Assembly: GCA_947472795.1 (NCBI GenBank)
Contig: CANJBL010000008.1
Span: 62,001-126,000 of the forward strand
DNA length: 64,000 bases
Direction of reading: 5' to 3'
DNA from: Fidelibacterota bacterium
GTDB lineage: Bacteria; Pseudomonadota; Alphaproteobacteria; Rhodospirillales; Rhodospirillaceae
The first letter of the stretch is position 1, and each line of letters begins with the position of its first letter. The notes beneath the pieces are model-generated. The model was given only the letters and a program-made list of their open reading frames with translations, ran no database searches and was not told the DNA's origin. Shown piece after piece: positions 1 to 64,000 of this stretch. Both the position numbers and the translations under genes were made by a program.

Positions 1-1916
1 GCCTCGGGCGCTGTGGCCAGGGCCGGTTCGTTGGCAATGGCGAGGATGACATTGTGCACCACATCTTTCACGGCCTGGACGGCCTCCCGGCTCAACCCGC
101 TGGCGCCATCTCCCACATTGGAAGCGCGCGCGGTCATGGGCTGCAGCAGTGCGAGCGCGTCGTAAAGGCCGGCTTTCACGCGGTCCAGGCGCTCCGATGT
201 GAGGCCGCCATAATTATCTTCCGCGATCCGGGTGTAGAGTTGATTGACCGCACGCACCACAAAGCGCACGCGCCGCTGACGGTAGCGCACATCAAAGCGC
301 AGCAGGAACTTGACCCACACCGGGGGTCCCTTCTCGGGATCGACCGGCGTGCGCAGATCATCTGCGGACGGTGATACGCCGGACAGCTCCGCCCACTTCT
401 GGATGACGGCGATAATGCGCGATGCTTCGGAGGAGTCCTTGTCGTAGCCACAGATCTGCGCGACCAGCGAGGCCACGTCCTCGATGACTGCCGTCAGCTT
501 CAGGCGCAAATATCCGTCATAGGCAAAGCCGGTTTCCTTGCGCGCCCTATTATTGGCCTGCTCGCGGAAGTGGCCTATCTGCTCGCCCGTCGTCACCAAA
601 TCGAGCGCCGGCCCGGCCACCGCATCAGCCATGGCGCGAATATGCGAGCGAGCACTGTCGACCACCATCTGCAGGCGGCGCACTTCGGCGTTGTAGGTGT
701 TCACCCATGAAAGATCGTCGTGAATGGGCTCGTTGCGCGGAATATCCGAGAGTGCGCCTTTCAGTGTGGAGAAGAATCCCGGCACATAGGCCGAGCGGTT
801 TTCGGCGCTCTTGGGATGCGGATCAATATACAAGAGGCGCCTGTCCACATGGCGATAAGCCGGCCGGCCGCGAATGGCCTCGATGGCCTTTGCAAAAGGC
901 TTGTTGTTGAGCACGCTGCCATCGATGAAGGACGCATCGCCCGGATTGATATTGGCAAGCAAATAGGACCTGAAATTTCGATAGAGGAAATCGACCCGCG
1001 ACGGCCAACTCAAATGACGCTCCGCGAGCAACCGATCGATCTCGGCAAAGCGCATGGGCGGGAAAGCGCCGGGGAAAGAGGATGTCGCGCGCGCGGCAAA
1101 GACCAAGCCTGGAAGATTTTCGCGGTCAAAGCTGGATGTCTCTTGGCCTTTCGGCCAATGACGATAGGTCATGCGCAGCATCTGGCGATGTTCGCGGTCC
1201 TGAATGACAGGTGGATCGTGGATGGGCGTGTCCGTCACATAACCGTGGAAGTCGGTGACAGTGACGAAGAGGTCAAGCTCCAGCCCGGCGGGCACGAGCG
1301 AACTTCCGCGCTCTACCGGATCACCCATTCCGGCGAAGCCATCGTAGAGAACCTTAGTGAGGTTGTAGCCGTCGAAGGGCGGGCGAAACCAGCGCGAGCG
1401 CAGGAACATTGATAGTTTTTGCTTCAACTCGCGGTTGCCGCCCAGATCCTCGCGGAAACGGTAAAGGAACATCCACACGAAGGGCCGGAAATACCATTTG
1501 GTCCAGGGACCAGCCTTGATGTGCGGCGGCATCAGCTCGGCCACATCCGAGTGCTTCAGCCAGAAGTCCCGTAAGGGATCGATGCTGAGATCGTGAGCAA
1601 TGGCCCGGGCCAGGATCACGCCGTTGATGCCGCCCGCCGAAGCGCCGGCGATGACATCGACCACGATGCGCAAATCCAGGGTCTTGCCGATCTCGCGCAA
1701 GAGTTCGAAGTAAGCTTGCTCCGTATCGGCGGGCTCGTCGCGCGGTACGGCGACGTCCGCGTAGGTCAGGCTGGGTTGGTGGCGATTGGTATAGGTATGG
1801 AAATCGCGCGACGCGCGCACAAGCTTCAGAATTTCCTTGGTGACGCCGTGCATATAGACGGCCAGCGACACGCCGCCGTAGCAGACCAAGGCAAACCGAA
1901 GCTCTTTTTCCTTCAC
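1..1916 (-). CDS. Patatin-like phospholipase family protein (3' end beyond window)
   Basis: The minus-strand frame is open from the window edge to about 1916 (roughly 638 residues), so the C-terminus is missing. The N-terminus reads VKEKELRFALVCYGGVSLAV, the usual opening of the long bacterial patatin-like proteins. The nucleophile elbow GASAGG lies near residue 90 and the partner aspartate is in FIDGSVLNNKPF near residue 300. Together they form the Ser-Asp dyad of patatin-type lipid acyl hydrolases, so it probably hydrolyses membrane lipids or acyl esters. No signal peptide is visible. A GTG at 1916 gives the conserved start; a GTG at 1931 in the same frame is possible, and a stop lies just upstream of that. 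The substrate is unknown. The next gene (RND pump) has the same direction but is probably independent. Confidence 0.87.
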   Translation of the reverse strand, partial: MKEKELRFALVCYGGVSLAVYMHGVTKEILKLVRASRDFHTYTNRHQPSLTYADVAVPRDEPADTEQAYFELLREIGKTLDLRIVVDVIAGASAGGINGVILARAIAHDLSIDPLRDFWLKHSDVAELMPPHIKAGPWTKWYFRPFVWMFLYRFREDLGGNRELKQKLSMFLRSRWFRPPFDGYNLTKVLYDGFAGMGDPVERGSSLVPAGLELDLFVTVTDFHGYVTDTPIHDPPVIQDREHRQMLRMTYRHWPKGQETSSFDRENLPGLVFAARATSSFPGAFPPMRFAEIDRLLAERHLSWPSRVDFLYRNFRSYLLANINPGDASFIDGSVLNNKPFAKAIEAIRGRPAYRHVDRRLLYIDPHPKSAENRSAYVPGFFSTLKGALSDIPRNEPIHDDLSWVNTYNAEVRRLQMVVDSARSHIRAMADAVAGPALDLVTTGEQIGHFREQANNRARKETGFAYDGYLRLKLTAVIEDVASLVAQICGYDKDSSEASRIIAVIQKWAELSGVSPSADDLRTPVDPEKGPPVWVKFLLRFDVRYRQRRVRFVVRAVNQLYTRIAEDNYGGLTSERLDRVKAGLYDALALLQPMTARASNVGDGASGLSREAVQAVKDVVHNVILAIANEPALATAPE

Positions 1917-2033
1917 GCGGGGCCCCCACACCTCTTCGCGCTCATCCCGTGGTGGATACTAGCGCCACGGGAGGAGGAGAGGCATGGAGGGAGAATAAGA
2001 CGATGGCGCGCGGAAAGCACGCCTTCCGGTGCA

Positions 2034-5000
2034 CTATTCCGCCGGCTGGTGCCCGTGGGCTTCCGTATCGCCGACTTTGTTGGGGAATTCCTCGTCGTAC
2101 TGCTTCAGTTCCGCAGCGACGCGGCCAGGCGAGCCCGTCCGGCGGGCCAGCAGGGTGTAGAATACTGGGACCACGACCAAGGTAATCACCACGGCGAAGG
2201 AAACGCCGGTGAAGATCACAACGCCGATAGGACGACGGCTTTCGGAACCCGCGCCGCTCGCGATCACCAGCGGCAAGGCGCCCATCACTGTGGCCAGCGC
2301 GGTCATGATGATCGGGCGAAGGCGGATCGCCGCTGCTTCCACCAGCGCTTCGCGGAACTCGCGACCCGCATCGCGCAACTGGTTTGCAAACTCGACAATC
2401 AGAATCCCGTTCTTGGCGGCAAGCCCCACAAGCACGATGATCCCAATCTGGGAGAAGAGATTGATGCTCTGACCAAAGATCAACAGGCCCATGAGAGCGC
2501 CGAAGACGGCGAGCGGCACCGTCATCATAATGACCATGGGATGGATGAAGCTCTCGAACTGGGCCGCCAGGACCAGGAACACGACGACGAGGGCCAGGCC
2601 AAAGCTGAAGTAAATCGAAGCGCTGTTGTCTTTGAAGTCGCCGGCTTCGCCGCGCCAGGTGAGCACCGCCGTGGAGGGCAGTTTTTCCTTAGCGACTTTT
2701 TCCACGGTCTGAATCGCATCACCGAGAATAATGTCCGGGCGTGGATTCAGGAACATCGTGAAACTGCGGCGGCGATCCTGGCGTTGCAGACCATCGGCAT
2801 AAGAGCCTTCCTCCAGCGTCACGAGGCTCGAGAGCGGTATAAGCGCCTTGGTTGTGCTGGAACGGACATAGATATTGGAGACGTCGTTGGGCGTTTGCCG
2901 GTCAGAATCCTGACCCTGCAAGATCACGTCGTACTCCTCGCCCTTTTCAACAAAGGTCGTCGCTTTGCGTGAGCCGAGCATGGCCGCCAGGGCGTCGCCA
3001 ATGTCGCCTACGGACACGCCCAGATCGCCGGCGCGGTTTTGATCCACACGGATACGGATTTGAGGTTTCGTTTCGACGAAGCTGTTGCGCACGGCCGTGA
3101 ACATCGGGTTGCCGGCAAGGCCTTCCATCATGGCGTCGCGCCACACGCGAAGATCATCATAGGTTGGTCCGCTGATGACGAGCACCACGCCGCCGCCGCC
3201 GCCAGGGCCGCCGCCGCCGCCGCCGCTGCGACCAAGCCCCGCGGGCAGGTTGGCAACGACTTGAGCGCCGGGGATTTGCTGCAGCTTAGGTGTGATCTCG
3301 GCAACGAACGCGCTGGTGGAACGATGGCGATCGCTCCACGGCGCCATCCAGACGTTGGAGTTACCCTGGTTCCCGTTTCCCCCGATCTGCTCCGTGGCAC
3401 GAATGACTTCGCCACTTTGAATGTAGGGTTTAATAACCTCGATCGCGGCCTTGATTTGACGGCCCGTATAATCGGAGTTCGAGCCTTCGGGCGCGCGGAT
3501 ATTGAGGGTAACTTGACCGCGGTCTTCGCGCGGGGTGAATTCCTTCGGAAGCGTCGTGAACAGCAAGCCGGACAGCGCAACCAGCGCCGCAAAACCCAGC
3601 AGCACGCGCTTGGGCATGTCCAGGGCCTTATTCAGGATCCGGACATAGCGCGCCTTGACCTTGTCGAAGACCGCTTCTGCGAAGTGCGCGACCTTGCTCT
3701 CGTCTAGCTTGGAAGAGAGAATCTTGCTGCACATCACGGGTGTGAGGGTGAGTGAGATGAACATCGAGAAGACGACCGCGATGGCCATCGTGACGGCGAA
3801 TTCCTTGAAGAGGCTGCCGACCGCGCCTTGCATCAATGCGACAGGTGCGAAAGCCGCCACCAGCACCATGGTGGTGGAGACAACAGCCATGCCCACCTGA
3901 CGCGCACCACGCTGTGCCGCCAGCAGGGCCGGCTCGCCTTCTTTCATGCGCCGGTGAATGTTCTCCAGCATGATGATGGCGTCATCCACCACAAGACCGA
4001 TGGCCAGCACCATGGCCAGCAATGTCAGGATGTTGACCGAGAATCCCAACGGCCAGAGCACAACGGATGTCGCGACGAGCGAAATGGGAACAGCAACGAT
4101 GGGGATGAGCGCGGCGCGCACCGTGCCCAGGAACATATAGATCACCAACATGACCAGCACTGCGGCCACGGCCACTGCAATACTGACCTCATGAATGGCC
4201 GAAGAAATAAAGAGCGATGTATCGTTGCCGATCTGCATCTGCACGCCGGATGGCGCCGTCGCATTGATCAGGGCCATCTCCTTGCGGACCGCGTCGGCTA
4301 CATCGAGCGTCGAGGCGCCGGGTTGTTTCACGACCTGCAGCGAGACACCGTCAACGCCGTTGGTGCGGTAGATCGAAAATTTGTCGACGGGCGCGATCTC
4401 CACCTTGGCGACTTCCCCCAAGCGCACGAGGTAATTGTTGGGGCCGCGCGCGACGACCATTGAGTTAAAGTCTTCCGCTGTCTGATAGGCGCGGATCGTT
4501 CTCATTGTATAATTACGATCCGTCGATTCGAGCTGCCCAGCGCCCAGCTCGACGTTCTCTCGCCGCAGAGCCGCCTGCACGTCGGACACGGTAATCCCAC
4601 GCGCGGCCATGGCGCGCCGGTCGAGCCACACACGCATAGACTTCAGGCGCGCACCGCCGCTCATGACATAGGCCACACCCGGCAGAGACGATAGACGAGG
4701 TTGGATGACGTGAACCGCATAATCCGTCATCTCCATCGGCGACAACGGCCCGCTGATGTTCATGAAGATGATGGGGTCGGCGTCAGAATCGGCTTTTTGG
4801 ATGACGGGGGGATCGGCGTCCACCGGCAGGCGGTAGGTGATACGGCTGAGCTGATCGCGCACGTCGTTGGCAGCGACGTCGATGTCGCGGCCTTCGTAGA
4901 ATTCCAGGTTGATGCGCCCGAAACCGTCTCGCGACATAGAGCTGATAGATTTGATACCCGGAATCCCGCTGATCTGGTCCTCGATAATCTTAATGACCTT

Positions 5001-5183
5001 GGACTCCATGACCTCCGACGAGGCACCGGGGTAATTCACGCCGACGTTGACCACCGGACGGTCGATGTTGGGTATCTCGCGCACCGGCAGCTGGAAGAAG
5101 GAGTAAAGACCGAAGACGACCAGCAGGATGCTCGCCACGATAGCGACCACCGGACGTCTGACGGAGAAATCGGAGAGCTTCAT
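2034..5183 (-). CDS. RND efflux transporter inner-membrane permease (HAE1/AcrB-like)
   Basis: This 1049-residue protein has the length and architecture of HAE1-type RND pumps. It has an N-terminal transmembrane helix (about 12-32), a porter domain, helices from about 340, a second porter half, and a C-terminal helix bundle ending near 1020. The proton-relay helix carries GLVVDDAIIMLENI near residue 400. It should export hydrophobic compounds using the proton gradient, in a tripartite complex with the fusion protein encoded 30 bp upstream and an outer-membrane channel not encoded here. Around residues 655-670 there is a run of glycines with one proline, encoded by GGC-type triplets, which is unusual in this family. 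It is the second gene of the operon starting at 6350. The substrate cannot be inferred. Confidence 0.93.
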   Translation of the reverse strand: MKLSDFSVRRPVVAIVASILLVVFGLYSFFQLPVREIPNIDRPVVNVGVNYPGASSEVMESKVIKIIEDQISGIPGIKSISSMSRDGFGRINLEFYEGRDIDVAANDVRDQLSRITYRLPVDADPPVIQKADSDADPIIFMNISGPLSPMEMTDYAVHVIQPRLSSLPGVAYVMSGGARLKSMRVWLDRRAMAARGITVSDVQAALRRENVELGAGQLESTDRNYTMRTIRAYQTAEDFNSMVVARGPNNYLVRLGEVAKVEIAPVDKFSIYRTNGVDGVSLQVVKQPGASTLDVADAVRKEMALINATAPSGVQMQIGNDTSLFISSAIHEVSIAVAVAAVLVMLVIYMFLGTVRAALIPIVAVPISLVATSVVLWPLGFSVNILTLLAMVLAIGLVVDDAIIMLENIHRRMKEGEPALLAAQRGARQVGMAVVSTTMVLVAAFAPVALMQGAVGSLFKEFAVTMAIAVVFSMFISLTLTPVMCSKILSSKLDESKVAHFAEAVFDKVKARYVRILNKALDMPKRVLLGFAALVALSGLLFTTLPKEFTPREDRGQVTLNIRAPEGSNSDYTGRQIKAAIEVIKPYIQSGEVIRATEQIGGNGNQGNSNVWMAPWSDRHRSTSAFVAEITPKLQQIPGAQVVANLPAGLGRSGGGGGGPGGGGGVVLVISGPTYDDLRVWRDAMMEGLAGNPMFTAVRNSFVETKPQIRIRVDQNRAGDLGVSVGDIGDALAAMLGSRKATTFVEKGEEYDVILQGQDSDRQTPNDVSNIYVRSSTTKALIPLSSLVTLEEGSYADGLQRQDRRRSFTMFLNPRPDIILGDAIQTVEKVAKEKLPSTAVLTWRGEAGDFKDNSASIYFSFGLALVVVFLVLAAQFESFIHPMVIMMTVPLAVFGALMGLLIFGQSINLFSQIGIIVLVGLAAKNGILIVEFANQLRDAGREFREALVEAAAIRLRPIIMTALATVMGALPLVIASGAGSESRRPIGVVIFTGVSFAVVITLVVVPVFYTLLARRTGSPGRVAAELKQYDEEFPNKVGDTEAHGHQPAE

Positions 5184-5213
5184 GGTCGAGGCCTCTATGG
5201 GGAACGAGGGTAG

Positions 5214-6350
5214 TTACGCCTGCGGGGGGCGCGTTCCATTGGCTTGCGCCGGCGCATCGCCGCGCAGCTCGTTGCGATTGATCAGATTGACTTTGGATCC
5301 GGGACGAAGGTCTTGCAGGCCTTGCGTGAGGACAATGTCGCCCTCTTGGACGCCTTCGAGAATCTCCACGCCTCCGGCACGGCGGCGGCCGATGACGACC
5401 TTTATGCGCTTCACCACACTATCGGAGCCTACAGTGTAGACATATTGCACGTCGTTCTCCGGCGTCAGCGCGATTTCCGGCAACATGATGGATTCACGCT
5501 GATCCTTGATAAGCTGCACGACCATCAACATGCCGGGACGCAGGCGAAGGTCCGGATTTGGAATCATCGCGCGCACACTTATTGCACGGGTAACGGGGTC
5601 AACGCGGCTTTCCACCGAAACCACACGGCCCTTGAACATTTCGCGCGGATAGGCCGACGCGCCAGCCTCGATATCAAGCCCGGGCTTCAGCGAAGTCATG
5701 AAAGTCTCGGGGATGGAGAAATCCAGCTTCACTTCGGAGATGTCGTCGAGTGTGGTGATGACCGTGCCCGGTGACACCAGGGCGCCGACACTGATGCGCC
5801 GCGTCCCGACAATGCCCGAGAATGGGGCGATGATACGCCGGTCGCCCGAGCGCACGCGCGCGGCGGCGACATTGGCTTCGGCTTTCTTGACGAGCGCCAC
5901 TTGCTCGTCGAGCTTGGCCTGGGAGACATGTTTGTCCGCTACCAAGCTTTGTGTGCGTTCGAGTTCTTTTTTCTGCTGTTCGAGGTTCGCGAGTTCGACG
6001 TTGAGAGCAGCGTCCTGCTCACCGGCATCGATGGCCGCGATCTGGTCGCCCTTCTTGAAGGTCTGGCCGTCATCGAAATCCACTTGGCGGATGATGCCTT
6101 GCGTCTTGGCCGTGATACTGACGGATTCATTCGCATAGAGAGTGCCGATGGCCTCAATCCGGTCGCCGAAGACTTCTTTCTTGGCGATGACCCCGACAAC
6201 GGGACGCTCCTGAGCGCCACGACGCCCGCGCGCATTCTCCGTCTTTCCTCCGAGGAAATGGCTCGCCACATAGGTCCCGCCCCCGGCCAGAATGACGACG
6301 GCCGCGACGGCAACGATGGTTCTCTTTGAGATCTCAAAAGCCATTTTCAA
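5214..6350 (-). CDS. RND efflux membrane fusion protein (HlyD/AcrA-like periplasmic adaptor)
   Basis: The 378-residue protein begins with a short cytoplasmic stretch and one membrane anchor (about 10-28). A lipoyl/barrel-sandwich half follows (TAKTQGIIRQVDFDDGQTFKKG, about 80-105), then a coiled-coil hairpin rich in E, K and Q (about 115-165), the second lipoyl half (RIIAPFSGIVGTRRISVGAL) and the beta-barrel and membrane-proximal domains. This is the adaptor that links an RND pump to an outer-membrane channel. The pump gene follows after 30 bp, so the two are surely co-transcribed. The start is ATG at 6350; a second ATG two codons later is an alternative. The upstream gap holds a palindrome at 6523-6542 that may be an operator. 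Confidence 0.93.
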   Translation of the reverse strand: MKMAFEISKRTIVAVAAVVILAGGGTYVASHFLGGKTENARGRRGAQERPVVGVIAKKEVFGDRIEAIGTLYANESVSITAKTQGIIRQVDFDDGQTFKKGDQIAAIDAGEQDAALNVELANLEQQKKELERTQSLVADKHVSQAKLDEQVALVKKAEANVAAARVRSGDRRIIAPFSGIVGTRRISVGALVSPGTVITTLDDISEVKLDFSIPETFMTSLKPGLDIEAGASAYPREMFKGRVVSVESRVDPVTRAISVRAMIPNPDLRLRPGMLMVVQLIKDQRESIMLPEIALTPENDVQYVYTVGSDSVVKRIKVVIGRRRAGGVEILEGVQEGDIVLTQGLQDLRPGSKVNLINRNELRGDAPAQANGTRPPQA

Positions 6351-6522
6351 TCCGATAGGTAAGCAGTGACGGCGCCCTCGCCCGGGCCTCTTTTATGGCT
6401 GCCGGGCACGCCATTTAGCGGCGGGCTGTTTTAGGGCCACCTCTAAGCTTCATGTAACACACACTTCAGCTTAACCACTATGTCCTCCGTGGTAACACTA
6501 GGGTTCTTAAAAGAAATTTTAA

Positions 6523-6542
6523 CAGTTTCGGCCCCGAAACTG
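6523..6542. promoter_or_regulatory. 9-bp inverted repeat upstream of the efflux operon
   Basis: CAGTTTCGG and CCGAAACTG are separated by two bases and lie about 170 bp upstream of the adaptor gene start. Such a symmetric site in an otherwise empty gap is typical of a repressor operator, but no regulator gene is adjacent. It could also form a short hairpin in RNA. Confidence 0.35.
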
Positions 6543-6622
6543 ACCCAGGAATGAAGCTTTTTACGGGCAATCACCCGTTTGTGAAAAAGTCCCCTCTTGG
6601 CATAGGGCGTTTAACCCAGGCC

Positions 6623-6647
6623 AAAAAAAACCCCGCGGGGAGCGGGG
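6623..6647 (-). terminator. Rho-independent terminator of the proline iminopeptidase gene
   Basis: On the minus strand a CCCCGC/GCGGGG stem with a five-base loop is followed by eight T residues. It lies about 190 bp past the stop codon of the minus-strand gene at 6835-7779, and no other leftward gene lies between. Confidence 0.8.
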
Positions 6648-6746
6648 TGAGTTGTTTGGAACTTGGGTCTTTGTACCGCACGCCCCGAAGGCCCCGCGAC
6701 ACGCCAGTGTTGTGCCATGGGGACGGTACACGCAAACCTGCGAGAA

Positions 6747-6789
6747 CTGACAGGTCGGCCGCGTCTGAGCCTGTCTGTTCTGACAGGTC
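6747..6789. repeat. Twin CTGACAGGTC sites with an inverted copy between them
   Basis: CTGACAGGTC occurs at 6747-6756 and 6780-6789. Between them, CCTGTC at 6770-6775 is the inverse of GACAGG. The arrangement gives overlapping inverted and direct repeats, as in clustered operator sites. It lies between the iminopeptidase stop and its terminator, so it could also fold in the 3' untranslated RNA. The binding protein is unknown. Confidence 0.35.
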
Positions 6790-6834
6790 GTGCGAATCAC
6801 GCGCCTCCGCCGTCAGCCCTCGCTCAGCACCACA

Positions 6835-7779
6835 TCAGCGGTAATGTTTGAAATCCTCGGTAGCTTTCACCAGGGCCGCGCGGATGCCCGGCTCCATGGA
6901 AGAGTGACCCGCGTCGGCGACAATTCGATACTGCGCGCCGGACCATGCGCGCGCCAACCGGTCGGCGGTGGCGATAGGGCACACCATGTCATAACGGCCC
7001 TGGACGATGACGGCAGGATGCTTGGCGAGCACGCCAAGACCGTCGATCAACTGGTTGGGTCCGAGGAAACCATTGTTGATCATGTAGTGCGCTTCGATGC
7101 GCGCCATGGAAAGTGCCCCGGTATAATAGGCGTCGCTGCTGGTATCATGACGGGCGTTGCGTGCTCCCGGAACCAAGCGCGAGCATGCGTTTTCATACGC
7201 GCACCACGCCGCCGCCGCCGGCCTATGCACCTCGGGCTCGGGATCGACGAGACGCCGGTAATAGGCGCCCAGCAAATCATCTTGCTCTTCTTTTGGAATG
7301 TGCCCGGCAAAAGCACGATGCGCTTCAGGGAAAATCCATCCCATGCCGTAGCCCACGAGATCGCGCGCATCGCGTCCGCCGATGAACCATTTTACTTCTT
7401 CATCGGAGAACAAGAATATGCCGCGCAGAATGAAACCGATGCAGCGCGCAGGGTGCGCTTCGCCGTACGCCAGCGCGAGCGTGGACCCCCAGGACCCCCC
7501 GAAGACAACCCAACGCTCGATGCCAAGATGAAGGCGCAAGGCTTCGATATCGGCGACAAGGTGTGCCGTGGTGTTATCCACCAGGGTCGCTTCCGGTGTT
7601 GAACGCCCCGCGCCGCGCTGGTCGAACAGAATGATGCGATAGCGCTCGGGATCGAAGAAGCGCCGATAGGCGGGCGCCGTACCTGCACCGGGACCGCCAT
7701 GCAGGAACACCACCGGCACGCCCTTCGGATTGCCCGACTGTTCCCAATACAGGCGATGCGGCGCACCCACATCGAGCAT
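6835..7779 (-). CDS. pip: Proline iminopeptidase (alpha/beta hydrolase, S33), 5' end possibly disrupted
   Basis: The protein matches proline iminopeptidases (EC 3.4.11.5), which release N-terminal proline from peptides in the cytoplasm. Visible motifs are the oxyanion HGGPGAG, FDQRGAGRS, the nucleophile elbow GGSWGS and the C-terminal DAGHSS histidine. The only standard start is ATG at 7779 (314 residues). However, the frame upstream of it still encodes family-like sequence (RPLFPPLDATASG) back to about 7890 without ATG, GTG or TTG, then runs into the paired-hairpin element whose boundary is 7889. The native start was therefore probably lost when that element arrived. The gene may use an internal or non-standard start, or may be impaired. 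A terminator follows at 6623-6647. Confidence 0.85.
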   Translation of the reverse strand: MLDVGAPHRLYWEQSGNPKGVPVVFLHGGPGAGTAPAYRRFFDPERYRIILFDQRGAGRSTPEATLVDNTTAHLVADIEALRLHLGIERWVVFGGSWGSTLALAYGEAHPARCIGFILRGIFLFSDEEVKWFIGGRDARDLVGYGMGWIFPEAHRAFAGHIPKEEQDDLLGAYYRRLVDPEPEVHRPAAAAWCAYENACSRLVPGARNARHDTSSDAYYTGALSMARIEAHYMINNGFLGPNQLIDGLGVLAKHPAVIVQGRYDMVCPIATADRLARAWSGAQYRIVADAGHSSMEPGIRAALVKATEDFKHYR

Positions 7780-7888
7780 GCCGGAGGCCGTGGCATCGAG
7801 CGGCGGAAAGAGTGGGCGGTCCTCGGCCTTGATTTTGCCGCTGCCGACACCAGTGTTTTCAAGAGCGGCGATAGCTAAATCTCCGGTG

Positions 7889-8055
7889 CTAGTGGTCCGA
7901 TTCTAACATTCGCATCCTAGGTCCGGAGACTGGTTTGCGAATGTTAGAATCAAAGGACCACTAGAAATTTATGAATCTAGTGGAGCTTACGATTTGACAT
8001 TCGCTACCCAGTGTTTCCGCCATCCAGAGAGCGAATGTCAAACCTGCTCCACTAG
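7889..8055. repeat. Paired-hairpin element, copy 1
   Basis: Hairpin 1 (7889-7964) has a 10-bp outer stem CTAGTGGTCC, an AAA bulge in the 3' arm and a 15-bp inner stem ending ACATTCGC. A 12-base spacer (7965-7976, AAATTTATGAAT) leads to hairpin 2 (7977-8055), which has outer stem CTAGTGGAGC, an internal loop and a 13-bp inner stem TTTGACATTCGCT. The two hairpins share the CTAGTGG base and the ACATTCGC core, so the second arm of hairpin 1 can also pair with the first arm of hairpin 2. Copy 2 at 38025-38190 has matching dimensions, AAA bulge and spacer but different stem sequences. The element lies directly against the reading frame of the iminopeptidase gene. No known repeat family is recognised. 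Confidence 0.8.
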
Positions 8056-8143
8056 CGGAATTCTGAATGATCCGGATAGGCCTTATTTTCAACGGCAAAT
8101 GCACCCAGGGCAAGGCCGGATGCTCGACTTTTGCCGGCGCCGC

Positions 8144-8188
8144 TTCTATGGTGCCGCGCGTTTAGCGTTTCTATGATGCCGCGCGTTT
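8144..8188 (+). repeat. Two direct repeats upstream of the MFS gene
   Basis: The 20-base sequence TTCTATGRTGCCGCGCGTTT occurs at 8144-8163 and 8169-8188, with a 25-base period. It lies 60-105 bp before the MFS transporter start and could be a tandem regulator site or a small duplication. Confidence 0.4.
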
Positions 8189-8248
8189 CCTGACGGCGCG
8201 CATCATATACGTTCCATCTCCCCTCGCACCGGCACACCACTGTCCCGC

Positions 8249-9409
8249 ATGGCCATCCTGTTCACCATTATATTCATGGACTTGGTGGGCTTCGGCCTGC
8301 TCATCCCGCTGTTACCGTTCTATGTGCAGCGCGTGGGCGCCGGGCCTGAGATCATCACGTTGGTGCTTGGCCTCTATTCCGTCGGTCAGCTCGTTGCCGC
8401 ACCAGTCTGGGGACGCTTGAGCGATTCTTTCGGCCGCAAGCCCGTGCTGGCGCTCACGAGCTTCGGCCTTGCGCTCTCCTACATCATGCTCGCGACCGCC
8501 GACAATTTGACGTGGCTGATCGTCGCGCGCCTTTTCGGCGGCGTCATGGCCGGGAACATCGCCGCCGCGCAAGCTTACATTAGCGATACGACCACGCGTG
8601 AAACACGCGCCAAAGGCATGGGCCTTCTGGGGGCCGCGTTTGGTCTCGGCTTCATCGTCGGACCTGGCATCGGCGGCGTCCTCGGTGGTCACGACGTTGC
8701 AACCGCCGACTTCGCCACGCCGGCACTCGTCGCCGCAGGGATTACTTTCGTCGCTGCGATGGGCGTTGTGCTGTTCTTGAAAGAAAGCCTGGCGCCAGAT
8801 ATCCGCGCCGCACGGCGCCAGCAGCCGCGTGTATCTCTGCGGGAAAAACTCCGCACGACCTTCGCTCGCAAATCCCTCGCCATTCTCGTGACGGTAAGTT
8901 TCCTCACCGTGACAGCGTGGGCGCTTTTTGAAACGGTCTTCGCGCTTTGGGCCAACGCCACCCTGACCTATGGACCTTTTCAGATCGGCACCGTGCTGAC
9001 GGTCATGGGCGTGATTGGTGTGTTGATCCAGGGCGGGGCCATAGGTCCTTTGACTCGGCGCCTTGGCGAAAAACGTCTGGCCATCGCGGCACTGATTTTC
9101 TTGGGCGTGGGGTATGCGGCACTTTGTCTTGCCACGCGCGTGCCCGAGATGTGGGCTGCCGTGACTCTGCTGGGTATAGGGTCCGCGCTTTTCACACCCA
9201 GCATGTCGAGCCTCGTCTCAAAGGAAGCCGGCGAGCACGAACAGGGTGCTGTATTGGGGGTTTATCAAGGGGCCACCGCGCTGAGCCGGGTGATCGGCCC
9301 TGCCCTTTCGGGCCTTGTCTTTGCCCGGCTGGGGGCCGGAGCACCTTTTCTGCTGGCGGCCTTTCTCCTCGCCCCTGGGCTCGTCCTTCTCTGCGCGCGC
9401 CGCCCATAA
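8249..9409 (+). CDS. MFS transporter, TetA/DHA1-like drug:H+ antiporter
   Basis: This 386-residue protein has twelve hydrophobic segments. The opening TIIFMDLVGFGLLIPLLPFY resembles the first helix of TetA-type carriers, and the loop 2-3 motif GRLSDSFGRKPVL is the MFS signature. The mid-protein GLGFIVGPGIGGVLGG resembles the drug-antiporter motif C. It probably exports a small drug-like compound with proton exchange, but the substrate is unknown. The N-terminus is a few residues shorter than usual and no strong ribosome binding site precedes ATG 8249, so an upstream non-ATG start is possible. It stands alone between copy 1 of the paired-hairpin element and the heat-shock promoter. Confidence 0.88.
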   Translation: MAILFTIIFMDLVGFGLLIPLLPFYVQRVGAGPEIITLVLGLYSVGQLVAAPVWGRLSDSFGRKPVLALTSFGLALSYIMLATADNLTWLIVARLFGGVMAGNIAAAQAYISDTTTRETRAKGMGLLGAAFGLGFIVGPGIGGVLGGHDVATADFATPALVAAGITFVAAMGVVLFLKESLAPDIRAARRQQPRVSLREKLRTTFARKSLAILVTVSFLTVTAWALFETVFALWANATLTYGPFQIGTVLTVMGVIGVLIQGGAIGPLTRRLGEKRLAIAALIFLGVGYAALCLATRVPEMWAAVTLLGIGSALFTPSMSSLVSKEAGEHEQGAVLGVYQGATALSRVIGPALSGLVFARLGAGAPFLLAAFLLAPGLVLLCARRP

Positions 9410-9458
9410 AACCTACTGTTTTTAATGGCTTAACCCTGGCGATGCGAATTCAAGACCC

Positions 9459-9487
9459 CTTGACGGCAGCCTTAAACGCTCCAACAT
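9459..9487 (+). promoter_or_regulatory. Candidate heat-shock (RpoH) promoter of hsp20
   Basis: CTTGAC at 9459-9464 and CCAACAT at 9481-9487 are separated by 16 bases. This resembles the alphaproteobacterial sigma-32 pattern of a CTTGA-type -35 and a C-rich, CAT-containing -10. It lies about 60 bp before the hsp20 start. Assignment is by pattern only. Confidence 0.45.
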
Positions 9488-9494
9488 AAGGGGA

Positions 9495-9549
9495 GCTGCG
9501 CCAAAGGTGGGCAGCCCTACGGTTCTCGCTCGCTGAGGAGAGTCACCAG
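9495..9549 (+). promoter_or_regulatory. ROSE-like RNA thermometer in the hsp20 5' UTR
   Basis: Directly before the Shine-Dalgarno GAGGAG, the leader has CTCGCTCGCT, containing two copies of the U(U/C)GCU motif that masks the ribosome binding site in ROSE elements. These elements are known upstream of small heat-shock genes in alpha- and gammaproteobacteria. TCTC and GAGA flank the site and can close a hairpin over it. The leader is short (about 60 nt from the candidate promoter), so it would be a compact version. Confidence 0.5.
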
Positions 9550-10011
9550 ATGACTAGAGTTTCGGTTTTCTCGAGCCCGCTGCTGTTGGGGTTCGACCAT
9601 ATCGAGCGCGTTCTCGACCGGGTCAACAAGACCGCGGCCGAGGGCTATCCGCCCTACAACATCGAACAGACCGGCGAGCATCGCCTCCGCATCACGTTGG
9701 CGGTGGCGGGTTTTGCCGAAGAGGATCTCAACGTCACCGTGGAGGACAATCAACTTGTCATCCGCGGCCGGCAGCAGGAAGACAGCAGTAACCGGGTCTA
9801 TCTGCATCGGGGCATCGCCGCCCGACAGTTCACGCGCAGTTTTGTACTGGCGGAAGGAATCGAGGTGCGCGGCGCTGAAGTGATCAATGGCCTGTTGCAT
9901 GTGGACCTGGAACGCCCCGTGCCTCAGCCGAAAGTGACCCAGATCGAGATCAAGAATGAGGCCAAGAAGAAGCCGAGCCCAAAAACCATCGATCTGGACC
10001 ACCGCAAATAG
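9550..10011 (+). CDS. Small heat-shock protein, Hsp20/IbpA family
   Basis: The 153-residue protein contains an alpha-crystallin domain at about residues 35-130. It starts YPPYNIEQTGEHRLRITLAV, continues AGFAEEDLNVTVEDNQLVIR, and has the typical ..RQFTRSFVLAEGIEV..GAEVINGLLHVDL ending. It acts as an ATP-independent holdase that binds unfolding proteins in the cytoplasm during heat stress. The N-terminal SPLLLGFDHIERVLDRV is characteristic of IbpA-like members. A DUF1150 gene follows 119 bp downstream, a common pairing in Alphaproteobacteria. Regulation is suggested by the candidate RpoH promoter and the ROSE-like leader just upstream. Confidence 0.95.
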   Translation: MTRVSVFSSPLLLGFDHIERVLDRVNKTAAEGYPPYNIEQTGEHRLRITLAVAGFAEEDLNVTVEDNQLVIRGRQQEDSSNRVYLHRGIAARQFTRSFVLAEGIEVRGAEVINGLLHVDLERPVPQPKVTQIEIKNEAKKKPSPKTIDLDHRK

Positions 10012-10130
10012 GAGTTCCAGAAATAAAGTTACCGCACACGTAAAAAATGTGCCCCAGAACCACCGGCGGTGCCGTGCGTTATGCCTGATAACAGGGCCGT
10101 CCGTGGATGATCGCTCGAAAGGAGGATCAC

Positions 10131-10415
10131 ATGTTGGATAAAGACCTAGACAGCCAAGAGGACAATTTCGACGAAGACGTCGCGGACCATATCTTCGCGC
10201 CGACGCTTCTGACCGCCGAAAGCGGCGCGACCCCTATGGATCTCGCGCGCGTCGGCATCAGCGAAGTGGCCTACATTCGCCGCGCCATCGTCAACGACGT
10301 TGCGATGTGGACCATTCATAGCGCCGCCGGAGATCCGCTGGGTGCTGCGCACAGCTTCGACCTTGCCTGGGCCGCCGTGAAGCAGAACGACCTGGAGCCG
10401 GTGAGAGTCCACTGA
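10131..10415 (+). CDS. DUF1150 family protein
   Basis: The 94-residue protein has an acidic N-terminus (LDKDLDSQEDNFDEDV) and a folded core with DLARVGISEVAYIRRAIVND followed by WTIHSAAGDPLGAAHSFDLA. This matches DUF1150, a small family of unknown function found mostly in Alphaproteobacteria and often next to hsp20, as here. A strong Shine-Dalgarno sequence (AAAGGAGG) precedes ATG 10131 and fixes the start. It probably shares stress regulation with hsp20; its biochemical role is unknown. Two hairpins at 10451-10502 follow. Confidence 0.85.
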   Translation: MLDKDLDSQEDNFDEDVADHIFAPTLLTAESGATPMDLARVGISEVAYIRRAIVNDVAMWTIHSAAGDPLGAAHSFDLAWAAVKQNDLEPVRVH

Positions 10416-10450
10416 CGTAGAAGTTCGCTAGACACACCACCAACGATGCG

Positions 10451-10502
10451 GAGGAGCCTTTGGGCTCTTCTTGCAGGGCGCGCCCGGATGTACGGCGCGC
10501 CC
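10451..10502 (+). terminator. Two tandem hairpins after hsp20-DUF1150
   Basis: An 8-bp stem GAGGAGCC/GGCTCTTC (10451-10470) is followed by GGGCGCGCC/GGCGCGCCC (10476-10502) with a 9-base loop. There is no long T-run, only TTCTT after the first and ATTTCGTTT after the second, so termination is likely but not certain. The rest of 10503-10624 is the old tRNA promoter region. Confidence 0.5.
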
Positions 10503-10624
10503 ATTTCGTTTCAGGGGCCGTTTCATTTGGGAATAGCTGAACTTTGGGTTCCCTTGAACCCTCGGCCCTGTCTGCACAGGCCGGAGGGAGCGTGCTATAT
10601 CTCCGCTCGCCTGATTGGGGGCAC

Positions 10625-10664
10625 GTTCCCGTAGCTCAGCTGGATAGAGCACCAGATTCCTAAT
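10625..10664 (+). repeat. attL: 40-bp copy of the 5' half of tRNA-Arg(CCT)
   Basis: These 40 bases are identical to positions 22854-22893, the 5' half of the intact tRNA-Arg(CCT), ending one base past the anticodon loop. After 10664 the sequence diverges. This is the left junction of the genomic island and marks the original tRNA locus; a possible promoter TATAT lies at about 10595 in the host sequence upstream. Confidence 0.93.
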
Positions 10665-10720
10665 ATACGGGGCGATTGCGTTATTGGCCGTTTACTTGGC
10701 GAATCCGACGGCCTATCGAG

Positions 10721-10740
10721 TCCGTATACGATCCGTATAT
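10721..10740 (+). promoter_or_regulatory. Candidate integrase arm-type site, left end
   Basis: TCCGTATA occurs twice with a 10-base period (TCCGTATACG then ATCCGTATAT), 57 bases inside attL. The same pair is found at 21303 and 22699. One helical turn between copies and location at the island ends fit arm-type binding sites of a tyrosine integrase. The serine recombinase starts 30 bp downstream. Confidence 0.6.
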
Positions 10741-10770
10741 TCAGTATTTATACCGATTTAGGCGGACTGA

Positions 10771-11376
10771 ATGAAAACAGCAGTAATTTATGCGCGAGTT
10801 TCAACACAAGACCAAAACACTGAAAATCAACTGATCGCACTCCGTGAGGCTGCTCGACGAAACCGTTGGCGAATAGTTCACGAGTTTGTTGATCACGGCA
10901 TCTCTGGCGCAAAGTCCGCATCACATCGGCCAGCATTGGCCTCACTGCTAAAGAGCGTGCAGCGAAGAGAGTTTGACACTGTGATGGCATGGGATGTTTC
11001 TCGGCTAGGTCGCTCTCTCCAAGACCTCGTCTCAATTCTTCAAGATATCCACGCAAAAGACATCGATCTTTATCTCCACCAACAGGGGATCGACACCTCT
11101 ACGCCATCAGGAAAGATGATGTTCCAGATGTGTGGAGTGTTTGCAGAGTTCGAGCGCGGAATGATTCGAGAGCGAGTTCTGGCAGGTCAGGAACGGGCTC
11201 GAAGGGCTGGGAAAAAGCTTGGACGCCCTTCCAATGTCACTAAAGACACGAAGGATGCAGTCATCCATATGCGGAAATCATTGAACTGGGGCATTCAGAA
11301 AATTGCCTCAGAACTACGGATTGGAACAGGCCAAGTATACAAACTACTAGAGCCTGCTAACGTGGCTTGCGCATAG
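10771..11376 (+). CDS. Serine recombinase, resolvase/invertase family
   Basis: The 201-residue protein opens with AVIYARVSTQDQNTENQLIAL, with the catalytic serine at about residue 11. The resolvase core motifs follow: DHGISGAK, the MAWDVSRLGRSLQDLV helix with its arginines, and FAEFERGMIRERVLAGQERAR. The C-terminal part (about 145-198) is a small helix-turn-helix (IQKIASELRIGTGQVYKLLE). It has the size of Tn3-type resolvases and invertases rather than large serine integrases. It may resolve dimers, invert a segment, or be a remnant of another element, since the island already has a tyrosine integrase. No inverted res/hix-like site was identified. Its last 20 bp overlap the convergent XRE gene. 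Confidence 0.92.
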   Translation: MKTAVIYARVSTQDQNTENQLIALREAARRNRWRIVHEFVDHGISGAKSASHRPALASLLKSVQRREFDTVMAWDVSRLGRSLQDLVSILQDIHAKDIDLYLHQQGIDTSTPSGKMMFQMCGVFAEFERGMIRERVLAGQERARRAGKKLGRPSNVTKDTKDAVIHMRKSLNWGIQKIASELRIGTGQVYKLLEPANVACA

Positions 11377-11593
11377 TCACTAGAACACTTGGTTCCACGT
11401 CTAATGCCTTCGCAAGCTTCCCGAGGACCGTGACTGTCGGAGAAGCTGTAGCTCTTTCGACCGACCCGATGTAGCGAGGACTTAACCCTACTCGATCTGC
11501 GAGTTCTTCCTGCGTCATGCTTTTTGCATGACGTGTCCTCCGTACATTTCCTGCAACAACGTCCTTCAGGTCCATCGTCTCATGCAAGGACAT
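11357..11593 (-). CDS. XRE-family helix-turn-helix transcriptional regulator
   Basis: The 78-residue protein has a Cro/C1-type helix-turn-helix at about residues 12-68, with RTRHAKSMTQEELADRVGLS, then SPRYIGSVERATASPTVTVL and a final GKLAKALDVEPSVLV helix. It is essentially a bare DNA-binding domain, likely a repressor of its own and the divergent promoter. Between it and the next gene lie two near-identical sites (CGGCATTATWGTTCC) at 11595 and 11651, one of them touching its start codon. The start is ATG 11593, or ATG 11575 in the same frame. It converges on the serine recombinase with a 20-bp overlap. Confidence 0.87.
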   Translation of the reverse strand: MSLHETMDLKDVVAGNVRRTRHAKSMTQEELADRVGLSPRYIGSVERATASPTVTVLGKLAKALDVEPSVLVTMRKPR

Positions 11594-11594
11594 G

Positions 11595-11665
11595 CGGCAT
11601 TATTGTTCCAGGAACGATGCTTCCTATTCGTACTTTTAACGGTGATGCATCGGCATTATAGTTCC
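11595..11665. promoter_or_regulatory. Twin operator-like repeats between the XRE gene and the zinc-ribbon gene
   Basis: CGGCATTATTGTTCC (11595-11609) and CGGCATTATAGTTCC (11651-11665) differ at one base. The first overlaps a perfect GTTCC-A-GGAAC palindrome (11605-11615). They lie in the divergent gap between the regulator and the gene at 11703, where an autoregulating XRE protein would bind. Confidence 0.55.
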
Positions 11666-11702
11666 GACGCTTTGTGACTTATGGGGATTGGGGAAGGTTC
11701 AA

Positions 11703-12788
11703 ATGAAATACTGCGCTCAGTGCGGGAAGTCGGTCTCGGCACTTTTTTGCTCTCACTGTGGAGCGAAAGCTGAAGGCGGGGCTGACACTCAGAACAAAGA
11801 AAATAAAACTGACGACACACAGGAGTCTGGATGGGCAGCTATCGCTCCGAATGCAGAATCTCCCACTGCCAGCTTTAGTCCCAAATGGTGGATTCGGGGA
11901 GGCGCTGCGCTTTTCTTCGCCTTCATTGCCTATCTCAATCTTCCCATCTCATGGAAAACGTTTGGTCCGAACCAAACTGGCACTCAGCAGCCTAGTGTTC
12001 CTGCCAAAACATTGGGAGCTGCTTCTGGAGACCCGGCTTTAGAGATTTGGGTAAATGCCGCGAAGGACGCTGTAGCTCAGTATGAAATGGTGAAGCGTAG
12101 TGGCTCACCGGGGGATATCTGTCTCCAAGCATCAATAGTCTCAGCTTCATTTCTCCAAGCCAAAGATGAAGCAAGTTATGCGAAGTGGAAGAGGACCGAG
12201 ATACTGGACTGTGGGCGTGCAGGCATGGGAGATCAGGCTGCATACCTAAAAGCACTGGCGGAAGACATGAAGGAGAATGGAGAGAAGTCGGAATTTGCAC
12301 AGCAGGTAAAAGGCTTGGTTGGCACTCCGAGTAGTTCCACGGTTCAGGCCCAGCAACTTCCCATTAGTGCGCATTCATGGGACGCCAAGATAACAGGAGC
12401 CAGTGGCATCGGGGGCGACACCGCCAAGATTACCGCGTCGGTAACCGGGGAAGATTTGAGAGAGTACTGTGCTCGCGATCTTGGGGAATATGACGATAAG
12501 ACTAATAGCTACGGTGATGGCGGTTCTCCCGAAACGAAGGCCAAAATAGATTCATGCGTGACGAAGGAGAGCCACGAGCATCTCAATCAGCAGCATTTTG
12601 CCCAGGCCAATTGCACTACGAAAACGATCACTGCCACTAGTGCTCTGCGAGGCTCTTTCCAAATAACTGGCAGAGACAATTCGGGGGCGTTTCAATGGAA
12701 GGCCGTGCAGACTGGCGAAACTCTTGATGGTTCGACTGCATCCGGGGCTTCGCTTTTAAGTGCTCAGTTCGACCTTCTATGTCCGTAG
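11703..12788 (+). CDS. Zinc-ribbon membrane protein of unknown function
   Basis: The 361-residue protein starts with a double CxxC zinc ribbon (YCAQCGKSVSALFCSHCGAK, residues 3-22). A polar linker, one transmembrane helix (about 62-82, RGGAALFFAFIAYLNLPISW) and a long, probably periplasmic domain follow. Four or more cysteines in the second half (DLREYCARDL, IDSCVTKESH, QANCTTK, LLCP) could form disulfides. ATG 11703 has a good Shine-Dalgarno (GGGGAAGG); an in-frame TTG at 11688 is less likely. It is divergent from the XRE gene and probably controlled by it. The zinc-ribbon plus membrane layout occurs in many bacterial stress or sensory proteins, but no function can be assigned. Confidence 0.75.
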   Translation: MKYCAQCGKSVSALFCSHCGAKAEGGADTQNKENKTDDTQESGWAAIAPNAESPTASFSPKWWIRGGAALFFAFIAYLNLPISWKTFGPNQTGTQQPSVPAKTLGAASGDPALEIWVNAAKDAVAQYEMVKRSGSPGDICLQASIVSASFLQAKDEASYAKWKRTEILDCGRAGMGDQAAYLKALAEDMKENGEKSEFAQQVKGLVGTPSSSTVQAQQLPISAHSWDAKITGASGIGGDTAKITASVTGEDLREYCARDLGEYDDKTNSYGDGGSPETKAKIDSCVTKESHEHLNQQHFAQANCTTKTITATSALRGSFQITGRDNSGAFQWKAVQTGETLDGSTASGASLLSAQFDLLCP

Positions 12789-12813
12789 CGCTGGCGGAGT
12801 GCGGAGCTCGAAA

Positions 12814-12891
12814 ATGACCGTTATCTTCAAGGCCCTCGCGGCTCTATACTTCCTTGCGTATTTGGTGACCGCTTTTTTGTCCTCCTTTTGA
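12814..12891 (+). CDS. Possible 25-residue membrane peptide
   Basis: ATG 12814 to TGA 12891 encodes a 25-residue peptide, MTVIFKALAALYFLAYLVTA and then FLSSF, a single hydrophobic helix. It lies 26 bp after the zinc-ribbon membrane protein, in the same direction. The upstream GGAGCTCGAAA is a possible ribosome binding site. It could be a small partner subunit or chance; nothing else is found in 12789-12994. Confidence 0.35.
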   Translation: MTVIFKALAALYFLAYLVTAFLSSF

Positions 12892-12994
12892 TGCACTATG
12901 CACCTCCATGATCGATGCGTAGTAGCGGACTTTCCTCATAGTGCGGTTGTTTGCCTTAGGAGCTTATTCCTAGATAAACCACAAGCGAGGCGCG

Positions 12995-13765
12995 ATGTTC
13001 TTCAAGCCCATTTCGGTCACCCGACAAATATCTCGCGGCTCAAAGGACTATGACAATTCTCATACAATCACGTTCGAATTAGCCACTACGCGGGAAAACA
13101 TACTCGAGATATCGACCGATTGCGTTTTGTGCGCTCCCAGCCGCTTTCGCGTTCACTACCAAAAGGATGGAATGCGGAGGGTGCTAAATCCAACGCTTAC
13201 GCTCTATCGAGACACAAAATTCGACGATATTTTGCCGCGGAAGATGGTCGATGACCCAGCAATGAAGGACGCAATAGGATTCGCTACCTTCTCACGTCAC
13301 AAAGACGATCATCTTTATTGCGCATTTAGCATCCCGCTTAACGCTGAATCCTTTGACACCTTGGCGCAAGACATTGTTTCTGGCGTTACTCCTACCGAGG
13401 TCTTTGTAGAATTCTCTTCACCGATCGACTACCTGAACGACGATCCAAAAAAACTGGAGTTTGGTTGGGAGCCCGACGGTAGCCGCAGAATCTGGAATGT
13501 CCCCGAAGGGGATCAAACAGACTTCCTTCCAATAGAATCCATACGTTTTACGACCACACATGTCGATGCTCGGAATTTGGAGGAAATGGAAGCGCATCCC
13601 GATGACGCTTTACCGGTGAAAGCACCCGCTCTCTCGTTAGCTGAGCTGGCAATCGAGGCCAAAAAGGCTAATGAGGGAATTCTGCGGCTATCCAAAACCG
13701 TGAAAAACCTCGTTTGGCTGGTCGTAGCTGCAGGGGTGATTATCCTACTGAAATTTGCATCCTGA
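12995..13765 (+). CDS. Unknown protein with C-terminal membrane anchor, first gene of a HEPN-type operon
   Basis: I do not recognise this 256-residue protein. The first about 210 residues are a soluble, beta-rich sequence with two cysteines (STDCVLCAPSRF) near residue 45. A short helix (LSLAELAIEAKKANEGILRL) leads to a single C-terminal transmembrane segment (NLVWLVVAAGVIILLKF), so the bulk would face the cytoplasm. It is followed after 22 bp by two small membrane proteins and a HEPN-like protein, all in one direction and tightly spaced, suggesting a four-gene module. Codon use is that of the island, not of the host. Confidence 0.7.
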   Translation: MFFKPISVTRQISRGSKDYDNSHTITFELATTRENILEISTDCVLCAPSRFRVHYQKDGMRRVLNPTLTLYRDTKFDDILPRKMVDDPAMKDAIGFATFSRHKDDHLYCAFSIPLNAESFDTLAQDIVSGVTPTEVFVEFSSPIDYLNDDPKKLEFGWEPDGSRRIWNVPEGDQTDFLPIESIRFTTTHVDARNLEEMEAHPDDALPVKAPALSLAELAIEAKKANEGILRLSKTVKNLVWLVVAAGVIILLKFAS

Positions 13766-13787
13766 TTTCATTTATGGAGGTCCATTT

Positions 13788-14015
13788 TTGAACTCTGAGA
13801 TTATCGAGCTGGTGTCCATCACCGCCATCCTCTTAGGCCTGGTTGCGGTGGGCGGGAGCTTTGCATGGCTCATGAAAATGATGGAACCGGAGGAGATAAA
13901 CCTCACCTCTTTTTGTCGGATAATCTTGTGTTCCGCCTCGATAGGCATATTCATACTTCTACTTGGCGGAATAATTATCCTTGGATTATATGCGGACCTA
14001 TTAGCTCGAAGATGA
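13788..14015 (+). CDS. Small two-helix membrane protein of the HEPN-type operon
   Basis: The start is best placed at TTG 13788, because GGAGG lies seven bases upstream; a GTG/ATG-type start further upstream would overlap the previous gene without a ribosome binding site. The 75-residue product has two transmembrane helices (about 5-28 and 43-68) separated by a short loop KMMEPEEINLTS. The family is not recognised. Its stop codon overlaps the next ATG (ATGA), so the two are translationally coupled. It is probably a membrane subunit of the same module as the HEPN-like protein at 14398. Confidence 0.6.
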   Translation: MNSEIIELVSITAILLGLVAVGGSFAWLMKMMEPEEINLTSFCRIILCSASIGIFILLLGGIIILGLYADLLARR

Positions 14016-14371
14016 CTTTGGGGGCGACAATGGCGGGACTTTATTTTCTGGCTATTTTAGGCATCGCTGTAGTCTTTGTTTTCAAGAACGGCGTCGCTTT
14101 CGCGCTCAGCTTTCTTGGGACCGCAATAATACCATGCGTGGCTATAGCGGGAATGAAATGGGGTCTTATGAAAGGCGATAGGCAACAGCGGATCGGGGTT
14201 CCGATTGTAGCGCTTTTATTGTTGGCTTTTGCCTATTGGCTCTCGACCGGTGTTTCGGTCCAGGTGTTCGGCCACAATCTGAGCGGCCTTACTCTAGGCA
14301 TCATCGGCAGCGTTATTGGACTTATCGGTATTCCCCTTTCGTGGGCCGACACCTCATCGAATGCGAATTAG
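14012..14371 (+). CDS. Small multi-helix membrane protein of the HEPN-type operon
   Basis: ATG 14012 overlaps the previous stop by four bases. An ATG at 14030 with GGGGG upstream is an alternative. The product (about 119 residues) has three or four hydrophobic helices: LYFLAILGIAVVFVF, FALSFLGTAIIPCVAIAG, VPIVALLLLAFAYWLS and LTLGIIGSVIGLIGIPL. A short basic loop KGDRQQR sits in the middle. It is not recognised. The longer reading frame beginning at 13865 overlaps the preceding gene and lacks a good start. Position suggests it forms a membrane complex with its neighbours. Confidence 0.6.
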   Translation: MTLGATMAGLYFLAILGIAVVFVFKNGVAFALSFLGTAIIPCVAIAGMKWGLMKGDRQQRIGVPIVALLLLAFAYWLSTGVSVQVFGHNLSGLTLGIIGSVIGLIGIPLSWADTSSNAN

Positions 14372-14397
14372 GACACGAGTACTCGATTGGATATCCC

Positions 14398-14970
14398 TTG
14401 GATGGTTTGACCTTCACAGCGTCGGTAATTCACGACCTAGCATGGCCCGTTACGATTATTGCTTCGGTGATTCTTGCGGTTCGGCGTTTGCCTCAAATCG
14501 CGAAATTGGTGAAGTCAATTCGTTACAAGGATTTTGAAGTAACGATAAGAGAGCGTCTTGAGGAAATCGAGAAGCTCCCTACGGTGGTGGCTGCGAATGC
14601 AGAAAATTCCACGGCACCTTCGCTTCGTGAAAAAATTCTGAGATTGGCAGAGATTGATACTGGGGTGGCCGTCGCTGCTATTTGGACGGATGTAGAAGCT
14701 GCCCTAACCATGTTGATGCAGCACAATGGCCTTATGCGATTCACAAATCCCGTCAAATTCACAGCTCAGTTGGTCAAGCTGGGGAAGTTATCCAATGACG
14801 AATTGCGAATGATGGAAAACCTTCGAGAGGTCAGGAATGCAAGTGTGCATGCCAGAGGTGACAGTAAGCCGACCCTTGCGGAGGTTGCTGAATATCAAAA
14901 GTATGCGGAGGCGCTCATAACAAAGGTGAATAAAGTCAGAAGTGAGCCTGGCTATATCGCCCCAGAATAG
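14398..14970 (+). CDS. Membrane-anchored HEPN-like domain protein
   Basis: After an N-terminal transmembrane segment (about 15-32, PVTIIASVILAVRRLP), this about 190-residue protein is helical. It contains ENLREVRNASVHARGDSKP near residue 153. RNASVH matches the RxxxxH (RNxxxH) signature of HEPN domains, many of which are RNases in defence and toxin systems. The preceding helices (IDTGVAVAAIWTDVEAALTML) fit the HEPN four-helix pattern. The start is uncertain: TTG 14398 is used here because the upstream frame overlaps the previous gene. As the last gene of the 12995-14970 cluster, it may be the effector of a membrane-linked system. The HEPN call rests on motif and helix pattern only. Confidence 0.6.
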   Translation: MDGLTFTASVIHDLAWPVTIIASVILAVRRLPQIAKLVKSIRYKDFEVTIRERLEEIEKLPTVVAANAENSTAPSLREKILRLAEIDTGVAVAAIWTDVEAALTMLMQHNGLMRFTNPVKFTAQLVKLGKLSNDELRMMENLREVRNASVHARGDSKPTLAEVAEYQKYAEALITKVNKVRSEPGYIAPE

Positions 14971-15046
14971 TTTCTGCTTACTTTGGGTTAGGTCTGACGC
15001 GCTGACTTAGTTCACAGAGAACCGCGCCATATAAATTGATGTCAGG

Positions 15047-16066
15047 TTATGGGGGCGAAGATATTTGTACCGAAAATCGGTGACCGTCGACGATAGGCGA
15101 AATGCGATATCCGCCTTCGATCACACCTTCGGAATTCATAAAGTCATCGCGCTCGCGCTCTATGAAGCCAAGCACTAGTTCCGCAGCAAACGTGATTCCT
15201 TCAACCATACTAGTAATAATCAAGCCAGGGTATGACCTTTGATCTTGCGGAAGGTATACGCCTTTGGGCTGCACAATGTAATTGGAATGGGCGATGGCGT
15301 TGCGTAGCTTATTGTCGTAGGTGAAAGTTAGAAATTGTCCGATTTTGTCGTGGCCGTTGTCATGACAATATTTTTTCAGCTCCGCAACCTTGTATGAGAT
15401 GCCCGGCACTTCGTCCGGCTGAGCTTCTCGCCTTATCATTTCGCCAACGGGATTTATTGTCCTGCCATCTTCGCCAATTAATCGTTGACGATTATCAGCG
15501 ATTAGCATGAGGTTCAAAAGGACATCGTAATAGGACGATAGCTCATAAATGTGATTGTAGGTAAGAAGGCCCAATAGAACGTCGGTTTCGTGAACATATT
15601 CACTCGTCACTACGACAGGAGACATCGCAAGTGAGGTTAGTTTTTTTTCAAGAGCATGCTTGGCGGTGATGTCCTGGATTAATGTTACGCTATGGCGAAT
15701 CTGGTTTATTTGATTAATCTCGAATATGAGGGATGCGTATAAGAAGTAGCAGAGGGTGGCCGCATTTTCGGTTTTCGCTTTGTAGAGCAAATTCCTGAGT
15801 TCTTTGAGACCCTCGGAAATGCGGGGATTCGATATCTCCCTGGACATGTTGTAGGCGTATTTACCACACTCGCCACAGAGCGCGTTGCCATCGCTATCTG
15901 AAAATACCACAGATGATTGGGAGTACGCGTCTCGTCCCACCACGGCAATTGCGCCACAGGTGCATTGAAAGGGGAGTACATCTTCGTACTGACCTTCAAG
16001 AGCCCTAAATGTCGCCAGTACCGTGGTGGCCGGGACTACGAATCCGTGCACGCCGTTAATTCGCAA
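15047..16066 (-). CDS. Zinc-ribbon protein with C-terminal HEPN-like motif
   Basis: This 339-residue protein has a four-cysteine ribbon at about residues 34-70 (FQCTCGAIAV and ALCGECGKYA). It continues as an all-helical protein and carries KLRNAIAHSNYIV near residue 262. RNAIAH fits the RxxxxH HEPN signature, and the NAIAHS context is common in HEPN-fold proteins. The start appears to be TTG 16066. It stands alone, divergent from a gene remnant at 16116. It could be an RNA-targeting effector or a defence component, but the family is not recognised. If the histidine and arginine are only structural, it could be a non-catalytic HEPN protein. Confidence 0.6.
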   Translation of the reverse strand: MRINGVHGFVVPATTVLATFRALEGQYEDVLPFQCTCGAIAVVGRDAYSQSSVVFSDSDGNALCGECGKYAYNMSREISNPRISEGLKELRNLLYKAKTENAATLCYFLYASLIFEINQINQIRHSVTLIQDITAKHALEKKLTSLAMSPVVVTSEYVHETDVLLGLLTYNHIYELSSYYDVLLNLMLIADNRQRLIGEDGRTINPVGEMIRREAQPDEVPGISYKVAELKKYCHDNGHDKIGQFLTFTYDNKLRNAIAHSNYIVQPKGVYLPQDQRSYPGLIITSMVEGITFAAELVLGFIERERDDFMNSEGVIEGGYRISPIVDGHRFSVQISSPP

Positions 16067-16115
16067 TCTTGCTCGATCTATATCAGAAACTGTTCTTAAG
16101 ATATTTTTTGGATGA

Positions 16116-16574
16116 TTGGTCAGCGCAGCCTCCTGCTCTGGATGCTCAGATTATGAGATTTTGGGTCCTAAGACACCCACGAACATCATCGATCCGACCG
16201 CGTTCCCCGGTGCTGTCCTGGCGTTCTGCACGATGAAGCGGAATTTCACACCCACTGAGCTGCGCGGCATAAAGAAAATCGCCAAGACGGGGATGAAGCG
16301 GTGGAAAGTAGACAGACCGTCCAATCCAGTTCTCATTCTCACAGGAAGAGAACTATTTGGACACGATGCACCGGCTTGCTGGTCGGAAGACGCCTCAATT
16401 CCTGAATGGTGCAAACACTCAAATACGTTGATGGGCCTCTGCAATGCAACGCAGGCAATCTACCTGGGACTGCCTCATTGGGATGCAATAAGGCAGAAAG
16501 AGTTCGACCGAAGACGCAGCAGAGGCGTACGCAAGGACGCTCGAGGTCCCAACACTGCCGAAGTACAAAGCTAA
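16116..16574 (+). pseudogene. Probable 5'-truncated remnant of an unknown gene
   Basis: The frame encodes about 152 residues, but its beginning looks like the interior of a longer protein: DYEILGPKTPTNIIDPTAFP, then TPTELRGIKKIAKTGMKRWK and NPVLILTGRELFGHDAP. The only start is a TTG at 16116 without a clear ribosome binding site, just 49 bp from the divergent gene at 16066. I believe the 5' part was lost in a rearrangement, but a real short gene cannot be excluded. Function unknown. Confidence 0.45.
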
Positions 16575-16594
16575 CCCATTGTGTAGAAATTGGG

Positions 16595-17872
16595 TCATTG
16601 AGACGGCATTAGTTCTAAATTCTTTGGCTCGATTGTCGATTTAACCAAAAGCTTAATCAGATGAGAGCATTCAGCCATACCGTCCTTTAGAAGGGTTTTG
16701 GGGTCAGTTCCCTTGGAAGGCTTAAGAACACCGAGATGAACGGCCTTTGATCTTAGGTCATAAAGCTCATTCAACTTAGCCATTGCGGACCGTCTTTCAT
16801 CTACACTTCCACCCCGAAGATTCGCACCTCGCAATCTTAATCTGAACGACAACTCTGTCGGCTGCTCAATATCGTGCAGCAGTAGAGACTCTAGGGCGAT
16901 GCCCAAATCAATGGCTTGATCGACTTCTGCTTTGGCGGAAAGAGCACGGTTCAATCGTGCCATTGGTATTCTGAATTTCTTTTGACGGTCGGAATGAGTT
17001 TTCGCGAGATAGGTGTGAAAAAGATCGAGCAATGACTGATCGAATGGAATCGGAGGAACATGCCGAAAGTGGGCAGCATCACTTGTGTGCCATCCACTAC
17101 CTACATCCGGGAGATAATTGATATCTGCTGGCTGCGCCCAAGTCATATGCAGAAATGCTGGAGCGCAATGAATAGCTGCCAGAAGATCGATTACTTCCTC
17201 AATCGTCTCATTCGCTTTTGCTACGTGAGGTGCGATTTTCTCTTGAGCTGCATAGCCCTCACTTACAGCAACAATTTTTGTCGGCAAATTGGAATGTATA
17301 ACGAGTGCTGCTGTTGCTCGTGGAGCGGTCATTGGTCGCTGACCAATGCTGTAAGGATGGTTTTGATTGAGGGCGATACCCCTTTGTATCGACGGCGGCA
17401 CTTGATCGAGACTCATAAGAGTTATTCCCGATCCTAAACCTACGGGCTTATCGACCGAGATTCCTAAGATTGAAGCGACAAATAGAAATTCTCGATATTC
17501 ATTCTGTACGCGTTCTTGGAACTGAGCGAGAATCGCTTCCGGTTGAATGCCTTCGTTTAGCAGTCGAGCTAGAAGATGGTTAGCAACGGCGTCCAATTGA
17601 ACTGTGCCTCCGCCTCCACTCGGCAGCACACCCCACTTGCCCCCGTCGAACGCACCAAAATATGGGTCTTGTCTTAGAACTTCGATAAATTCGTGAAATG
17701 CATCAGTGTCCTTAGTGCCGACTGTCACCTGCGAAAGAATAAAAGCATAATCAGAGTTAGCATCGGTCCCAGGCTGAAGGGATGCGTTCCAGTGTTCCAT
17801 GTGCGGCAAAATCTTACGAAGAGCCGCAGCAAGGATTTCGATATTAGGTTTCATGGCCACGACCACCGTCAC
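16595..17872 (-). CDS. ApeA-like HEPN domain protein
   Basis: The 425-residue protein has an unrecognised N-terminal region and a C-terminal helical domain (about 305-415). That domain reads VDQAIDLGIALESLLLHDIE, then FRLRLRGANLRGG, then LYDLRSKAVHLGVLKPSKG. RSKAVH is the RxxxxH signature, and the whole segment resembles the HEPN domains of ApeA-type abortive infection proteins. It is the last gene of a three-gene minus-strand cluster: a 53-residue protein, a ribbon-helix-helix-like protein, then this. The GTG start at 17872 overlaps the stop of the ribbon-helix-helix gene (GTGA); ATG 17854 is an alternative. The arrangement resembles a toxin with an upstream antitoxin or regulator. Confidence 0.68.
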   Translation of the reverse strand: MTVVVAMKPNIEILAAALRKILPHMEHWNASLQPGTDANSDYAFILSQVTVGTKDTDAFHEFIEVLRQDPYFGAFDGGKWGVLPSGGGGTVQLDAVANHLLARLLNEGIQPEAILAQFQERVQNEYREFLFVASILGISVDKPVGLGSGITLMSLDQVPPSIQRGIALNQNHPYSIGQRPMTAPRATAALVIHSNLPTKIVAVSEGYAAQEKIAPHVAKANETIEEVIDLLAAIHCAPAFLHMTWAQPADINYLPDVGSGWHTSDAAHFRHVPPIPFDQSLLDLFHTYLAKTHSDRQKKFRIPMARLNRALSAKAEVDQAIDLGIALESLLLHDIEQPTELSFRLRLRGANLRGGSVDERRSAMAKLNELYDLRSKAVHLGVLKPSKGTDPKTLLKDGMAECSHLIKLLVKSTIEPKNLELMPSQ

Positions 17873-18102
17873 TGGAATGGTTGATTTGTGAGTTGGTTGA
17901 AGTCTCTCGAAGCACTCTTGTTTTTACGTGTCTCAGCCCTCTCCACGCTTTCGATGAATGTAAGAGTTGCTCTCCGATAAAGCTGGCTGGGTGTGATGTC
18001 ATTGGCTTCACAGAACACTCGTACCTTTTCATGGAATGTTGATGGTGCTCGAAACCCTGTTACTCGATTTGTAATTTCGTTATCCAAATAGTTTTTCTCC
18101 AT
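17869..18102 (-). CDS. Small ribbon-helix-helix-like protein
   Basis: The 77-residue protein contains NRVTGFRAPSTFHEKVRVFC followed by NDITPSQLYRRATLTFIESV. This is a strand plus two helices in the manner of MetJ/Arc-type DNA-binding proteins and plasmid antitoxins. Its stop codon overlaps the GTG of the HEPN-like gene downstream, and it follows a 53-residue gene by two bases. It is probably the autoregulator, or the antitoxin-like partner, of the HEPN protein. The fold is inferred from pattern only. Confidence 0.6.
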   Translation of the reverse strand: MEKNYLDNEITNRVTGFRAPSTFHEKVRVFCEANDITPSQLYRRATLTFIESVERAETRKNKSASRDFNQLTNQPFQ

Positions 18103-18104
18103 TT

Positions 18105-18266
18105 TTATATTTCATAGAAGGCAATGATGTAGGTCAGTTTTGGATTCACTGCCTTTGTTTGGAACTTCTTTATCTCATCATGAAAATCAGTCGCTCTTGA
18201 GACTGTATAGATTTCACTGGGCATCTTCCCTTTTAGAAGTGTTCCCAATTTCTTACTTTCATTCAT
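18105..18266 (-). CDS. Small hypothetical protein, first gene of the RHH-HEPN cluster
   Basis: ATG 18266 has AAGAGGTGG six bases upstream and gives a 53-residue protein (MNESKKLGTLLKGKMPSEIY ..., ending YIIAFYEI). An in-frame upstream start would lengthen it by 11 residues without a ribosome binding site. It is followed after two bases by the ribbon-helix-helix gene, so the three genes form one transcript. The family is not recognised; the size suggests an accessory or antitoxin-like role. Confidence 0.55.
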   Translation of the reverse strand: MNESKKLGTLLKGKMPSEIYTVSRATDFHDEIKKFQTKAVNPKLTYIIAFYEI

Positions 18267-18390
18267 CCAACCACCTCTTATTCTTGTTTTTAAAACCACT
18301 AGCTGACTGTCTCTTTAGGCTATCTGGATGACTTATTTATCCTGAGTGACTCTCTACCTAGAAGATCCAGTGAACTAATCTATCCAGTGA

Positions 18391-18570
18391 ATGCGGGCTT
18401 CTAGCCCGCATGCTTCGCGTTCCTGTTCTCTTGAACAGGAATGAGAAGCATTTGATAGAACCTATTATTATGAAGGAGTATTTGGAGGCACACTTAGCCT
18501 ATCCGCAGGCTAAGTGTTCTATGAAGTGGTATTCATCGGGACCTCGAATTGGAATCACCACTGAGTGGTG
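18391..18570. repeat. Array of four adjacent hairpins with different stems
   Basis: The four hairpins are: ATGCGGGC/GCCCGCAT (18391-18411); ATGCTT..TTCCTGTTC/GAACAGGAA..AAGCAT (18410-18451); ACACTTAGCCT/AGGCTAAGTGT with a six-base loop (18490-18517); and CACCAC/GTGGTG with a TGA loop (18556-18570). They follow within 180 bp in a gene-poor part of the island. They could be an RNA gene, terminators between the convergent units, or a single-stranded or replication origin. No reverse transcriptase, Rep or relaxase gene is next to them. Confidence 0.55.
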
Positions 18571-18757
18571 CAGGACGGTTGACCGGTTTCCTGCTTACGT
18601 TCCGCTTAATCAACGGCAGAATTTCATTGGCTAATTCGACAACCAATGGACTCTCCCAGGACACAGTGTAGTGGAGCCTGGATCGTGCCTTAGCTTTCTT
18701 CGGCCAGGGCTTTATGGACTCAGTAGTTAGTGATTTGCGTTTCTTGAAATCTGCCAA
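18533..18757 (-). CDS. Possible small basic protein
   Basis: The frame encodes 74 residues, strongly basic, with KKRKSLTTESIKPWPKKAKA at the N-terminus and ESPLVVELANEILPLIKRNV in the middle. The start would be TTG and no good ribosome binding site is seen; it overlaps the last hairpin of the array. It may be real (a small nucleic-acid-binding protein) or chance. Confidence 0.3.
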   Translation of the reverse strand: MADFKKRKSLTTESIKPWPKKAKARSRLHYTVSWESPLVVELANEILPLIKRNVSRKPVNRPAPLSGDSNSRSR

Positions 18758-19027
18758 CGGCCAAAGACCTGTAAGCTCGACAAGAGAGCGCGGGGATGTA
18801 GGAGTCCATTACGTTTATTTATACGGGTTAAACGCCAAGACCCGCTGGACTGCTAAATTAATTTAGAAACACTGGTGGGGACCCAAAACCAACTTATTCC
18901 AAAATACATAGTTTGGAATTCCGATTTTCACAGAATGAATATATGGATGGGCCACGGTCTCGAACCAACTCTTGGCAATAGAGTTTAGAATGCTATCTAT
19001 TGCGATTCGATATGCAAACTTTCACCG

Positions 19028-19987
19028 GTGAAAAATGAGGAACCAGTGCAGAAATCAGACCCTATGGTAGATGGGGTAAATCATTATTCAACCCTCATCA
19101 CCGAATGCTGGACACAAGCAACAGACAGAATTTTCCAAGTCGCAAAACTATGCCTGGAGGCAAGCACTTCTCTTTCGGATTCTGAAAGGAGAAAGCTCTA
19201 TAGAAAACTTCCTTTCAGTATTTCGACTTTCAGCAAACTGACTCTGATTGCGAAAGACAAACGATTAGCACCTAAGAAGATCCAAACGCTTCTTCCTCCT
19301 AGTTACTCAGTTATTTATACCGTTGCACGACTCGATGATGGCAAATTCCATGGAGCTATAGCAGCCGGTGTAATTAATCCGGAGGCCACCAGGGCAGCCA
19401 TAGAAGCTTGGTCAAAAACAGGGAAGCGCATGAAACGTATTACTTCTCAGTCCAACAGCACGCTTTCTTATCCATCCGACTGCTATGCAGCGGTGCGGCT
19501 TCCGAAAAACGCAACCTCCGAACAAATGAAGAAAATTGAACAACTTCTTTCAGAGATTCGAAAGCAGTGCGCCGCAGAGGTGATTTACCCGACAGAGCTT
19601 CCGGAAGCAGCGGCACTTGCAAAACGTATCGAAGAAGAAGAAGGGAAGAAAACCAAACGTGCAGAAGCCATACTGAGAAAGTTTGCACGTCGAAGACTGA
19701 AGGAATTAAAGGCTAAAGAGAAAACGTGGGCATTTGCGGAAGATGAAACGGATATAGATTCTGGATTCAACCTGTTTACAAGAGTGGCTGAAGTCTTCCG
19801 TGAAGTAGGCATTGAGCATGAGTTTGAGGAACTGAAGAATAAGATATATGACGAAGTAAAATCTAGGCGTGCCGACAAGCTGATCGAACGCTTCAATTCC
19901 TTGCCTAAACGCTTCATCGATCCCGGAGAAACATTGGCTGTGATCGATTCTTTGAATAAGAAGCGAACGAAGAAGTGGGTTTCCTGA
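19028..19987 (+). CDS. DUF3102-like hypothetical protein
   Basis: The 319-residue protein has an N-terminal helical domain (about 20-135) with KLPFSISTFSKLTLIAKD, LLPPSYSVIYTVARLDD and then AAGVINPEATRAAIEAW. This recalls DUF3102-type helix-turn-helix proteins of plasmids and integrative elements. A charged coiled coil (about 195-240, RIEEEEGKKTKRAEAILRKF) and a helical C-terminus follow. The start is GTG 19028. It precedes the convergent integrase gene. A role in DNA binding or regulation of element maintenance is plausible but not shown. Confidence 0.6.
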   Translation: MKNEEPVQKSDPMVDGVNHYSTLITECWTQATDRIFQVAKLCLEASTSLSDSERRKLYRKLPFSISTFSKLTLIAKDKRLAPKKIQTLLPPSYSVIYTVARLDDGKFHGAIAAGVINPEATRAAIEAWSKTGKRMKRITSQSNSTLSYPSDCYAAVRLPKNATSEQMKKIEQLLSEIRKQCAAEVIYPTELPEAAALAKRIEEEEGKKTKRAEAILRKFARRRLKELKAKEKTWAFAEDETDIDSGFNLFTRVAEVFREVGIEHEFEELKNKIYDEVKSRRADKLIERFNSLPKRFIDPGETLAVIDSLNKKRTKKWVS

Positions 19988-20010
19988 ATAGAAGATTCTT
20001 AGTTATCCGT

Positions 20011-21261
20011 CTAACCAACCATTGTCAGCCAATCTAATGGCTTCTGCTGGAAATCTATCTTGGACTCTGGCTTTGATTTTGTGAGTTCGTCAGCAGCATC
20101 CACGTTGCTGGTGTGGCCATAGAAGTCTTCCAGCATAGCAATGCTGGTACCCATATTTCTTGCTAGCAGAAAATGGTGGACTCCCTCCTGAAGCCGGAAC
20201 GTTGCGTAAGTGTGGCGAAGGGAATAGAGGGTGCGACGTTGACCGTGGGTGTCTTTTTCCACCTCAGCTTCAACAATCAAAGTATGGAATGAACGCTTAA
20301 AGGACCCAATGGGCTTTCCGTCCCTATGACAGAAGACATGGCTGTCAGATTCAGGGCTCCGTTTTAACTCAGTATTACGGACATAAAGAATTCGTCGAAA
20401 GTGCTCCCTAACTTGGGGAGTGCAGGCCACGACCTCCCGTGGACCCGTCTTACCCTTCACCATCAAAATGATGTTGGGCATTCCCATTGGATCATTTGAT
20501 GGGACCTGCGAAATGTCCCTCCATCTCAGATTTCGAGCCTCACCAACACGGATGCCAGTGTCCGCTAGGACACCCACGTAACTCCAAAGCATAAATCGAT
20601 CACGACGAATTATTGGATTCTCATGCTCTGCGAACACCGGAAGGTGTTGAACGAGCTTGTCCCAATCTGTTTTGTTGAAGTGAGGACGTCGGTTCTTTTT
20701 GAGTGGGGGCTTCTTAATCCGTATAGGTGTGTTGATGTTCCCAGAATCGAAGCACCAATCGAAGAAGCCTTTTAGATAGGAGAGCTCGCATCTGAAAGTG
20801 TTGGTGGAAACCGAAAGCTTCTTCCGTCCATTCTTGGACCGCCACTGAAGAAATTCATGAATGTCCCTCTGCTTTAGTCCGGTGACCTGCCGGCCTTTGA
20901 AGTACGGGATTCCGTAGACCCGGAGAAAGTTGATCTTGTATTCATCGTGCTTGCGGAGCGGATTGGTCTTTAGCTCTCTTTCATAGTCGTCAACAAGACG
21001 CTCAAAATCCTTCTCCCGGATTGAGCCTCCATTCATCACCTTTACGAGGAGGTAATTGTAGAGGTCGTCAGCAAATTTATAGGCTGCGTACTCATCAACG
21101 GTTTTGGTGGACTTGAATGCGTATCCGGTGGAACCCGGAACCTTTACCCGCGCTTGCCATATGGGCTTTTTGTAATCGAGACGCCTGAATAAGTGTATTC
21201 GGCCGTCATTAAATGTCCGACTTTCAAGCTTTCCTGATTGGGTTTCGTGATCACGGGGCAC
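20011..21261 (-). CDS. Tyrosine-type site-specific integrase of the island
   Basis: The 416-residue protein has a core-binding domain (about 85-190) and a catalytic domain with ADTGIRVGEARNLRWRDI (first arginine), the beta hairpin lysine region MVKGKTGPREVV, LYSLRHTYATFRL (second arginine and histidine) and the nucleophile MLEDFYGHTS. The residue before SLR, usually histidine, is tyrosine, a tolerated change. It should recombine attP with the anticodon-loop region of tRNA-Arg(CCT) to insert or excise the island. The first 50 residues include an arm-binding-like beta segment (RTFNDGRIHLFRRLDYKKPI). A paired CCGTATA site lies 40 bp upstream of its start, so it may regulate itself. Confidence 0.93.
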   Translation of the reverse strand: MPRDHETQSGKLESRTFNDGRIHLFRRLDYKKPIWQARVKVPGSTGYAFKSTKTVDEYAAYKFADDLYNYLLVKVMNGGSIREKDFERLVDDYERELKTNPLRKHDEYKINFLRVYGIPYFKGRQVTGLKQRDIHEFLQWRSKNGRKKLSVSTNTFRCELSYLKGFFDWCFDSGNINTPIRIKKPPLKKNRRPHFNKTDWDKLVQHLPVFAEHENPIIRRDRFMLWSYVGVLADTGIRVGEARNLRWRDISQVPSNDPMGMPNIILMVKGKTGPREVVACTPQVREHFRRILYVRNTELKRSPESDSHVFCHRDGKPIGSFKRSFHTLIVEAEVEKDTHGQRRTLYSLRHTYATFRLQEGVHHFLLARNMGTSIAMLEDFYGHTSNVDAADELTKSKPESKIDFQQKPLDWLTMVG

Positions 21262-21302
21262 GACTCTCCGATAGGTGGTCGAGCTACCTCCGTAAATGTA
21301 AA

Positions 21303-21322
21303 TCCGTATATGATCCGTATAT
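21303..21322 (+). promoter_or_regulatory. Candidate integrase arm-type/autoregulatory site
   Basis: TCCGTATA pairs with a 10-base period (TCCGTATATG then ATCCGTATAT) in the 100-bp divergent gap between the integrase and the next gene. It matches the end-proximal copies at 10721 and 22699. Binding here could repress the integrase promoter. Confidence 0.6.
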
Positions 21323-21361
21323 AATTCTCGCGATTAGACTGATCTCAAGCTGGACCACCCC

Positions 21362-22651
21362 ATGACAACCGCGCAAAAAACCGCCGCACAGGCTGTAGTT
21401 TCAAGGCTGCTACAAATGCGGCAACTCTGGGATGACGCGGCGGCATGTTACTTCGAACCAGATCGGTTCCAGCTAGCACTACAAAATTGCATCACCGTCA
21501 GCCGGACCGTTACGTTTATTCTTCAATCAAATAAAGCCGCCATTCCTAATTTCGTTGAGTGGTATGCAGGTTATCAACACAATTGGGGCAACGATCCGAT
21601 TATGGTTTGGGCCAAAGAAGCTCGGAATTCGATAGAAAAACGGGGTGATTTAGAAACTCACAGTCAAGTTCGCGCAGCCATCATAGCGTCGTATCTAGAG
21701 GGTCCAGAAACCAATTGGGTGCCGCAGGCTCTATTTGCTTCCCCTCACCAGATTTTTGCATCCGTTCCACGAAAATATTTTGTCCCGCACATAGTCGAAA
21801 ACGGCACGCTGCTAATTGAACGGCGTTGGGTCGATAGCGGTTTGCCAGACACGGAGATACTGGAGGCTTTGTCGCATGTTTACGGCAGATTTGCAGACTT
21901 GGTCGTCGATTTACTCAATCGCTTGGCTGAACCAGTACCTGACCTGGTCGCAGATACTCGGCCTGATCCCATGGGCGCATTGGCGATGGACCGAGCCCTA
22001 TACCTTTCCATGAAAGATGGCTCACGTCGTGGCTTCCGTTACTTCAAAAGGCTGTGGACAGAGCCTTCTCTCGATGAGGAACGCAAGATTGTTAGACGTT
22101 ACGGCACCTTTGCCGCGTTTGATCGTTTGAAAAAGGCGACCACTTTCCGCGAAGCCGCCGAAGCATTATTCGACCAAGCTCGCGTTGTAATGCTTCGCGA
22201 TGGATACCATCAGAGCATGACTTTCCTATTTAAAGGCCTGAACATGTTCCGCCTCATTCCTACCGACCATCCTGATCGTGCATCTCGTTACATATTGATG
22301 CGCGACTTGGCTTCGTTGGCACATATTGACGGTGCAGATGGAGTCATGATGATCGGCGAGAGTTGGACTGCCAAATTAGAAGATGCTCCGTCCGGATTTG
22401 CAGTGGATGCGAAGAACAGGGGTGAGGCTCTGACTTTGCGTGCAGCGAACTCTCTCGGAGAAATCTTTGGGCTCGAAGCAAAAATTGAGCGCAGGCGATG
22501 GAATACTAAGAAAGTTAAGCGTCTCGGAGACGTCATACGTGATCGTGACGGCTATCCTTTTATGTATTATCCGTTCCAGAAAATGTGGGGATGCGTAGAT
22601 GAGAAGCGTCTGCAGTGGGCTGTGGACCACAGCCCTGCCGTAACTGATTAG
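21362..22651 (+). CDS. Unknown 429-residue cargo protein
   Basis: I do not recognise this protein. The N-terminal 170 residues are helical (VVSRLLQMRQLWDDAAACYF, SRTVTFILQSNK, MVWAKEARNSIEKRGDLETH), reminiscent of the helical scaffolds of HEPN-fold proteins. No RxxxxH signature is obvious: EARNSIEKRGDLETH is only similar. The remainder has no recognisable motif and no membrane segment. It is divergent from the integrase across a 100-bp gap with an arm-type site, and is the last gene before the right junction. It could be an excision or cargo function. Confidence 0.6.
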   Translation: MTTAQKTAAQAVVSRLLQMRQLWDDAAACYFEPDRFQLALQNCITVSRTVTFILQSNKAAIPNFVEWYAGYQHNWGNDPIMVWAKEARNSIEKRGDLETHSQVRAAIIASYLEGPETNWVPQALFASPHQIFASVPRKYFVPHIVENGTLLIERRWVDSGLPDTEILEALSHVYGRFADLVVDLLNRLAEPVPDLVADTRPDPMGALAMDRALYLSMKDGSRRGFRYFKRLWTEPSLDEERKIVRRYGTFAAFDRLKKATTFREAAEALFDQARVVMLRDGYHQSMTFLFKGLNMFRLIPTDHPDRASRYILMRDLASLAHIDGADGVMMIGESWTAKLEDAPSGFAVDAKNRGEALTLRAANSLGEIFGLEAKIERRRWNTKKVKRLGDVIRDRDGYPFMYYPFQKMWGCVDEKRLQWAVDHSPAVTD

Positions 22652-22698
22652 GGGTAGTCATCGGTGTGCCTTCCCTTGGCTCTAGCATCCTCCTCTAA

Positions 22699-22718
22699 TC
22701 CGTATACGTTCCGTATAT
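22699..22718 (+). promoter_or_regulatory. Candidate integrase arm-type site, right end
   Basis: The pair TCCGTATACG then TTCCGTATAT lies 136 bases inside the right junction. It differs at one position from the left-end copy at 10721. The gap 22652-22853 holds nothing else except a possible TATAAA (22812) for the tRNA. Confidence 0.6.
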
Positions 22719-22853
22719 GCTCGCCGCCAGTGGATAACGGTTTACAGAGATCGACGTTATTTCTCCGGATTTTCCGCATCTCCCGCTAATGCGCGAGCAT
22801 ATGCAACATGTTATAAAAAGCTGCTAAAGCAGTAGTTCGCCGGAAAGTGGTGA

Positions 22854-22893
22854 GTTCCCGTAGCTCAGCTGGATAGAGCACCAGATTCCTAAT
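22854..22893 (+). repeat. attR: right copy of the 40-bp tRNA direct repeat
   Basis: The 5' half of the intact tRNA-Arg(CCT), identical to 10625-10664. Identity ends one base after the anticodon loop, placing the crossover in or before the anticodon loop, a usual target of tyrosine integrases. Confidence 0.93.
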
Positions 22894-22930
22894 CTGGGGG
22901 TCGTGGGTTCAAATCCCGCCGGGAACGCCA
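22854..22930 (+). tRNA. tRNA-Arg (anticodon CCT), intact, at the right end of the island
   Basis: A 77-nt cloverleaf: acceptor GTTCCCG/CGGGAAC, discriminator G, encoded CCA, D stem GCTC/GAGC, anticodon stem CCAGA/TCTGG with loop TTCCTAA (anticodon CCT, reads AGG), and T stem GTGGG/CCCGC with loop TTCAAAT. Its 5' half and upstream promoter region come from the island, because the original upstream part stays at 10625. TATAAA at 22812 may be the new -10 box. Confidence 0.97.
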
Positions 22931-23011
22931 CCCCTTTTCGTCGTATTGAACGCGCGTTCCTCATTTCTATCGCGGGCTAAATCGCGATCTTCCGTTGGCG
23001 ACGGCGCGTAC

Positions 23012-23515
23012 TCACTTTTGCAGACTTGCGAGGTAAGCTTCCAACTTCGCCAGCGAACTGGCGAAACCGCCTTCCATGCTGCTCCGCGCGCCGTCGAAGG
23101 CAACGATGCCGGCTTCGTCGGCATTGTAGGGCTCCACGGAAATGGTGATCCGCGTTTTGTCTTGGCCAGCGTCCTCGAAGGTCGTCGTGGACAACATCTC
23201 CAGCGGCCAATCCGCCGACATCGGATGACGCGTCAAGCCGCGATTCTTGTCCGAGAATGACTGAATGAGAACGACCTTCTCGTTGGGAACGATTTCCCGG
23301 AACGTCTGCAGTCCCCACATCTGCATCCCACCCGGACCTTCCAGGCCGTAGTGGTACGTTCCGCCCACCTTGAAATCCATCTCCGCGTGAATGGTCCTGA
23401 AGCCCGCCGGACTCAGCCACTTTTCCAAATGGGCGACTTCGGATTGAACTCTGTACACCAGCGCGCGGGGTGCGTTGAGGACGCGCGAGGTCGTAAATGG
23501 CGCTGCCTTTTTCAT
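23012..23515 (-). CDS. SRPBCC/AHSA1-domain protein
   Basis: The 167-residue protein is a START-like AHSA1 domain. Visible segments are FTTSRVLNAPRALVYRVQSE, a W-rich stretch LEKWLSPAGFRTIHAEMDFK, GGTYHYGLEGP and the C-terminal helix GGFASSLAKLEAYLASL. Such proteins bind hydrophobic ligands in a helix-grip pocket and are often encoded behind an ArsR-type repressor, as here. ATG 23515 has GGAAAG upstream; a GTG two codons earlier overlaps the ArsR stop. The ligand is unknown. It is the first host operon right of the tRNA. Confidence 0.87.
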   Translation of the reverse strand: MKKAAPFTTSRVLNAPRALVYRVQSEVAHLEKWLSPAGFRTIHAEMDFKVGGTYHYGLEGPGGMQMWGLQTFREIVPNEKVVLIQSFSDKNRGLTRHPMSADWPLEMLSTTTFEDAGQDKTRITISVEPYNADEAGIVAFDGARSSMEGGFASSLAKLEAYLASLQK

Positions 23516-23517
23516 GA

Positions 23518-23886
23518 TCACTTTCCTTTTCGCTTCGGGTTTGCGGCACCGACCGCGTCTTGCCCGGCTTGAATCGTTTGCAGATAGGCTTCAAGGCGAT
23601 CGAGATGCTGTTCGGTCATGGCCTGGATCTCCTCGATCCAACGAGCGACCTTCTTCATCGGGGCGACCTCAAACTGACAGGGGCGCCACTGCGCAATCCG
23701 GGTCCTGCGTATCAATCCGCTACGCTCCAGGTTCTTGAGATGCTTGGTCATGGCCGGGGCACTGATCTTGAGCGGCTTCGCAAGGTCCTGGACCGACATC
23801 TGGCCGCGGCTGAGGCGCGCAAGGATGGCCCTGCGCGCGGGATGCGCGAGCGCCAAGAAAGTCAGGCTCAACGGATCGGTGGCCAT
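23518..23886 (-). CDS. ArsR-family transcriptional repressor
   Basis: The 122-residue protein is a winged helix: FLALAHPARRAILARLSRGQ, DLAKPLKISAPAMTKHLKNL, and a wing ERSGLIRRTRIAQWRPCQFE. It lacks an obvious metal-binding CxC motif, so it belongs with the ArsR members that are paired with AHSA1 proteins and are not metal sensors. It lies directly upstream of the AHSA1 gene, in one operon. A 9-bp inverted repeat (23891-23926) in front of its start is the likely operator. The mRNA may be nearly leaderless, as no ribosome binding site precedes ATG 23886. Confidence 0.9.
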   Translation of the reverse strand: MATDPLSLTFLALAHPARRAILARLSRGQMSVQDLAKPLKISAPAMTKHLKNLERSGLIRRTRIAQWRPCQFEVAPMKKVARWIEEIQAMTEQHLDRLEAYLQTIQAGQDAVGAANPKRKGK

Positions 23887-23890
23887 TTTT

Positions 23891-23926
23891 AATACACCAA
23901 GTAGGCAATTAACTTAATGGTGTATT
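23891..23926. promoter_or_regulatory. Inverted-repeat operator before arsR-AHSA1
   Basis: AATACACCA (23891-23899) and TGGTGTATT (23918-23926) are a perfect 9-bp inverted repeat separated by 18 bases, immediately upstream of the ArsR start. Position and symmetry suggest autorepression. Confidence 0.55.
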
Positions 23927-24075
23927 ATTATTCCTGCGCCGCCCTGTCAACGAGTTCTCGATCATTTTTAGAGAGTCGGAGCCCAGCGGCCTCTCGGCAC
24001 CAAGCACGATTGGAATCTCCGCGCACGGGCGAGGATGATTAGGCCTCTGCGTAACGGATGTTATGGTCGTTTGAG

Positions 24076-24122
24076 CGTAATCCGCCAGTAGTTCTCTTTT
24101 TCGCCTCTGACGGCGCGCCAAC
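24076..24122. repeat. 47-bp repeat, copy A
   Basis: This copy and 24612-24658 are identical at 40 of 47 positions and in the same orientation. Both begin CGTAATCCGCCA and end GGCGCGCCAAC. On the minus strand both could encode WRA-x-R-x-EKEN-x-WRIT, so the repeat may be two copies of a gene end, or a REP-like half palindrome (TGGCGGATTACG). It lies in the 358-bp gap 23887-24244, which shows nothing else beyond the operator. Confidence 0.65.
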
Positions 24123-24244
24123 GCTTAGCTAGCGTTCGTGAGTGAAGCGCACTTACGAATGTTACCGCTCTGCCAAGAGGCGGAGAAGGCGGGAGTCCTG
24201 CAAAACTTAAGGCAGCGACACCCGCGTTCATCTCGCTATTCAGT

Positions 24245-24418
24245 CTATTTTTTTGCGGCTTTGGGAGCTTGATGACTGCCTTTTTGCCGCGAGCGGTTGT
24301 CGTCAGCCCGCTGGGCAAGGTTGGCCGCGCGACGGGTCTTCTTTGTCTCACTGGATGCGCGCTTGTCCTTTCCGCCGATACCGCCGCCTGTCTTATGGGC
24401 TTCTTGGTTCTTAGCCAT
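24245..24418 (-). CDS. Small basic protein (57 residues)
   Basis: ATG 24418 with AAAGGA upstream opens a 57-residue frame, MAKNQEAHKTGGGIGGKDKR ..., ending HQAPKAAKK, stop 24245. It is rich in K, R, A and Q, has no hydrophobic core, and is probably a disordered nucleic-acid-binding or stress-type peptide. It is flanked by the two 47-bp repeats at 24076 and 24612. I do not recognise the family. Confidence 0.55.
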   Translation of the reverse strand: MAKNQEAHKTGGGIGGKDKRASSETKKTRRAANLAQRADDNRSRQKGSHQAPKAAKK

Positions 24419-24611
24419 GACATTGGTCCTTTGGAGGGTTCACACACGCGTGGTCGCGAGATGTTTTTCCATCTCGACCGGCATAAATGGGCATGCGTGC
24501 GATTTTTTGGCGCTTAGGCGCCGTAGTACCCTTAACCCCTATGGCGCTGCGAAGATAGGCGGCAATAAACACTCAGTCGGGGCGACGTTCTCGCCGCAGG
24601 GTCTTTTTAAT

Positions 24612-24658
24612 CGTAATCCGCCACACGTTCTCTTTTTCGTCTCTAGTGGCGCGCCAAC
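24612..24658. repeat. 47-bp repeat, copy B
   Basis: Direct repeat of 24076-24122, 536 bp away; the two copies bracket the small basic gene. The surrounding gap 24419-24881 shows no other gene or site. Confidence 0.65.
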
Positions 24659-24881
24659 TACTCAGAATTGCACAATTCGTGCGGCTTAAATCAGCCGACC
24701 CACATTTCACTCTAGCGACGCTGTCGCCATCGCGTCGATCCTGCGCCGCGTTAAAAGCGTGACTCCAGGTTTTATACTCCGAGTGGGTGTACCTTTTGGA
24801 ACATCCAGCAATCAATTGCGGTAGCAGTATGCGCTTCCCCCGCACACGCTCTAGAGCATTACTCTCTGGTATGGCTCGAAA

Positions 24882-25697
24882 ATGATCGCGAAAATGGTCT
24901 TCGGCATCGCTCTGATCGTCATCATTCTCGTTGGGTCCGTTCTTTATCTCCGGCACAAGTTCAATGCTCGCCTCGACCACATAGAGACAGCGATACGTAC
25001 TCAGAAAAATGGGCTGCCGCGATCTAATCTGCCGCCAGAGATTGTCGCGTTAGCCCAGAGAATAGGCGCGCGATCTGATGCGGCGTCGAGTGGAGAGTTC
25101 GACCAATCCGGTACGATGTGGATGTCGCGCGGCGCCGAGGCCACATCATTCAGCGCATATCAAATCGTTGGTGTGAGCACCTCCGCGTTTGCGTGGCGTG
25201 CGGCTTTGTATCCCCTTGGCGCGGTTCTAGTCGCTGACTATTTTTCGGAAGGCACTGGCGGGCTCGAGGTGAAACTGTTCGGCGCAATCCCACTTGCCCG
25301 CATGGTTGGCACTCCCGGTATGAACCAGGGCGAGATGCTTAGGTATTTAGCTGAAATCCCATGGAACCCGGATGCAATTCTCATGAACGAACTTCTCGAT
25401 TGGACCGTCGTCGACTCGCAAACCATCAAGGTCGCCTCAGGCGTTGGTGAAGATCGGGGCGAGATTACATTCAATCTGAACGCCGACGGCCTCATAGACA
25501 GGATGAGCGCGCCGTCGCGCCCTTACGCCGATAAAGGCCGAACGACAGCGCTTCCCTGGCATGGTCGTTTTTGGGACTACCAAAAGATCGGGGAGAGGCT
25601 CTTGCCCCTTCAAGGCGAAGTCGCATGGGTCATGGAGGGCGACGAGTTTGTCTACTGGCGCGGGAGGCTATTGAATTGGAAGTCGCGCGGAAATTAA
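24882..25697 (+). CDS. DUF6544-like membrane-anchored protein
   Basis: The 271-residue protein has an N-terminal transmembrane helix (about 5-23) and a soluble domain with FDQSGTMWMSRGAEATSFSA, FAWRAALYPLGAVLVADYFS, LFGAIPLARMVGTPGMNQGE and YLAEIPWNPDAILMN. The order QSG.M, W.A, G.GGL..K.FG..P, GE..RYLAE.PW.P matches the DUF6544/DUF6920 family as I know it. This family of unknown function often sits in membranes and may bind lipids. No operon partner is near. A short inverted repeat follows the stop at 25696. Confidence 0.65.
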   Translation: MIAKMVFGIALIVIILVGSVLYLRHKFNARLDHIETAIRTQKNGLPRSNLPPEIVALAQRIGARSDAASSGEFDQSGTMWMSRGAEATSFSAYQIVGVSTSAFAWRAALYPLGAVLVADYFSEGTGGLEVKLFGAIPLARMVGTPGMNQGEMLRYLAEIPWNPDAILMNELLDWTVVDSQTIKVASGVGEDRGEITFNLNADGLIDRMSAPSRPYADKGRTTALPWHGRFWDYQKIGERLLPLQGEVAWVMEGDEFVYWRGRLLNWKSRGN

Positions 25698-25716
25698 TTC
25701 GTCCCTGGCACGAATT
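25696..25716 (+). terminator. Short hairpin after the DUF6544-like gene
   Basis: AATTCGT/ACGAATT with a seven-base loop begins at the stop codon. The downstream CTCCTT is a weak T-run, so termination is uncertain. Nothing else is seen up to 25930. Confidence 0.3.
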
Positions 25717-25930
25717 CTCCTTAAGACGCGCTGCCCGATCAAGACCGAGATAAACTGCGTTTGCGTGAACGTCCGCTAATCGCCAAGCCACATGTATCTT
25801 GCACCTTCCCAGCAGGCCGATGATATAATTTGTCGGGCGCACAGTCGCGGTTGATGTCTGCGGAATCGCGAGGGCGGGCTCTGGCGCAGGGTTCGATGGG
25901 GCCGCAGATAAGTATTTTCTTGGGGTTCCT

Positions 25931-27496
25931 ATGATCTACCGCAAGCGTCTCGCGTTAACCGCCGCTGTAGCCTTGGCGCTCCTTATGGCTTGTTCACCCA
26001 AGCCCTACCCCGTGGCTGAAAAGTCCATGACCGAGCTTTCGGCAGACTTCGCCGCCGGCAAGGTGACCTCTGAAGCCATCACCGCGGCCTATATCGCCCG
26101 CATCAAGAGCACCGAAGCGAAAAAGGTGAATGCGATCCTGGCGCTGAATCCTAAGGCGCTCGACGAGGCCAAGGCCGCCGACCAGCGCCATGCCGCGGGC
26201 AAGTCGCTTGGCCCCCTCGACGGCATGCCGATTCTGCTCAAAGACAACATCGATTCCGCCGGCATGGTGACCACCGCGGGTTCCCTTGCGCTGAAGGACA
26301 ACGTGCCGCTCAGGGACTCGCCCATGGTCAAGCGCCTGAAGGATGCGGGCATGGTGATCCTGGGCAAAACCAATCTCTCTGAATGGGCCAACTTCCGCTC
26401 CAACTATTCCACTGCCGGCTGGACGGGAGTCGCCGGCCTCACCCGCAATCCGTACGACCTCGCCCGCACCGCCAGCGGATCCAGTTCAGGATCGGGCGCG
26501 GCCACCGCCATGAGTCTGGCTGCGGTCGCGATCGGCACGGAGACCAGCGGCTCGGTTGTCACGCCTGCTAATGTTAATGGCATCGTCGGACTGAAACCCA
26601 CTGTCGGCCTGGTATCGCGCACAGGCATCGTACCCATCAGCCACAATCAGGACACTGCCGGGCCAATGACCCGCACTGTGGCGGACAACGCCGCACTGCT
26701 TACCGCCATGGCCGGCAGCGATCCCGCCGATGCCGCGACCGCCGATGCCGACGCGCACAAGGCCGATTACGTCAAAGGTCTCAACCCCGATTCACTGAAG
26801 GGGACCCGCATCGGGGTCATGCGTTTCCAGAAAGGCTTCACACCCAAGACCGCCGCCGTGTACGAAGCCGCGCTGGAGGCCCTGAAGGCGCAAGGGGCGG
26901 TGCTGGTGGACATCGCCGACTTCAAGTTCGCCGATCTCTCCAAGTATGGCCAGATCATCAGCAACACCGATTTCAAGCAAGATGTGAACGCCTACCTCGT
27001 CAATGCGCCCGCCGCAGTGAAAACCCGCACGCTGACCGACCTCATCGCCTTCAACACCGCGATGCCGCGTGAGCTGCTCGTGTTTGGCCAGGACCGGTGG
27101 GAAGCCGCCGAAGCCACCACGGGCTTTGACGATCCTTTGTACAAGGAAGCCGTGGAAGTTTCGCAACGCAGCCTAGGGCCCGAAGGCATCGACAAGATGC
27201 TCAAGGATTACGACGTGGTGGCGCTCATCCAGCCCACCGGCGAGCCCGCCTCGCTGATCGATTCCGCCACCAACCTGCGCGCGGTCGGCGGGCCCGGCGC
27301 CGCAGCCGTGCCCGCCATCGCAGGTTATCCGCATCTCACCGTGCCCATGGGCAATGTGGCCGGACTGCCGGTGGGCTTGTCGTTCATCGGCCACAAGTGG
27401 TCCGAGCAGACTCTGCTCTCCCTTGGCTACGCCTTTGAGCAAGCGACACACGCGCGCCGCCCGCCCGATGGCAAAGCCGGAAAGATGGAATTTTAA
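25931..27496 (+). CDS. Amidase-signature family hydrolase, lipoprotein
   Basis: The 521-residue protein begins with a lipoprotein signal (LTAAVALALLMACSPK, cysteine at about 21). The amidase-signature core follows: LDGMPILLKDNIDSAGM with the catalytic lysine, TASGSSSGSGAATAMSLAAV, and GTETSGSVVTPANVNGI with the nucleophilic serine of the Ser-cisSer-Lys triad. It should hydrolyse amide bonds in the periplasm; family members act on small amides, acylamides or peptide amides. The C-terminus with AIAGYPHLTVPMGNVAGLPV is typical. It is not a GatA subunit because it is secreted and stands alone. The substrate is unknown. Confidence 0.92.
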   Translation: MIYRKRLALTAAVALALLMACSPKPYPVAEKSMTELSADFAAGKVTSEAITAAYIARIKSTEAKKVNAILALNPKALDEAKAADQRHAAGKSLGPLDGMPILLKDNIDSAGMVTTAGSLALKDNVPLRDSPMVKRLKDAGMVILGKTNLSEWANFRSNYSTAGWTGVAGLTRNPYDLARTASGSSSGSGAATAMSLAAVAIGTETSGSVVTPANVNGIVGLKPTVGLVSRTGIVPISHNQDTAGPMTRTVADNAALLTAMAGSDPADAATADADAHKADYVKGLNPDSLKGTRIGVMRFQKGFTPKTAAVYEAALEALKAQGAVLVDIADFKFADLSKYGQIISNTDFKQDVNAYLVNAPAAVKTRTLTDLIAFNTAMPRELLVFGQDRWEAAEATTGFDDPLYKEAVEVSQRSLGPEGIDKMLKDYDVVALIQPTGEPASLIDSATNLRAVGGPGAAAVPAIAGYPHLTVPMGNVAGLPVGLSFIGHKWSEQTLLSLGYAFEQATHARRPPDGKAGKMEF

Positions 27497-27734
27497 ATGC
27501 GCGCGGGCCGCTCTCGGAAGAGGCTTTGAGAACCGGCAAGATTGCTTGAGGCAAAGCGCAGTGGGGCGGCAACGCGAGCCCAATATGTAGGACGATTGAT
27601 ACGGCCGCCGCGCATGTTATGCTGGCTTCAGCTTTTTTGATCAGTCCATATGCGGCCCGGACTTTTTTTCGATGAAGCACATGGGTCGCCACCGCAACGA
27701 ACACCACCGCAACGAACAGGGGACGAAACAATCC

Positions 27735-28217
27735 ATGATCCAGCAAGCATTCAACACTCACGGCTCTCGCACATTTCTCATCGCCGCGACCGCGGCCCTC
27801 GGCATTGCCGGCTTCTCCTTGAGTTCGCTTGCCGCGCAGAGCTCAAATGCGGAAGCGGAAGTGCGCGCCGTGATGCAGGGTTACATTGACGCTTCAAAAA
27901 ACCCCAATGAGCAGGCCATGCGCGCGCTGTTTCATCCCGATGCTCGTATGTCCGGTTTCGTTGCCGGCGGCCCCATGAGAATCGGCACGCCTGAGGGCTT
28001 TTTCGTATCTCTCGGCAAGGCGGCGGCGGCGCCAGCGCAGCCCTATGGCCCTGCGTCGGTGGCTCAAGTCACCGTTGTGGGTGAAGTGGCGACCGGCACT
28101 GTCGAAGAATCCAATTTTCGCGGCAACAAATACACCGATCTTTTTCAACTCGTCCACAATGACGGGAAGTGGCTGATCATCAGCAAGATCTACGCTGGGG
28201 CGAAGGCTGCGCCGTAA
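27735..28217 (+). CDS. Secreted NTF2-like (lumazine-binding-type) protein
   Basis: From ATG 27735 (160 residues) a signal peptide (FLIAATAALGIAGFSLSSLA) precedes an NTF2-like domain: EAEVRAVMQGYIDASKNPNE, FHPDARMSGF, and FQLVHNDGKWLIISKIY. This is the putative lumazine-binding (DUF4440-like) subgroup, a small cone-shaped fold used as an enzyme or a binding protein. An in-frame start at 27672 would place a His/Arg-rich stretch before the signal peptide, so 27735 is preferred. Function unknown. Confidence 0.75.
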   Translation: MIQQAFNTHGSRTFLIAATAALGIAGFSLSSLAAQSSNAEAEVRAVMQGYIDASKNPNEQAMRALFHPDARMSGFVAGGPMRIGTPEGFFVSLGKAAAAPAQPYGPASVAQVTVVGEVATGTVEESNFRGNKYTDLFQLVHNDGKWLIISKIYAGAKAAP

Positions 28218-28280
28218 GACCGCTCAGGGCGACCACGCCGTCGTCGTGTCAACCCCGGCGACGGCGAACACAGAGGTTTT

Positions 28281-29282
28281 ATGACGTCGCGCGCGGCCAT
28301 TGTCACGACTTTGCGCGACGCCGCGGCGACGTTGAGATCGTTTGTCGCTTACCACCGCGCCATCGGCTTCAAACACTTCTTCCTGTTCTTCGACGACCCG
28401 GCCGACCCCATGCTGGACTGGGCACGCACGCAATCAGACATCACCGCGATCGCCCGCGACGACGATCTGCAGCGCGCCTGGCGCGGCTTAACCCTCTGGG
28501 ACAGCGTCGGCACACACATTGATCGCGAAGTGATGGCGCGCCAGGTTCTGAACGCCGAACATGCGATGAATTTGGCCCGCGCAATGGGGCTCGATTGGCT
28601 GTTGCACATCGATGCCGACGAACTCTTTTTCGTGCCCAGGGGCGACGCAGCGGCATATTTCTCGTGGCTTACGACAACGCCGGCAGATGTGGCGGCCTTC
28701 GCCAATTTTGAAGCCGTGCCCGAAACCGAGGACACTGGAGACTTCTTCGGTTCCGTCACGCTTTTCAAGGCGCGTTTGTCTGACGCTCCGACGCCGGAAG
28801 CGCAAGCGCTCATCACCCGCGCCGGTCAACGCGTCGACACGTTCTTTCATTTCTACGCCAACGGAAAATCCGCCGTGCGCCTTGCCGCTCCCGGCATGCT
28901 GCCTGACGGCGTTCACAACTTTGTGCGGCCAAGCCATTTCACGGGCATGCGATACCTTGGCCCCTTCATTCTGCATTACGCCTGCAGCGGTTTTGCGGCC
29001 TTCTGGCAGAAGTACCTTACGCTCGGGCGGTTTCCCGATAAGTGGTGGGGTCAGGTGGATATCGCCCAGGCCGTCGGACCATTTCACCTCGAGGCCCGCG
29101 ATGCGGTCATGGACGCCGTTGCATCCGGCAACATCGAGGGTGCACGTCGCTTCTTCCGCGAGCGGATGATGATTGCCGATCCCGCGCTGATCACCGAAAT
29201 GATGCGGCACAACCTTTTGCAGCGCATCGACGAGCCGGCAAAGATTCTCGCCAAGCTTCGATCAGAACAGCCAGCCGTTTAA
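28281..29282 (+). CDS. Glycosyltransferase, GT2-like/DUF23-type
   Basis: The 333-residue protein opens with AAIVTTLRDAAATLRSFVAY, then HRAIGFKHFFLFFDDPADPM and the catalytic-site motif LLHIDADELFFVP near residue 115. This is the pattern of the GT2-like family (Glyco_tranf_2_4) and DUF23/GT92 enzymes, with DAD as the metal-binding acidic motif. It would transfer a sugar from a nucleotide sugar to a cell-surface acceptor in the cytoplasm. It has no membrane segment. The downstream gene converges and overlaps by 21 bp. The acceptor is unknown. Confidence 0.82.
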   Translation: MTSRAAIVTTLRDAAATLRSFVAYHRAIGFKHFFLFFDDPADPMLDWARTQSDITAIARDDDLQRAWRGLTLWDSVGTHIDREVMARQVLNAEHAMNLARAMGLDWLLHIDADELFFVPRGDAAAYFSWLTTTPADVAAFANFEAVPETEDTGDFFGSVTLFKARLSDAPTPEAQALITRAGQRVDTFFHFYANGKSAVRLAAPGMLPDGVHNFVRPSHFTGMRYLGPFILHYACSGFAAFWQKYLTLGRFPDKWWGQVDIAQAVGPFHLEARDAVMDAVASGNIEGARRFFRERMMIADPALITEMMRHNLLQRIDEPAKILAKLRSEQPAV

Positions 29283-30047
29283 GGTTAGGCGCTGATCGGT
29301 GAGTGCGCTTGAGGCGCACTTTATAGGTGCGACTTCATGATAGACCCAGGTGGGAAAGATGATGACGCCGTTGCGCGGCGGATCAATCTTGGCTCCCAGT
29401 TGACCGCACGTCGCGTATCCGTCCTTGTACAGCGTGTGAAAGAGGCAAAGGTGACCGCCGCTAAACTTTTTCGGCTCGCGGTGAAAATAGTAAACATAGC
29501 TGATGAGACGGTGGGCGATTTCCGGCAGGCCGTTGTCGGTATGAAGCGCGAAAAAATCGCCGTCGCCATGAGCCGTAATCTGACATTCCAATGTTGCGAG
29601 GCGTAGCGGGTTCATGCCCAGTTGCTGCCAGAGCTTCGGCATCAAGGCTTGTAGCTTGGGCATGACAAGCGCAGCCAGCGCCGCATTACCGGGGCCGTCC
29701 AGGACACGAGAGCTGCGGATACGATAGCCCGCCTGATCGGGCGCCTCGTGCACACCGGAGTCTTGGAATGCACTCGCATGCGTCATGGCAAAGACCAATA
29801 CCCGCGCGAGTTCGCCGTCCGTCATGAAATCGGAGATCAATGCATGCGGCGGCGGGACATTCAGGCTGAGGATCTCGGCGGCGGCAACGTCTATTGCGGC
29901 GCCCGTCGGCGTTTGCAGGCGCAGCGTCCTTCCCGCCGCATCGGCAGGCACGCGCATATAGTGAAGAATGTCGTCGAGGTCTCGGCCGACCGGAGCCTGG
30001 ACCAGGTGGCTCTGGCCGTTCTTGAGAGTGAGCGTGGCTTCATTCAC
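29262..30047 (-). CDS. 2OG-Fe(II) oxygenase family protein
   Basis: The C-terminal half of this 261-residue protein has the double-stranded beta-helix of 2-oxoglutarate/Fe(II) oxygenases. FFALHTDNGLPE supplies the H-x-D pair, WVYHEVAPIKC the distal histidine, and LTDQRLTLNGW the arginine that binds 2-oxoglutarate. It belongs with the prolyl 4-hydroxylase-like group; the long N-terminal domain (residues 1-120) is unassigned. The start is GTG 30047. It converges with the glycosyltransferase gene and may act on a related product, but the overlap alone does not show this. Confidence 0.85.
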   Translation of the reverse strand: MNEATLTLKNGQSHLVQAPVGRDLDDILHYMRVPADAAGRTLRLQTPTGAAIDVAAAEILSLNVPPPHALISDFMTDGELARVLVFAMTHASAFQDSGVHEAPDQAGYRIRSSRVLDGPGNAALAALVMPKLQALMPKLWQQLGMNPLRLATLECQITAHGDGDFFALHTDNGLPEIAHRLISYVYYFHREPKKFSGGHLCLFHTLYKDGYATCGQLGAKIDPPRNGVIIFPTWVYHEVAPIKCASSALTDQRLTLNGWLF

Positions 30048-30340
30048 GGCTAAGTTTTCCGAGCTTCGACAAACAACGGGGCCACCTATTCTGATATCAA
30101 TGACTGAGGGTATCGGCGGACTAAGTCGTTAACAAGCCGGTGGGCAGACACGCGCACCATATATGGCCCTATCGCTGTTTTTTATGCGAAATCCAGAGGC
30201 CATGGTTCGCACTTTCGCCTCTGGATACGATTTAGGGGCTGAAGCAGCAAATCCTTGCAGCTTCTTGTCACCCATTCGGGCTATACCCGCTCACATTTCC
30301 ACGAAGGCCCATCGCCTTCATCGCATTTATAAGGCCTCAA
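30048..30340 (+). other. Long leader between the oxygenase and the DEAD-box helicase
   Basis: This 293-bp divergent gap has no gene. DEAD-box helicase genes often have long, cold- or autoregulated leaders, so most of it may be 5' UTR. No strong hairpin was recognised by eye. Confidence 0.3.
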
Positions 30341-32410
30341 TTGCCATTTCCCCCGACCCACCCGTCACTTGCACGTGCGCTCGCAGACCGCGACTACAAC
30401 GACCCTACGGCCGTGCAGAGTGCCGTCCTAGCGCCCGATACCGCCGGCCGGGATTTGCTGGTCTCGGCGCAAACGGGATCAGGAAAGACCGTGGCGTTTG
30501 GACTCTCCGTCGCAACCGCGCTTCTCGATAATGCCCCCACCCTGGGCCCGGCGGGAAACCCTCTCGCCCTGATCATTGCGCCCACCCGCGAGCTGGCATT
30601 GCAGGTGCAACGCGAACTCGTGTGGCTCTATCAACACATCGATGCCCGGATCGTCGCTTGCGTCGGCGGCATGGACCCGCGTGCCGAGAAACATCAGCTC
30701 CGCGCAGGCTGCCATATCGTGGTCGGCACACCGGGGCGCCTGCGAGACCATCTTGAGCGCAGAAATCTGGACGTCGGCAGCATGAAGGCCGTGGTGCTGG
30801 ACGAAGCCGACGAGATGCTCGATCTCGGCTTCCGCGAAGACCTCGAGTTCATTCTCCAGACAACGCCGAAAGAACGCCGCACGCTGCTCTTCTCGGCCAC
30901 ATTGCCGCGCGACATCGTGAATTTGGCGAAACAGTATCAGAACAACGCGCTACGCATTGAGGCAACCGGCGGCGCGCGCGCGCATGCCGATATCGAATAC
31001 CGTGTCATGCGCATTGCACCGCAGGACACCGTGCACGCCGTGGTCAATGTCGCGCGCTTCGTGGATTCGCCGGCGACACTGGTGTTCTGCGGCACCCGAG
31101 ACGCAGTGCGTCATCTTCATGCCGCACTGGTCGAACGCGGTTTCTCGGCCGTCTCCTTGTCCGGCGAGTTAGGTCAGGCCGAGCGCAACCACGCGCTTCA
31201 AGCTTTGCGCGACGGCCGCGCCCGTGTGTGTGTCGCAACCGACGTGGCTGCGCGTGGGATCGATTTGCCCAATCTTGGCCTCGTCATTCATGCCGATCTG
31301 CCGAACGATGCCGAGACCTTGCAGCATCGCAGCGGACGCACTGGACGCGCCGGGCGCAAGGGCGTGAGCGTGCTTCTGGTCTCGCCCAAGAATCACCGGC
31401 GCGCTGAACGTCTGTTGGGTGAGGCGAACATCAAGGCGTCCTGGGTTAATCCTCCGACGCCCGACGCCATTCGCCAGATCGACAATGAACGCCTGTTGCA
31501 AAGCATAATGTCCGCCGAGGCGAGCGAGCCCGAAGATTTGGCGCTGGCAAAACAACTGCTGCAGCATCGCTCACCTGAAGACATCGCTGCGGCGCTTGTG
31601 CATATCCACCGTGCGCGCTTGCCGGCTCCCGAGGATATTATCGACACGGGTATGCCCGGTCCGCGCGAGCCGCAAACGGGCTTAGCAAGTGCGGTGTGGT
31701 TCCGACTCAACGTCGGGCGTCAGCGCAAGGCTGACCCCAAGTGGCTGATCCCGGAGATTTGCCGCCAGGGCGGGGTCACTAAACGGGCCATCGGCGCGAT
31801 TCGTATTTTCGATGAAGAAACGAAATTCGAGATCGACACCGACGCTGCCGAGGCTTTCGCGGCCAATGTGGCGAAAGTGACAAAGGGCGATATCTTCATC
31901 GGTAAAACGGACGCACCGGCCGACGGCGGTCACGTGCGCCGCACACCTTCAAGTTACGCCGGCAAGAAGGACTGGAAAGCGCACCCGAAAGGTGGGCGCG
32001 ACGATAAGGCCAGTGAACCTGCCCGCAGTGAACCTGCCCGGGACAAACCGCGATGGGAAAAAAAGCCTAAGCCGCATAGCAATGAACGCCAGGGTCACAA
32101 ACCGCATGGCGACAAAGCGCACGACCACAAACCCCAGGGCGATAAAGCCCATAGCGGCAAACCCTATGAGGCCAAACCTCACCACAAACCTCACGGCCAC
32201 AAACCCTATGAGGGCAAACCTCATGACGGCAAACCGCGTGACGGCAAACCGTACGGTAAGGCTGGGTTTGGCGGCAAATTCAAAGCCGGCAAGTATACCG
32301 GAAAGCCCGGAGGCAAGCCGAGCGGAAAGCCGGGTGGCGGATTTCAAAAGCCGGGCGGCGGATTTCAAAAGCCGGGCGGCGGATTTCAAAAGCGGCCCAA
32401 ACCGCGCTAG
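30341..32410 (+). CDS. DEAD-box RNA helicase with DbpA-type domain and repetitive basic tail
   Basis: The 689-residue protein has all helicase motifs: Q motif, AQTGSGKT (I), PTRELALQV (Ia), GTPGR (Ib), DEAD (II), SAT (III), ARGID (V) and HRSGRTGRAG (VI). A DbpA/CsdA RNA-binding domain follows (about 455-535, WFRLNVGRQRKADPKWLIPE). It then has about 140 residues of H, K, P and G-rich repeats (xKPHGDKAHD, PYEGKPHDGK, and GGGFQKP three times). It probably remodels structured RNA in ribosome assembly or cold growth. The start TTG 30341 gives the usual short N-terminus. The tail is encoded by short tandem repeats and is likely to vary in length between strains. Confidence 0.92.
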   Translation: MPFPPTHPSLARALADRDYNDPTAVQSAVLAPDTAGRDLLVSAQTGSGKTVAFGLSVATALLDNAPTLGPAGNPLALIIAPTRELALQVQRELVWLYQHIDARIVACVGGMDPRAEKHQLRAGCHIVVGTPGRLRDHLERRNLDVGSMKAVVLDEADEMLDLGFREDLEFILQTTPKERRTLLFSATLPRDIVNLAKQYQNNALRIEATGGARAHADIEYRVMRIAPQDTVHAVVNVARFVDSPATLVFCGTRDAVRHLHAALVERGFSAVSLSGELGQAERNHALQALRDGRARVCVATDVAARGIDLPNLGLVIHADLPNDAETLQHRSGRTGRAGRKGVSVLLVSPKNHRRAERLLGEANIKASWVNPPTPDAIRQIDNERLLQSIMSAEASEPEDLALAKQLLQHRSPEDIAAALVHIHRARLPAPEDIIDTGMPGPREPQTGLASAVWFRLNVGRQRKADPKWLIPEICRQGGVTKRAIGAIRIFDEETKFEIDTDAAEAFAANVAKVTKGDIFIGKTDAPADGGHVRRTPSSYAGKKDWKAHPKGGRDDKASEPARSEPARDKPRWEKKPKPHSNERQGHKPHGDKAHDHKPQGDKAHSGKPYEAKPHHKPHGHKPYEGKPHDGKPRDGKPYGKAGFGGKFKAGKYTGKPGGKPSGKPGGGFQKPGGGFQKPGGGFQKRPKPR

Positions 32411-32433
32411 CGCTCAGCGAGGAAAGCCGCGCG

Positions 32434-32745
32434 TCAGCGTTCGTGCGGCGGGATGTGCTTGATGCGCTGCACATGCCGAGCGATGTCCTCTACATCGTAA
32501 GAGAGATGCACACGCGTCTTTGAGGCTGGGCGCTTCACCACGGAAAGTCCCGGTCGCCATTCGATAGCGGTACGAACAGGGCGCGGCACAAAACCCCCGC
32601 CGCAGTTCGGGCAGACGTTGGAAAGTTTGTTTTCAACGCAGTCGGCGCAGAACGTGCATTCGTAAGAACAAATGCGAGCGGATGTGTCATGGGGGCTCAA
32701 GTCCCGGTCGCAGTATTCGCAGTTGGGTCTTAATGCGAGCGCCAT
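32434..32745 (-). CDS. DUF1272 cysteine-cluster protein
   Basis: The 103-residue protein has eight cysteines: LRPNCEYCDRDLSPH, ICSYECTFCADCVEN, NVCPNCGGGFVPRP. It matches DUF1272, a small zinc-ribbon family of unknown function. ATG 32745 has GGAGG five bases upstream; a GTG two codons earlier is less likely. It stands between the helicase (convergent) and the tautomerase gene. Confidence 0.88.
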   Translation of the reverse strand: MALALRPNCEYCDRDLSPHDTSARICSYECTFCADCVENKLSNVCPNCGGGFVPRPVRTAIEWRPGLSVVKRPASKTRVHLSYDVEDIARHVQRIKHIPPHER

Positions 32746-32789
32746 GAGCACCTCCGTCGCAAATGCTATCGATCAAACCAGTGTACGAA

Positions 32790-33014
32790 TCAGCCTGTTT
32801 TGCTGAACTGCTTGGCCTTGACGTCAGCCGTTGTCAGGCCGGCACCGCCGACGCCCCACTGGCCGCTGGCGACTTCATAAATCCGCACCCAGGTCAGCGG
32901 GCGCAGCGCCTCGCCTTCAATGGCCACCATGGCGTCGGTGACCTTGCTGATCATTTCCTGCTTCTGTTTTTTATCGAAGACACCTTCGATGAGATGAATA
33001 TCAACGAGGGGCAT
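32790..33014 (-). CDS. 4-oxalocrotonate tautomerase-family enzyme
   Basis: The 74-residue protein begins MPLVDIHLIEGVFDKKQKQE. After removal of the initiator methionine, proline is the N-terminal catalytic base, the hallmark of 4-oxalocrotonate tautomerases. The rest (ISKVTDAMVAIEGEALRPLT, WVRIYEVASGQWG) matches the small-subunit fold. It converts enol to keto forms in an oligomer, possibly in breakdown of aromatics. ATG 33014 has CAGGAG upstream; the longer frame up to 33302 runs into the divergent gene. A 9-bp inverted repeat and an HxlR regulator lie just upstream. Confidence 0.9.
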   Translation of the reverse strand: MPLVDIHLIEGVFDKKQKQEMISKVTDAMVAIEGEALRPLTWVRIYEVASGQWGVGGAGLTTADVKAKQFSKTG

Positions 33015-33089
33015 GTGAACTCCTGTGGACAGCGCGCTTCCCTGTGAAGCGCGGGGAGGCCCACATTCCGCCGCCGCGGGCCCTCGCGG

Positions 33090-33132
33090 CCAGTTCAGGA
33101 ACTGAATCTGCTCGGTACAGAAACTGAACTGG
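33090..33132. promoter_or_regulatory. Inverted repeat between the tautomerase and HxlR genes
   Basis: CCAGTTCAG (33090-33098) and CTGAACTGG (33124-33132) are perfect inverses. Between them GAACTGA and AAACTGAAC give extra half-sites. It is the only symmetric signal in the 179-bp divergent gap, so it is the probable HxlR operator controlling both genes. Confidence 0.6.
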
Positions 33133-33193
33133 AAGCTGATTTTTCCCCGCCTTAGACTGCGTAGACATTCACGGTTTTGAGAAGGGAGCTCCC

Positions 33194-33907
33194 ATGGCCG
33201 AAGGCAGTTACAACCAGTTCTGTCCGGTGGCGATGGCCGCCGAAGTCCTATGCACGCGCTGGACCATGATTGTCCTGCGCGAACTGACGGCGGGCTCGAC
33301 ACGTTTCAACGAACTGCGGCGCGGCGTGCCGCGCATGTCACCGGCATTGTTGTCCAAGCGCCTCAAGGATCTGGAAGCGGCGGGCATTGTCACCCGCGCC
33401 AAAGCACCGGGTGAGGCCGGGGTTTTCGAATACACGTTGACGCCTGCGGGGCGCGAGTTGCACCCCCTTGTCATGGGTGTGGGTCAATGGGGTCACAAAT
33501 GGCTCACCAGCGGCGCATCGCTTGAGAACCTGGACGTCAATCTTCTGATGTGGGACATGCGGCGCAATCTCAACACGCGCCCCATGAGGGACAAAAGCGG
33601 GCCACGCGGACGCAGCATCATTCAGTTCATCTTCTCCGACCTCGCACCGGCGCAACGCCATTGGTGGCTGATCGTGGACCCGCGCGAAGGAACCGATCTG
33701 TGTTCGGTCGACCCGGGCTTTGACGTTGACCTCTACCTCACCACTGACCTCAAGACCATGACCGCGGTGTGGATGGGCTATACCACCGTCAAGCGCGCCA
33801 AAGCCGACGACAGGTTGGTTACCACTGGCAATCGCGCCCTCGCGGCCGACCTTCAGACGTGGCTTGGCTTAAGCGTGTTCGCAAAAGGCGACCGCGCGGT
33901 GGCATAG
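33194..33907 (+). CDS. HxlR-family regulator with C-terminal SCP2-like domain
   Basis: The N-terminal 110 residues are an HxlR winged helix (FCPVAMAAEVLCTRWTMIVL, RELTAGSTRFNELRRGVPRM, LSKRLKDLEAAGIV). The C-terminal 115 residues (about 120-237) resemble an SCP2-like sterol carrier domain (IQFIFSDLAPAQRHWWLIVD, DPGFDVDLYLTTDLKTMTAV). The combination suggests a regulator sensing a lipid or hydrophobic ligand, possibly a substrate of the divergent tautomerase. ATG 33194 has GAAGGGAG upstream. The inverted repeat in the divergent gap is a likely site of action. Confidence 0.82.
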   Translation: MAEGSYNQFCPVAMAAEVLCTRWTMIVLRELTAGSTRFNELRRGVPRMSPALLSKRLKDLEAAGIVTRAKAPGEAGVFEYTLTPAGRELHPLVMGVGQWGHKWLTSGASLENLDVNLLMWDMRRNLNTRPMRDKSGPRGRSIIQFIFSDLAPAQRHWWLIVDPREGTDLCSVDPGFDVDLYLTTDLKTMTAVWMGYTTVKRAKADDRLVTTGNRALAADLQTWLGLSVFAKGDRAVA

Positions 33908-34026
33908 CGGCCCACCTCGGTGGCCGACATCTGTCTTTTTGGTAGGAACGGCCTAGCCCCCTCTTTTCTTCCGGAAACAGCGACCCTATTGTTTGCACGT
34001 GCGTGCAGTGTTGGGGGCAACATTCA

Positions 34027-34893
34027 ATGGCTGAAGGTTCGGCGGACGTTGCCGCCTATTACGACAACCTGTCTCGCTTTCTCGATTTTGCGCAGCAGTT
34101 TGGCCGTGGCGGTGGATCTCAGGACAGTTCCACACATCGTTTCCTCTCCGCCAACGCCGAAGAGATTCACGATGAGCACCATGGCCCTCAGCGCCTTGAC
34201 CTCTTGGTGATGGAAGCGGCCACAGCCGCCGGCCTGCCTTCTCGCCCACGGGTTTTGGACGCGGGCTGCGGCTTGGGCGGAACGATCTTCCGGTGGCAAG
34301 AGCGCCTGGGCGGCCGCTATGACGGCCTGACCTTAAGCCCCGAGCAACACCGCCGCGCCACGGCGGAAGCTGAACGTCGGGGTATTGCAGAGAGCTGCAG
34401 TTTTCATATCCGCAGTTATCAGGATTCCATCGCACCCCGGTCGTACGATGCTGTGGTGGCTATCGAATCCTTAGCCCATAGTCCCGATCCCATTGCGACC
34501 GTCAGCAATCTCGCCCCAGCACTTGTTCCAGAAGGGCTCATGCTGATCGTCGATGATATTCCCGACCGCCAGACAGGAAACGCGAGACTAGCGGCATTCA
34601 GAAAGAGTTGGCGTTGTCCGGTGCTGGCCGATGCGTGCAGCTACCGGGCAGCCATTGCGGCAGCGGGCCTGACACTAGTGCACGAGATCGACCTGACCGC
34701 GCGGCTGCGCCCGCGCCGGCTTGCCTGGCTCAAAATTCTCATCGCCGCCTTTGGCTTGGCTTACCGCTTATTGCCATCACGCGCCGCACGCGACATTCTG
34801 GATGCCCTGCGTGGCGGATTTTTGCTGGAAGCTCTCTATCGCGAGAACGCAATGCGGTACTTGCTTATCGTCGCCAAGAGACCAACGGCTTAA
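34027..34893 (+). CDS. SAM-dependent class I methyltransferase
   Basis: The 288-residue protein has the class I SAM site PRVLDAGCGLGGTIFRWQER (about 75-95), then GLTLSPEQHRRATAEAERRG and the acidic strand SYDAVVAIESLAHSPDP. The layout resembles small-molecule methyltransferases such as those for sterols or tocopherols. The substrate is unknown. ATG 34027 is chosen; a GTG 24 bp upstream extends it by eight residues. The DUF1801 gene follows after 31 bp. Confidence 0.82.
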   Translation: MAEGSADVAAYYDNLSRFLDFAQQFGRGGGSQDSSTHRFLSANAEEIHDEHHGPQRLDLLVMEAATAAGLPSRPRVLDAGCGLGGTIFRWQERLGGRYDGLTLSPEQHRRATAEAERRGIAESCSFHIRSYQDSIAPRSYDAVVAIESLAHSPDPIATVSNLAPALVPEGLMLIVDDIPDRQTGNARLAAFRKSWRCPVLADACSYRAAIAAAGLTLVHEIDLTARLRPRRLAWLKILIAAFGLAYRLLPSRAARDILDALRGGFLLEALYRENAMRYLLIVAKRPTA

Positions 34894-34924
34894 TATTTGC
34901 GCTCCATTGTCATGGATATCACCA

Positions 34925-35383
34925 ATGAAAAAAGCTGTTTCGCCCGCGAAAAAGAAAAATTCGAAGAAGACCGAAGAGGCTTCTGCCTCTCATTTGATCG
35001 ATGTGCGGATCAAGGAGCTGGGCGACTGGCGCGGTAAAACGCTGGCCCGCGTCCGCGCGCTGGTGAAACAAGCAGACCCGGATGTGGTTGAGACGTGGAA
35101 GTGGCGCGGCGTTCCGGTATGGGAGCATGCCGGCATCATCTGCACCGGCGAGACTTACAAAGAGGTCGTGAAGATGACCTTTGCCAAAGGTGCTTCGCTC
35201 AAAGATCCAGCACGCCTTTTCAATTCGAGCCTGGAGGGCAATACGCGGCGCGCGATTGATTTCAGAGAGAGCGATAAGATCAATGAGAAGGCCTTAAAGG
35301 CATTGATCCTGGACGCCGTGGCGCTCAACACTTCGTCTGGCAAGCGCAAAACACCTGCCAAAAAGAATGCGGTGAAGGCGTAA
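34925..35383 (+). CDS. DUF1801 domain protein
   Basis: The 152-residue protein has a basic tail (MKKAVSPAKKKNSKKTEE) and a DUF1801 (YdhG/YjhX-like) core: LIDVRIKELGDWRGKTLARV, VETWKWRGVPVWEHAGIICT and VKMTFAKGASLKDPARLFNS. This family of unknown function has an iron-chaperone-like fold. The frame is open upstream to 34721, but it overlaps the methyltransferase and lacks the family there. A basic tail also closes the C-terminus (KRKTPAKKNAVKA). Confidence 0.83.
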   Translation: MKKAVSPAKKKNSKKTEEASASHLIDVRIKELGDWRGKTLARVRALVKQADPDVVETWKWRGVPVWEHAGIICTGETYKEVVKMTFAKGASLKDPARLFNSSLEGNTRRAIDFRESDKINEKALKALILDAVALNTSSGKRKTPAKKNAVKA

Positions 35384-35401
35384 AGGCTCCTTCGGCGAAC
35401 A

Positions 35402-36874
35402 TCACTTTTCACCTTTCTGGTGCCATAGCACGTAGTCTTGTGCGCGCGCGGTGTTCCAGCCCATCACATCCTCGCCGGCAGCTTGAATCACCACGTCGGG
35501 CTTATGGCGGCAGAACCACGCGCGCGCGGCAACAATGCCCATCTGGTCCACGTACCACCTTGATTCCCCCAAAGCGTCAAAGTGCAGGATGTAGCGCGCC
35601 AGGAAATTCAGGAATTCACGCCCACGCGGCGAGAAACCAAGCAGACCGGCATTCACCATCGTATGGGCATAAGGCTCGTTCGGGCGCTCGTACAGAAGCA
35701 CATCAAATTGCGCCGGCAGGGCCGCCATGAGATCCCTGTTCACCACAATATCAACATCAAGGGCCACGACCGTCCTCGCCAGAGGCATCATGATCTGCGC
35801 CAATCTTACGAAGCGCCGTGTGGAGAAGATCGTGATATCCGCGGCATCGAACTCTTCCGTCGTCCAGCTTATGCGCTCGCGCGGAAGGTCGCGGAAGGTC
35901 TGTTCGGGATCGAAGCTTCCCGGATTCATGATGTGAAGGTGGAAGTCGCAGGCGGGACATTGCGACAGCACAGATGCAATCAGTGTTTTAGCGAACCGCG
36001 CGGCATAGAGGCCATCGGCAGCAGCATACAAAAGCGGCCTCGCGTTCGCCCGCGGCAGCGTTCCAGTGATGGTCGGCAGTGCGGCGATATCGCTTTGCAG
36101 GTCCCGCTGCTCAAGAGCGGCGAGGTCGCTGAAGTTCAAAATGTTGAGCCGGTCCGTCCGCAGCGAAAATGCTTCCTCGGGCTTGCCGAGCCCAAGCGCT
36201 GCCCACATGGCGAGACTGGTATCGTTCCAGCTTGAGGCAGGTGTCTGCAGAATGGCGGAAAGCGTATCCGCAGTGGGATTACCGCACGCGCGTTGGGTGA
36301 TCGCCTGAAAGGCCAGCGCCCGTGGCCGCAGCGCGGGCTGCGCGCTCGCCTGAGAGAGCAGCGGCAGGGCATCGTCGAACATTCCGCGCTTAACCAGCAT
36401 GATGCCGAGAAAGAGCGCCGCGTCGGTCGAATCGGGCGACAAGGACAGCAATAGCCGCAACAAATGCTCGGCTTCTTCGGGCTTGTTCTGTACGAAAAGC
36501 GCCGCACTGAGCGGTGGCAGCACCGAACGCAGATTGGCGAGGGTTTCCGTGCTTGCCGGGTTGATCTTCTGAGCAGCGAGAAATTGATCCGCGGCTTCCT
36601 GAAGCCTGCCTTGCTTTTGTAGAACGACGCCCAGATTGTTGTGCGCCTCAAACCAATTGGGTTTGAGCTTCAGGGCCTTTCCATAGTGATGGATCGCAGG
36701 GTCCATCTGACCCGCACCCGCCATGGACATGCCGAGAATGAGGTGCAACAGCGGCGCATCGGGTGCTGCCTTGAGAAGGCGGCGCACGGATGCAATGGCT
36801 TTCTCAAACTGCCCGGCCTCGAGCAGGGCAATCGCCCTCTGCAGGTCGGCCTGGAGATCAGTGGGCGACGGCAT
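35402..36874 (-). CDS. TPR-repeat protein with C-terminal glycosyltransferase domain
   Basis: The 490-residue protein begins with about five TPR units (residues 5-240; LLEAGQFEKAIASVRRLLKA, MDPAIHHYGKALKLKPNWFE, RLQEAADQFLAAQKINPAST). The C-terminal half (about 270-480) has VVALDVDIVVNRDLMAAL, a DxD-type metal site, and NAGLLGFSPRGREFLNFLAR, as in GT8/GT77-type enzymes. It could glycosylate a protein or a surface polymer. It shares the TPR-plus-transferase theme with the gene at 54697. It converges with the DUF1801 gene. Confidence 0.8.
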   Translation of the reverse strand: MPSPTDLQADLQRAIALLEAGQFEKAIASVRRLLKAAPDAPLLHLILGMSMAGAGQMDPAIHHYGKALKLKPNWFEAHNNLGVVLQKQGRLQEAADQFLAAQKINPASTETLANLRSVLPPLSAALFVQNKPEEAEHLLRLLLSLSPDSTDAALFLGIMLVKRGMFDDALPLLSQASAQPALRPRALAFQAITQRACGNPTADTLSAILQTPASSWNDTSLAMWAALGLGKPEEAFSLRTDRLNILNFSDLAALEQRDLQSDIAALPTITGTLPRANARPLLYAAADGLYAARFAKTLIASVLSQCPACDFHLHIMNPGSFDPEQTFRDLPRERISWTTEEFDAADITIFSTRRFVRLAQIMMPLARTVVALDVDIVVNRDLMAALPAQFDVLLYERPNEPYAHTMVNAGLLGFSPRGREFLNFLARYILHFDALGESRWYVDQMGIVAARAWFCRHKPDVVIQAAGEDVMGWNTARAQDYVLWHQKGEK

Positions 36875-36963
36875 GATGATGGAGAAATTCGGCGTTCAAT
36901 TGGCCCGGGCAGTAGGAGCCACATCACGCCGGTTTGTCAAAGGTTTCGTCGCGCGCGCCGCCG

Positions 36964-37983
36964 TTACGCCTTCGACCGGGCCGTGAGTGTGGCTTTCAGC
37001 GTTACCACCTTGCCGGTGCGCAGAACCGTGAAGATAATTGTACGCCCGATGCTGTCGGCGTTGAGCAACCGGTGCAAGTGATCGACGCCCGTCACTTCAA
37101 TGCCGTCAAAGCCGAGCAGAAGATCTCCATTCAAGAACCCCGCCGTCTCCGCCGGGCTACCGCTTTGCACGGTGAATATGCGGGCCCCGCTTTCAGCTTT
37201 GCGCTCGAGCGCGCGGGCGATGCGGCGCGGCAATCCTACGGTCTGCGCGCCCACACCGAGATGACTGCGGCGCACCTGACCGTGACGCAGGATTTCGGTA
37301 GCGACAAAAAGACCTGTGTTGGAAGCAATAGAAAAACACAGGCCTTGCGCACCCAGGATGGTCGCTGTGTTCACACCGATCACCTGTCCCGATGAATCGA
37401 CCAAGGGCCCGCCCGAGTTGCCGGGATTGAGCGCCGCATCGGTCTGTAGCACGTCCTCGATCTGCCGGCCCGACTGTGCACGCAAGGAACGGCCCAGCGC
37501 GCTGACAACACCCGATGTCACCGTGCATTCGAAACCAAAAGGATTGCCCACAGCGATAGCTACCTGCCCCACCTGAAGCTTGGCAGAGTCCGCAAAAGCC
37601 AATGCGGGGAAATGACTGGTGTCCGGCCGGCCATGCACCTGTATCACGGCAAGATCTGTGTCGGGGTCATCGCCCACCAGATAAGCCGGAAACTCGCTGC
37701 CGTCGGGAAACGCCGCGTGAATCGCGCCCGCTCCCTGAGCGTGAGGGTTGGCAACGTGGCTGTTAGTGATCATGTAGCCGTCGGGCGTGAAGAGAAAGCC
37801 AGATCCCGTGCCGCCGCCACGCTCGTCGCGGCTGGAACTTGGCTTCTTGGGCGTCACCCGCAGCTGCGCCACCGCAGGCGCCACTTTACCCACGGCGGAA
37901 ATAAGCGCGCGGCTATAGGCATCCAGCAGGTCACTGTCGACGACTGCCGACACAGGCGATGTCAGGGGTGCATCAAGAGGCAT
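36964..37983 (-). CDS. S1C trypsin-like serine protease with PDZ domain (HtrA/DegP type)
   Basis: From ATG 37983 the protein has 339 residues. The catalytic triad is visible: ITNSHVANPH (His), DDPDTDLAVIQV (Asp) and AALNPGNSGGPLVDSS (Ser). A PDZ domain closes the protein (SGSPAETAGFLNGDLLLGFD). It has no signal peptide, unlike classical DegP, so it may be cytoplasmic, as some short HtrA-like proteases are. Homology begins within the chosen start. The paired-hairpin element copy 2 lies 42 bp upstream, occupying the promoter/leader. Confidence 0.88.
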   Translation of the reverse strand: MPLDAPLTSPVSAVVDSDLLDAYSRALISAVGKVAPAVAQLRVTPKKPSSSRDERGGGTGSGFLFTPDGYMITNSHVANPHAQGAGAIHAAFPDGSEFPAYLVGDDPDTDLAVIQVHGRPDTSHFPALAFADSAKLQVGQVAIAVGNPFGFECTVTSGVVSALGRSLRAQSGRQIEDVLQTDAALNPGNSGGPLVDSSGQVIGVNTATILGAQGLCFSIASNTGLFVATEILRHGQVRRSHLGVGAQTVGLPRRIARALERKAESGARIFTVQSGSPAETAGFLNGDLLLGFDGIEVTGVDHLHRLLNADSIGRTIIFTVLRTGKVVTLKATLTARSKA

Positions 37984-38024
37984 GGCGTTTATGTAGGAAG
38001 GCTGCCCCGCCGGCGCAATACGCG

Positions 38025-38190
38025 CTAGCGTCGCGATTCGGAAGTTCGTTTGATCGCGCGGCAGGTGCTGCAACGAACTTCCGAATCAAAGCGACACTAG
38101 AATTGTATGAATCTCGTGTGGTTTTTTGGATTTGAAGTTCCTAAAGGAGCCCGCGGCGAAATCTTAGGAACTTCAAATCCACCACACGAG
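38025..38190. repeat. Paired-hairpin element, copy 2
   Basis: Hairpin 1 (38025-38100) has outer stem CTAGCGTCGC, one mismatch, the same AAA bulge in its 3' arm and a 16-bp inner stem ending GAAGTTCGTT. The 12-base spacer (38101-38112, AATTGTATGAAT) differs from that of copy 1 at two positions. Hairpin 2 (38113-38190) has outer stem CTCGTGTGGT, a five-base bulge and a 17-bp inner stem with GAAGTTCCTAA. Hairpin and spacer lengths equal those of copy 1 (76/12/78 against 76/12/79), yet the stem sequences differ with both arms changed together. Within the element both hairpins share GAAGTTC. It lies between the HtrA-like gene start and the end of the MFS gene. Confidence 0.8.
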
Positions 38191-38244
38191 CATGGCAGGC
38201 ATGCCCGGCCGGTCTATTGACGCAATTGAGGCTGCGCCCGCGCG

Positions 38245-39489
38245 CTAGATCGCCACGGGCTTTTCTGGAATCCGCCGGTGGATCCGGTACATGAAGAACA
38301 GCGTGATGAGCGAAGCGCACACCACCACGTAACCCAGCCGCGGGAAGTTTTCGAGCTGACCATCAGCCCCTTGCACCACCAGGCCGCCGGCGATCACCGC
38401 TGCGACGCCGCCAGAAACTTGCTGTAAGGATGAACTGATGGCGTTGAAGGCGCCGCGCTTGGTGACGTCGGGAATAGCGCTCATCAATGCCTGGGACGGG
38501 ATGATGCGCGAGAAGATGCCGATGAACAGCAGCACGTTTATGACGATCACTTCCGCAAGCGGCGTTGGTCCCAGGTTCGTATAGTAAAGCACCATGATAA
38601 TCGACAGCGATGTGCCGAAAGCGAACACCATGAATTTGCCGAACCTGTCACTGGCGCGGCCCACCAACGGACCGATGAAGATCGTGGCAATGCCGCTGAC
38701 GAGGTAAATCGTCGGCAGATGCGCCATATCGATCTTGAGGTTGTTCACTGTATAGGCGCTGCCGAAAGGCATCAGCATGTAGCCGCCGGTGGCGAGCAGC
38801 GCCACGGTGCAGAAGGCGAGCAGGTGCTTGGGCTCGGTCAAGGTCGCAAGCAGGTGTGCAAAGGGGCTGTGCTCTTGTTTCAAGGCGAGATGCTTGTCTA
38901 CCGGGCGCATACGCCAGGCAATCACCACCCCCACCAATGAACCAATGGTGACGATCATAATGAACGGCGCATGCCAGTCCCACCAGGTGGAGAGATAAAG
39001 GCCCATCGGAATGCCCAAGACTTGGCTCGCTGCAAAGGCGGTTTGGATGATGCCCATGACCCGGCCGCGCATTTCCATCGGGAAAAGATCGGTGGTGATG
39101 GCCATGACCACGGAGCCAATGACGCCACCAAAGATGCCCGTGACGACACGCCCTGCGAGCAAAATCGGAAAGTCCTGCGCCAGGCCGCAGACCAACGTGC
39201 CCAGGATGAAACCTACATAGAAGAAAAGCAGAATCCGCTTGCGATCAAAGCGGTCGGCAAAACCCGCCGCCAGGAAACCCGACGCGCCGGCGCTGAAGGC
39301 ATAGGACGATACCACTAAGCCAAACTGCTGCGGCGAGATGGAGAGCGCCGGCATGACCATGGCGCCGAGCGGCGAGATGATCATGAAGTCGAGCACGATG
39401 GTGAATTGCAGAAAGGCCAGCACCGCCAGCAGGAACTTCTCATATCCCGTGAAAGCATAAGGCTTCTTGGCGGGTGTCTGCTGGGTCAT
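38245..39489 (-). CDS. MFS transporter, DHA1-like
   Basis: The 414-residue protein has twelve predicted helices. The first (VLAFLQFTIVLDFMIISPLG) carries the conserved aspartate of drug-antiporter-type MFS proteins, and GFADRFDRKRILLFF is the loop 2-3 signature. It likely exports a sugar- or drug-like compound with proton coupling. The substrate is unknown. It is an isolated gene with paired-hairpin element copy 2 just downstream of its stop. Confidence 0.86.
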   Translation of the reverse strand: MTQQTPAKKPYAFTGYEKFLLAVLAFLQFTIVLDFMIISPLGAMVMPALSISPQQFGLVVSSYAFSAGASGFLAAGFADRFDRKRILLFFYVGFILGTLVCGLAQDFPILLAGRVVTGIFGGVIGSVVMAITTDLFPMEMRGRVMGIIQTAFAASQVLGIPMGLYLSTWWDWHAPFIMIVTIGSLVGVVIAWRMRPVDKHLALKQEHSPFAHLLATLTEPKHLLAFCTVALLATGGYMLMPFGSAYTVNNLKIDMAHLPTIYLVSGIATIFIGPLVGRASDRFGKFMVFAFGTSLSIIMVLYYTNLGPTPLAEVIVINVLLFIGIFSRIIPSQALMSAIPDVTKRGAFNAISSSLQQVSGGVAAVIAGGLVVQGADGQLENFPRLGYVVVCASLITLFFMYRIHRRIPEKPVAI

Positions 39490-39616
39490 CTCGTCCTGCC
39501 GGTTTTGGAGAAACGAATGGGGAAAGGCTTCTAGGGCTACGCCGAAGCACGGTCAAGCCCCGCGGCACCGGTCGCTCCTTATGTCCCGTCTTTGCCGGAC
39601 AGAAATTGTGACAATT

Positions 39617-40777
39617 TTATTTGATCTTCACTTTCGCAGCCAAGATGCCGGTGAGTTCAAGGAAACTCATGGTGGGGTTTTTAGTGCACGCTGGCGCAAT
39701 GGCAGCGAGGATCTTCGTACGGCCATCGAAAGTGATTTGTACGTCGGGTTGCGCGAGGCTCTTGTAGCCTTGCACAAAAGCGAACGCCCATAGATCCGCG
39801 ACGTCGGCCTGCTCCTTATTGGCACCACCGCGCGCGGCTGTGTAGTCCTTGCAGGTGTAAGCGTCCGTGGCGAACGCCACCGTCTTGATCGGTAAGGGGC
39901 GGGGGGCGGCCGCCAGCTTCTGGTTGGCGGCAGCGAATAGCAGCGCGCCGGGATACATGGCGCAGGTCTCGCTGAGAGCCGCGTCCAGATCACCCTCGGC
40001 CGTATCTCCTATGGTCAGTGCGTTCTGCGCCTTGAACCGCCCGGCCAGGAACCCGTGCGTCCAGAGCCGCGCCAGAGTCGCGTGGGGTGTAACGCCGAGC
40101 CCACGCTCCAGCGCCACGCAGCGGAATTCCGTGCCGCTGAAATTGCGCGCTGCCGTGGCGCCGGCGGATGTCTTCAACACCTCGCCGGGCGGTGCTTTTA
40201 CGGTGCTATCGGCATCGCTAGCCAGTTGCAAGCTCACGACACGGTCGGGATCAGCGACATGCCCGTCCTTGCGGGTATCGCCTTTCTTGATCATATCGAC
40301 GAATTCCATGCCCGAGGTCACCTGGCCCCAGACCGTATATTGACCGTCAAGCTGCGCGCGGGCGCTGTCGTCGAACACAATGAACCATTCGGAATCGGCG
40401 CTATTCTTGTTGCTGCCGCGCGCCATAGAGACCGTGCCGCGTCCGTGCGGCGTACGCGTGAACTCGGCTTTGAGGGTACGGCCGGTGTTGCCGGTGCTGT
40501 TGCCCGAAGGATCGCCGGTCTGCGCCATAAAATGGTCGATGACACGGTGGAAGGCGAGGCCGTCATACAAGCCGCCGCGCACGAGGTGCTTGATGCGCTC
40601 GACATGGTTGGGCGCAAGATCGGGCCGCAGGCGGATGACGACGCGGCCGTACGTCAGATCGAGATAGAGCGTGTTCTCGGGATCCGGGGGCAATGGCGCC
40701 GCTTGATCCGCCGCGCCTGCGGAAGCGGCGAAAAGCCCGACAACAATCAGAGCAAAGGCAACGAAGCGTAAACGCAT
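39617..40777 (-). CDS. Periplasmic cyclophilin-type peptidyl-prolyl isomerase fused to two HdeA/Rap1a-like domains
   Basis: From ATG 40777 (strong GGGGAGAG) the 386-residue protein has a signal peptide, then a cyclophilin domain (about 35-190; YDGLAFHRVIDHFMAQTGDP, GTVSMARGSNKNSADSEWFI, TVWGQVTSGMEFVDMIKKGD). The remaining half has two segments with paired cysteines and helical patterns (EFRCVALERG..LSETCAMYPG and DAYTCKDYTA..APACTKNP), as in HdeA/Rap1a immunity-type proteins. It should help folding of exported proteins, perhaps with acid- or stress-binding by the tail. The fusion is unusual. The gene is divergent from cydA. Confidence 0.78.
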   Translation of the reverse strand: MRLRFVAFALIVVGLFAASAGAADQAAPLPPDPENTLYLDLTYGRVVIRLRPDLAPNHVERIKHLVRGGLYDGLAFHRVIDHFMAQTGDPSGNSTGNTGRTLKAEFTRTPHGRGTVSMARGSNKNSADSEWFIVFDDSARAQLDGQYTVWGQVTSGMEFVDMIKKGDTRKDGHVADPDRVVSLQLASDADSTVKAPPGEVLKTSAGATAARNFSGTEFRCVALERGLGVTPHATLARLWTHGFLAGRFKAQNALTIGDTAEGDLDAALSETCAMYPGALLFAAANQKLAAAPRPLPIKTVAFATDAYTCKDYTAARGGANKEQADVADLWAFAFVQGYKSLAQPDVQITFDGRTKILAAIAPACTKNPTMSFLELTGILAAKVKIK

Positions 40778-40937
40778 CCGGCTCTCCCCGGCAGCGGTGG
40801 TATTTTCCAAAGTCTTAGCGCACCTGTGGCTTTCTGGCACGTTAATACCGCGCGGCAGATATACGCCGAGCGCGTTCTCCTGCACGCAGGAGCGCGCTAT
40901 ACGATAGACACGAGAGTCCGAACAATCGGTGACTGAC

Positions 40938-42341
40938 ATGAGCGCGGACCTGACGGCCCTTACCCTCGCCCGGCTGCAATTTGCCTTCACCGTTTCGTTC
41001 CATTTCATCTTTCCAGCATTCTCTATTGGACTGGCCAGTTATCTCGCCGTGCTGGAAGGTCTGTGGCTCGTCACAAAGCGCCCCGTCTTCCTGAATCTCT
41101 TCAAGTACTGGCTGAAGATCTTCGCGCTCACGTTTGCCATGGGCGTGGTGTCGGGCGTGGTCATGTCCTACCAGTTCGGCACCAACTGGCCCGTGTTCTC
41201 CGACCGCGCCGGGCCGGTCATTGGTCCCCTCATGGCCTATGAAGTGATGACCGCCTTCTTTCTAGAAGCCGGATTTCTGGGCGTCATGCTTTTTGGCCTC
41301 ACCCGTGTGGGCCCGCGTCTGCATTTCGCCGCCACCTGCGCCGTGGCTGTGGGCACACTCATCTCGGCCTTCTGGATTCTTTCAGCCAACAGCTGGATGC
41401 AAACACCGCAAGGGTTCTCCATCAACGCCGACAATCAATTCGTGCCGGAAGATTGGATGGTCATCATCTTCAATCCGTCGTTTCCCTATCGGTTGGTGCA
41501 TACCGTGCTCGGAGCCTATCTCACGACGGCCTTGACCGTGGGCGCGGTGGGCGCGTGGCATCTGTTGAAGGGACACAGCACACAGGGCGTGCGGATGATG
41601 TTTGCCATGGCCATGGGCATGGTGACGCTGACCATCCCTGTGCAGATTTTTGCCGGCGACGCACACGGTCTCAATACACTCGCCCACCAGCCGGCGAAGG
41701 TGATGGCCATGGAAGGCCACTTCACCAGCCATCCCGAAGGCGCCCCGCTGTTTCTCTTCGGGTGGCCCGATCAGGAGGAGGCGACGGTGAAGTGGCCCGT
41801 AGCCATACCAAACGCCTCCTCGCTGATTCTCAAACACAATCCACACGCACCCCTCGCCGGGCTCGATACCATACCGCGCGAGAACTGGCCCTTCGTGCCT
41901 TTGGTGTTCTGGTCTTTCCGCGTCATGGTCGGACTTGGTTTTTTGATGCTGCTGCTGGGCGCAAGCGCGATGGCGTCGGCCTTGCGGAAGAAATTGTTCA
42001 CCGCATCCTGGCTGCATCGGTTTGCGTTGGTAATGGGGCCATCGGGTTTCATTGCCGTGCTGGCGGGTTGGGTGACGGCCGAAGCGGGGCGCCAACCTTT
42101 CACCGTCTATGGCCTGTTGCGCACAGTACAGTCGGCAGCGCCCGTGGACAGCCCGGCGATCGCCAGTTCGCTTATCGCCTTCGTCGTTGTTTACACCGCC
42201 GTGTTCTCTGCCGGCATCATCTATATGCTGAAGCTGATGGCGGCCCCACCCACCGCCCACGAGCACGCGCCCGACACCGGCCCCATACGCGCGGCGGGCC
42301 TTACGCCGGCCGCAAGCTTGCGCAAGGAGGCCAGGTCATGA
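40938..42341 (+). CDS. cydA: Cytochrome bd-type quinol oxidase subunit I (CydA/CioA-like)
   Basis: The 467-residue membrane protein opens ARLQFAFTVSFHFIFPAFSI with the histidine that binds haem b595. It contains the conserved SANSWMQTPQGF segment and the GRQPF motif near residue 380. The quinol loop is short, as in cyanide-insensitive (CioA-type) oxidases. It oxidises quinol and reduces O2 with subunit II, without proton pumping. ATG 40938 is chosen; GTG 40929 is three codons earlier. Its stop overlaps the cydB start (ATGA). Confidence 0.95.
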   Translation: MSADLTALTLARLQFAFTVSFHFIFPAFSIGLASYLAVLEGLWLVTKRPVFLNLFKYWLKIFALTFAMGVVSGVVMSYQFGTNWPVFSDRAGPVIGPLMAYEVMTAFFLEAGFLGVMLFGLTRVGPRLHFAATCAVAVGTLISAFWILSANSWMQTPQGFSINADNQFVPEDWMVIIFNPSFPYRLVHTVLGAYLTTALTVGAVGAWHLLKGHSTQGVRMMFAMAMGMVTLTIPVQIFAGDAHGLNTLAHQPAKVMAMEGHFTSHPEGAPLFLFGWPDQEEATVKWPVAIPNASSLILKHNPHAPLAGLDTIPRENWPFVPLVFWSFRVMVGLGFLMLLLGASAMASALRKKLFTASWLHRFALVMGPSGFIAVLAGWVTAEAGRQPFTVYGLLRTVQSAAPVDSPAIASSLIAFVVVYTAVFSAGIIYMLKLMAAPPTAHEHAPDTGPIRAAGLTPAASLRKEARS

Positions 42342-43342
42342 CCCTTGACCTTCCGCTGATATGGGCCCTCATCATCGCCTTCGCGGTCTTTGCCTATGTG
42401 GTCATGGATGGATTCGATCTCGGCATCGGCATTCTCTTTGTTCACCATGAGGATGGCCCGGCGCGCGACACAGCCATGAACTCCATCGCGCCCATCTGGG
42501 ATGGGAACGAGACCTGGCTGGTGCTGGGCGGCGGCGCGCTGATGGCCGCCTTCCCCCTCGCCTATGCGGTGATTCTCTCGGCGCTCTATGCCCCGCTGAC
42601 GGCCATGCTGCTGGCGTTGATCTTTCGGGGTGTAGCCTTCGAGTTCCGCTGGCGCGATGCAAGACATCGCTCTTTCTGGGACATGGCTTTCACCGGCGGC
42701 TCCTTGGTGGCGGCCTTCGCACAAGGCGTCGTCCTCGGCGCGCTGCTGCAAGGCATCGCGGTGGAGGGGCGCCACTACGCCGGCGGCTGGTGGGATTGGC
42801 TGTCGCCCTTCAGTTTGCTGTGTGGCGTGAGTCTCGTTGTCGGCTACGGCGCCCTCGGGGCAAGCTGGCTGGTGATGAAAACAGAAGGTGCACTACAAAA
42901 AGCCGCGCGGCGGCACGCCACGTGGCTTGGCGGCGGCACTGTCATTTGCATCGGACTCGTGAGCCTCGCCACACCGTTCCTGCAGGCATCCTATTTCCAG
43001 CGGTGGTTCCATTGGCCTGGACTCCTTTTCACAGTTCCAGTGCCGCTCCTCGTGGCGGTGTTGACGGCCGCCTTTTTCATGTCACTGAAGCGCGGCGCAG
43101 AGCGGGCGCCGTTTCTATTGCTGCTGGGCCTTTTCCTGCTGTGCTTCGCGGGTCTGGGCATCAGCATGTTCCCCTATATCGTGCCCGAGACCATTACCAT
43201 CTGGCAGGCCGCCGCCCCCGCATCGAGCTTAGCTTTCGTGCTGGTAGGCGCCGCCGTGCTGATACCGGTGATCTTGATCTACACGGGGTATGCCTATTGG
43301 GTTTTCCGCGGCAAGGTCGGCACGGAGGGTTATCACGGATGA
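42338..43342 (+). CDS. cydB: Cytochrome bd-type quinol oxidase subunit II
   Basis: The 334-residue protein has eight or nine helices and the family opening IWALIIAFAVFAYVVMDGFD, PIWDGNETWLVLGGGALMAA and FRGVAFEFRW. It pairs with CydA to stabilise the haem pair. ATG 42338 overlaps the cydA stop by four bases, giving translational coupling, and the next small gene overlaps its own stop in the same way. The longer plus-strand frame starting at 41453 is only an accidental extension over cydA. Confidence 0.95.
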   Translation: MTLDLPLIWALIIAFAVFAYVVMDGFDLGIGILFVHHEDGPARDTAMNSIAPIWDGNETWLVLGGGALMAAFPLAYAVILSALYAPLTAMLLALIFRGVAFEFRWRDARHRSFWDMAFTGGSLVAAFAQGVVLGALLQGIAVEGRHYAGGWWDWLSPFSLLCGVSLVVGYGALGASWLVMKTEGALQKAARRHATWLGGGTVICIGLVSLATPFLQASYFQRWFHWPGLLFTVPVPLLVAVLTAAFFMSLKRGAERAPFLLLLGLFLLCFAGLGISMFPYIVPETITIWQAAAPASSLAFVLVGAAVLIPVILIYTGYAYWVFRGKVGTEGYHG

Positions 43343-43449
43343 CACCCTCGCCCCTGTGGCAGCGTCTCGTCTGGTTCGTCGGCCTGTGGTGCGCGGGTGT
43401 GGCCGCTGCCGCCTTGTGCAGCCTTATTCTACGGGCGTGGCTGCTCTAG
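43339..43449 (+). CDS. DUF2474 small subunit of the bd oxidase
   Basis: ATG 43339 overlaps the cydB stop (ATGA) and encodes 36 residues (SPLWQRLVWFVGLWCAGVAA, ending LILRAWLL), a single transmembrane helix. W-x-RL-x-WFVGLW matches DUF2474, the CydX/CioS-like third subunit found with many bd oxidases. It would stabilise the complex. It is easily missed because of its length. Confidence 0.88.
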   Translation: MTPSPLWQRLVWFVGLWCAGVAAAALCSLILRAWLL

Positions 43450-43944
43450 AGTTTTATGCCATCGCCGGATGGAATTCTTCACCGCGCGGGTGCCCGCAAC
43501 ACCAAACGCGATCAACAGCACGCCCTGCGCCGCGGCGAAGGGCGGTTCCGAACCGGTGGGCGCCAGATCGTGAAGCGCGCCAATTTTCAGAAACATCTGA
43601 AACACGGTCACAAAAGCATTGAGATAGAAACCCGCCACCATGGCGATCACATAGACCGGACGCCAGATGCCTTTGAGTTTGAAAAGATCATGAGCCGCCA
43701 GAGCCACGGTCAAGACGGCCAGAAGAATGATGCCGATGATATGTCCCGGCAGCAGTTGGCTGAAAGGAAAGAGAAAGCCAGTAACGCTGATCAGAAACGA
43801 AAGCACCAGGAAGACGATGGCTGAGCCTTTCTTGTCCACACTCCGCAGCATGTCCCGCAGGACCGCGAAACCGGCACCGAGAGCAAGCAGACAGATGACG
43901 ACGTGCAGCATCGTGAACGTGGACAGCGACATACCGAGAACCAT
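43429..43944 (-). CDS. Four-helix membrane protein of unknown function
   Basis: ATG 43944 with GAGGGGG upstream gives 171 residues with four hydrophobic helices (LSTFTMLHVVICLLALGAGF; SAIVFLVLSFLISVTGFLFP; GHIIGIILLAVLTVALAAHD; PVYVIAMVAGFYLNAFVTVF). Conserved-looking polar residues include H and GHI in helices. It resembles widespread uncharacterised alphaproteobacterial membrane proteins. It converges with and overlaps the DUF2474 gene by 21 bp, and runs in the same direction as citramalate synthase, ending it on the other side of a short gap. Confidence 0.72.
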   Translation of the reverse strand: MVLGMSLSTFTMLHVVICLLALGAGFAVLRDMLRSVDKKGSAIVFLVLSFLISVTGFLFPFSQLLPGHIIGIILLAVLTVALAAHDLFKLKGIWRPVYVIAMVAGFYLNAFVTVFQMFLKIGALHDLAPTGSEPPFAAAQGVLLIAFGVAGTRAVKNSIRRWHKTLEQPRP

Positions 43945-43988
43945 GATGACCCCCTCATGTTCAGGCGTTGATCTGACTGCCGAAAATC

Positions 43989-45602
43989 TTACTCGGCGGC
44001 TTTCCCCCGCTTCGCGCGCTCCTGATCGTGGAACAGGAACCAGGTGATGCTGTCGTGCAAAGCATTGTACGACGCGTCGATGACGTTGGGTGACACGCCT
44101 ATGGTGGTCCAATGGCGGCCCGTAGGATCGGCGCTTTCGATCATGACGCGCGTAACCGCCTTTGTGCCGCTCTCGGGGGTGAGGATGCGCACCTTATAGT
44201 CAATGAGGCGGATCTCGGCGAGCTGCGGGTATACCGGCAAAAGCGCTTCGCGCAAGGCGCGGTCGAGCGCATCCACGGGGCCGTTGCCTTCGCCCACGCG
44301 CATGACACGCTTGCCCTTCACATCCAGCTTCACGGTCGCTTCGGATTGGGTGATGAGATCGCCCTTGGCATTGAAACGCCGCTCGCTCATGACGCGGAAG
44401 GTATTGAGCAGGAAATAGTCAGGCACCGCTTCCAAGAGGCGCCGGGCGAGCAGTTCAAAGCTGGCATCGGCGGCATCGTAGGAATAACCCTCGTGCTCGC
44501 GCGCCTTAACTTCCTCGATGAGGCGCGCGAATTTGGGATGCGTCGGCGGCACGTCGAAACCGATCTCGCGGAAGCGCGCGACGATGTTCGAGCGGCCCGC
44601 CTGATCAGAGACGATGATGCGCCGTTGGTTGCCCACCTTTTCCGGCGGCACATGTTCATAGGTGCGTGGGTCTTTCTCCACCGCCGAGACGTGCAGGCCG
44701 CCTTTGTGCGCGAAGGCGCGCTCACCGACATAGGCAGCGCCGCTGAGCGACGGGCGGTTCAAACGTTCATCCAGCAGCCGCGACACATGCGTAAGCTGTG
44801 CGAGCTGTGCATCACTGATGCCGGTGGAATAATCCATCTTCAACATAAGATTCGGAATGATGGAGACGAGGTTGGCGTTGCCGCAGCGCTCGCCCAGGCC
44901 GTTGAGCGTGCCTTGAATCTGGCGGACACCTGCGCGTACGGCAGCCAACGAATTGGCGACGGCATTTTCGGTGTCGTTGTGGCAATGGATGCCGAGCTTT
45001 TCGCCCGGAATGTGCTTGGTCACTTCGCCGACAATGCGCTCGATATCGTGGGGCAACGTGCCGCCGTTGGTGTCGCACAGCACAATCCAGCGCGAACCAC
45101 CCGCCAGTGCCGCCTTGAGGCAGTCCAGCGCATAGGTCGGGTTAGCGCGGTAACCATCGAAGAAATGCTCGGCGTCGAACAGCGCCTCGTCCTTGCGCTT
45201 TGAGGCTTCGGCGAGACTTTCGCCGATCATGTCGATGTTCTCGTTCAGCGTGGTGCCGAGCGCTGCTTCCACATGGAAGTCCCACGTTTTTCCCACGAGG
45301 CAAACGACGCGTGGGGAGGCGTCGAGAATGGCGGCAAGGCCCGGGTCGTTGCTGGTGCTGCGCCCGGGGCGCCGGGTCATGCCGAAGGCGGTGATGCGGG
45401 CCTTGGTGAGGGATGGGCTTGCGGCAAAGAAGGCGTCGTCCGTGGGATTCGCGCCGGGCCAGCCGCCCTCGATGTAGTCGATGCCCAGCCGGTCCAACGC
45501 TTCGGCAATGGCGACCTTGTCGGCCACGCCGAAATCGACGCCCTGGGTCTGGGCGCCGTCGCGCAAGGTCGAGTCATAAAGATATATCCGGTCGCCAGCC
45601 AT
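43989..45602 (-). CDS. cimA: (R)-citramalate synthase
   Basis: The 537-residue protein belongs to the homocitrate/isopropylmalate synthase superfamily. IYLYDSTLRDGAQTQGVDFG is the catalytic start of the TIM barrel, GIHCHNDTENAVANSLAAVR the metal-binding HxH, and LNGLGERCGNANL the glycine-rich end. The linker and C-terminal regulatory domain are present (VKLDVKGKRVMRV..). The DGAQTQG context and length match CimA, which condenses pyruvate and acetyl-CoA to citramalate in the threonine-independent isoleucine route, rather than LeuA. ATG 45602 is chosen; the upstream extension is not family-like. Confidence 0.9.
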   Translation of the reverse strand: MAGDRIYLYDSTLRDGAQTQGVDFGVADKVAIAEALDRLGIDYIEGGWPGANPTDDAFFAASPSLTKARITAFGMTRRPGRSTSNDPGLAAILDASPRVVCLVGKTWDFHVEAALGTTLNENIDMIGESLAEASKRKDEALFDAEHFFDGYRANPTYALDCLKAALAGGSRWIVLCDTNGGTLPHDIERIVGEVTKHIPGEKLGIHCHNDTENAVANSLAAVRAGVRQIQGTLNGLGERCGNANLVSIIPNLMLKMDYSTGISDAQLAQLTHVSRLLDERLNRPSLSGAAYVGERAFAHKGGLHVSAVEKDPRTYEHVPPEKVGNQRRIIVSDQAGRSNIVARFREIGFDVPPTHPKFARLIEEVKAREHEGYSYDAADASFELLARRLLEAVPDYFLLNTFRVMSERRFNAKGDLITQSEATVKLDVKGKRVMRVGEGNGPVDALDRALREALLPVYPQLAEIRLIDYKVRILTPESGTKAVTRVMIESADPTGRHWTTIGVSPNVIDASYNALHDSITWFLFHDQERAKRGKAAE

Positions 45603-45746
45603 CGGGAACCCTAAAGGAATCAAGCCGTCGGCTTGTTTTATACCAGCCCGGCACGCGGGCCCAAGACTGAATTCAGCGACTGATCCAAAGGACTGATTTA
45701 CAGTGGCGCCACAGCCACTGCCGCCAACGCCACCCAAGGAGTGCCG

Positions 45747-46094
45747 ATGAATTGGCTATATGTCTCGCCGGTCCTGCTGCTGATTTGTTCCAACATCTTC
45801 ATGACTTTTGCCTGGTACGGCCAACTCAAGTTCCCCGGCACCTCCCTCTGGGTCGTCATCCCCGTCAGCTGGGGCATCGCCTTTGTCGAATACTGCCTTG
45901 CCGTGCCCGCCAACCGCATCGGCTACGCCGTGTATTCTGCCGCGCAGCTGAAGATCATGCAGGAGGTGATCACGCTGGTGGTTTTCGCCTTCTTCTCGGT
46001 GCTGTATCTGGGCGAGGCCATCAAGTGGAACCATGTAGCCGCGTTCGGCTGCCTGGGCCTGGGCGCTTTCTTCGCGTTCCACAACTGGGCGTGA
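45747..46094 (+). CDS. DMT-superfamily small membrane protein (DUF486)
   Basis: The 115-residue protein has four helices (SPVLLLICSNIFMTFAWYGQ, PVSWGIAFVEYCLAVPANRI, IMQEVITLVVFAFFSVLYLG, NHVAAFGCLGLGAFFAFHN) and matches DUF486. The function is unknown, and it may be related to small DMT exporters. ATG 45747 has AAGGAG six bases upstream; GTG 45741 is less likely. Confidence 0.9.
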   Translation: MNWLYVSPVLLLICSNIFMTFAWYGQLKFPGTSLWVVIPVSWGIAFVEYCLAVPANRIGYAVYSAAQLKIMQEVITLVVFAFFSVLYLGEAIKWNHVAAFGCLGLGAFFAFHNWA

Positions 46095-46135
46095 GACTGA
46101 TAGGATAACGGCATAAACAATCTTGCGAGATTTTC

Positions 46136-46654
46136 ATGGGCCACGATCACACACACGACCACGACCATACGCACGATCATCCGCCGGTACCCGGCACGGT
46201 CGATTGGAAGATTCACGGCGTCAAAGTCATCCCCGGCGATCAGTTGGATGCCAATACCGCCCAAACCCCCGGCATGAACCGGCAAGCCGCTATCAACCTC
46301 GCGCGTGTCGGTGCGCAAAAGATCTGGGCTGGCACGGTGCACATCCATGCCAATGCCAAGACCGGCGCGCATCATCATGGCCATCTGGAAAGCGTGATTT
46401 ATGTGGTGAAGGGCCGCGCGCGTTTGCGCTGGGGCGATCGCCTGGAATATGTCGCCGAGGCTGGGCCGGGCGATTTCATTTTTGTGCCGCCCTACGTTCC
46501 GCACCAGGAGATCAACGCCAGCACCGACGAGACCCTGGAATGCGTACTGGTGCGCAGTGACAACGAAGCTGTCGCCATCAATCTCGAGATCGAACCGGTG
46601 GAAAAACCCGAGGCCGTATTGTGGGTGGACCCCGTCCACCGCGACAAAAAATAG
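46136..46654 (+). CDS. Cupin-domain protein with histidine-rich N-terminus
   Basis: The 172-residue protein starts GHDHTHDHDHTHDH, a metal-binding-like run, followed by a single cupin barrel. The barrel carries HIHANAKTGAHHHGHLESVI, YVVKGRARLRWGDRLEYV, GPGDFIFVPPYVPHQEIN. The two-histidine, glutamate and second-motif histidine layout is that of metal-containing cupins. Possible roles are a metal-dependent enzyme or a small-molecule binder. The His-rich start may store or sense nickel or zinc. Confidence 0.87.
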   Translation: MGHDHTHDHDHTHDHPPVPGTVDWKIHGVKVIPGDQLDANTAQTPGMNRQAAINLARVGAQKIWAGTVHIHANAKTGAHHHGHLESVIYVVKGRARLRWGDRLEYVAEAGPGDFIFVPPYVPHQEINASTDETLECVLVRSDNEAVAINLEIEPVEKPEAVLWVDPVHRDKK

Positions 46655-46657
46655 CAG

Positions 46658-47449
46658 CTAAAGCGTGGGCGCGACGAAAGCCATCATCTCGCGAACGGAC
46701 TGATCGATGCCTGACGGCGGCGGCGGGCCCGCCTCCAGACTTGCAAAGATATCTTCACCCTTAAGCCACCGCACCTCGGCGTTCTCGTCGGCGAGGATCA
46801 CCGCAAGTGCGGCATTAAGTTCGAAGGTCGCATCCCGCAGCCCGGCCAGGCGCATCGCCGCCACCAGCACCATGCGGCAGGCGTGAACGATGGAGACGTA
46901 ATCGCCGGGCATGGGGATATTGGGCACCTCGTCCCGCTCGAACGCACCGAGACACGCCGCAAGGCTGGTTGAGATGAACGCGTGGCAGCCCAAGGGTCGC
47001 GCTGCATAAACAGAACACACCGTATCGTCGAGCAGCGGGCAGCGCACGTGAGCTTTCAGGCGTTCGTCCAGCGATAGCGCGCGCGTTTTTGTGTCGGCCT
47101 CGAAAACGGCAGCGACGGTCTTGGTGCGCCGGCGAATGGTGGCCGCCACCAGAAAAGCCTCTGGCGCCATGACCGTCACCATCTGCGTGCAGCAATGATA
47201 ACAGCCGCGTTTACAGGCCAGCAGGGGCGCGGCGGAGGCCGGCACGGTGCGGTCATATAAAGTCGCGAGGTGCAGCGTGGCGGCAGAACAAGGCGAGGTC
47301 TCTGTCGGGCTTTTCAGAAGCTTGACGACTTGGCGTATGTGCGCCGCCATGGAACGCGGATCGCCCGAGAGGATGAGGGGGCGATCCAGAAACTGCTCGT
47401 CCTGGCGTTGCAGGATGCGGCGCTCCGGACGCGAGAGGCGGTCACTCAT
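46658..47449 (-). CDS. YkgJ-family cysteine-cluster protein
   Basis: The 263-residue protein has a YkgJ-type cluster: LLACKRGCYHCCTQMVTVMA, then VRCPLLDDTVCSVYAARPLG and a following CHAFIS. This family is likely an Fe-S or zinc-binding protein, sometimes linked to oxidoreductase maturation. The remaining regions are helical. It converges with the cupin gene (3 bp gap) and is divergent from the DUF1194 gene across a GCCCC-rich gap. Confidence 0.87.
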   Translation of the reverse strand: MSDRLSRPERRILQRQDEQFLDRPLILSGDPRSMAAHIRQVVKLLKSPTETSPCSAATLHLATLYDRTVPASAAPLLACKRGCYHCCTQMVTVMAPEAFLVAATIRRRTKTVAAVFEADTKTRALSLDERLKAHVRCPLLDDTVCSVYAARPLGCHAFISTSLAACLGAFERDEVPNIPMPGDYVSIVHACRMVLVAAMRLAGLRDATFELNAALAVILADENAEVRWLKGEDIFASLEAGPPPPSGIDQSVREMMAFVAPTL

Positions 47450-47476
47450 TGTAACGGCTGGATAAGGGATGCTGAA

Positions 47477-47690
47477 AAAAGGGGCAAAACATGCCCCAAG
47501 ACACTAGGGCCATCTGCCATGGCGAACAAGGCGGGGCCCTGCCCAATGCACACTATTAGGCCCCAAATAGTGGCCCAACCCGCCGCATTTATGCCCCGGA
47601 CTTTAGGGACAATAACCCGTGAGGCCGATAATGCCCCGCTACCAATCCAGGGCGAGTTCCGCTAAACACTTTCCAGTTTGGGGCGACGGG
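47477..47690. repeat. Cluster of GCCCC-type repeats in a divergent gap
   Basis: Between 47450 and 47709 the motif GCCCC followed by seven to twelve bases and A/GGGC occurs four times (47491, 47558, 47591 and 47631). It includes a hairpin GGGGCA/TGCCCC (47481-47497) and CACTATT/AATAGTG (47551-47573). The right end has the inverse TTTGGGGC near 47678. It lies in the promoter gap of the YkgJ and DUF1194 genes. Confidence 0.5.
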
Positions 47691-47709
47691 AGGCTCTAAG
47701 ATTTCGTCG

Positions 47710-48456
47710 ATGGGTTATCGATCTACATTTTTTGCCGTGGGACTGATCGCCGCCGGTGCGTTAGCACCGAGCGCGCAGAATGCTGCGCGCGCCGCCGATA
47801 CCATGGCGGTGGATTTGGCGCTCATCCTGGCGGTGGACACATCCATGAGCGTCGACGAGGGCGAAGCCATTACCCAGCGCGCCGGTTACATCCATGCCAT
47901 GCGCGATAAGAAAGTAGCGGACGCCATTAAGGGTGGGCCTATCGGACGCATCGCGATTGCATATATGGAGTGGTCGAGCCCCTATACACAAACCGTCATC
48001 ATCCCCTGGCGTGTGATCTCGGATGAAGCCTCCGCCAAGAAATTTGCCGACGATCTGGAAAAGACCACCTACAAGCCGGGCAGCACCACGTCCATCAGCG
48101 GCGGCATCGATTATTCCGTGAAGATGTTCAGGGGTATGGAGTACGAGCCGACACGCAAGGTCATTGATGTGTCGGGCGACGGCTACAGCGACTATGGCCG
48201 GCCCGTGACGGAATCGCGCGATAAGGCCGTGGCCGAGGGCATCACCATCAATGGCCTCGCCCTCATGAACCAGCGCGGACCCGGCCAAGCGTCGGCACCG
48301 TTGGACCTGGATAAATATTACCGCGACAACGTTATCGGCGGGCCGGGCTCCTTTTACATCGCCGTGCGTAGCCTTCAGGATTTTGACCGCTCCATCATCA
48401 AGAAGATGGTGCTGGAGATTTCAAGCCTTCTCCCGCCGCGCGCGCCCAACGGCTGA
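47710..48456 (+). CDS. DUF1194 von Willebrand factor A-like exported protein
   Basis: The 248-residue protein has a signal peptide (FFAVGLIAAGALAPSAQNAA) and a vWA-like core beginning VDLALILAVDTSMSVDEGEA. DTSMS is the MIDAS metal-adhesion motif, and RKVIDVSGDGYSDYGRPV and GITINGLALMN are the following strands. It matches DUF1194. The role is unknown, likely periplasmic binding. The next gene follows closely. Confidence 0.85.
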   Translation: MGYRSTFFAVGLIAAGALAPSAQNAARAADTMAVDLALILAVDTSMSVDEGEAITQRAGYIHAMRDKKVADAIKGGPIGRIAIAYMEWSSPYTQTVIIPWRVISDEASAKKFADDLEKTTYKPGSTTSISGGIDYSVKMFRGMEYEPTRKVIDVSGDGYSDYGRPVTESRDKAVAEGITINGLALMNQRGPGQASAPLDLDKYYRDNVIGGPGSFYIAVRSLQDFDRSIIKKMVLEISSLLPPRAPNG

Positions 48457-48469
48457 GCCGGCGCATCCT

Positions 48470-48928
48470 TTGCAAATCTTTGTCGATGCCGATGCCTGTC
48501 CCGTTAAGGATGAGGTGGTGCGCGTCGCCGAACGCCATAACCTGCCTGTGCTTCTTGTCAGCAACAGCTGGATGCGTGGACCCGATCATCCCTTGGTGCA
48601 GCGCTTCACCGTCAACGACCATCCGGATGCGGCGGACGACTGGATCGCCGCGCGTGTGACGCCGGAAGATGTGGTGATCACCGCCGATATTCCTCTGGCT
48701 GCCCGCTGTGTGGCGAAAGGTGCTGCTGTGTTGCGCCCCAACGGTAGGCCTTTGGATCAGAACTCCATCGGCATGACATTGGCGGTGCGCGACTTGCACA
48801 CGCATCTCAGGGAAACCGGTGAAATCACGGGTGGCCCCTCAGCTTTTCAGAAGCAGGACCGCTCGCGGTTTTTAGAGGCACTGGAAACGGTGATTCAGGC
48901 GCTAAAGCGTAAAGCATCCAGCGCCTGA
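48470..48928 (+). CDS. YaiI/YqxD (DUF188) family protein
   Basis: The protein reads LQIFVDADACPVKDEVVRVA, and later VVITADIPLAARCVAKGAAV and RPNGRPLDQNSIGMTLAVRD. These are the DxDACPVK and TADIPLA motifs of the YaiI/YqxD family, a PIN-like fold whose function is unknown. The only plausible starts are TTG 48470 (152 residues) or codons inside the previous gene. The spacing to DUF1194 (13 bp) suggests co-transcription. Confidence 0.85.
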   Translation: MQIFVDADACPVKDEVVRVAERHNLPVLLVSNSWMRGPDHPLVQRFTVNDHPDAADDWIAARVTPEDVVITADIPLAARCVAKGAAVLRPNGRPLDQNSIGMTLAVRDLHTHLRETGEITGGPSAFQKQDRSRFLEALETVIQALKRKASSA

Positions 48929-48935
48929 TACCTGA

Positions 48936-49580
48936 TCAGCGCGCGATATCGACAGAAGCCAGGAATGTCATTTGTCCGCCCTGGTGGATCGGAATCATTT
49001 CCGCCGGTGTCAAAGGATGATAGGGCTGGCTGGCGGGCCACGGGTCGAGAACACCAAGACTCATGACATTCGGTCCTGAGTCGGTCTCGACATAATCGGC
49101 GCTGACGATGACCATGGCGTGGTGCGTATTCGCATAAAGGATTGGTTTATTGTCGGTCAAAAGTTCGACGATGAGCGCCTTGTTGATCGACACGATGCCA
49201 GAGGCGGGCGCATACCGCGCTGTGACGCGAGAACCAAAATCGTTGCCGAGTTTATCGCGCCAGGATGCGCTCAAGACGTCCTGCATGACGAGCTGGTTCG
49301 CGCCCTGACATTGCAGCTTTCCAAAAACTTTATCGACGATCTGCAGTTGGTCGGTCGGGTGTTGGTACATCGCGAAAATCATCGCGCAGGACGCGGCCCA
49401 GCACCAGTTCGGACAGTCCTGCACGACACGTTCGGGCTGTACGACATAGGCGCGCAGCACAGGACGGGGTCCGTCCGGCGTATTGGTCACGCCCGATTTC
49501 ATGACGGTCGCGGCGGCAGACCCGCCGTAAGCTAAGGCAGCACTCGCGGCCATTTGGCCGACAAATTGGCGACGATTCAT
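48936..49580 (-). CDS. Papain-like cysteine protease-type protein with twin-arginine signal
   Basis: From ATG 49580 the 214-residue protein starts MNRRQFVGQMAASAALAYGG, a Tat-type RR-x-F signal peptide. Next comes VVQDCPNWCWAASCAMIFAM, with the catalytic cysteine in NWCWAAS as in papain-like AvrRpt2/C39-type enzymes, YANTHHAMVIVSADY (His) and SLGVLDPWPAS (Asp/Asn). It would act in the periplasm after export in a folded state. Its substrate is unknown. The longer frame up to 49622 adds 14 residues without family sequence. Confidence 0.82.
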   Translation of the reverse strand: MNRRQFVGQMAASAALAYGGSAAATVMKSGVTNTPDGPRPVLRAYVVQPERVVQDCPNWCWAASCAMIFAMYQHPTDQLQIVDKVFGKLQCQGANQLVMQDVLSASWRDKLGNDFGSRVTARYAPASGIVSINKALIVELLTDNKPILYANTHHAMVIVSADYVETDSGPNVMSLGVLDPWPASQPYHPLTPAEMIPIHQGGQMTFLASVDIAR

Positions 49581-49622
49581 GAATTTATTCCTTGGGCTTA
49601 TTCCAAGTTGCTTATACCGCAA

Positions 49623-49946
49623 TGATCGTATTGTGATTGTAAATACGCCGCAACATCTTCGATTCCTGGAAGGGCCGGGTCATTCGCGGGGGAAATGGCC
49701 CCAATAGGACGGAAAACTTGACTTATTAACCCTTAGCGCCTATGGAATCGGCGTCCGCATCATGCGGCAACGTCTCGCGATACGCGCGCAGGTGCCCCCT
49801 TTAGGGTTTTGGCACCGTTCCTCGAGAAGTTTTTATCTCCCTCCCGTCGGTTGCGTGCCTACCGGGTTAACGCAGACCGTTTCGACGTCTCCGCCTTTTC
49901 GCGGAGCCTCAGCGCCTGTGCATATAAAAATAAGAAAGAAGCATTC
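49623..49946 (+). other. Long leader of the rhlE-type helicase gene
   Basis: This 324-bp gap holds the divergent start of the protease gene and then a gene-free leader. CTCCGC/GCGGAG with a six-base loop forms a hairpin at 49888-49905, and an A-rich stretch precedes ATG 49947. Long structured leaders are common for cold-regulated DEAD-box helicases, but no known family was recognised. Confidence 0.35.
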
Positions 49947-51236
49947 ATGACTACTTTTTCCGACCTCGGCCTTATTGAGCCGCTCCTCCGCGCGCTCACG
50001 GCTGAAGGTTACACCGTGCCCACGCCCATCCAGACGCGCGCCATTCCGCTGCTTCTGCAGGGCCGGGACATGCTGGGCATCGCCCAGACCGGCACCGGCA
50101 AGACCGCGGCTTTCGCGCTGCCCATCCTGCAGCGCCTCGACGCGAACCGCATCAAAGCCAAGGCACGCTGCCCGCGCGCCCTGATCCTTACCCCCACCCG
50201 CGAACTCGCCGTGCAGATTGGCGATGGCTTCAAGACCTACGGCCGCCACTTGGGCTTCAAGCACACCGTCGTCTTCGGCGGCGTTGGACAAGGCCAGCAA
50301 GTCTCGGCCATGAACGCCGGCGTCGATATCCTGGTGGCGACACCGGGCCGTCTGCTCGACCTCATGAACCAGCGCCACATCGACCTGAGCCAAGTGGAAT
50401 TCCTGGTGCTCGATGAAGCCGACCGTATGTTGGATATGGGCTTCATTCGCGATGTGAAGGTCATCGTCGCTAAAATCGGCGCCAACCGTCAGACGTTGCT
50501 GTTCTCGGCCACCATGCCGGAAGCGGTGATGTCTCTGGCGAAGGGCATCTTGCGCGACTATGAGCGCATTGAAGTGACGCCGCAGTCCACCACCGTGGAA
50601 CGCATCGATCAGAAAGTGATGTTCGTGGCACGCGAAGACAAGCGCAAGCTGCTCCAGCATCTTCTGAGCGACAAAAGCATCACGCGCGTGCTGGTCTTCA
50701 CCCGCACCAAGCATGCGGCCAACCGCGTCTCCGAGCATCTGATAAAAGCCGGCATTGCCGCCGATGCCATTCACGGCAACAAATCGCAGAACGCCCGCCA
50801 ACGCAGCCTTGAGGCTTTCAAGTCCGGCAAGGCGCGTGTACTGGTGGCCACCGATATCGCCGCGCGCGGCATCGACGTGGACGGCATCAGCCACGTGATC
50901 AACTTCGAACTGCCCGCCGATCCGGAAAGCTACGTGCATCGCATTGGCCGCACGGCCCGGGCCGGCACATCCGGCTGTGCCATTTCTTTCTGCGATGCAG
51001 ACGAAGTCGCCGATCTGAAGGCCATTGAGCGCACCACGCGCCAGACCATCACCGTGGATACGAGCCACGCTTTCCACGCCGGCCATGTGGCGACGCGCAG
51101 CGATCGCAGCCGCTCACCTGGTGGTCAACCGCCGCAGGGCCAAAAGCCCAGTGGTGAAAAGCAGGGTCAGCCACGCCGCAACCGCAATCGCCGGGGACCT
51201 TCCAAACCCTGGGACAACCGCTCGCAAGCGGCCTAA
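49947..51236 (+). CDS. rhlE: DEAD-box RNA helicase, RhlE type
   Basis: The 429-residue protein has the Q motif (PTPIQTRAI), AQTGTGKT (I), PTRELAVQI (Ia), TPGR (Ib), DEAD (II), SAT (III), ARGID (V) and [10 protein letters not shown] (VI). The tail after about 380 is basic and G, Q and R-rich ([20 protein letters not shown]), as in RhlE proteins that act in ribosome maturation and RNA decay. ATG 49947 follows a rich leader. A perfect terminator follows at 51259. Confidence 0.93.
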
Positions 51237-51258
51237 TTTAGAAGCGGCCTCATTCAGC

Positions 51259-51291
51259 AAACGGCGCGGATAACCTCCGCGCCGTTTTTTT
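51259..51291 (+). terminator. Rho-independent terminator of rhlE
   Basis: AACGGCGCGGA/TCCGCGCCGTT with a five-base loop is followed by a run of T. It ends the plus-strand helicase transcript and overlaps the 3' end of the convergent thiolase gene at 51290. Confidence 0.92.
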
Positions 51292-52576
51292 ATGTAGAAG
51301 ACAGCAAGGCTACGCAGCCAAGACCGCCATCGGTGCAGATGCTGACGATGGCGAGACTCTTGGGTGGGAAGGACTGAAGCTCCTTCACCGTCTGACTCAA
51401 AATTCGAGCACCCGTCGCACCGAAGGGATGACCGAGTGCCACACTGCCGCCATTGGGATTGAAACGCTCCCACGGGAATTTCCCCAGCTCCGCCGTCACG
51501 CCCACGCGCTCGCTAAGCCATTTTTTGTCTTCCAGCGCTGCCACATGGCACAGCACCTGCGCCGAGAAGGCTTCGTGGATTTCCCACAAGGCGATGCTGT
51601 CGTAGGTAAGATCATGGCGCGCCAGAAGGCGCGGGATGGCAAAGGTGGGCGCCATCAACAGACCGTCGCGGTCCATATCGACGCCCGCCAATTCCCAATC
51701 GACAAGGCGTACACGCGCGGCACTCTCGGGCAGACGCGCAAGACCTTTGTCATCCGTGAGCCAGATACCGGCAGCTCCGTCCGTGAGTGGCGAGGAGTTG
51801 CCCGCTGTCAACGAGCCTTGACCGCTGAAATCAAAGACGGGTTTCAACTTCGCGAGCTTCTCGGCGGATGTATCGGCGCGCGGGATCGTATCCTTGGCCA
51901 CGCCATCCACAGGGATGACAAGATCGTTGAAGAAGCCCTTATTCCACGCGGCCGTCGCGCGTTGATGGCTAAGCAGCGCCAGATCATCCTGCGCCTTGCG
52001 CGCGATGTGCCAGGTCTTGGCCATGATCTCCGTACCCTCGCCCATGGATAGGCCAGTGGTACGGTTGGTGATGCTGGGGATGTGCAGCTTCACATCCTTC
52101 AAAGGTAGATCGCCCAGCATTTCGGCGCGGTCGTGCAAGGATTTGCCCTGAAAGAATTTGCGCAGCCAGGTGGACAGTTTCTGATTAAGGCCGATTTGGA
52201 TGCCGCTCATGCTCTCCACGCCGCCCGCCAGTGCCACGGTGCCCGGTTGCTTGTTCACCTCGGCGGCGGCGGCGAAAACGGCCACCATGCTGGTGCCGCA
52301 GGCCATGACGGTGGAGTAGGCCGGGATATGAACGCCCACATTGGCGTCCAGCGCCACTTCGCGGGCGATATTGCTCCAGTGCAGGTTGGGCGCCACGGTT
52401 CCCCAGACGATGAGGTCGGGCTTGTCGCCGCTTTTCAACTTGCCGCACATGTCCTGAACAACGGGCACGGAAAGGGCGATGGCGTCGCGCTTGGCTAGTT
52501 GCCCATCCACTTTCGCAAAGGGTGTGCGTACACCGGCCGCGAGCCATAAACCATTCGACATGTTGGCGTTTGTCAT
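51290..52576 (-). CDS. Thiolase-family acetyl-CoA C-acyltransferase
   Basis: From ATG 52576 (GGAGG eight bases upstream) the 428-residue protein has the thiolase layout. The acyl-accepting cysteine is in YSTVMACGTSMVAVFAAAAE, the histidine in PNGGSVALGHPFGATGARI, and the second cysteine in VSICTDGGLGCVALLSST. It should make or cleave 3-ketoacyl-CoA in fatty acid or ketone breakdown. The length exceeds the usual 390 residues by a helical insertion. It stands alone, convergent with rhlE; no multifunctional partner is seen. Confidence 0.87.
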   Translation of the reverse strand: MTNANMSNGLWLAAGVRTPFAKVDGQLAKRDAIALSVPVVQDMCGKLKSGDKPDLIVWGTVAPNLHWSNIAREVALDANVGVHIPAYSTVMACGTSMVAVFAAAAEVNKQPGTVALAGGVESMSGIQIGLNQKLSTWLRKFFQGKSLHDRAEMLGDLPLKDVKLHIPSITNRTTGLSMGEGTEIMAKTWHIARKAQDDLALLSHQRATAAWNKGFFNDLVIPVDGVAKDTIPRADTSAEKLAKLKPVFDFSGQGSLTAGNSSPLTDGAAGIWLTDDKGLARLPESAARVRLVDWELAGVDMDRDGLLMAPTFAIPRLLARHDLTYDSIALWEIHEAFSAQVLCHVAALEDKKWLSERVGVTAELGKFPWERFNPNGGSVALGHPFGATGARILSQTVKELQSFPPKSLAIVSICTDGGLGCVALLSST

Positions 52577-52670
52577 GAGCATTGCCTCCATCACCATTGC
52601 AAAGATGGGCAAGCATAACCGGTCTCTTTGGTTGACCGCGAGGGGGGCTGAGGCCGATAATCGCGCTTCG

Positions 52671-54656
<1,986 letters not shown>

Positions 54657-54696
54657 GCAGCTAGACGGCTCGCGGTCTTCTGATAAAACTACCGCC

Positions 54697-56679
54697 ATGA
54701 CCGATCCTTTCATGGACAATCTGAAAGAAGCCGTGCGTCTGCAGCAGACGGGCGGCTTCGACCAGGCCGACGTTTTGCTCAATGGCGTTTTGGAAAAAGC
54801 GCCGCAGAACATCGACGCCCTACAGCTTCTCGCCGTGGGCAAATTCGCGCGCGGACAGGCCGAGCAAACGCTGTCGGTTCTCGAGCGCGCGCTTGGCTTC
54901 TATCCCGATAATTTTGAATTCAACGTGCTGGCCGGTCACAGCTTCCGCGCACTCGGGGAACTCGACCAGACCCTGGCCTACTACGTGCGCGCTGCCCAAG
55001 CCAACCCGGCTTCGGCTGAATGCCACATCATGATCGGCTGGACCCAGCGCACGCTGGGCCGGCGCACGGAAGCGGCGACGCATTATCGCCATGCGCTGAC
55101 CCTCAACCCAAACTTAGTTGAGGCACACAATAATCTCGGCGTGATCCACCACGATCAGGGCGAGCTGGAAGAGGCTGTCACGCACTACCGCGCGGCTCTG
55201 GCACTTCAGCCCGAGCACGTAGATACGCGGCGCAACCTTGCCGCCGCGTTGCGCGCGTTGAGGCGCCCGGAGGAAGCGCTGGAGGAATACGAGACCATCC
55301 TCATCTTCAATCCCGGCCATACCTATGCTGCCCTGATGGTGGCGCAGAGCAAACGCGAGCTGTGCCGCTGGCAGGACTACGGCGCCACCGAAACGCGCGT
55401 GAAGGAGATTGCCGCCCATCACCCCGGCGGCTTCTCGCCATTCCTGCTGTTCTCCTGGCCCATCCCGCCCGAGCAGCTTCTGTCTGCGGCCCGCACGTAC
55501 GCGAGCAATATCACGTCGGCGGTGCAGACTTTGCCCCCAGTGCCGCGCCAGGACACAAAATCAAAACTGCGGTTGGGCTATTTCTCCGCCGATTTCCGCG
55601 ATCACGTGGTCGCCAGCGTCATCCCCGACGTCCTGGAGCGCCACGACAAAAATATCTTCGAGGTTTTCGCCTATTCCTATGGACCCGACGATCACGATGC
55701 CAAGCGCGCGCGCATCGCCGCGAGCACTACCTTTGTTGATCTTCGTGCGTTGTCCGACGATGAAGCGGCCCGCAAAATCAGAGCAGACGGCATCGACATC
55801 CTTGTCGACCTCACCAGCTTCACCGGCAATATGCGTCACGGCATCCCCGCGCGCCGGCCGGCGCCGCTGCAAATCAACTGGCTCGGCTATCCTGGCACCA
55901 GCGGCTCGCCCGCCATGGACTACCTCATTGCCGATCCCTTCGTGATTCTGCCCGAAGCGCGCAAGTTCTACAGCGAGCACATTCTCTACATGCCGGGCTC
56001 CTCTCAACCCCACGACGGGACCCGCACCATCGCGGCGCCAAAAACGCGCAGCGCTTACGGATTACCTGAAACCGGCTTTGTCTTCTGCTCCTTTAACCAC
56101 GCGCAGAAGATCACGCCCGAGATATTCAAAGTGTGGATGGCTATTCTGCGCGATGTGCCGGGCAGCGTGCTGTGGTTGCGCGCCGACCGAGACGAGGTCG
56201 TAGCCAACCTCCGGCGTGAAGCCGGCACCCACGGCATCGGCGGGCAGCGCCTTGTCTTCGCCGAACGCGCGTCCCATCTCGCCGACCACCTCGCCCGCTA
56301 CGCTGTGGCCGATCTGGCGCTCGACACATTCCCTTACAGCTCGCACACCACGGCCAACGATGCTCTGTGGCTGGGATGCCCTCTGCTCACCCTGACTGGC
56401 GATACATTCGCGGCGCGCGTGGCTGGCGGCATCCTGACCTCTCTTGGGCTGCAAGAGCTCATCACGACAACGACGGACGCTTATCACAAGACCGCCGTCA
56501 CGCTTGCGCGCGATTCCGGCGCGCTTGCGGCGGTTCGCGCCAAGACCGCGGCGGCACGTAACGCGCGGCACTTCGATATGGCCACTTTCACGCGCGATCT
56601 GGAAAAGACATTTGAGACCGTCTGGCGCCATCACCAGGCCGGCGAGAAGCCACAGACCTTCATGGTGTCCGCTTCGTGA
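54697..56679 (+). CDS. TPR protein with SPINDLY/O-GlcNAc-transferase domain (GT41-like)
   Basis: From ATG 54697 the protein has 660 residues. TPR repeats occupy about 5-240 (AECHIMIGWTQRTLGRRTEA, NPNLVEAHNNLGVIHHDQGE). The catalytic part includes LRLGYFSADFRDHVVASVIP, LVDLTSFTGNMRHGIPARRP, INWLGYPGTSGSPAMDYLIA and DTFPYSSHTTANDALWLGCP, the SPY/OGT (GT41) motifs. It probably transfers a sugar to proteins, or acts in surface glycan work. The mtgA gene follows with a 4-base overlap. Confidence 0.9.
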   Translation: MTDPFMDNLKEAVRLQQTGGFDQADVLLNGVLEKAPQNIDALQLLAVGKFARGQAEQTLSVLERALGFYPDNFEFNVLAGHSFRALGELDQTLAYYVRAAQANPASAECHIMIGWTQRTLGRRTEAATHYRHALTLNPNLVEAHNNLGVIHHDQGELEEAVTHYRAALALQPEHVDTRRNLAAALRALRRPEEALEEYETILIFNPGHTYAALMVAQSKRELCRWQDYGATETRVKEIAAHHPGGFSPFLLFSWPIPPEQLLSAARTYASNITSAVQTLPPVPRQDTKSKLRLGYFSADFRDHVVASVIPDVLERHDKNIFEVFAYSYGPDDHDAKRARIAASTTFVDLRALSDDEAARKIRADGIDILVDLTSFTGNMRHGIPARRPAPLQINWLGYPGTSGSPAMDYLIADPFVILPEARKFYSEHILYMPGSSQPHDGTRTIAAPKTRSAYGLPETGFVFCSFNHAQKITPEIFKVWMAILRDVPGSVLWLRADRDEVVANLRREAGTHGIGGQRLVFAERASHLADHLARYAVADLALDTFPYSSHTTANDALWLGCPLLTLTGDTFAARVAGGILTSLGLQELITTTTDAYHKTAVTLARDSGALAAVRAKTAAARNARHFDMATFTRDLEKTFETVWRHHQAGEKPQTFMVSAS

Positions 56680-57368
56680 GTACACGCCGACGCCGCAAGA
56701 TCGGGCTCATCTTTCTGGCGCTTCTGGCGCTGATCCTGCTGCTCCCCGCCGGCGTGATGCTGATATACCGCGCCGTACCACCGCCAGTGACACCGCTCAT
56801 GCTCATGCGCGGCGGTAAGATCCAATACACCTGGGTGCCCATGACGCGGATTGCACCCGTCCTCGCGCGCTCGGTTTTCACAGCCGAGGACGAGAATTTC
56901 TGCCGCCACCACGGCTTCGATGCCACCGCTCTGCAAAAAGCATTGGATGACTATCTCGAGGATGACGGCGGAACCTTGCGCGGCGGCAGCACCATCTCGC
57001 AGCAGACCGCCAAAAATGTGTTCCTATGGCCAGACCGCACCTGGCTGCGCAAAGGCCTGGAGACTTGGTTCACAGTCTATTTGGAAGCCTTGTGGCCCAA
57101 GCAGCGCATCATGGAGACCTACCTCAACGTCGTCGAATGGGCGCCCGGTGTGTACGGCGCCGAAGCTGCCGCGCGGCATCATTTCAAGAAAAGTGCGGCG
57201 CAGCTTTCGCCCCATGAAGCCGCGCTGCTGGCGGCCGTGCTGCCCAATCCGCGCAAATGGAACGCCTCCGACCCAGGACCTTATGTGCGCTCCCGCGCGG
57301 TCACGCTGGAGGAGCGCGCCACAAAAGTGGGTCAGCTTGCGTCGTGCCTAAGCGCTTCTAAGCTTTAA
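56676..57368 (+). CDS. mtgA: Monofunctional peptidoglycan transglycosylase
   Basis: The 230-residue protein has an N-terminal membrane anchor (about 9-30) and a GT51 transglycosylase domain. VFTAEDENFCRHHGFDATAL has the catalytic glutamate region, GGSTISQQTAKNVFLWPDRT and RIMETYLNVVEWAPGVYGAE have the typical motifs, and the second glutamate lies in ETYLN. It polymerises lipid II into glycan strands. GTG 56676 overlaps the preceding stop (GTGA). The short C-terminus is usual for MtgA. Confidence 0.93.
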   Translation: MSTRRRRKIGLIFLALLALILLLPAGVMLIYRAVPPPVTPLMLMRGGKIQYTWVPMTRIAPVLARSVFTAEDENFCRHHGFDATALQKALDDYLEDDGGTLRGGSTISQQTAKNVFLWPDRTWLRKGLETWFTVYLEALWPKQRIMETYLNVVEWAPGVYGAEAAARHHFKKSAAQLSPHEAALLAAVLPNPRKWNASDPGPYVRSRAVTLEERATKVGQLASCLSASKL

Positions 57369-58032
57369 AATCGATGGGATCGTGAAGCTCGGGTGGAGGC
57401 GCTGGAGCATCAATCACTTCTTTGACTTGCGAACTCTCTTCTCGTGCCGGCAGCGCCGCTGCGCGCTTGAGTGACGATGGGACGGCGGCGGCAGGATCGC
57501 CTTTGATACGCGGAACGGGAACCTTGTGGCCCGCGAGCGCACTCTCCAATGCCTGTGTCAATGTCGCCGACGCTACGGGCTTCACCAAGTAAGCCGCGAT
57601 GCCGAGGCGGGCCGCTTCCCGGTAGACGTCCATATTATTTTCGCCTGTCATCATCACCACCGGCAAGGTCTTCAACGCCGTGATCTTGGAGGCGCGCAGC
57701 TTTTCGATGAAGCGCGCGCCGTTCATGCCAGGGAGATGATAATCAACAATGGCGACATGCGCGAGGTGGGGGGTCTTTTCCAGATTATAGAACGCATCTT
57801 CCGCCGAGCGGGCGCCGTGCAGGCCGCCCACTTTGGGCCTCAGTATGCGCTCTAGAATATCGAGAACAAAACTCTGGTCCTCCACCACAAGGATCGAAGC
57901 TTCCTTGAGCGGCCGAACAGTCTTTGCGTCCGATGTACTTTTCGCTCCCACGACACAGGCCCCTCTGCCGATGGAATCAGAGGCCGCATCATACCCTAAG
58001 TCTGTTTCGGTTGCGACGGCGAGGCCTTCCAC
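57358..58032 (-). CDS. Receiver-domain response regulator
   Basis: The 224-residue protein has a CheY-type receiver at about 45-165: ASILVVEDQSFVLDILERIL (acidic pair), VAIVDYHLPGMNGARFIEKL (phospho-acceptor Asp), VVMMTGENN (Thr) and AYLVKPVASATLTQALESAL (Lys). It has no output domain; the C-terminal 55 residues are flexible and proline-rich. It acts as a single-domain relay or adaptor. The start is GTG 58032; a later start is possible because the first 40 residues are weakly conserved in type. It converges with mtgA. Confidence 0.85.
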   Translation of the reverse strand: MEGLAVATETDLGYDAASDSIGRGACVVGAKSTSDAKTVRPLKEASILVVEDQSFVLDILERILRPKVGGLHGARSAEDAFYNLEKTPHLAHVAIVDYHLPGMNGARFIEKLRASKITALKTLPVVMMTGENNMDVYREAARLGIAAYLVKPVASATLTQALESALAGHKVPVPRIKGDPAAAVPSSLKRAAALPAREESSQVKEVIDAPAPPPELHDPIDFKA

Positions 58033-58050
58033 AAATGTGAAAGACGTTCC

Positions 58051-58842
58051 TCAAATCACAATGGGCTGCGCTTCATTTTCCAAAAGGCGCATGATCGAAA
58101 GCGCCGCCTGGTGCGAGGTCTTGGGGTTGTCCGGCGAAGGATTGGCCTTGATCTCCAATACCATGGAGCCGAAGGCCCCTTCCGCTTCCAGACGATGCAC
58201 ATTTTGGCTTACGGCCGGATCGGCCACCAATTCTACCTGTGTGGCTTCAAAGCCCACGCCCGCCAGCGCCGCCGTGGCGGCCACATTGGCATTCTTCGGG
58301 AAAGTGGATGCGGCGGCGCGCGCATTGCCTGAGAAAATCACCGTGGCCGTGGTGATGGCGTCGAGATTGTGTGTGGATTCGGCAGGCGTGCCCTTCCAGG
58401 CCTTGGGCGGCTTGGAGGAGCGCAGCGTGACTTTGGTGAGACCGGCGAGTTTCGCCGCCGACAAGGCATCGACTCCCGGCAGCGCACCAGCCACCAGTTT
58501 CACATGGGCCGTGGATTTTGCAGCAGCGGTTTGCACGATGTCCCAGAGGGCCGCATCGGCGAGACTGCCGGTGGAAACGACAACGAAATCCAAACCTGCG
58601 GCGAGGACCGGCGCTGCGTAAGCTTTCACCGCGCTATGTCCCGCACACTCCACAACCACATCTGGCTTCAGCGCCAGCAGATCGGGCAGCGCATGCACCA
58701 CGGGATGAGCACCGACCGATACTTGATCGGCTGGTAATCCCAAGGCACCGACGACAAACAGGCGCTCGGGCCGTGTGGCGCAAAACTGCGTGACAAGCTT
58801 GGCGATAGCGCCGTTGCCGATGAGAGCGATCTTCAAAGTCAT
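58051..58842 (-). CDS. nadX: L-aspartate dehydrogenase
   Basis: From ATG 58842 the 263-residue protein has a Rossmann start (LKIALIGNGAIAKLVTQF), VVECAGHSAVKAYAAPVLAA, VVVSTGSLAD and KLVAGALPGVDALSAAKLAG. These are homoserine-dehydrogenase-like NAD and catalytic domains arranged as in AspDH (DUF108). The C-terminus has THNLDAITTATVIF and NVAATAALAGVGFEATQVEL. It likely makes iminoaspartate for NAD synthesis, or handles aspartate in general. A separate NadB was not seen here. Confidence 0.87.
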   Translation of the reverse strand: MTLKIALIGNGAIAKLVTQFCATRPERLFVVGALGLPADQVSVGAHPVVHALPDLLALKPDVVVECAGHSAVKAYAAPVLAAGLDFVVVSTGSLADAALWDIVQTAAAKSTAHVKLVAGALPGVDALSAAKLAGLTKVTLRSSKPPKAWKGTPAESTHNLDAITTATVIFSGNARAAASTFPKNANVAATAALAGVGFEATQVELVADPAVSQNVHRLEAEGAFGSMVLEIKANPSPDNPKTSHQAALSIMRLLENEAQPIVI

Positions 58843-58910
58843 GGAAAAATTCTCAACGTGGGAAAGGACGGCGGTCATAACATACCTGCCTGCGCCAAGG
58901 GATGTTTCTC

Positions 58911-60212
58911 TTACGCGTCAGACCTGCCTTTGCGGATAGCTTTGCGCCCGAACTTTGCGCGCACTGCGTCCATGGCCCGCTCGACCTGATCGACGCGCGG
59001 CGCCGTGGTCTGATCCAGGGCAGCAAACATATCTTGAGGCGCGGGCGGCGCGGCCTCGTCCAACTCGCTAATGCCGTCCATGCCCACGCCGATGAGCCGG
59101 AACGGCCCATGGGGTACTTCCTTCAAGAGCATCTGTTCAGCGGTGCGGAAGATGATCTCGGCCAGCTGCGTCGGCTGCGCAAGACTGTGATTACGGGTCT
59201 TGGTTTTGAAGCGTGCCGTCTTCAGCTTCAGCGTCACCGTCTTGCCCGTGAGCCGGTGCAGCTTCAACCGCTCAGCCACGCGTTCGCACAAAGGCCACAA
59301 GCGCCGGCGCAAATCCGCCACATCTGCCACGTCATACTCGAAGGTGGTTTCCGCCGAAACACTCTTGGCTTCGCGGTCGATGGTCACGCGCCGGCTGTCC
59401 TGGCCGCGCGCGAGGCGGGCAAGATGCGCGCCGGTGTCGCCATAGCGGCGCGCGAGCGCATCCGGTGGTTGGCGCTGCAGGTCACCGATGGTGAACAAGC
59501 CATCGACCTTCAAGCGGTCCGCTTGCGCAGGGCCTACGCCGGGCAGTTTGTTGATAGGCAGATCGTGCAGGATTTCCACGGCATCGCTTTGGCCAACAAC
59601 AGCGAACCCGCGCGGCTTCTTCATGTCTGAGGCCATCTTGGCCAGGAACTTGTTGTAGCTGAGACCGATGGAGACCGTGATGCGGACCTGACGCTCGATC
59701 TCGCGAGCGACAAATGCCAGCGTCGCCGCCGGCGTACGCGCGAAAAGCTTGGCTGTGCCCGAAAGATCAAGGAAGGCCTCATCCAGCGACAAGGGCTCTA
59801 CCAGCGGTGTGGCGGTGTCGAATATGGCACGCACCTCCTGGCTCACGCGCTTGTACTTGGCCATGTCGGGCTTGACGATGACGGCCTGCGGGCACAGCGC
59901 CAGAGCCTTGAACATGGGCATGGCCGAGCGCGGACCGTACCGGCGCGCGATATAGCAGGCCGTGGTCACCACACCGCGGCGTCCTGCCCCGCCGACCAGC
60001 ACAGGCTTATCGACCAAAGCTGGATTGTCGCGCTTTTCGACCGAGGCATAAAAGGCATCGCAATCGATGTGCGCGATGGCCAGCCGGCCCAGCTCTGGGT
60101 GGCTGACCATGCGTTCGGAGCCGCAGCGTGCGCACGCTGGCGTCTCCATCGCGAACTCGCCGAGGCAATCGCGGCACAGGCTGACGACGGTTTCGGGGGC
60201 AAGGGCGGCCAT
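58911..60212 (-). CDS. dinB: DNA polymerase IV (Y family) with N-terminal zinc-finger-like segment
   Basis: The 433-residue protein has an N-terminal CRDCLGEF..CARCGSER four-cysteine segment (about 13-35), common in alphaproteobacterial DinB. The Y-family palm follows (IAHIDCDAFYASVEKRDNPA, and LSLDEAFLDLSG with the catalytic acids), then HhH elements (LPGVGPAQADRLKVDGLFTI) and the little-finger domain. It is an error-prone translesion polymerase. The C-terminus lacks a strong beta-clamp motif by eye (ISELDEAAP). Confidence 0.95.
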   Translation of the reverse strand: MAALAPETVVSLCRDCLGEFAMETPACARCGSERMVSHPELGRLAIAHIDCDAFYASVEKRDNPALVDKPVLVGGAGRRGVVTTACYIARRYGPRSAMPMFKALALCPQAVIVKPDMAKYKRVSQEVRAIFDTATPLVEPLSLDEAFLDLSGTAKLFARTPAATLAFVAREIERQVRITVSIGLSYNKFLAKMASDMKKPRGFAVVGQSDAVEILHDLPINKLPGVGPAQADRLKVDGLFTIGDLQRQPPDALARRYGDTGAHLARLARGQDSRRVTIDREAKSVSAETTFEYDVADVADLRRRLWPLCERVAERLKLHRLTGKTVTLKLKTARFKTKTRNHSLAQPTQLAEIIFRTAEQMLLKEVPHGPFRLIGVGMDGISELDEAAPPAPQDMFAALDQTTAPRVDQVERAMDAVRAKFGRKAIRKGRSDA

Positions 60213-60332
60213 GGCGCCATCTTAGCTCAAGAGGGCCTGCGTTGACTTCAGGCTGGAAAAGCCCCACTTCAGGGCCCTTAACGAGCGAAGTATCGCGCCT
60301 TTCATGAAAGATCTTTCCCCCGTGAGCAATCC

Positions 60333-62153
60333 GTGAGCAACCAATCCCGTGGCCCTTCACGCTGGAATATGCCTGACCGGCCGCGCAGCAAGAATTACGG
60401 ATATCTCAAGCGGACCTACGGCTTCATGCGGCCCTATGTCCGGCAGCTGATTTATTTCGGGTTGGCGCTCGCGGTCACGTCGCTGGCCACCTTGAGCATC
60501 GGCACGGGCCTGAAGTTCGTCATCGACCGGGGCCTCTCTGCCGGCAGCGCCGCCATGCTGAACCAAGGCCTCGCGCTGCTCATTGGCATCGTGCTGGTCA
60601 TCGCCGTCGGCACCTTCGTGCGGTTCTACTACATCTCGTGGATCGGCGAGCGCGTTGTCGCCGATATCCGCAAAGCGGTCTTCAACCACATCCTGGAACT
60701 CAGCCCAGGTTTCTTTGAAACCACTAAAACCGGCGAAGTCCTCTCGCGCCTGACCACAGACACCTCCCTCTTGCAGCAGGTCATCGGCTCGTCTTTCTCT
60801 ATCGCCATCCGCAACGTCTTCGCGCTCATCGGCGGTGTGATCATGCTTGTCGTCACCAACGCCAGGCTGACCGGACTCGTAGCGCTGGTTGTCCCGGCGG
60901 TGATCGTGCCCATCATCTGGTACGGGCGCAAAGTACGCAAACTCTCGCGCGAGACCCAAGACCGCGTGGCCGACGTTGGCTCATACGCCGAAGAGAATCT
61001 CAACGCCATCCGTACGGTGCAAGCCTTTGTGCACGAGGATATCGACCGCGCGTTCTTTGGCCGCAACGTCGAAGGCGCCTTCTCCGTGGCCATGCGCCGC
61101 ATTTTCGCGCGCGCCATGCTCGGCGCTGTAGTGATCATGTTAGTCTTCGGCGCCATCGCCACCGTGGTGTGGGCCGGCGGACGCGGTGTTATCGCCGGTG
61201 ACGTCACACCGGGCGCGCTCTCGGCGTTCATTTTCTACGCCATCATGGTGGCGGCTTCCGTCGGCGCCATGACCGAAGTGATGGGCGACCTGCAGCGCGC
61301 GGCGGGCGCCACCGAACGCCTCATCGAACTCCTCGAAATGAAAGCCGACATCACGCCGCCGGCAAATCCCCACCCCATGCCCGCGCCAGCGCGCGGCGCC
61401 GTCGATTTCGAGAATGTCACCTTCCATTATCCCTCGCGGCCCGACACGGCGGCGTTGAAAGGCTTATCGCTGTCCGTCACGCCCGGTGAGCACCTGGCGC
61501 TCGTGGGTCCTTCCGGCGCCGGTAAAACCACGGTATTCCAGCTCCTGTTGCGCTTCTATGACCCGCAGACTGGCACAGTGCGCATCGATGGCATGAACTT
61601 GCGCGACGTGGACCCGCGCGATGCCCGCGCGCGTATCGGCCTTGTCTCGCAAGACCCGGTGATCTTCGCCGCCGACGCCATGGAAAATATTCGCTACGGC
61701 CGCCCCACGGCCACGGACGCGGAAGTATACGCGGCGGCGGAAGCGGCGGCAGCCATGGAGTTCATCAACAAGTTGCCGGAGGGCATGAAGAGCTTCCTGG
61801 GCGAGCGCGGCGTGCGCCTTTCGGGCGGACAAAAGCAACGCATCGCCATCGCGCGCGCCATCCTGCGCGATCCGGCGCTGTTGTTGCTGGATGAGGCCAC
61901 CAGCGCGCTCGACGCCGAGAATGAACGCCTCGTTCAAACCGCCTTGGAACGTCTGATGGTGGGGCGCACCACCATGGTCATCGCCCACCGCCTGGCTACC
62001 GTCGTCAACGCCGACCGCATTGTGGTGATCGACGACGGACATCTGGTGGCCACAGGGCGGCATGAAGAACTTCTGCAGACCAATGATCTATACGCCCGCG
62101 TGGCAGCGCTGCAGTTCGGCGCCGATGGCGCATCGCCCTCAGAGAGTACCTAA
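60333..62153 (+). CDS. ABC transporter, MsbA/lipid-exporter type (ATPase and membrane domain fused)
   Basis: The 606-residue half transporter has six membrane helices (about 35-320) and an ATPase domain with GPSGAGKTT (Walker A), RLSGGQKQRIAIARAILRDP (signature), LLLLDEATSALDAENERLVQ (Walker B) and an H-loop (MVIAHRLATV). It resembles MsbA or multidrug half-exporters. The usual start is GTG 60333; ATG 60369 is an alternative. The convergent GT2 gene overlaps by four bases. Confidence 0.93.
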   Translation: MSNQSRGPSRWNMPDRPRSKNYGYLKRTYGFMRPYVRQLIYFGLALAVTSLATLSIGTGLKFVIDRGLSAGSAAMLNQGLALLIGIVLVIAVGTFVRFYYISWIGERVVADIRKAVFNHILELSPGFFETTKTGEVLSRLTTDTSLLQQVIGSSFSIAIRNVFALIGGVIMLVVTNARLTGLVALVVPAVIVPIIWYGRKVRKLSRETQDRVADVGSYAEENLNAIRTVQAFVHEDIDRAFFGRNVEGAFSVAMRRIFARAMLGAVVIMLVFGAIATVVWAGGRGVIAGDVTPGALSAFIFYAIMVAASVGAMTEVMGDLQRAAGATERLIELLEMKADITPPANPHPMPAPARGAVDFENVTFHYPSRPDTAALKGLSLSVTPGEHLALVGPSGAGKTTVFQLLLRFYDPQTGTVRIDGMNLRDVDPRDARARIGLVSQDPVIFAADAMENIRYGRPTATDAEVYAAAEAAAAMEFINKLPEGMKSFLGERGVRLSGGQKQRIAIARAILRDPALLLLDEATSALDAENERLVQTALERLMVGRTTMVIAHRLATVVNADRIVVIDDGHLVATGRHEELLQTNDLYARVAALQFGADGASPSEST

Positions 62154-62938
62154 GTCCAGGTTTTCTCGCGCAAGTTCAACTGGCTCAGCTTGCGCGCGGC
62201 AAAACGCCTGGCGAGGAAACTGTAGAAGAACCAGTCCTTCAGCGCAAAAGGCGTCAAGTGGTAAAGCACCTGCTCACCCAGCGTCCAGTTGACCGAGGTG
62301 CGGTCGCTGCGCCGGTTTGAAGGTGTACACCAGAGATCAAAGTCATAGCGCGACGTACCCAACTTGAAAATGCGCTGCATGATTTCGTGATCTTCAAGCA
62401 CATAAGGCCAACGCGCCATGGAGAAGCCTCCGGCGCGTCTCAAGGCATCGGTACGAAAGGTCTGTCCAAAGCCGCCCGTGTGGGCCTGCTTACTGAGCAG
62501 GCGCGCCACGGCCATGGTTTTCACCTGACGTTTCATCGCCAATCCATGAGTCGGCGGACCGGTCAGATTGCTGGCCATCACCGCCACGACGTCAGGTGTT
62601 GAAGCGGCGAAAACCTCGGCGCAGCGTGTCAGGTAGTGCGGCGGATAGTAGGTGTCGGCATCGCAGAAAGAGACGAACGCGGTCTCGACGCGCGCAAGGC
62701 CGCATTCCAGCGCGTTGATCTTTCCGGGGCGGGGCTCGTGCAGGTAGATCGGCGTGATTCCCACCGCATTGCGCAGCAGTTCTTTGCAAATCTCGGCCGA
62801 GCCATCCGAGGAGGCATTGTCGACCAGGATGAGGGTGAAAGGGCGGAAGCTCTGCGCCAGCAACGACTCCAATGTTGCGGGCAGATAGTCCCGCTCGTTG
62901 AAATAGGGGATGACCACAGACCAGCTTGGCGCCGTCAT
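62150..62938 (-). CDS. GT2-family glycosyltransferase
   Basis: The 262-residue protein is a GT-A fold: SVVIPYFNERDYLPATLESL, LILVDNASSDGSAEICKELL, and ETAFVSFCDADTYYPPHYLT with the DAD motif. It lacks membrane helices, apart from weak hydrophobic runs at the C-terminus. It probably adds sugars to a lipid-linked or surface glycan. It is the first of the cluster reading leftwards from arfB, which starts a few bases upstream. Confidence 0.88.
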   Translation of the reverse strand: MTAPSWSVVIPYFNERDYLPATLESLLAQSFRPFTLILVDNASSDGSAEICKELLRNAVGITPIYLHEPRPGKINALECGLARVETAFVSFCDADTYYPPHYLTRCAEVFAASTPDVVAVMASNLTGPPTHGLAMKRQVKTMAVARLLSKQAHTGGFGQTFRTDALRRAGGFSMARWPYVLEDHEIMQRIFKLGTSRYDFDLWCTPSNRRSDRTSVNWTLGEQVLYHLTPFALKDWFFYSFLARRFAARKLSQLNLREKTWT

Positions 62939-62943
62939 CGGGC

Positions 62944-63378
62944 TTAATCCCAGTCGCGCGAACTCACGCGCCGCTGACTTTTGGTGGACCCACGCTTCTT
63001 CTTATGCTCCACGCGCTCTTTGCGCGCAGAGGCCGAAGGCTTCGTCTTGACGCGCCTTTTGGGCGCTACCGCGGCCTCACGGATCAGGGTCAAGAGCCGG
63101 TCCATGGCGGCTTTGCGGTTCGCCTCCTGGGTGCGGTGTTCATTGGCCGTGATGACAATCTCGCCCTCGCCTGTGGCCCGCTTGCCGGCGAGGCGCAGCA
63201 GGCGCACGGCCACGGCATTGGGCAAAGAAGGCGAACGGCGGGCATCGAAGCGCAGTTGCACGGCGCTCGCGACTTTGTTGACGTTTTGTCCACCCGGACC
63301 GCTCGAGCGGATGAAGCTCAACTCAACTTCAGCCTCGTCCAGCTGCAATTGGTCCGTGACAGGAATGAAGGGCGGCAT
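62944..63378 (-). CDS. arfB: Alternative ribosome-rescue factor / peptidyl-tRNA hydrolase
   Basis: The 144-residue protein has the catalytic GGQ motif (FIRSSGPGGQNVNKVASAVQ) and a basic C-terminal tail (RVEHKKKRGSTKSQRR), as in ArfB (YaeJ). It hydrolyses peptidyl-tRNA on stalled ribosomes. ATG 63378 is chosen; an earlier ATG three codons upstream is possible. It lies six bases from the GT2 gene and is divergent from sufE. Confidence 0.95.
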   Translation of the reverse strand: MPPFIPVTDQLQLDEAEVELSFIRSSGPGGQNVNKVASAVQLRFDARRSPSLPNAVAVRLLRLAGKRATGEGEIVITANEHRTQEANRKAAMDRLLTLIREAAVAPKRRVKTKPSASARKERVEHKKKRGSTKSQRRVSSRDWD

Positions 63379-63425
63379 ATAAAACAACCTTCGTGATTTT
63401 GCGTTCCTAGTTTAGCAGAGCAGAG

Positions 63426-63863
63426 ATGACCGCCGCACCCACCATGATCGCGCCCGACATGGCTTTCGCCGAACTGGCGGAGAACTTCGCGCTGTTCGAC
63501 GACTGGGAAGATCGCTACCGCTACCTCATCGACCTAGGGCGGAAGCTGCCCCCGTTTCCTGCCGAGTTGCAGACGGATGTTAACAAGGTGCGTGGCTGCA
63601 TGAGCCAGGTGTGGATGGTCCCCGGCCACCCCGCAGGCGAGAACGGAAAATTCGCCTTCGCCGCCGACAGCGACGCTCATATTGTGAAAGGCCTTATCGC
63701 TGTGTTGGGTGTGCTGTTCTCGGGTCAGACACCCGAGGCCATCGCCGCCATCGACACCGACGCGGCCTTCCGCCAGCTAGGCCTTGATCAGCACATCAGC
63801 CCCAGCCGTCGCAACGGCTTGGTCTCCATGGTTGAGAAGATCAAAAGTTACGCAAAAACCTAA
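63426..63863 (+). CDS. sufE: Cysteine desulfuration protein SufE
   Basis: The 145-residue protein matches SufE: FDDWEDRYRYLIDLGRKLPP and KVRGCMSQVWMV, with the sulfur-accepting cysteine in RGC. It takes sulfur from a SufS-type desulfurase for Fe-S cluster assembly. No other suf gene lies in the window. Its stop overlaps the stop of the convergent EAL gene. Confidence 0.95.
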   Translation: MTAAPTMIAPDMAFAELAENFALFDDWEDRYRYLIDLGRKLPPFPAELQTDVNKVRGCMSQVWMVPGHPAGENGKFAFAADSDAHIVKGLIAVLGVLFSGQTPEAIAAIDTDAAFRQLGLDQHISPSRRNGLVSMVEKIKSYAKT

Positions 63864-64000
63864 GCGAAAAGCTTGCGGTCCAGCTTCTTGATGAAGCTCC
63901 AGGGATCGGCGTCGGGCTTACCGAAGAGGAAGCCCTGCACATACTCCACGCCGCAATCGCGCACGAACTCCAGACCTTCCTTGGAGTCCACCATCTCGGC
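63860..64000 (-). CDS. EAL-domain protein, C-terminal end (partial)
   Basis: From the window edge leftwards this frame encodes AEMVDSKEGLEFVRDCGVEY, VQGFLFGKPDADP and a final KLDRKLFA, ending at a stop at 63860. VQG-F-LFG-KP is the end of an EAL (c-di-GMP phosphodiesterase) domain. The N-terminal part lies beyond the window. It overlaps the sufE stop by three bases. Confidence 0.85.
   Translation of the reverse strand, partial: AEMVDSKEGLEFVRDCGVEYVQGFLFGKPDADPWSFIKKLDRKLFA

Follow-up and report, generated by a model that had tools for sequence, protein, structure and literature searches.

Two copies of a paired-hairpin element lie in the window, the whole stretch of 64,000 nucleotides analysed here, and at a probability of roughly 0.6 they belong to a family of non-autonomous mobile elements that measure about 163 nt, with 4 nt of target in addition, and that would be moved by a transposase acting in trans and directed to their targets by guides at the feet of the hairpins. 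At the sequence level, comparison of filled and empty sites places the insertion point immediately 3′ of a tetranucleotide, in most cases CTAG, and shows no target duplication. The retained left tetranucleotide complements the 3′ foot of hairpin 1 (the putative left guide), while the element's own last tetranucleotide complements the 5′ foot of hairpin 2 (the putative right guide), and in the aligned copies these two foot pairings covary independently of each other. The insertion logic is that of IS200/IS605 (HUH, Y1) transposition, with another geometry and without a transposase gene.

As originally predicted, the two copies are built alike, each consisting of a hairpin, a 12-nt linker and a second hairpin, with stems of about 26 bp (table 1). 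This architecture is read directly from the sequence and the folds are strong, with z-scores of −10.1 for copy 1 and −9.1 for copy 2 (200 shuffles each, none of them equally stable). The linkers are identical at 10 of 12 positions, and a pattern made from the conserved joint of both copies has two matches in the window and none in 100 shuffles. The outer stem of hairpin 1 of copy 2 carries one mismatch, and the right end of this copy, CGAG, is unlike its left CTAG. Elements measure 163–167 nt as a rule, which leaves no room for a transposase gene; relatives of 121–123 nt are also seen.

Table 1. Features of the two paired-hairpin copies, in window positions.
Feature	Position	Strand	Evidence
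Copy 1, subfamily A, 167 nt	7889..8055	+	sequence, fold, own-genome matches
Copy 1 left CTAG, probable target tetranucleotide, site-native	7889..7892	+	empty sites of sister copies
Copy 1 hairpin 1: 10-bp outer stem, AAA bulge (7952-7954), 16-bp inner stem	7889..7964	+	sequence, fold
Copy 1 putative left guide CTAG, hairpin-1 3′ foot	7961..7964	+	covariation with left tetranucleotide across copies
Copy 1 linker	7965..7976	+	sequence; GANTC site (GAATC) at 7973-7977 spans linker end
Copy 1 hairpin 2	7977..8055	+	sequence, fold
Copy 1 putative right guide	7977-7980	+	sequence, fold, foot covariation
Copy 1 putative element-borne right end	8052-8055	+	sequence, fold, foot covariation
Copy 2, subfamily B, 166 nt	38025..38190	+	sequence, fold, own-genome match
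Copy 2 hairpin 1	38025..38100	+	sequence, fold
Copy 2 left CTAG	38025-38028	+	sequence, foot table of copies
Copy 2 putative left guide CTAG	38097-38100	+	sequence, foot table of copies
Copy 2 linker	38101..38112	+	sequence
Copy 2 hairpin 2	38113..38190	+	sequence
Copy 2 right guide CTCG	38113-38116	+	complements right end CGAG (38187-38190)

The stems had been described as almost completely different between the copies, with both arms changing together. The joint change held up: in a MAFFT alignment of 18 copies, two-sided change occurs in 24 of 51 pairs and 96.7% of cells pair, a level reached in none of 500 shuffles, so the stems vary with compensation. The wording 'almost completely' did not, since copies 1 and 2 share 16 of the 26 bases in the 5′ arm of hairpin 1, CTAG, GATTC and TTCG among them. 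Between the members of the most diverged orthologous pair (L162/L173, flanks 90–91% identical), 12 of 167 element positions differ, eight of them in the arms, and by eye these arm changes are unmatched as well as matched; the other three orthologous pairs show 1, 3 and 1 element differences.

The proposal that the copies are mobile repeats was borne out by further copies in the genome and in relatives, and by empty orthologous sites. The own genome holds at least 22 copies in at least three subfamilies (A, B and C). Counting this genome, the element occurs in 13 of 19 genomes of the genus and, patchily, in at least 24 of 387 genomes across the Alphaproteobacteria; 3 of 18 other members of the family and 1 of 24 others of the order carry it. 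Named records with relatives include the Ochrobactrum group, Sphingobium, Aminobacter and Roseibium. No lone arm or lone hairpin is found among the own-genome matches listed, phage sequences matched neither copy 1 nor the subfamily-A pattern, a model search of 400 kb sampled from G072 gave no copy, and a literature search for strings of the element sequence gave nothing relevant in the part of the matches examined. Orientation relative to replication in G072 (three leading, four lagging) reveals no bias among seven copies assigned by hand from sampled skew. Copies in G000 (L093) and G017 (L242) occupy one and the same intergenic gap, and their nearest flanks do not align. A composite transposon formed by neighbouring copies was rejected: in C6 and in C17 the neighbouring copies are of different subfamilies, and in G009, where 3.4 kb separates two subfamily-A copies, none of the four largest non-overlapping ORFs between them (a pseudouridine synthase, an M20 peptidase, a hexapeptide transferase and one without a family) proved to be a transposase.

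Structured leaders and attenuator-like switches, in which RNA arms would re-pair between hairpins, had also been suggested. Both window copies do lie at the 5′ side of a leftward gene, but this is not a property of the family: the 22 own-genome copies occupy convergent (6), divergent (5) and tandem (11) gene gaps, and the element is therefore no leader. A core common to both hairpins, which would favour alternative pairing, is present in subfamilies A and B but, by eye, not in subfamily C. Arms pair with their own partners at −36 to −42 kcal/mol and across hairpins at only −12 to −29 kcal/mol, and none of the Rfam covariance models reaches its family threshold against the element. A leader or attenuator is scarcely credible on these grounds.

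Empty orthologous loci yield the insertion rule. The ftsA–ftsZ copy in G009 has CTAA on the left and CGCG on the right; after the same ftsA end, the 16 empty congener loci shown read CTAA (6), CTAG (4), CTGA (4), TTAA (1) or TTGA (1), and CGCG stands at that position in none of them. The surE copy in G018 has CTCG on the left and CGAG on the right; with only CTCG left between them, its flanks align with G000 over 424 nt of equal length, and the junction is gap-free. The empty surE site reads CCGCTCGGCGA in G004 and G008; other congeners have TTTA, TTCC, GTTA or TTTC in place of CTCG, so the exact target there rests on these two genomes. Two of five congeners shown are gap-free at the junction of a further site (L251) when one tetranucleotide is kept. 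The C11 and L246 empty sites are too diverged for dissection. For a Roseibium element at the stop codon of an SDR gene no empty counterpart emerged, since all nine records with at least 80% query coverage span the query in full. For C21, 14 genomes were compared: one junction tetranucleotide is present in G016 and G009 (CTAG), G012 (CTAA) and G018 (TTAG), and in the other 10 the left neighbour differs or fails to align. The C21 site also fits duplication and is compatible with, rather than diagnostic of, insertion without it.

That site, and the 41 of 96 sites with CTAG at all four feet, could be explained by an ordinary MITE whose DDE transposase duplicates a 4-bp CTAG target. Such an origin is very unlikely: once rows with CTAG on both sides are set aside, left and right ends are equal in just 1 of 48 (shuffle mean 0.30, P = 0.27), the CTAA/CGCG and CTCG/CGAG empty loci fit one tetranucleotide only and never that of the right end, and duplication does not predict that ends covary with internal feet. 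Template switching is a known mechanism for quasi-palindromes. By perfecting palindromes it might generate stem and foot covariation without selection on pairing or guided targeting, and after insertion could bring feet into agreement with their partners. We consider this improbable, given the partly unmatched arm changes of L162/L173 and the presence of CTAA and CTCG in congeners' loci, by which the left tetranucleotides look native rather than copied from the element.

The copy-specific 'address' sequences of the original prediction can now be located in the hairpin feet, where one foot pairs with the target and another with the terminus of the element itself. Across 96 sites, the left end is the exact complement of the hairpin-1 foot in 9 of 30 rows other than CTAG/CTAG (shuffle mean 0.29) and the right end that of the hairpin-2 foot in 16 of 45 non-CTAG rows (shuffle mean 2.0), in a foot alignment that was fitted to a paired model and leans towards pairing at the feet; both P values (5e-5) are the floor of 20,000 shuffles. 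The remaining 21 of 30 and 29 of 45 rows have no exact complement, cross pairings of the feet occur in 0 of 45 and 1 of 44 cases, and copy L086 has CTAA at both ends. The rule explains copies that sit on stop codons, because CTAG can hold the stop TAG on either strand, and an inserted copy ending in CTAG keeps the stops of both genes in place. Among the 96 sites, the left end overlaps a stop in 20 and the right end in 11, compared with 41 of 298 other CTAG sites; CTAG alone thus largely accounts for the overlap, and stop-codon targeting beyond CTAG was rejected.

Several described systems share parts of this rule. IS608 inserts 3′ of TTAC, retained in its left flank, through guide pairing, as described in PMC5934647. 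The element resembles IS200/IS605 members in entering 3′ of a left-kept tetranucleotide without duplication, in its internal guides and in having one hairpin per end (PMC5934647), but lacks tnpA and tnpB and has stems of about 26 bp. Its guide and target close each hairpin foot, and the IS200/IS605 arrangement, with a guide 5′ of each hairpin foot, is not followed: the left guide is located at the 3′ foot of hairpin 1 and its right counterpart at the 5′ foot of hairpin 2. PATEs and SMRs of Haloquadratum are likewise transposase-free, move in trans or by means unknown without target duplication and, in the case of PATEs, have near-terminal palindromes; they are, however, archaeal, and PATE palindromes are reported to resemble IS605 ends (PMC3119063). 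RIME and Bru-RS, compared by description, are intergenic palindromic repeats of rhizobia and Brucella, Bru-RS being given as 103–105 bp. The closest described kind, also compared by description, is the two-armed GANTC-bearing CIR repeat of Caulobacter and Brucella, the Caulobacter CcrM-associated intergenic repeat of Chen and Shapiro 2003. According to PMC2229807 and PMC10969869, CIRs are intergenic in Alphaproteobacteria and have two long inverted repeats as linker-joined arms with GANTC; the element has such arms and a conserved GANTC, but CIRs measure about 110 bp and have GANTC at or within a terminal loop, whereas in the element it lies in the linker and at the base of the stem.

A CIR-type host element, retained for cell function through GANTC sites that serve CcrM-linked regulation, would account for 2.27 GANTC per element as against 0.93 in shuffles (at least one in 87 of 96), for their predominant location at the base of hairpin 1 (64 and 66 of 96) and within the linker (60 of 96), and for arms that are 95–96% identical among 13 own copies while loops are 64–67%. 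It is nonetheless rather unlikely as the explanation, as at the four sites compared with congeners (copy 1, C21, C11 and ftsA) the element was seen in no other genome, and L162/L173 diverge in their arms. Host function and mobility are compatible with each other.

For the mobile element with guide feet, a transposase supplied in trans would bind both hairpins of the folded single strand and cut and join it, and short DNA–DNA guide pairings would set the cut positions, as in IS200/IS605 transposition by HUH (Y1) enzymes; a change of guide would then shift the target. Movement of IS10 and IS50 is coupled to replication through Dam sites, and the conserved GANTC (CcrM) sites could similarly tie movement to the half-methylated state after replication. 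Neither a longer form, nor a matching autonomous element, nor a linked transposase was found. Y1 transposase was rejected as the mover, there being no association of Y1 genes with the element: Y1_Tnp (PF01797) is present in 9 of the 23 class genomes with the element and in 6 of the 20 without it, the latter 20 being the first listed without a match and not a random draw, and was not found in G072 or G324, each with at least seven element matches.

Mobilization of a REPIN-like element by a resident RAYT (TnpA-REP) is unlikely, too. A Y1/RAYT-like gene is present in 18 of 19 genomes of the genus, and REPs are palindromes with a tetranucleotide at the hairpin foot, often paired; but in REPs the hairpins are short and tagged with GT[AG]G or CGTC (PMC6006769, PMC3733652), and the element has far longer stems and mostly CTAG feet. 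The gene also occurs in the six congeners without elements and was not found in the carriers G018, G020, G024 and G050 or in 14 of 23 class carriers, and the single Y1 (RAYT-like) gene of the own genome is flanked by a different, by eye unrelated, palindrome. It is possible, if doubtful, that the element represents a separate class of single-strand mobile DNA with two long hairpins, each closed by a guide–target duplex, served by a non-Y1 enzyme and re-addressed by drifting guides.

As cited in PMC2229807, alphaproteobacterial two-armed repeats with GANTC were first recorded in 2003; they have no known means of moving. From the empty sites and the covarying feet comes a concrete insertion rule that can be tested. 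Both suggest that the choice of targets through short DNA pairing, which engineering has re-set in IS608, drifts in nature as well, and they point to an enzyme that would move the element.

The element consists of two hairpins joined by a 12-nt linker, and the like build of its two copies in the original prediction is indeed seen in the sequence, with a 76-nt hairpin 1, the linker and a 78–79-nt hairpin 2. Folding energies of both copies lie 9–10 standard deviations under those of shuffled sequences. The predicted covariation of the stems was borne out when 18 copies (15 from the source genome and three from plasmids) were aligned with MAFFT: two-sided changes occur in 24 of 51 pairs and paired cells make up 96.7%. 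The corresponding share is 90.5% in shuffled sequences and never above 38% with partners slid. In agreement with this, a larger alignment fitted to the model has two-sided changes in 47 of 51 pairs; 54 of its 150 rows are second readings of already counted sites, mostly on the opposite strand, and it leans towards the model. Pairing across hairpins within the element is weak.

Further copies are present in the genome. BLAST with copy 1 as query recovers 13 full-length copies, copy 1 included, and the covariance model of the element identifies at least 22 distinct sites in 3.2 Mb (best 150 of 529 candidates scored). At least three subfamilies can be told apart: A (CTAGTGGTCC..ACATTCGC), B (CTAGTGTCGC..AAGTTCG), to which copy 2 belongs, and C (CTAGTGCCCG..). 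Matches occur in 17 of 61 genomes: the genus accounts for 13 (of 19), the rest of the family for 3 (of 18) and the rest of the order for 1 (of 24). Across the class, matches at E <= 1e-6 are present in at least 24 of 387, own genome counted and the best seven candidates per genome scored. A strict subfamily-A pattern finds 22 stretches among 84,980 species genomes, located in the Ochrobactrum group (Brucella tritici, cytisi, pecoris, grignonensis, pituitosa and rhizosphaerae) and in Sphingobium vermicomposti, a Novosphingobium, a Tepidamorphaceae and a Sphingomonadales genome. Plasmid relatives occur in Aminobacter, Ochrobactrum, Bradyrhizobium, Rhizobium and Roseibium/Labrenzia; the viral contigs and phages searched gave no match, and no Rfam family reached threshold. 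Three compact relatives from other families of the class (L287, L288 and L291) have short loops and, at 121–123 nt, are nearer in length to the two-armed CIR repeats of Caulobacter.

Locations of copies of the element and of other features (G, genome, G000 being the source; L, extracted locus)
Feature	Location	Strand	Remarks
Copy 1	window 7889-8055		flanked by alpha/beta hydrolase and MFS protein
Copy 2	window 38025-38190		flanked by trypsin/PDZ protein and MFS protein
TPP riboswitch	window 52665-52773	+	over Rfam gathering score
ftsA-ftsZ copy	L222:1201-1370 (G009)		at ftsA stop codon
surE copy	L249:1201-1368 (G018)		within first codons of surE
Decayed copy	L085:922-994 (G010)		hairpin 2 alone recognisable (by eye)
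Decayed copy	L009:1501-1651		inner 5′ arm of hairpin 2 seemingly deleted (by eye)
RAYT-like Y1 transposase gene	L104 (G000:C2:163376-163702)		sole such gene

Insertion sites can be read against their empty counterparts. The gene entered by the surE copy is uninterrupted in congeners, and the flanks plus the left CTCG alone match G000 over 424 nt, with equal lengths and an ungapped junction. The junction is also ungapped in G009, G011, G012 and G017, with gaps nearby in G004, G006, G008, G014 and G016; the four bases at the site are CTCG (G004, G008), TTTA (G000, G009), TTCC (G011), GTTA (G012) or TTTC (G017). In the filled site, the left CTCG faces a hairpin foot (terminal tetranucleotide) CGAG, and the right CGAG a foot CTCG. 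The ftsA-ftsZ copy reads ..gagaactt[CTAA..CGCG]tgggagg.., and the closest empty locus (G018) reads CTAAATGGGAG. Of the 16 congener loci shown, six have CTAA directly after the same ftsA end (G000, G002, G007, G010, G011, G018), four CTAG (G001, G006, G012, G015), four CTGA (G003, G008, G014, G016), one TTAA (G017) and one TTGA (G013). All are stop-codon contexts, and CGCG comes next in none. The internal foot of hairpin 1 (TTAG) is the complement of the left CTAA, while the right CGCG pairs with the hairpin-2 foot CGCG. A further own-genome copy, C21, reads ..GTCGGC[CTAG..CTAG]CCTTCC.., the TAG at either end being the stop codon of the adjoining gene; its empty sites hold one tetranucleotide, CTAG (G016, G009), CTAA (G012) or TTAG (G018), and the remaining 10 of the 14 genomes have a different or unalignable left neighbour. 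We infer that a single CTAG served both stop codons before insertion. The empty loci thus have space for a single tetranucleotide: that on the left fits there, and that on the right belongs to the element.

Foot statistics cover 96 of 102 examined sites in the 150-row alignment, the six lowest-scoring being left out. CTAG forms the left end in 70 of 96, the right end in 57 and all four feet in 41. Among the remaining varied rows, the left end exactly complements the hairpin-1 foot in 9 of 30, where shuffles average 0.29, and the right end the hairpin-2 foot in 16 of 45, where they average 2.0; both are at P 5e-5, the floor of 20,000 shuffles, which overstate the count of independent events owing to kinship of copies. 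Exact complementarity ties each end to its own foot only: cross comparisons give 0/45 and 1/44, and the two ends are identical in 1 of 48 rows. Against such pairing, however, stand non-exact complements in 21/30 (left) and 29/45 (right); G-T wobbles, for instance TTAG/CTAG (five sites), account for some, and decay may explain others.

IS608, of the IS200/IS605 family, is described as inserting 3′ of a tetranucleotide that stays in the left flank, with internal guides that pair to place the cut sites and whose change retargets insertion (PMC5934647). As far as that account extends, the element follows the same rule (3′ of a kept left tetranucleotide, with cuts and target presumably set by guides) but differs in geometry and lacks a transposase. 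The element would move as a single strand. Copies have no replication-strand bias in one genome (n=7). Y1_Tnp genes, which encode HUH-type transposases, do not track the element among the genomes compared, and Alphaproteobacteria are described as having zero or few genes of this type per genome (PMC6006769). The element may be moved by an uncommon or divergent HUH enzyme or by a different nuclease. The source genome's RAYT-like gene has an unrelated palindromic repeat on both sides (GTCCCTGG..CCAGGGAC, by eye). No earlier description of the insertion rule was found in the open-licence papers searched.

At copy 1 the flanks align with congeners, whose seven aligned intergenic regions contain no element. 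Comparing the flanks of 102 sites yields four orthologous insertion pairs, every one in the Ochrobactrum group. In the oldest clear pair (flanks 90–91%) the element differs at 12 of 167 positions, eight of them in arms; 1, 3 and 1 differences separate the elements of the remaining three pairs. Among the 13 own copies, identity is 95–96% in arms, 80% in the linker and 64–67% in loops. Together, these observations are read as constraint on the arms while the element moves. L093 (G000) and L242 (G017) occupy the same intergenic gap with elements 79% identical, unalignable nearest flanks and unequal distances to the neighbouring gene; they may be one shared insertion or two independent ones. At two Ochrobactrum-group loci (L160, L170) the element adjoins an apparent second palindromic repeat of a common kind.

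By ORF-based gap type, convergent gaps hold 6 of the own copies, divergent gaps 5 and tandem gaps 11; for the 109 listed sites the figures are 24, 28 and 55, with two at contig edges, and in tandem gaps of the latter the element is antisense in 35 and sense in 20. Each element carries 2.27 GANTC sites on average against 0.93 expected, and 87 of 96 have at least one. CIR repeats are described as measuring about 110 bp, their GANTC lying at or in a loop (PMC2229807); compared with that description only, the element shares two arms, a linker, GANTC and the host class, but differs in length and GANTC position, and it may be one of their kind. The enrichment recalls CcrM and the CIR repeats, and the element may play a part in timing.
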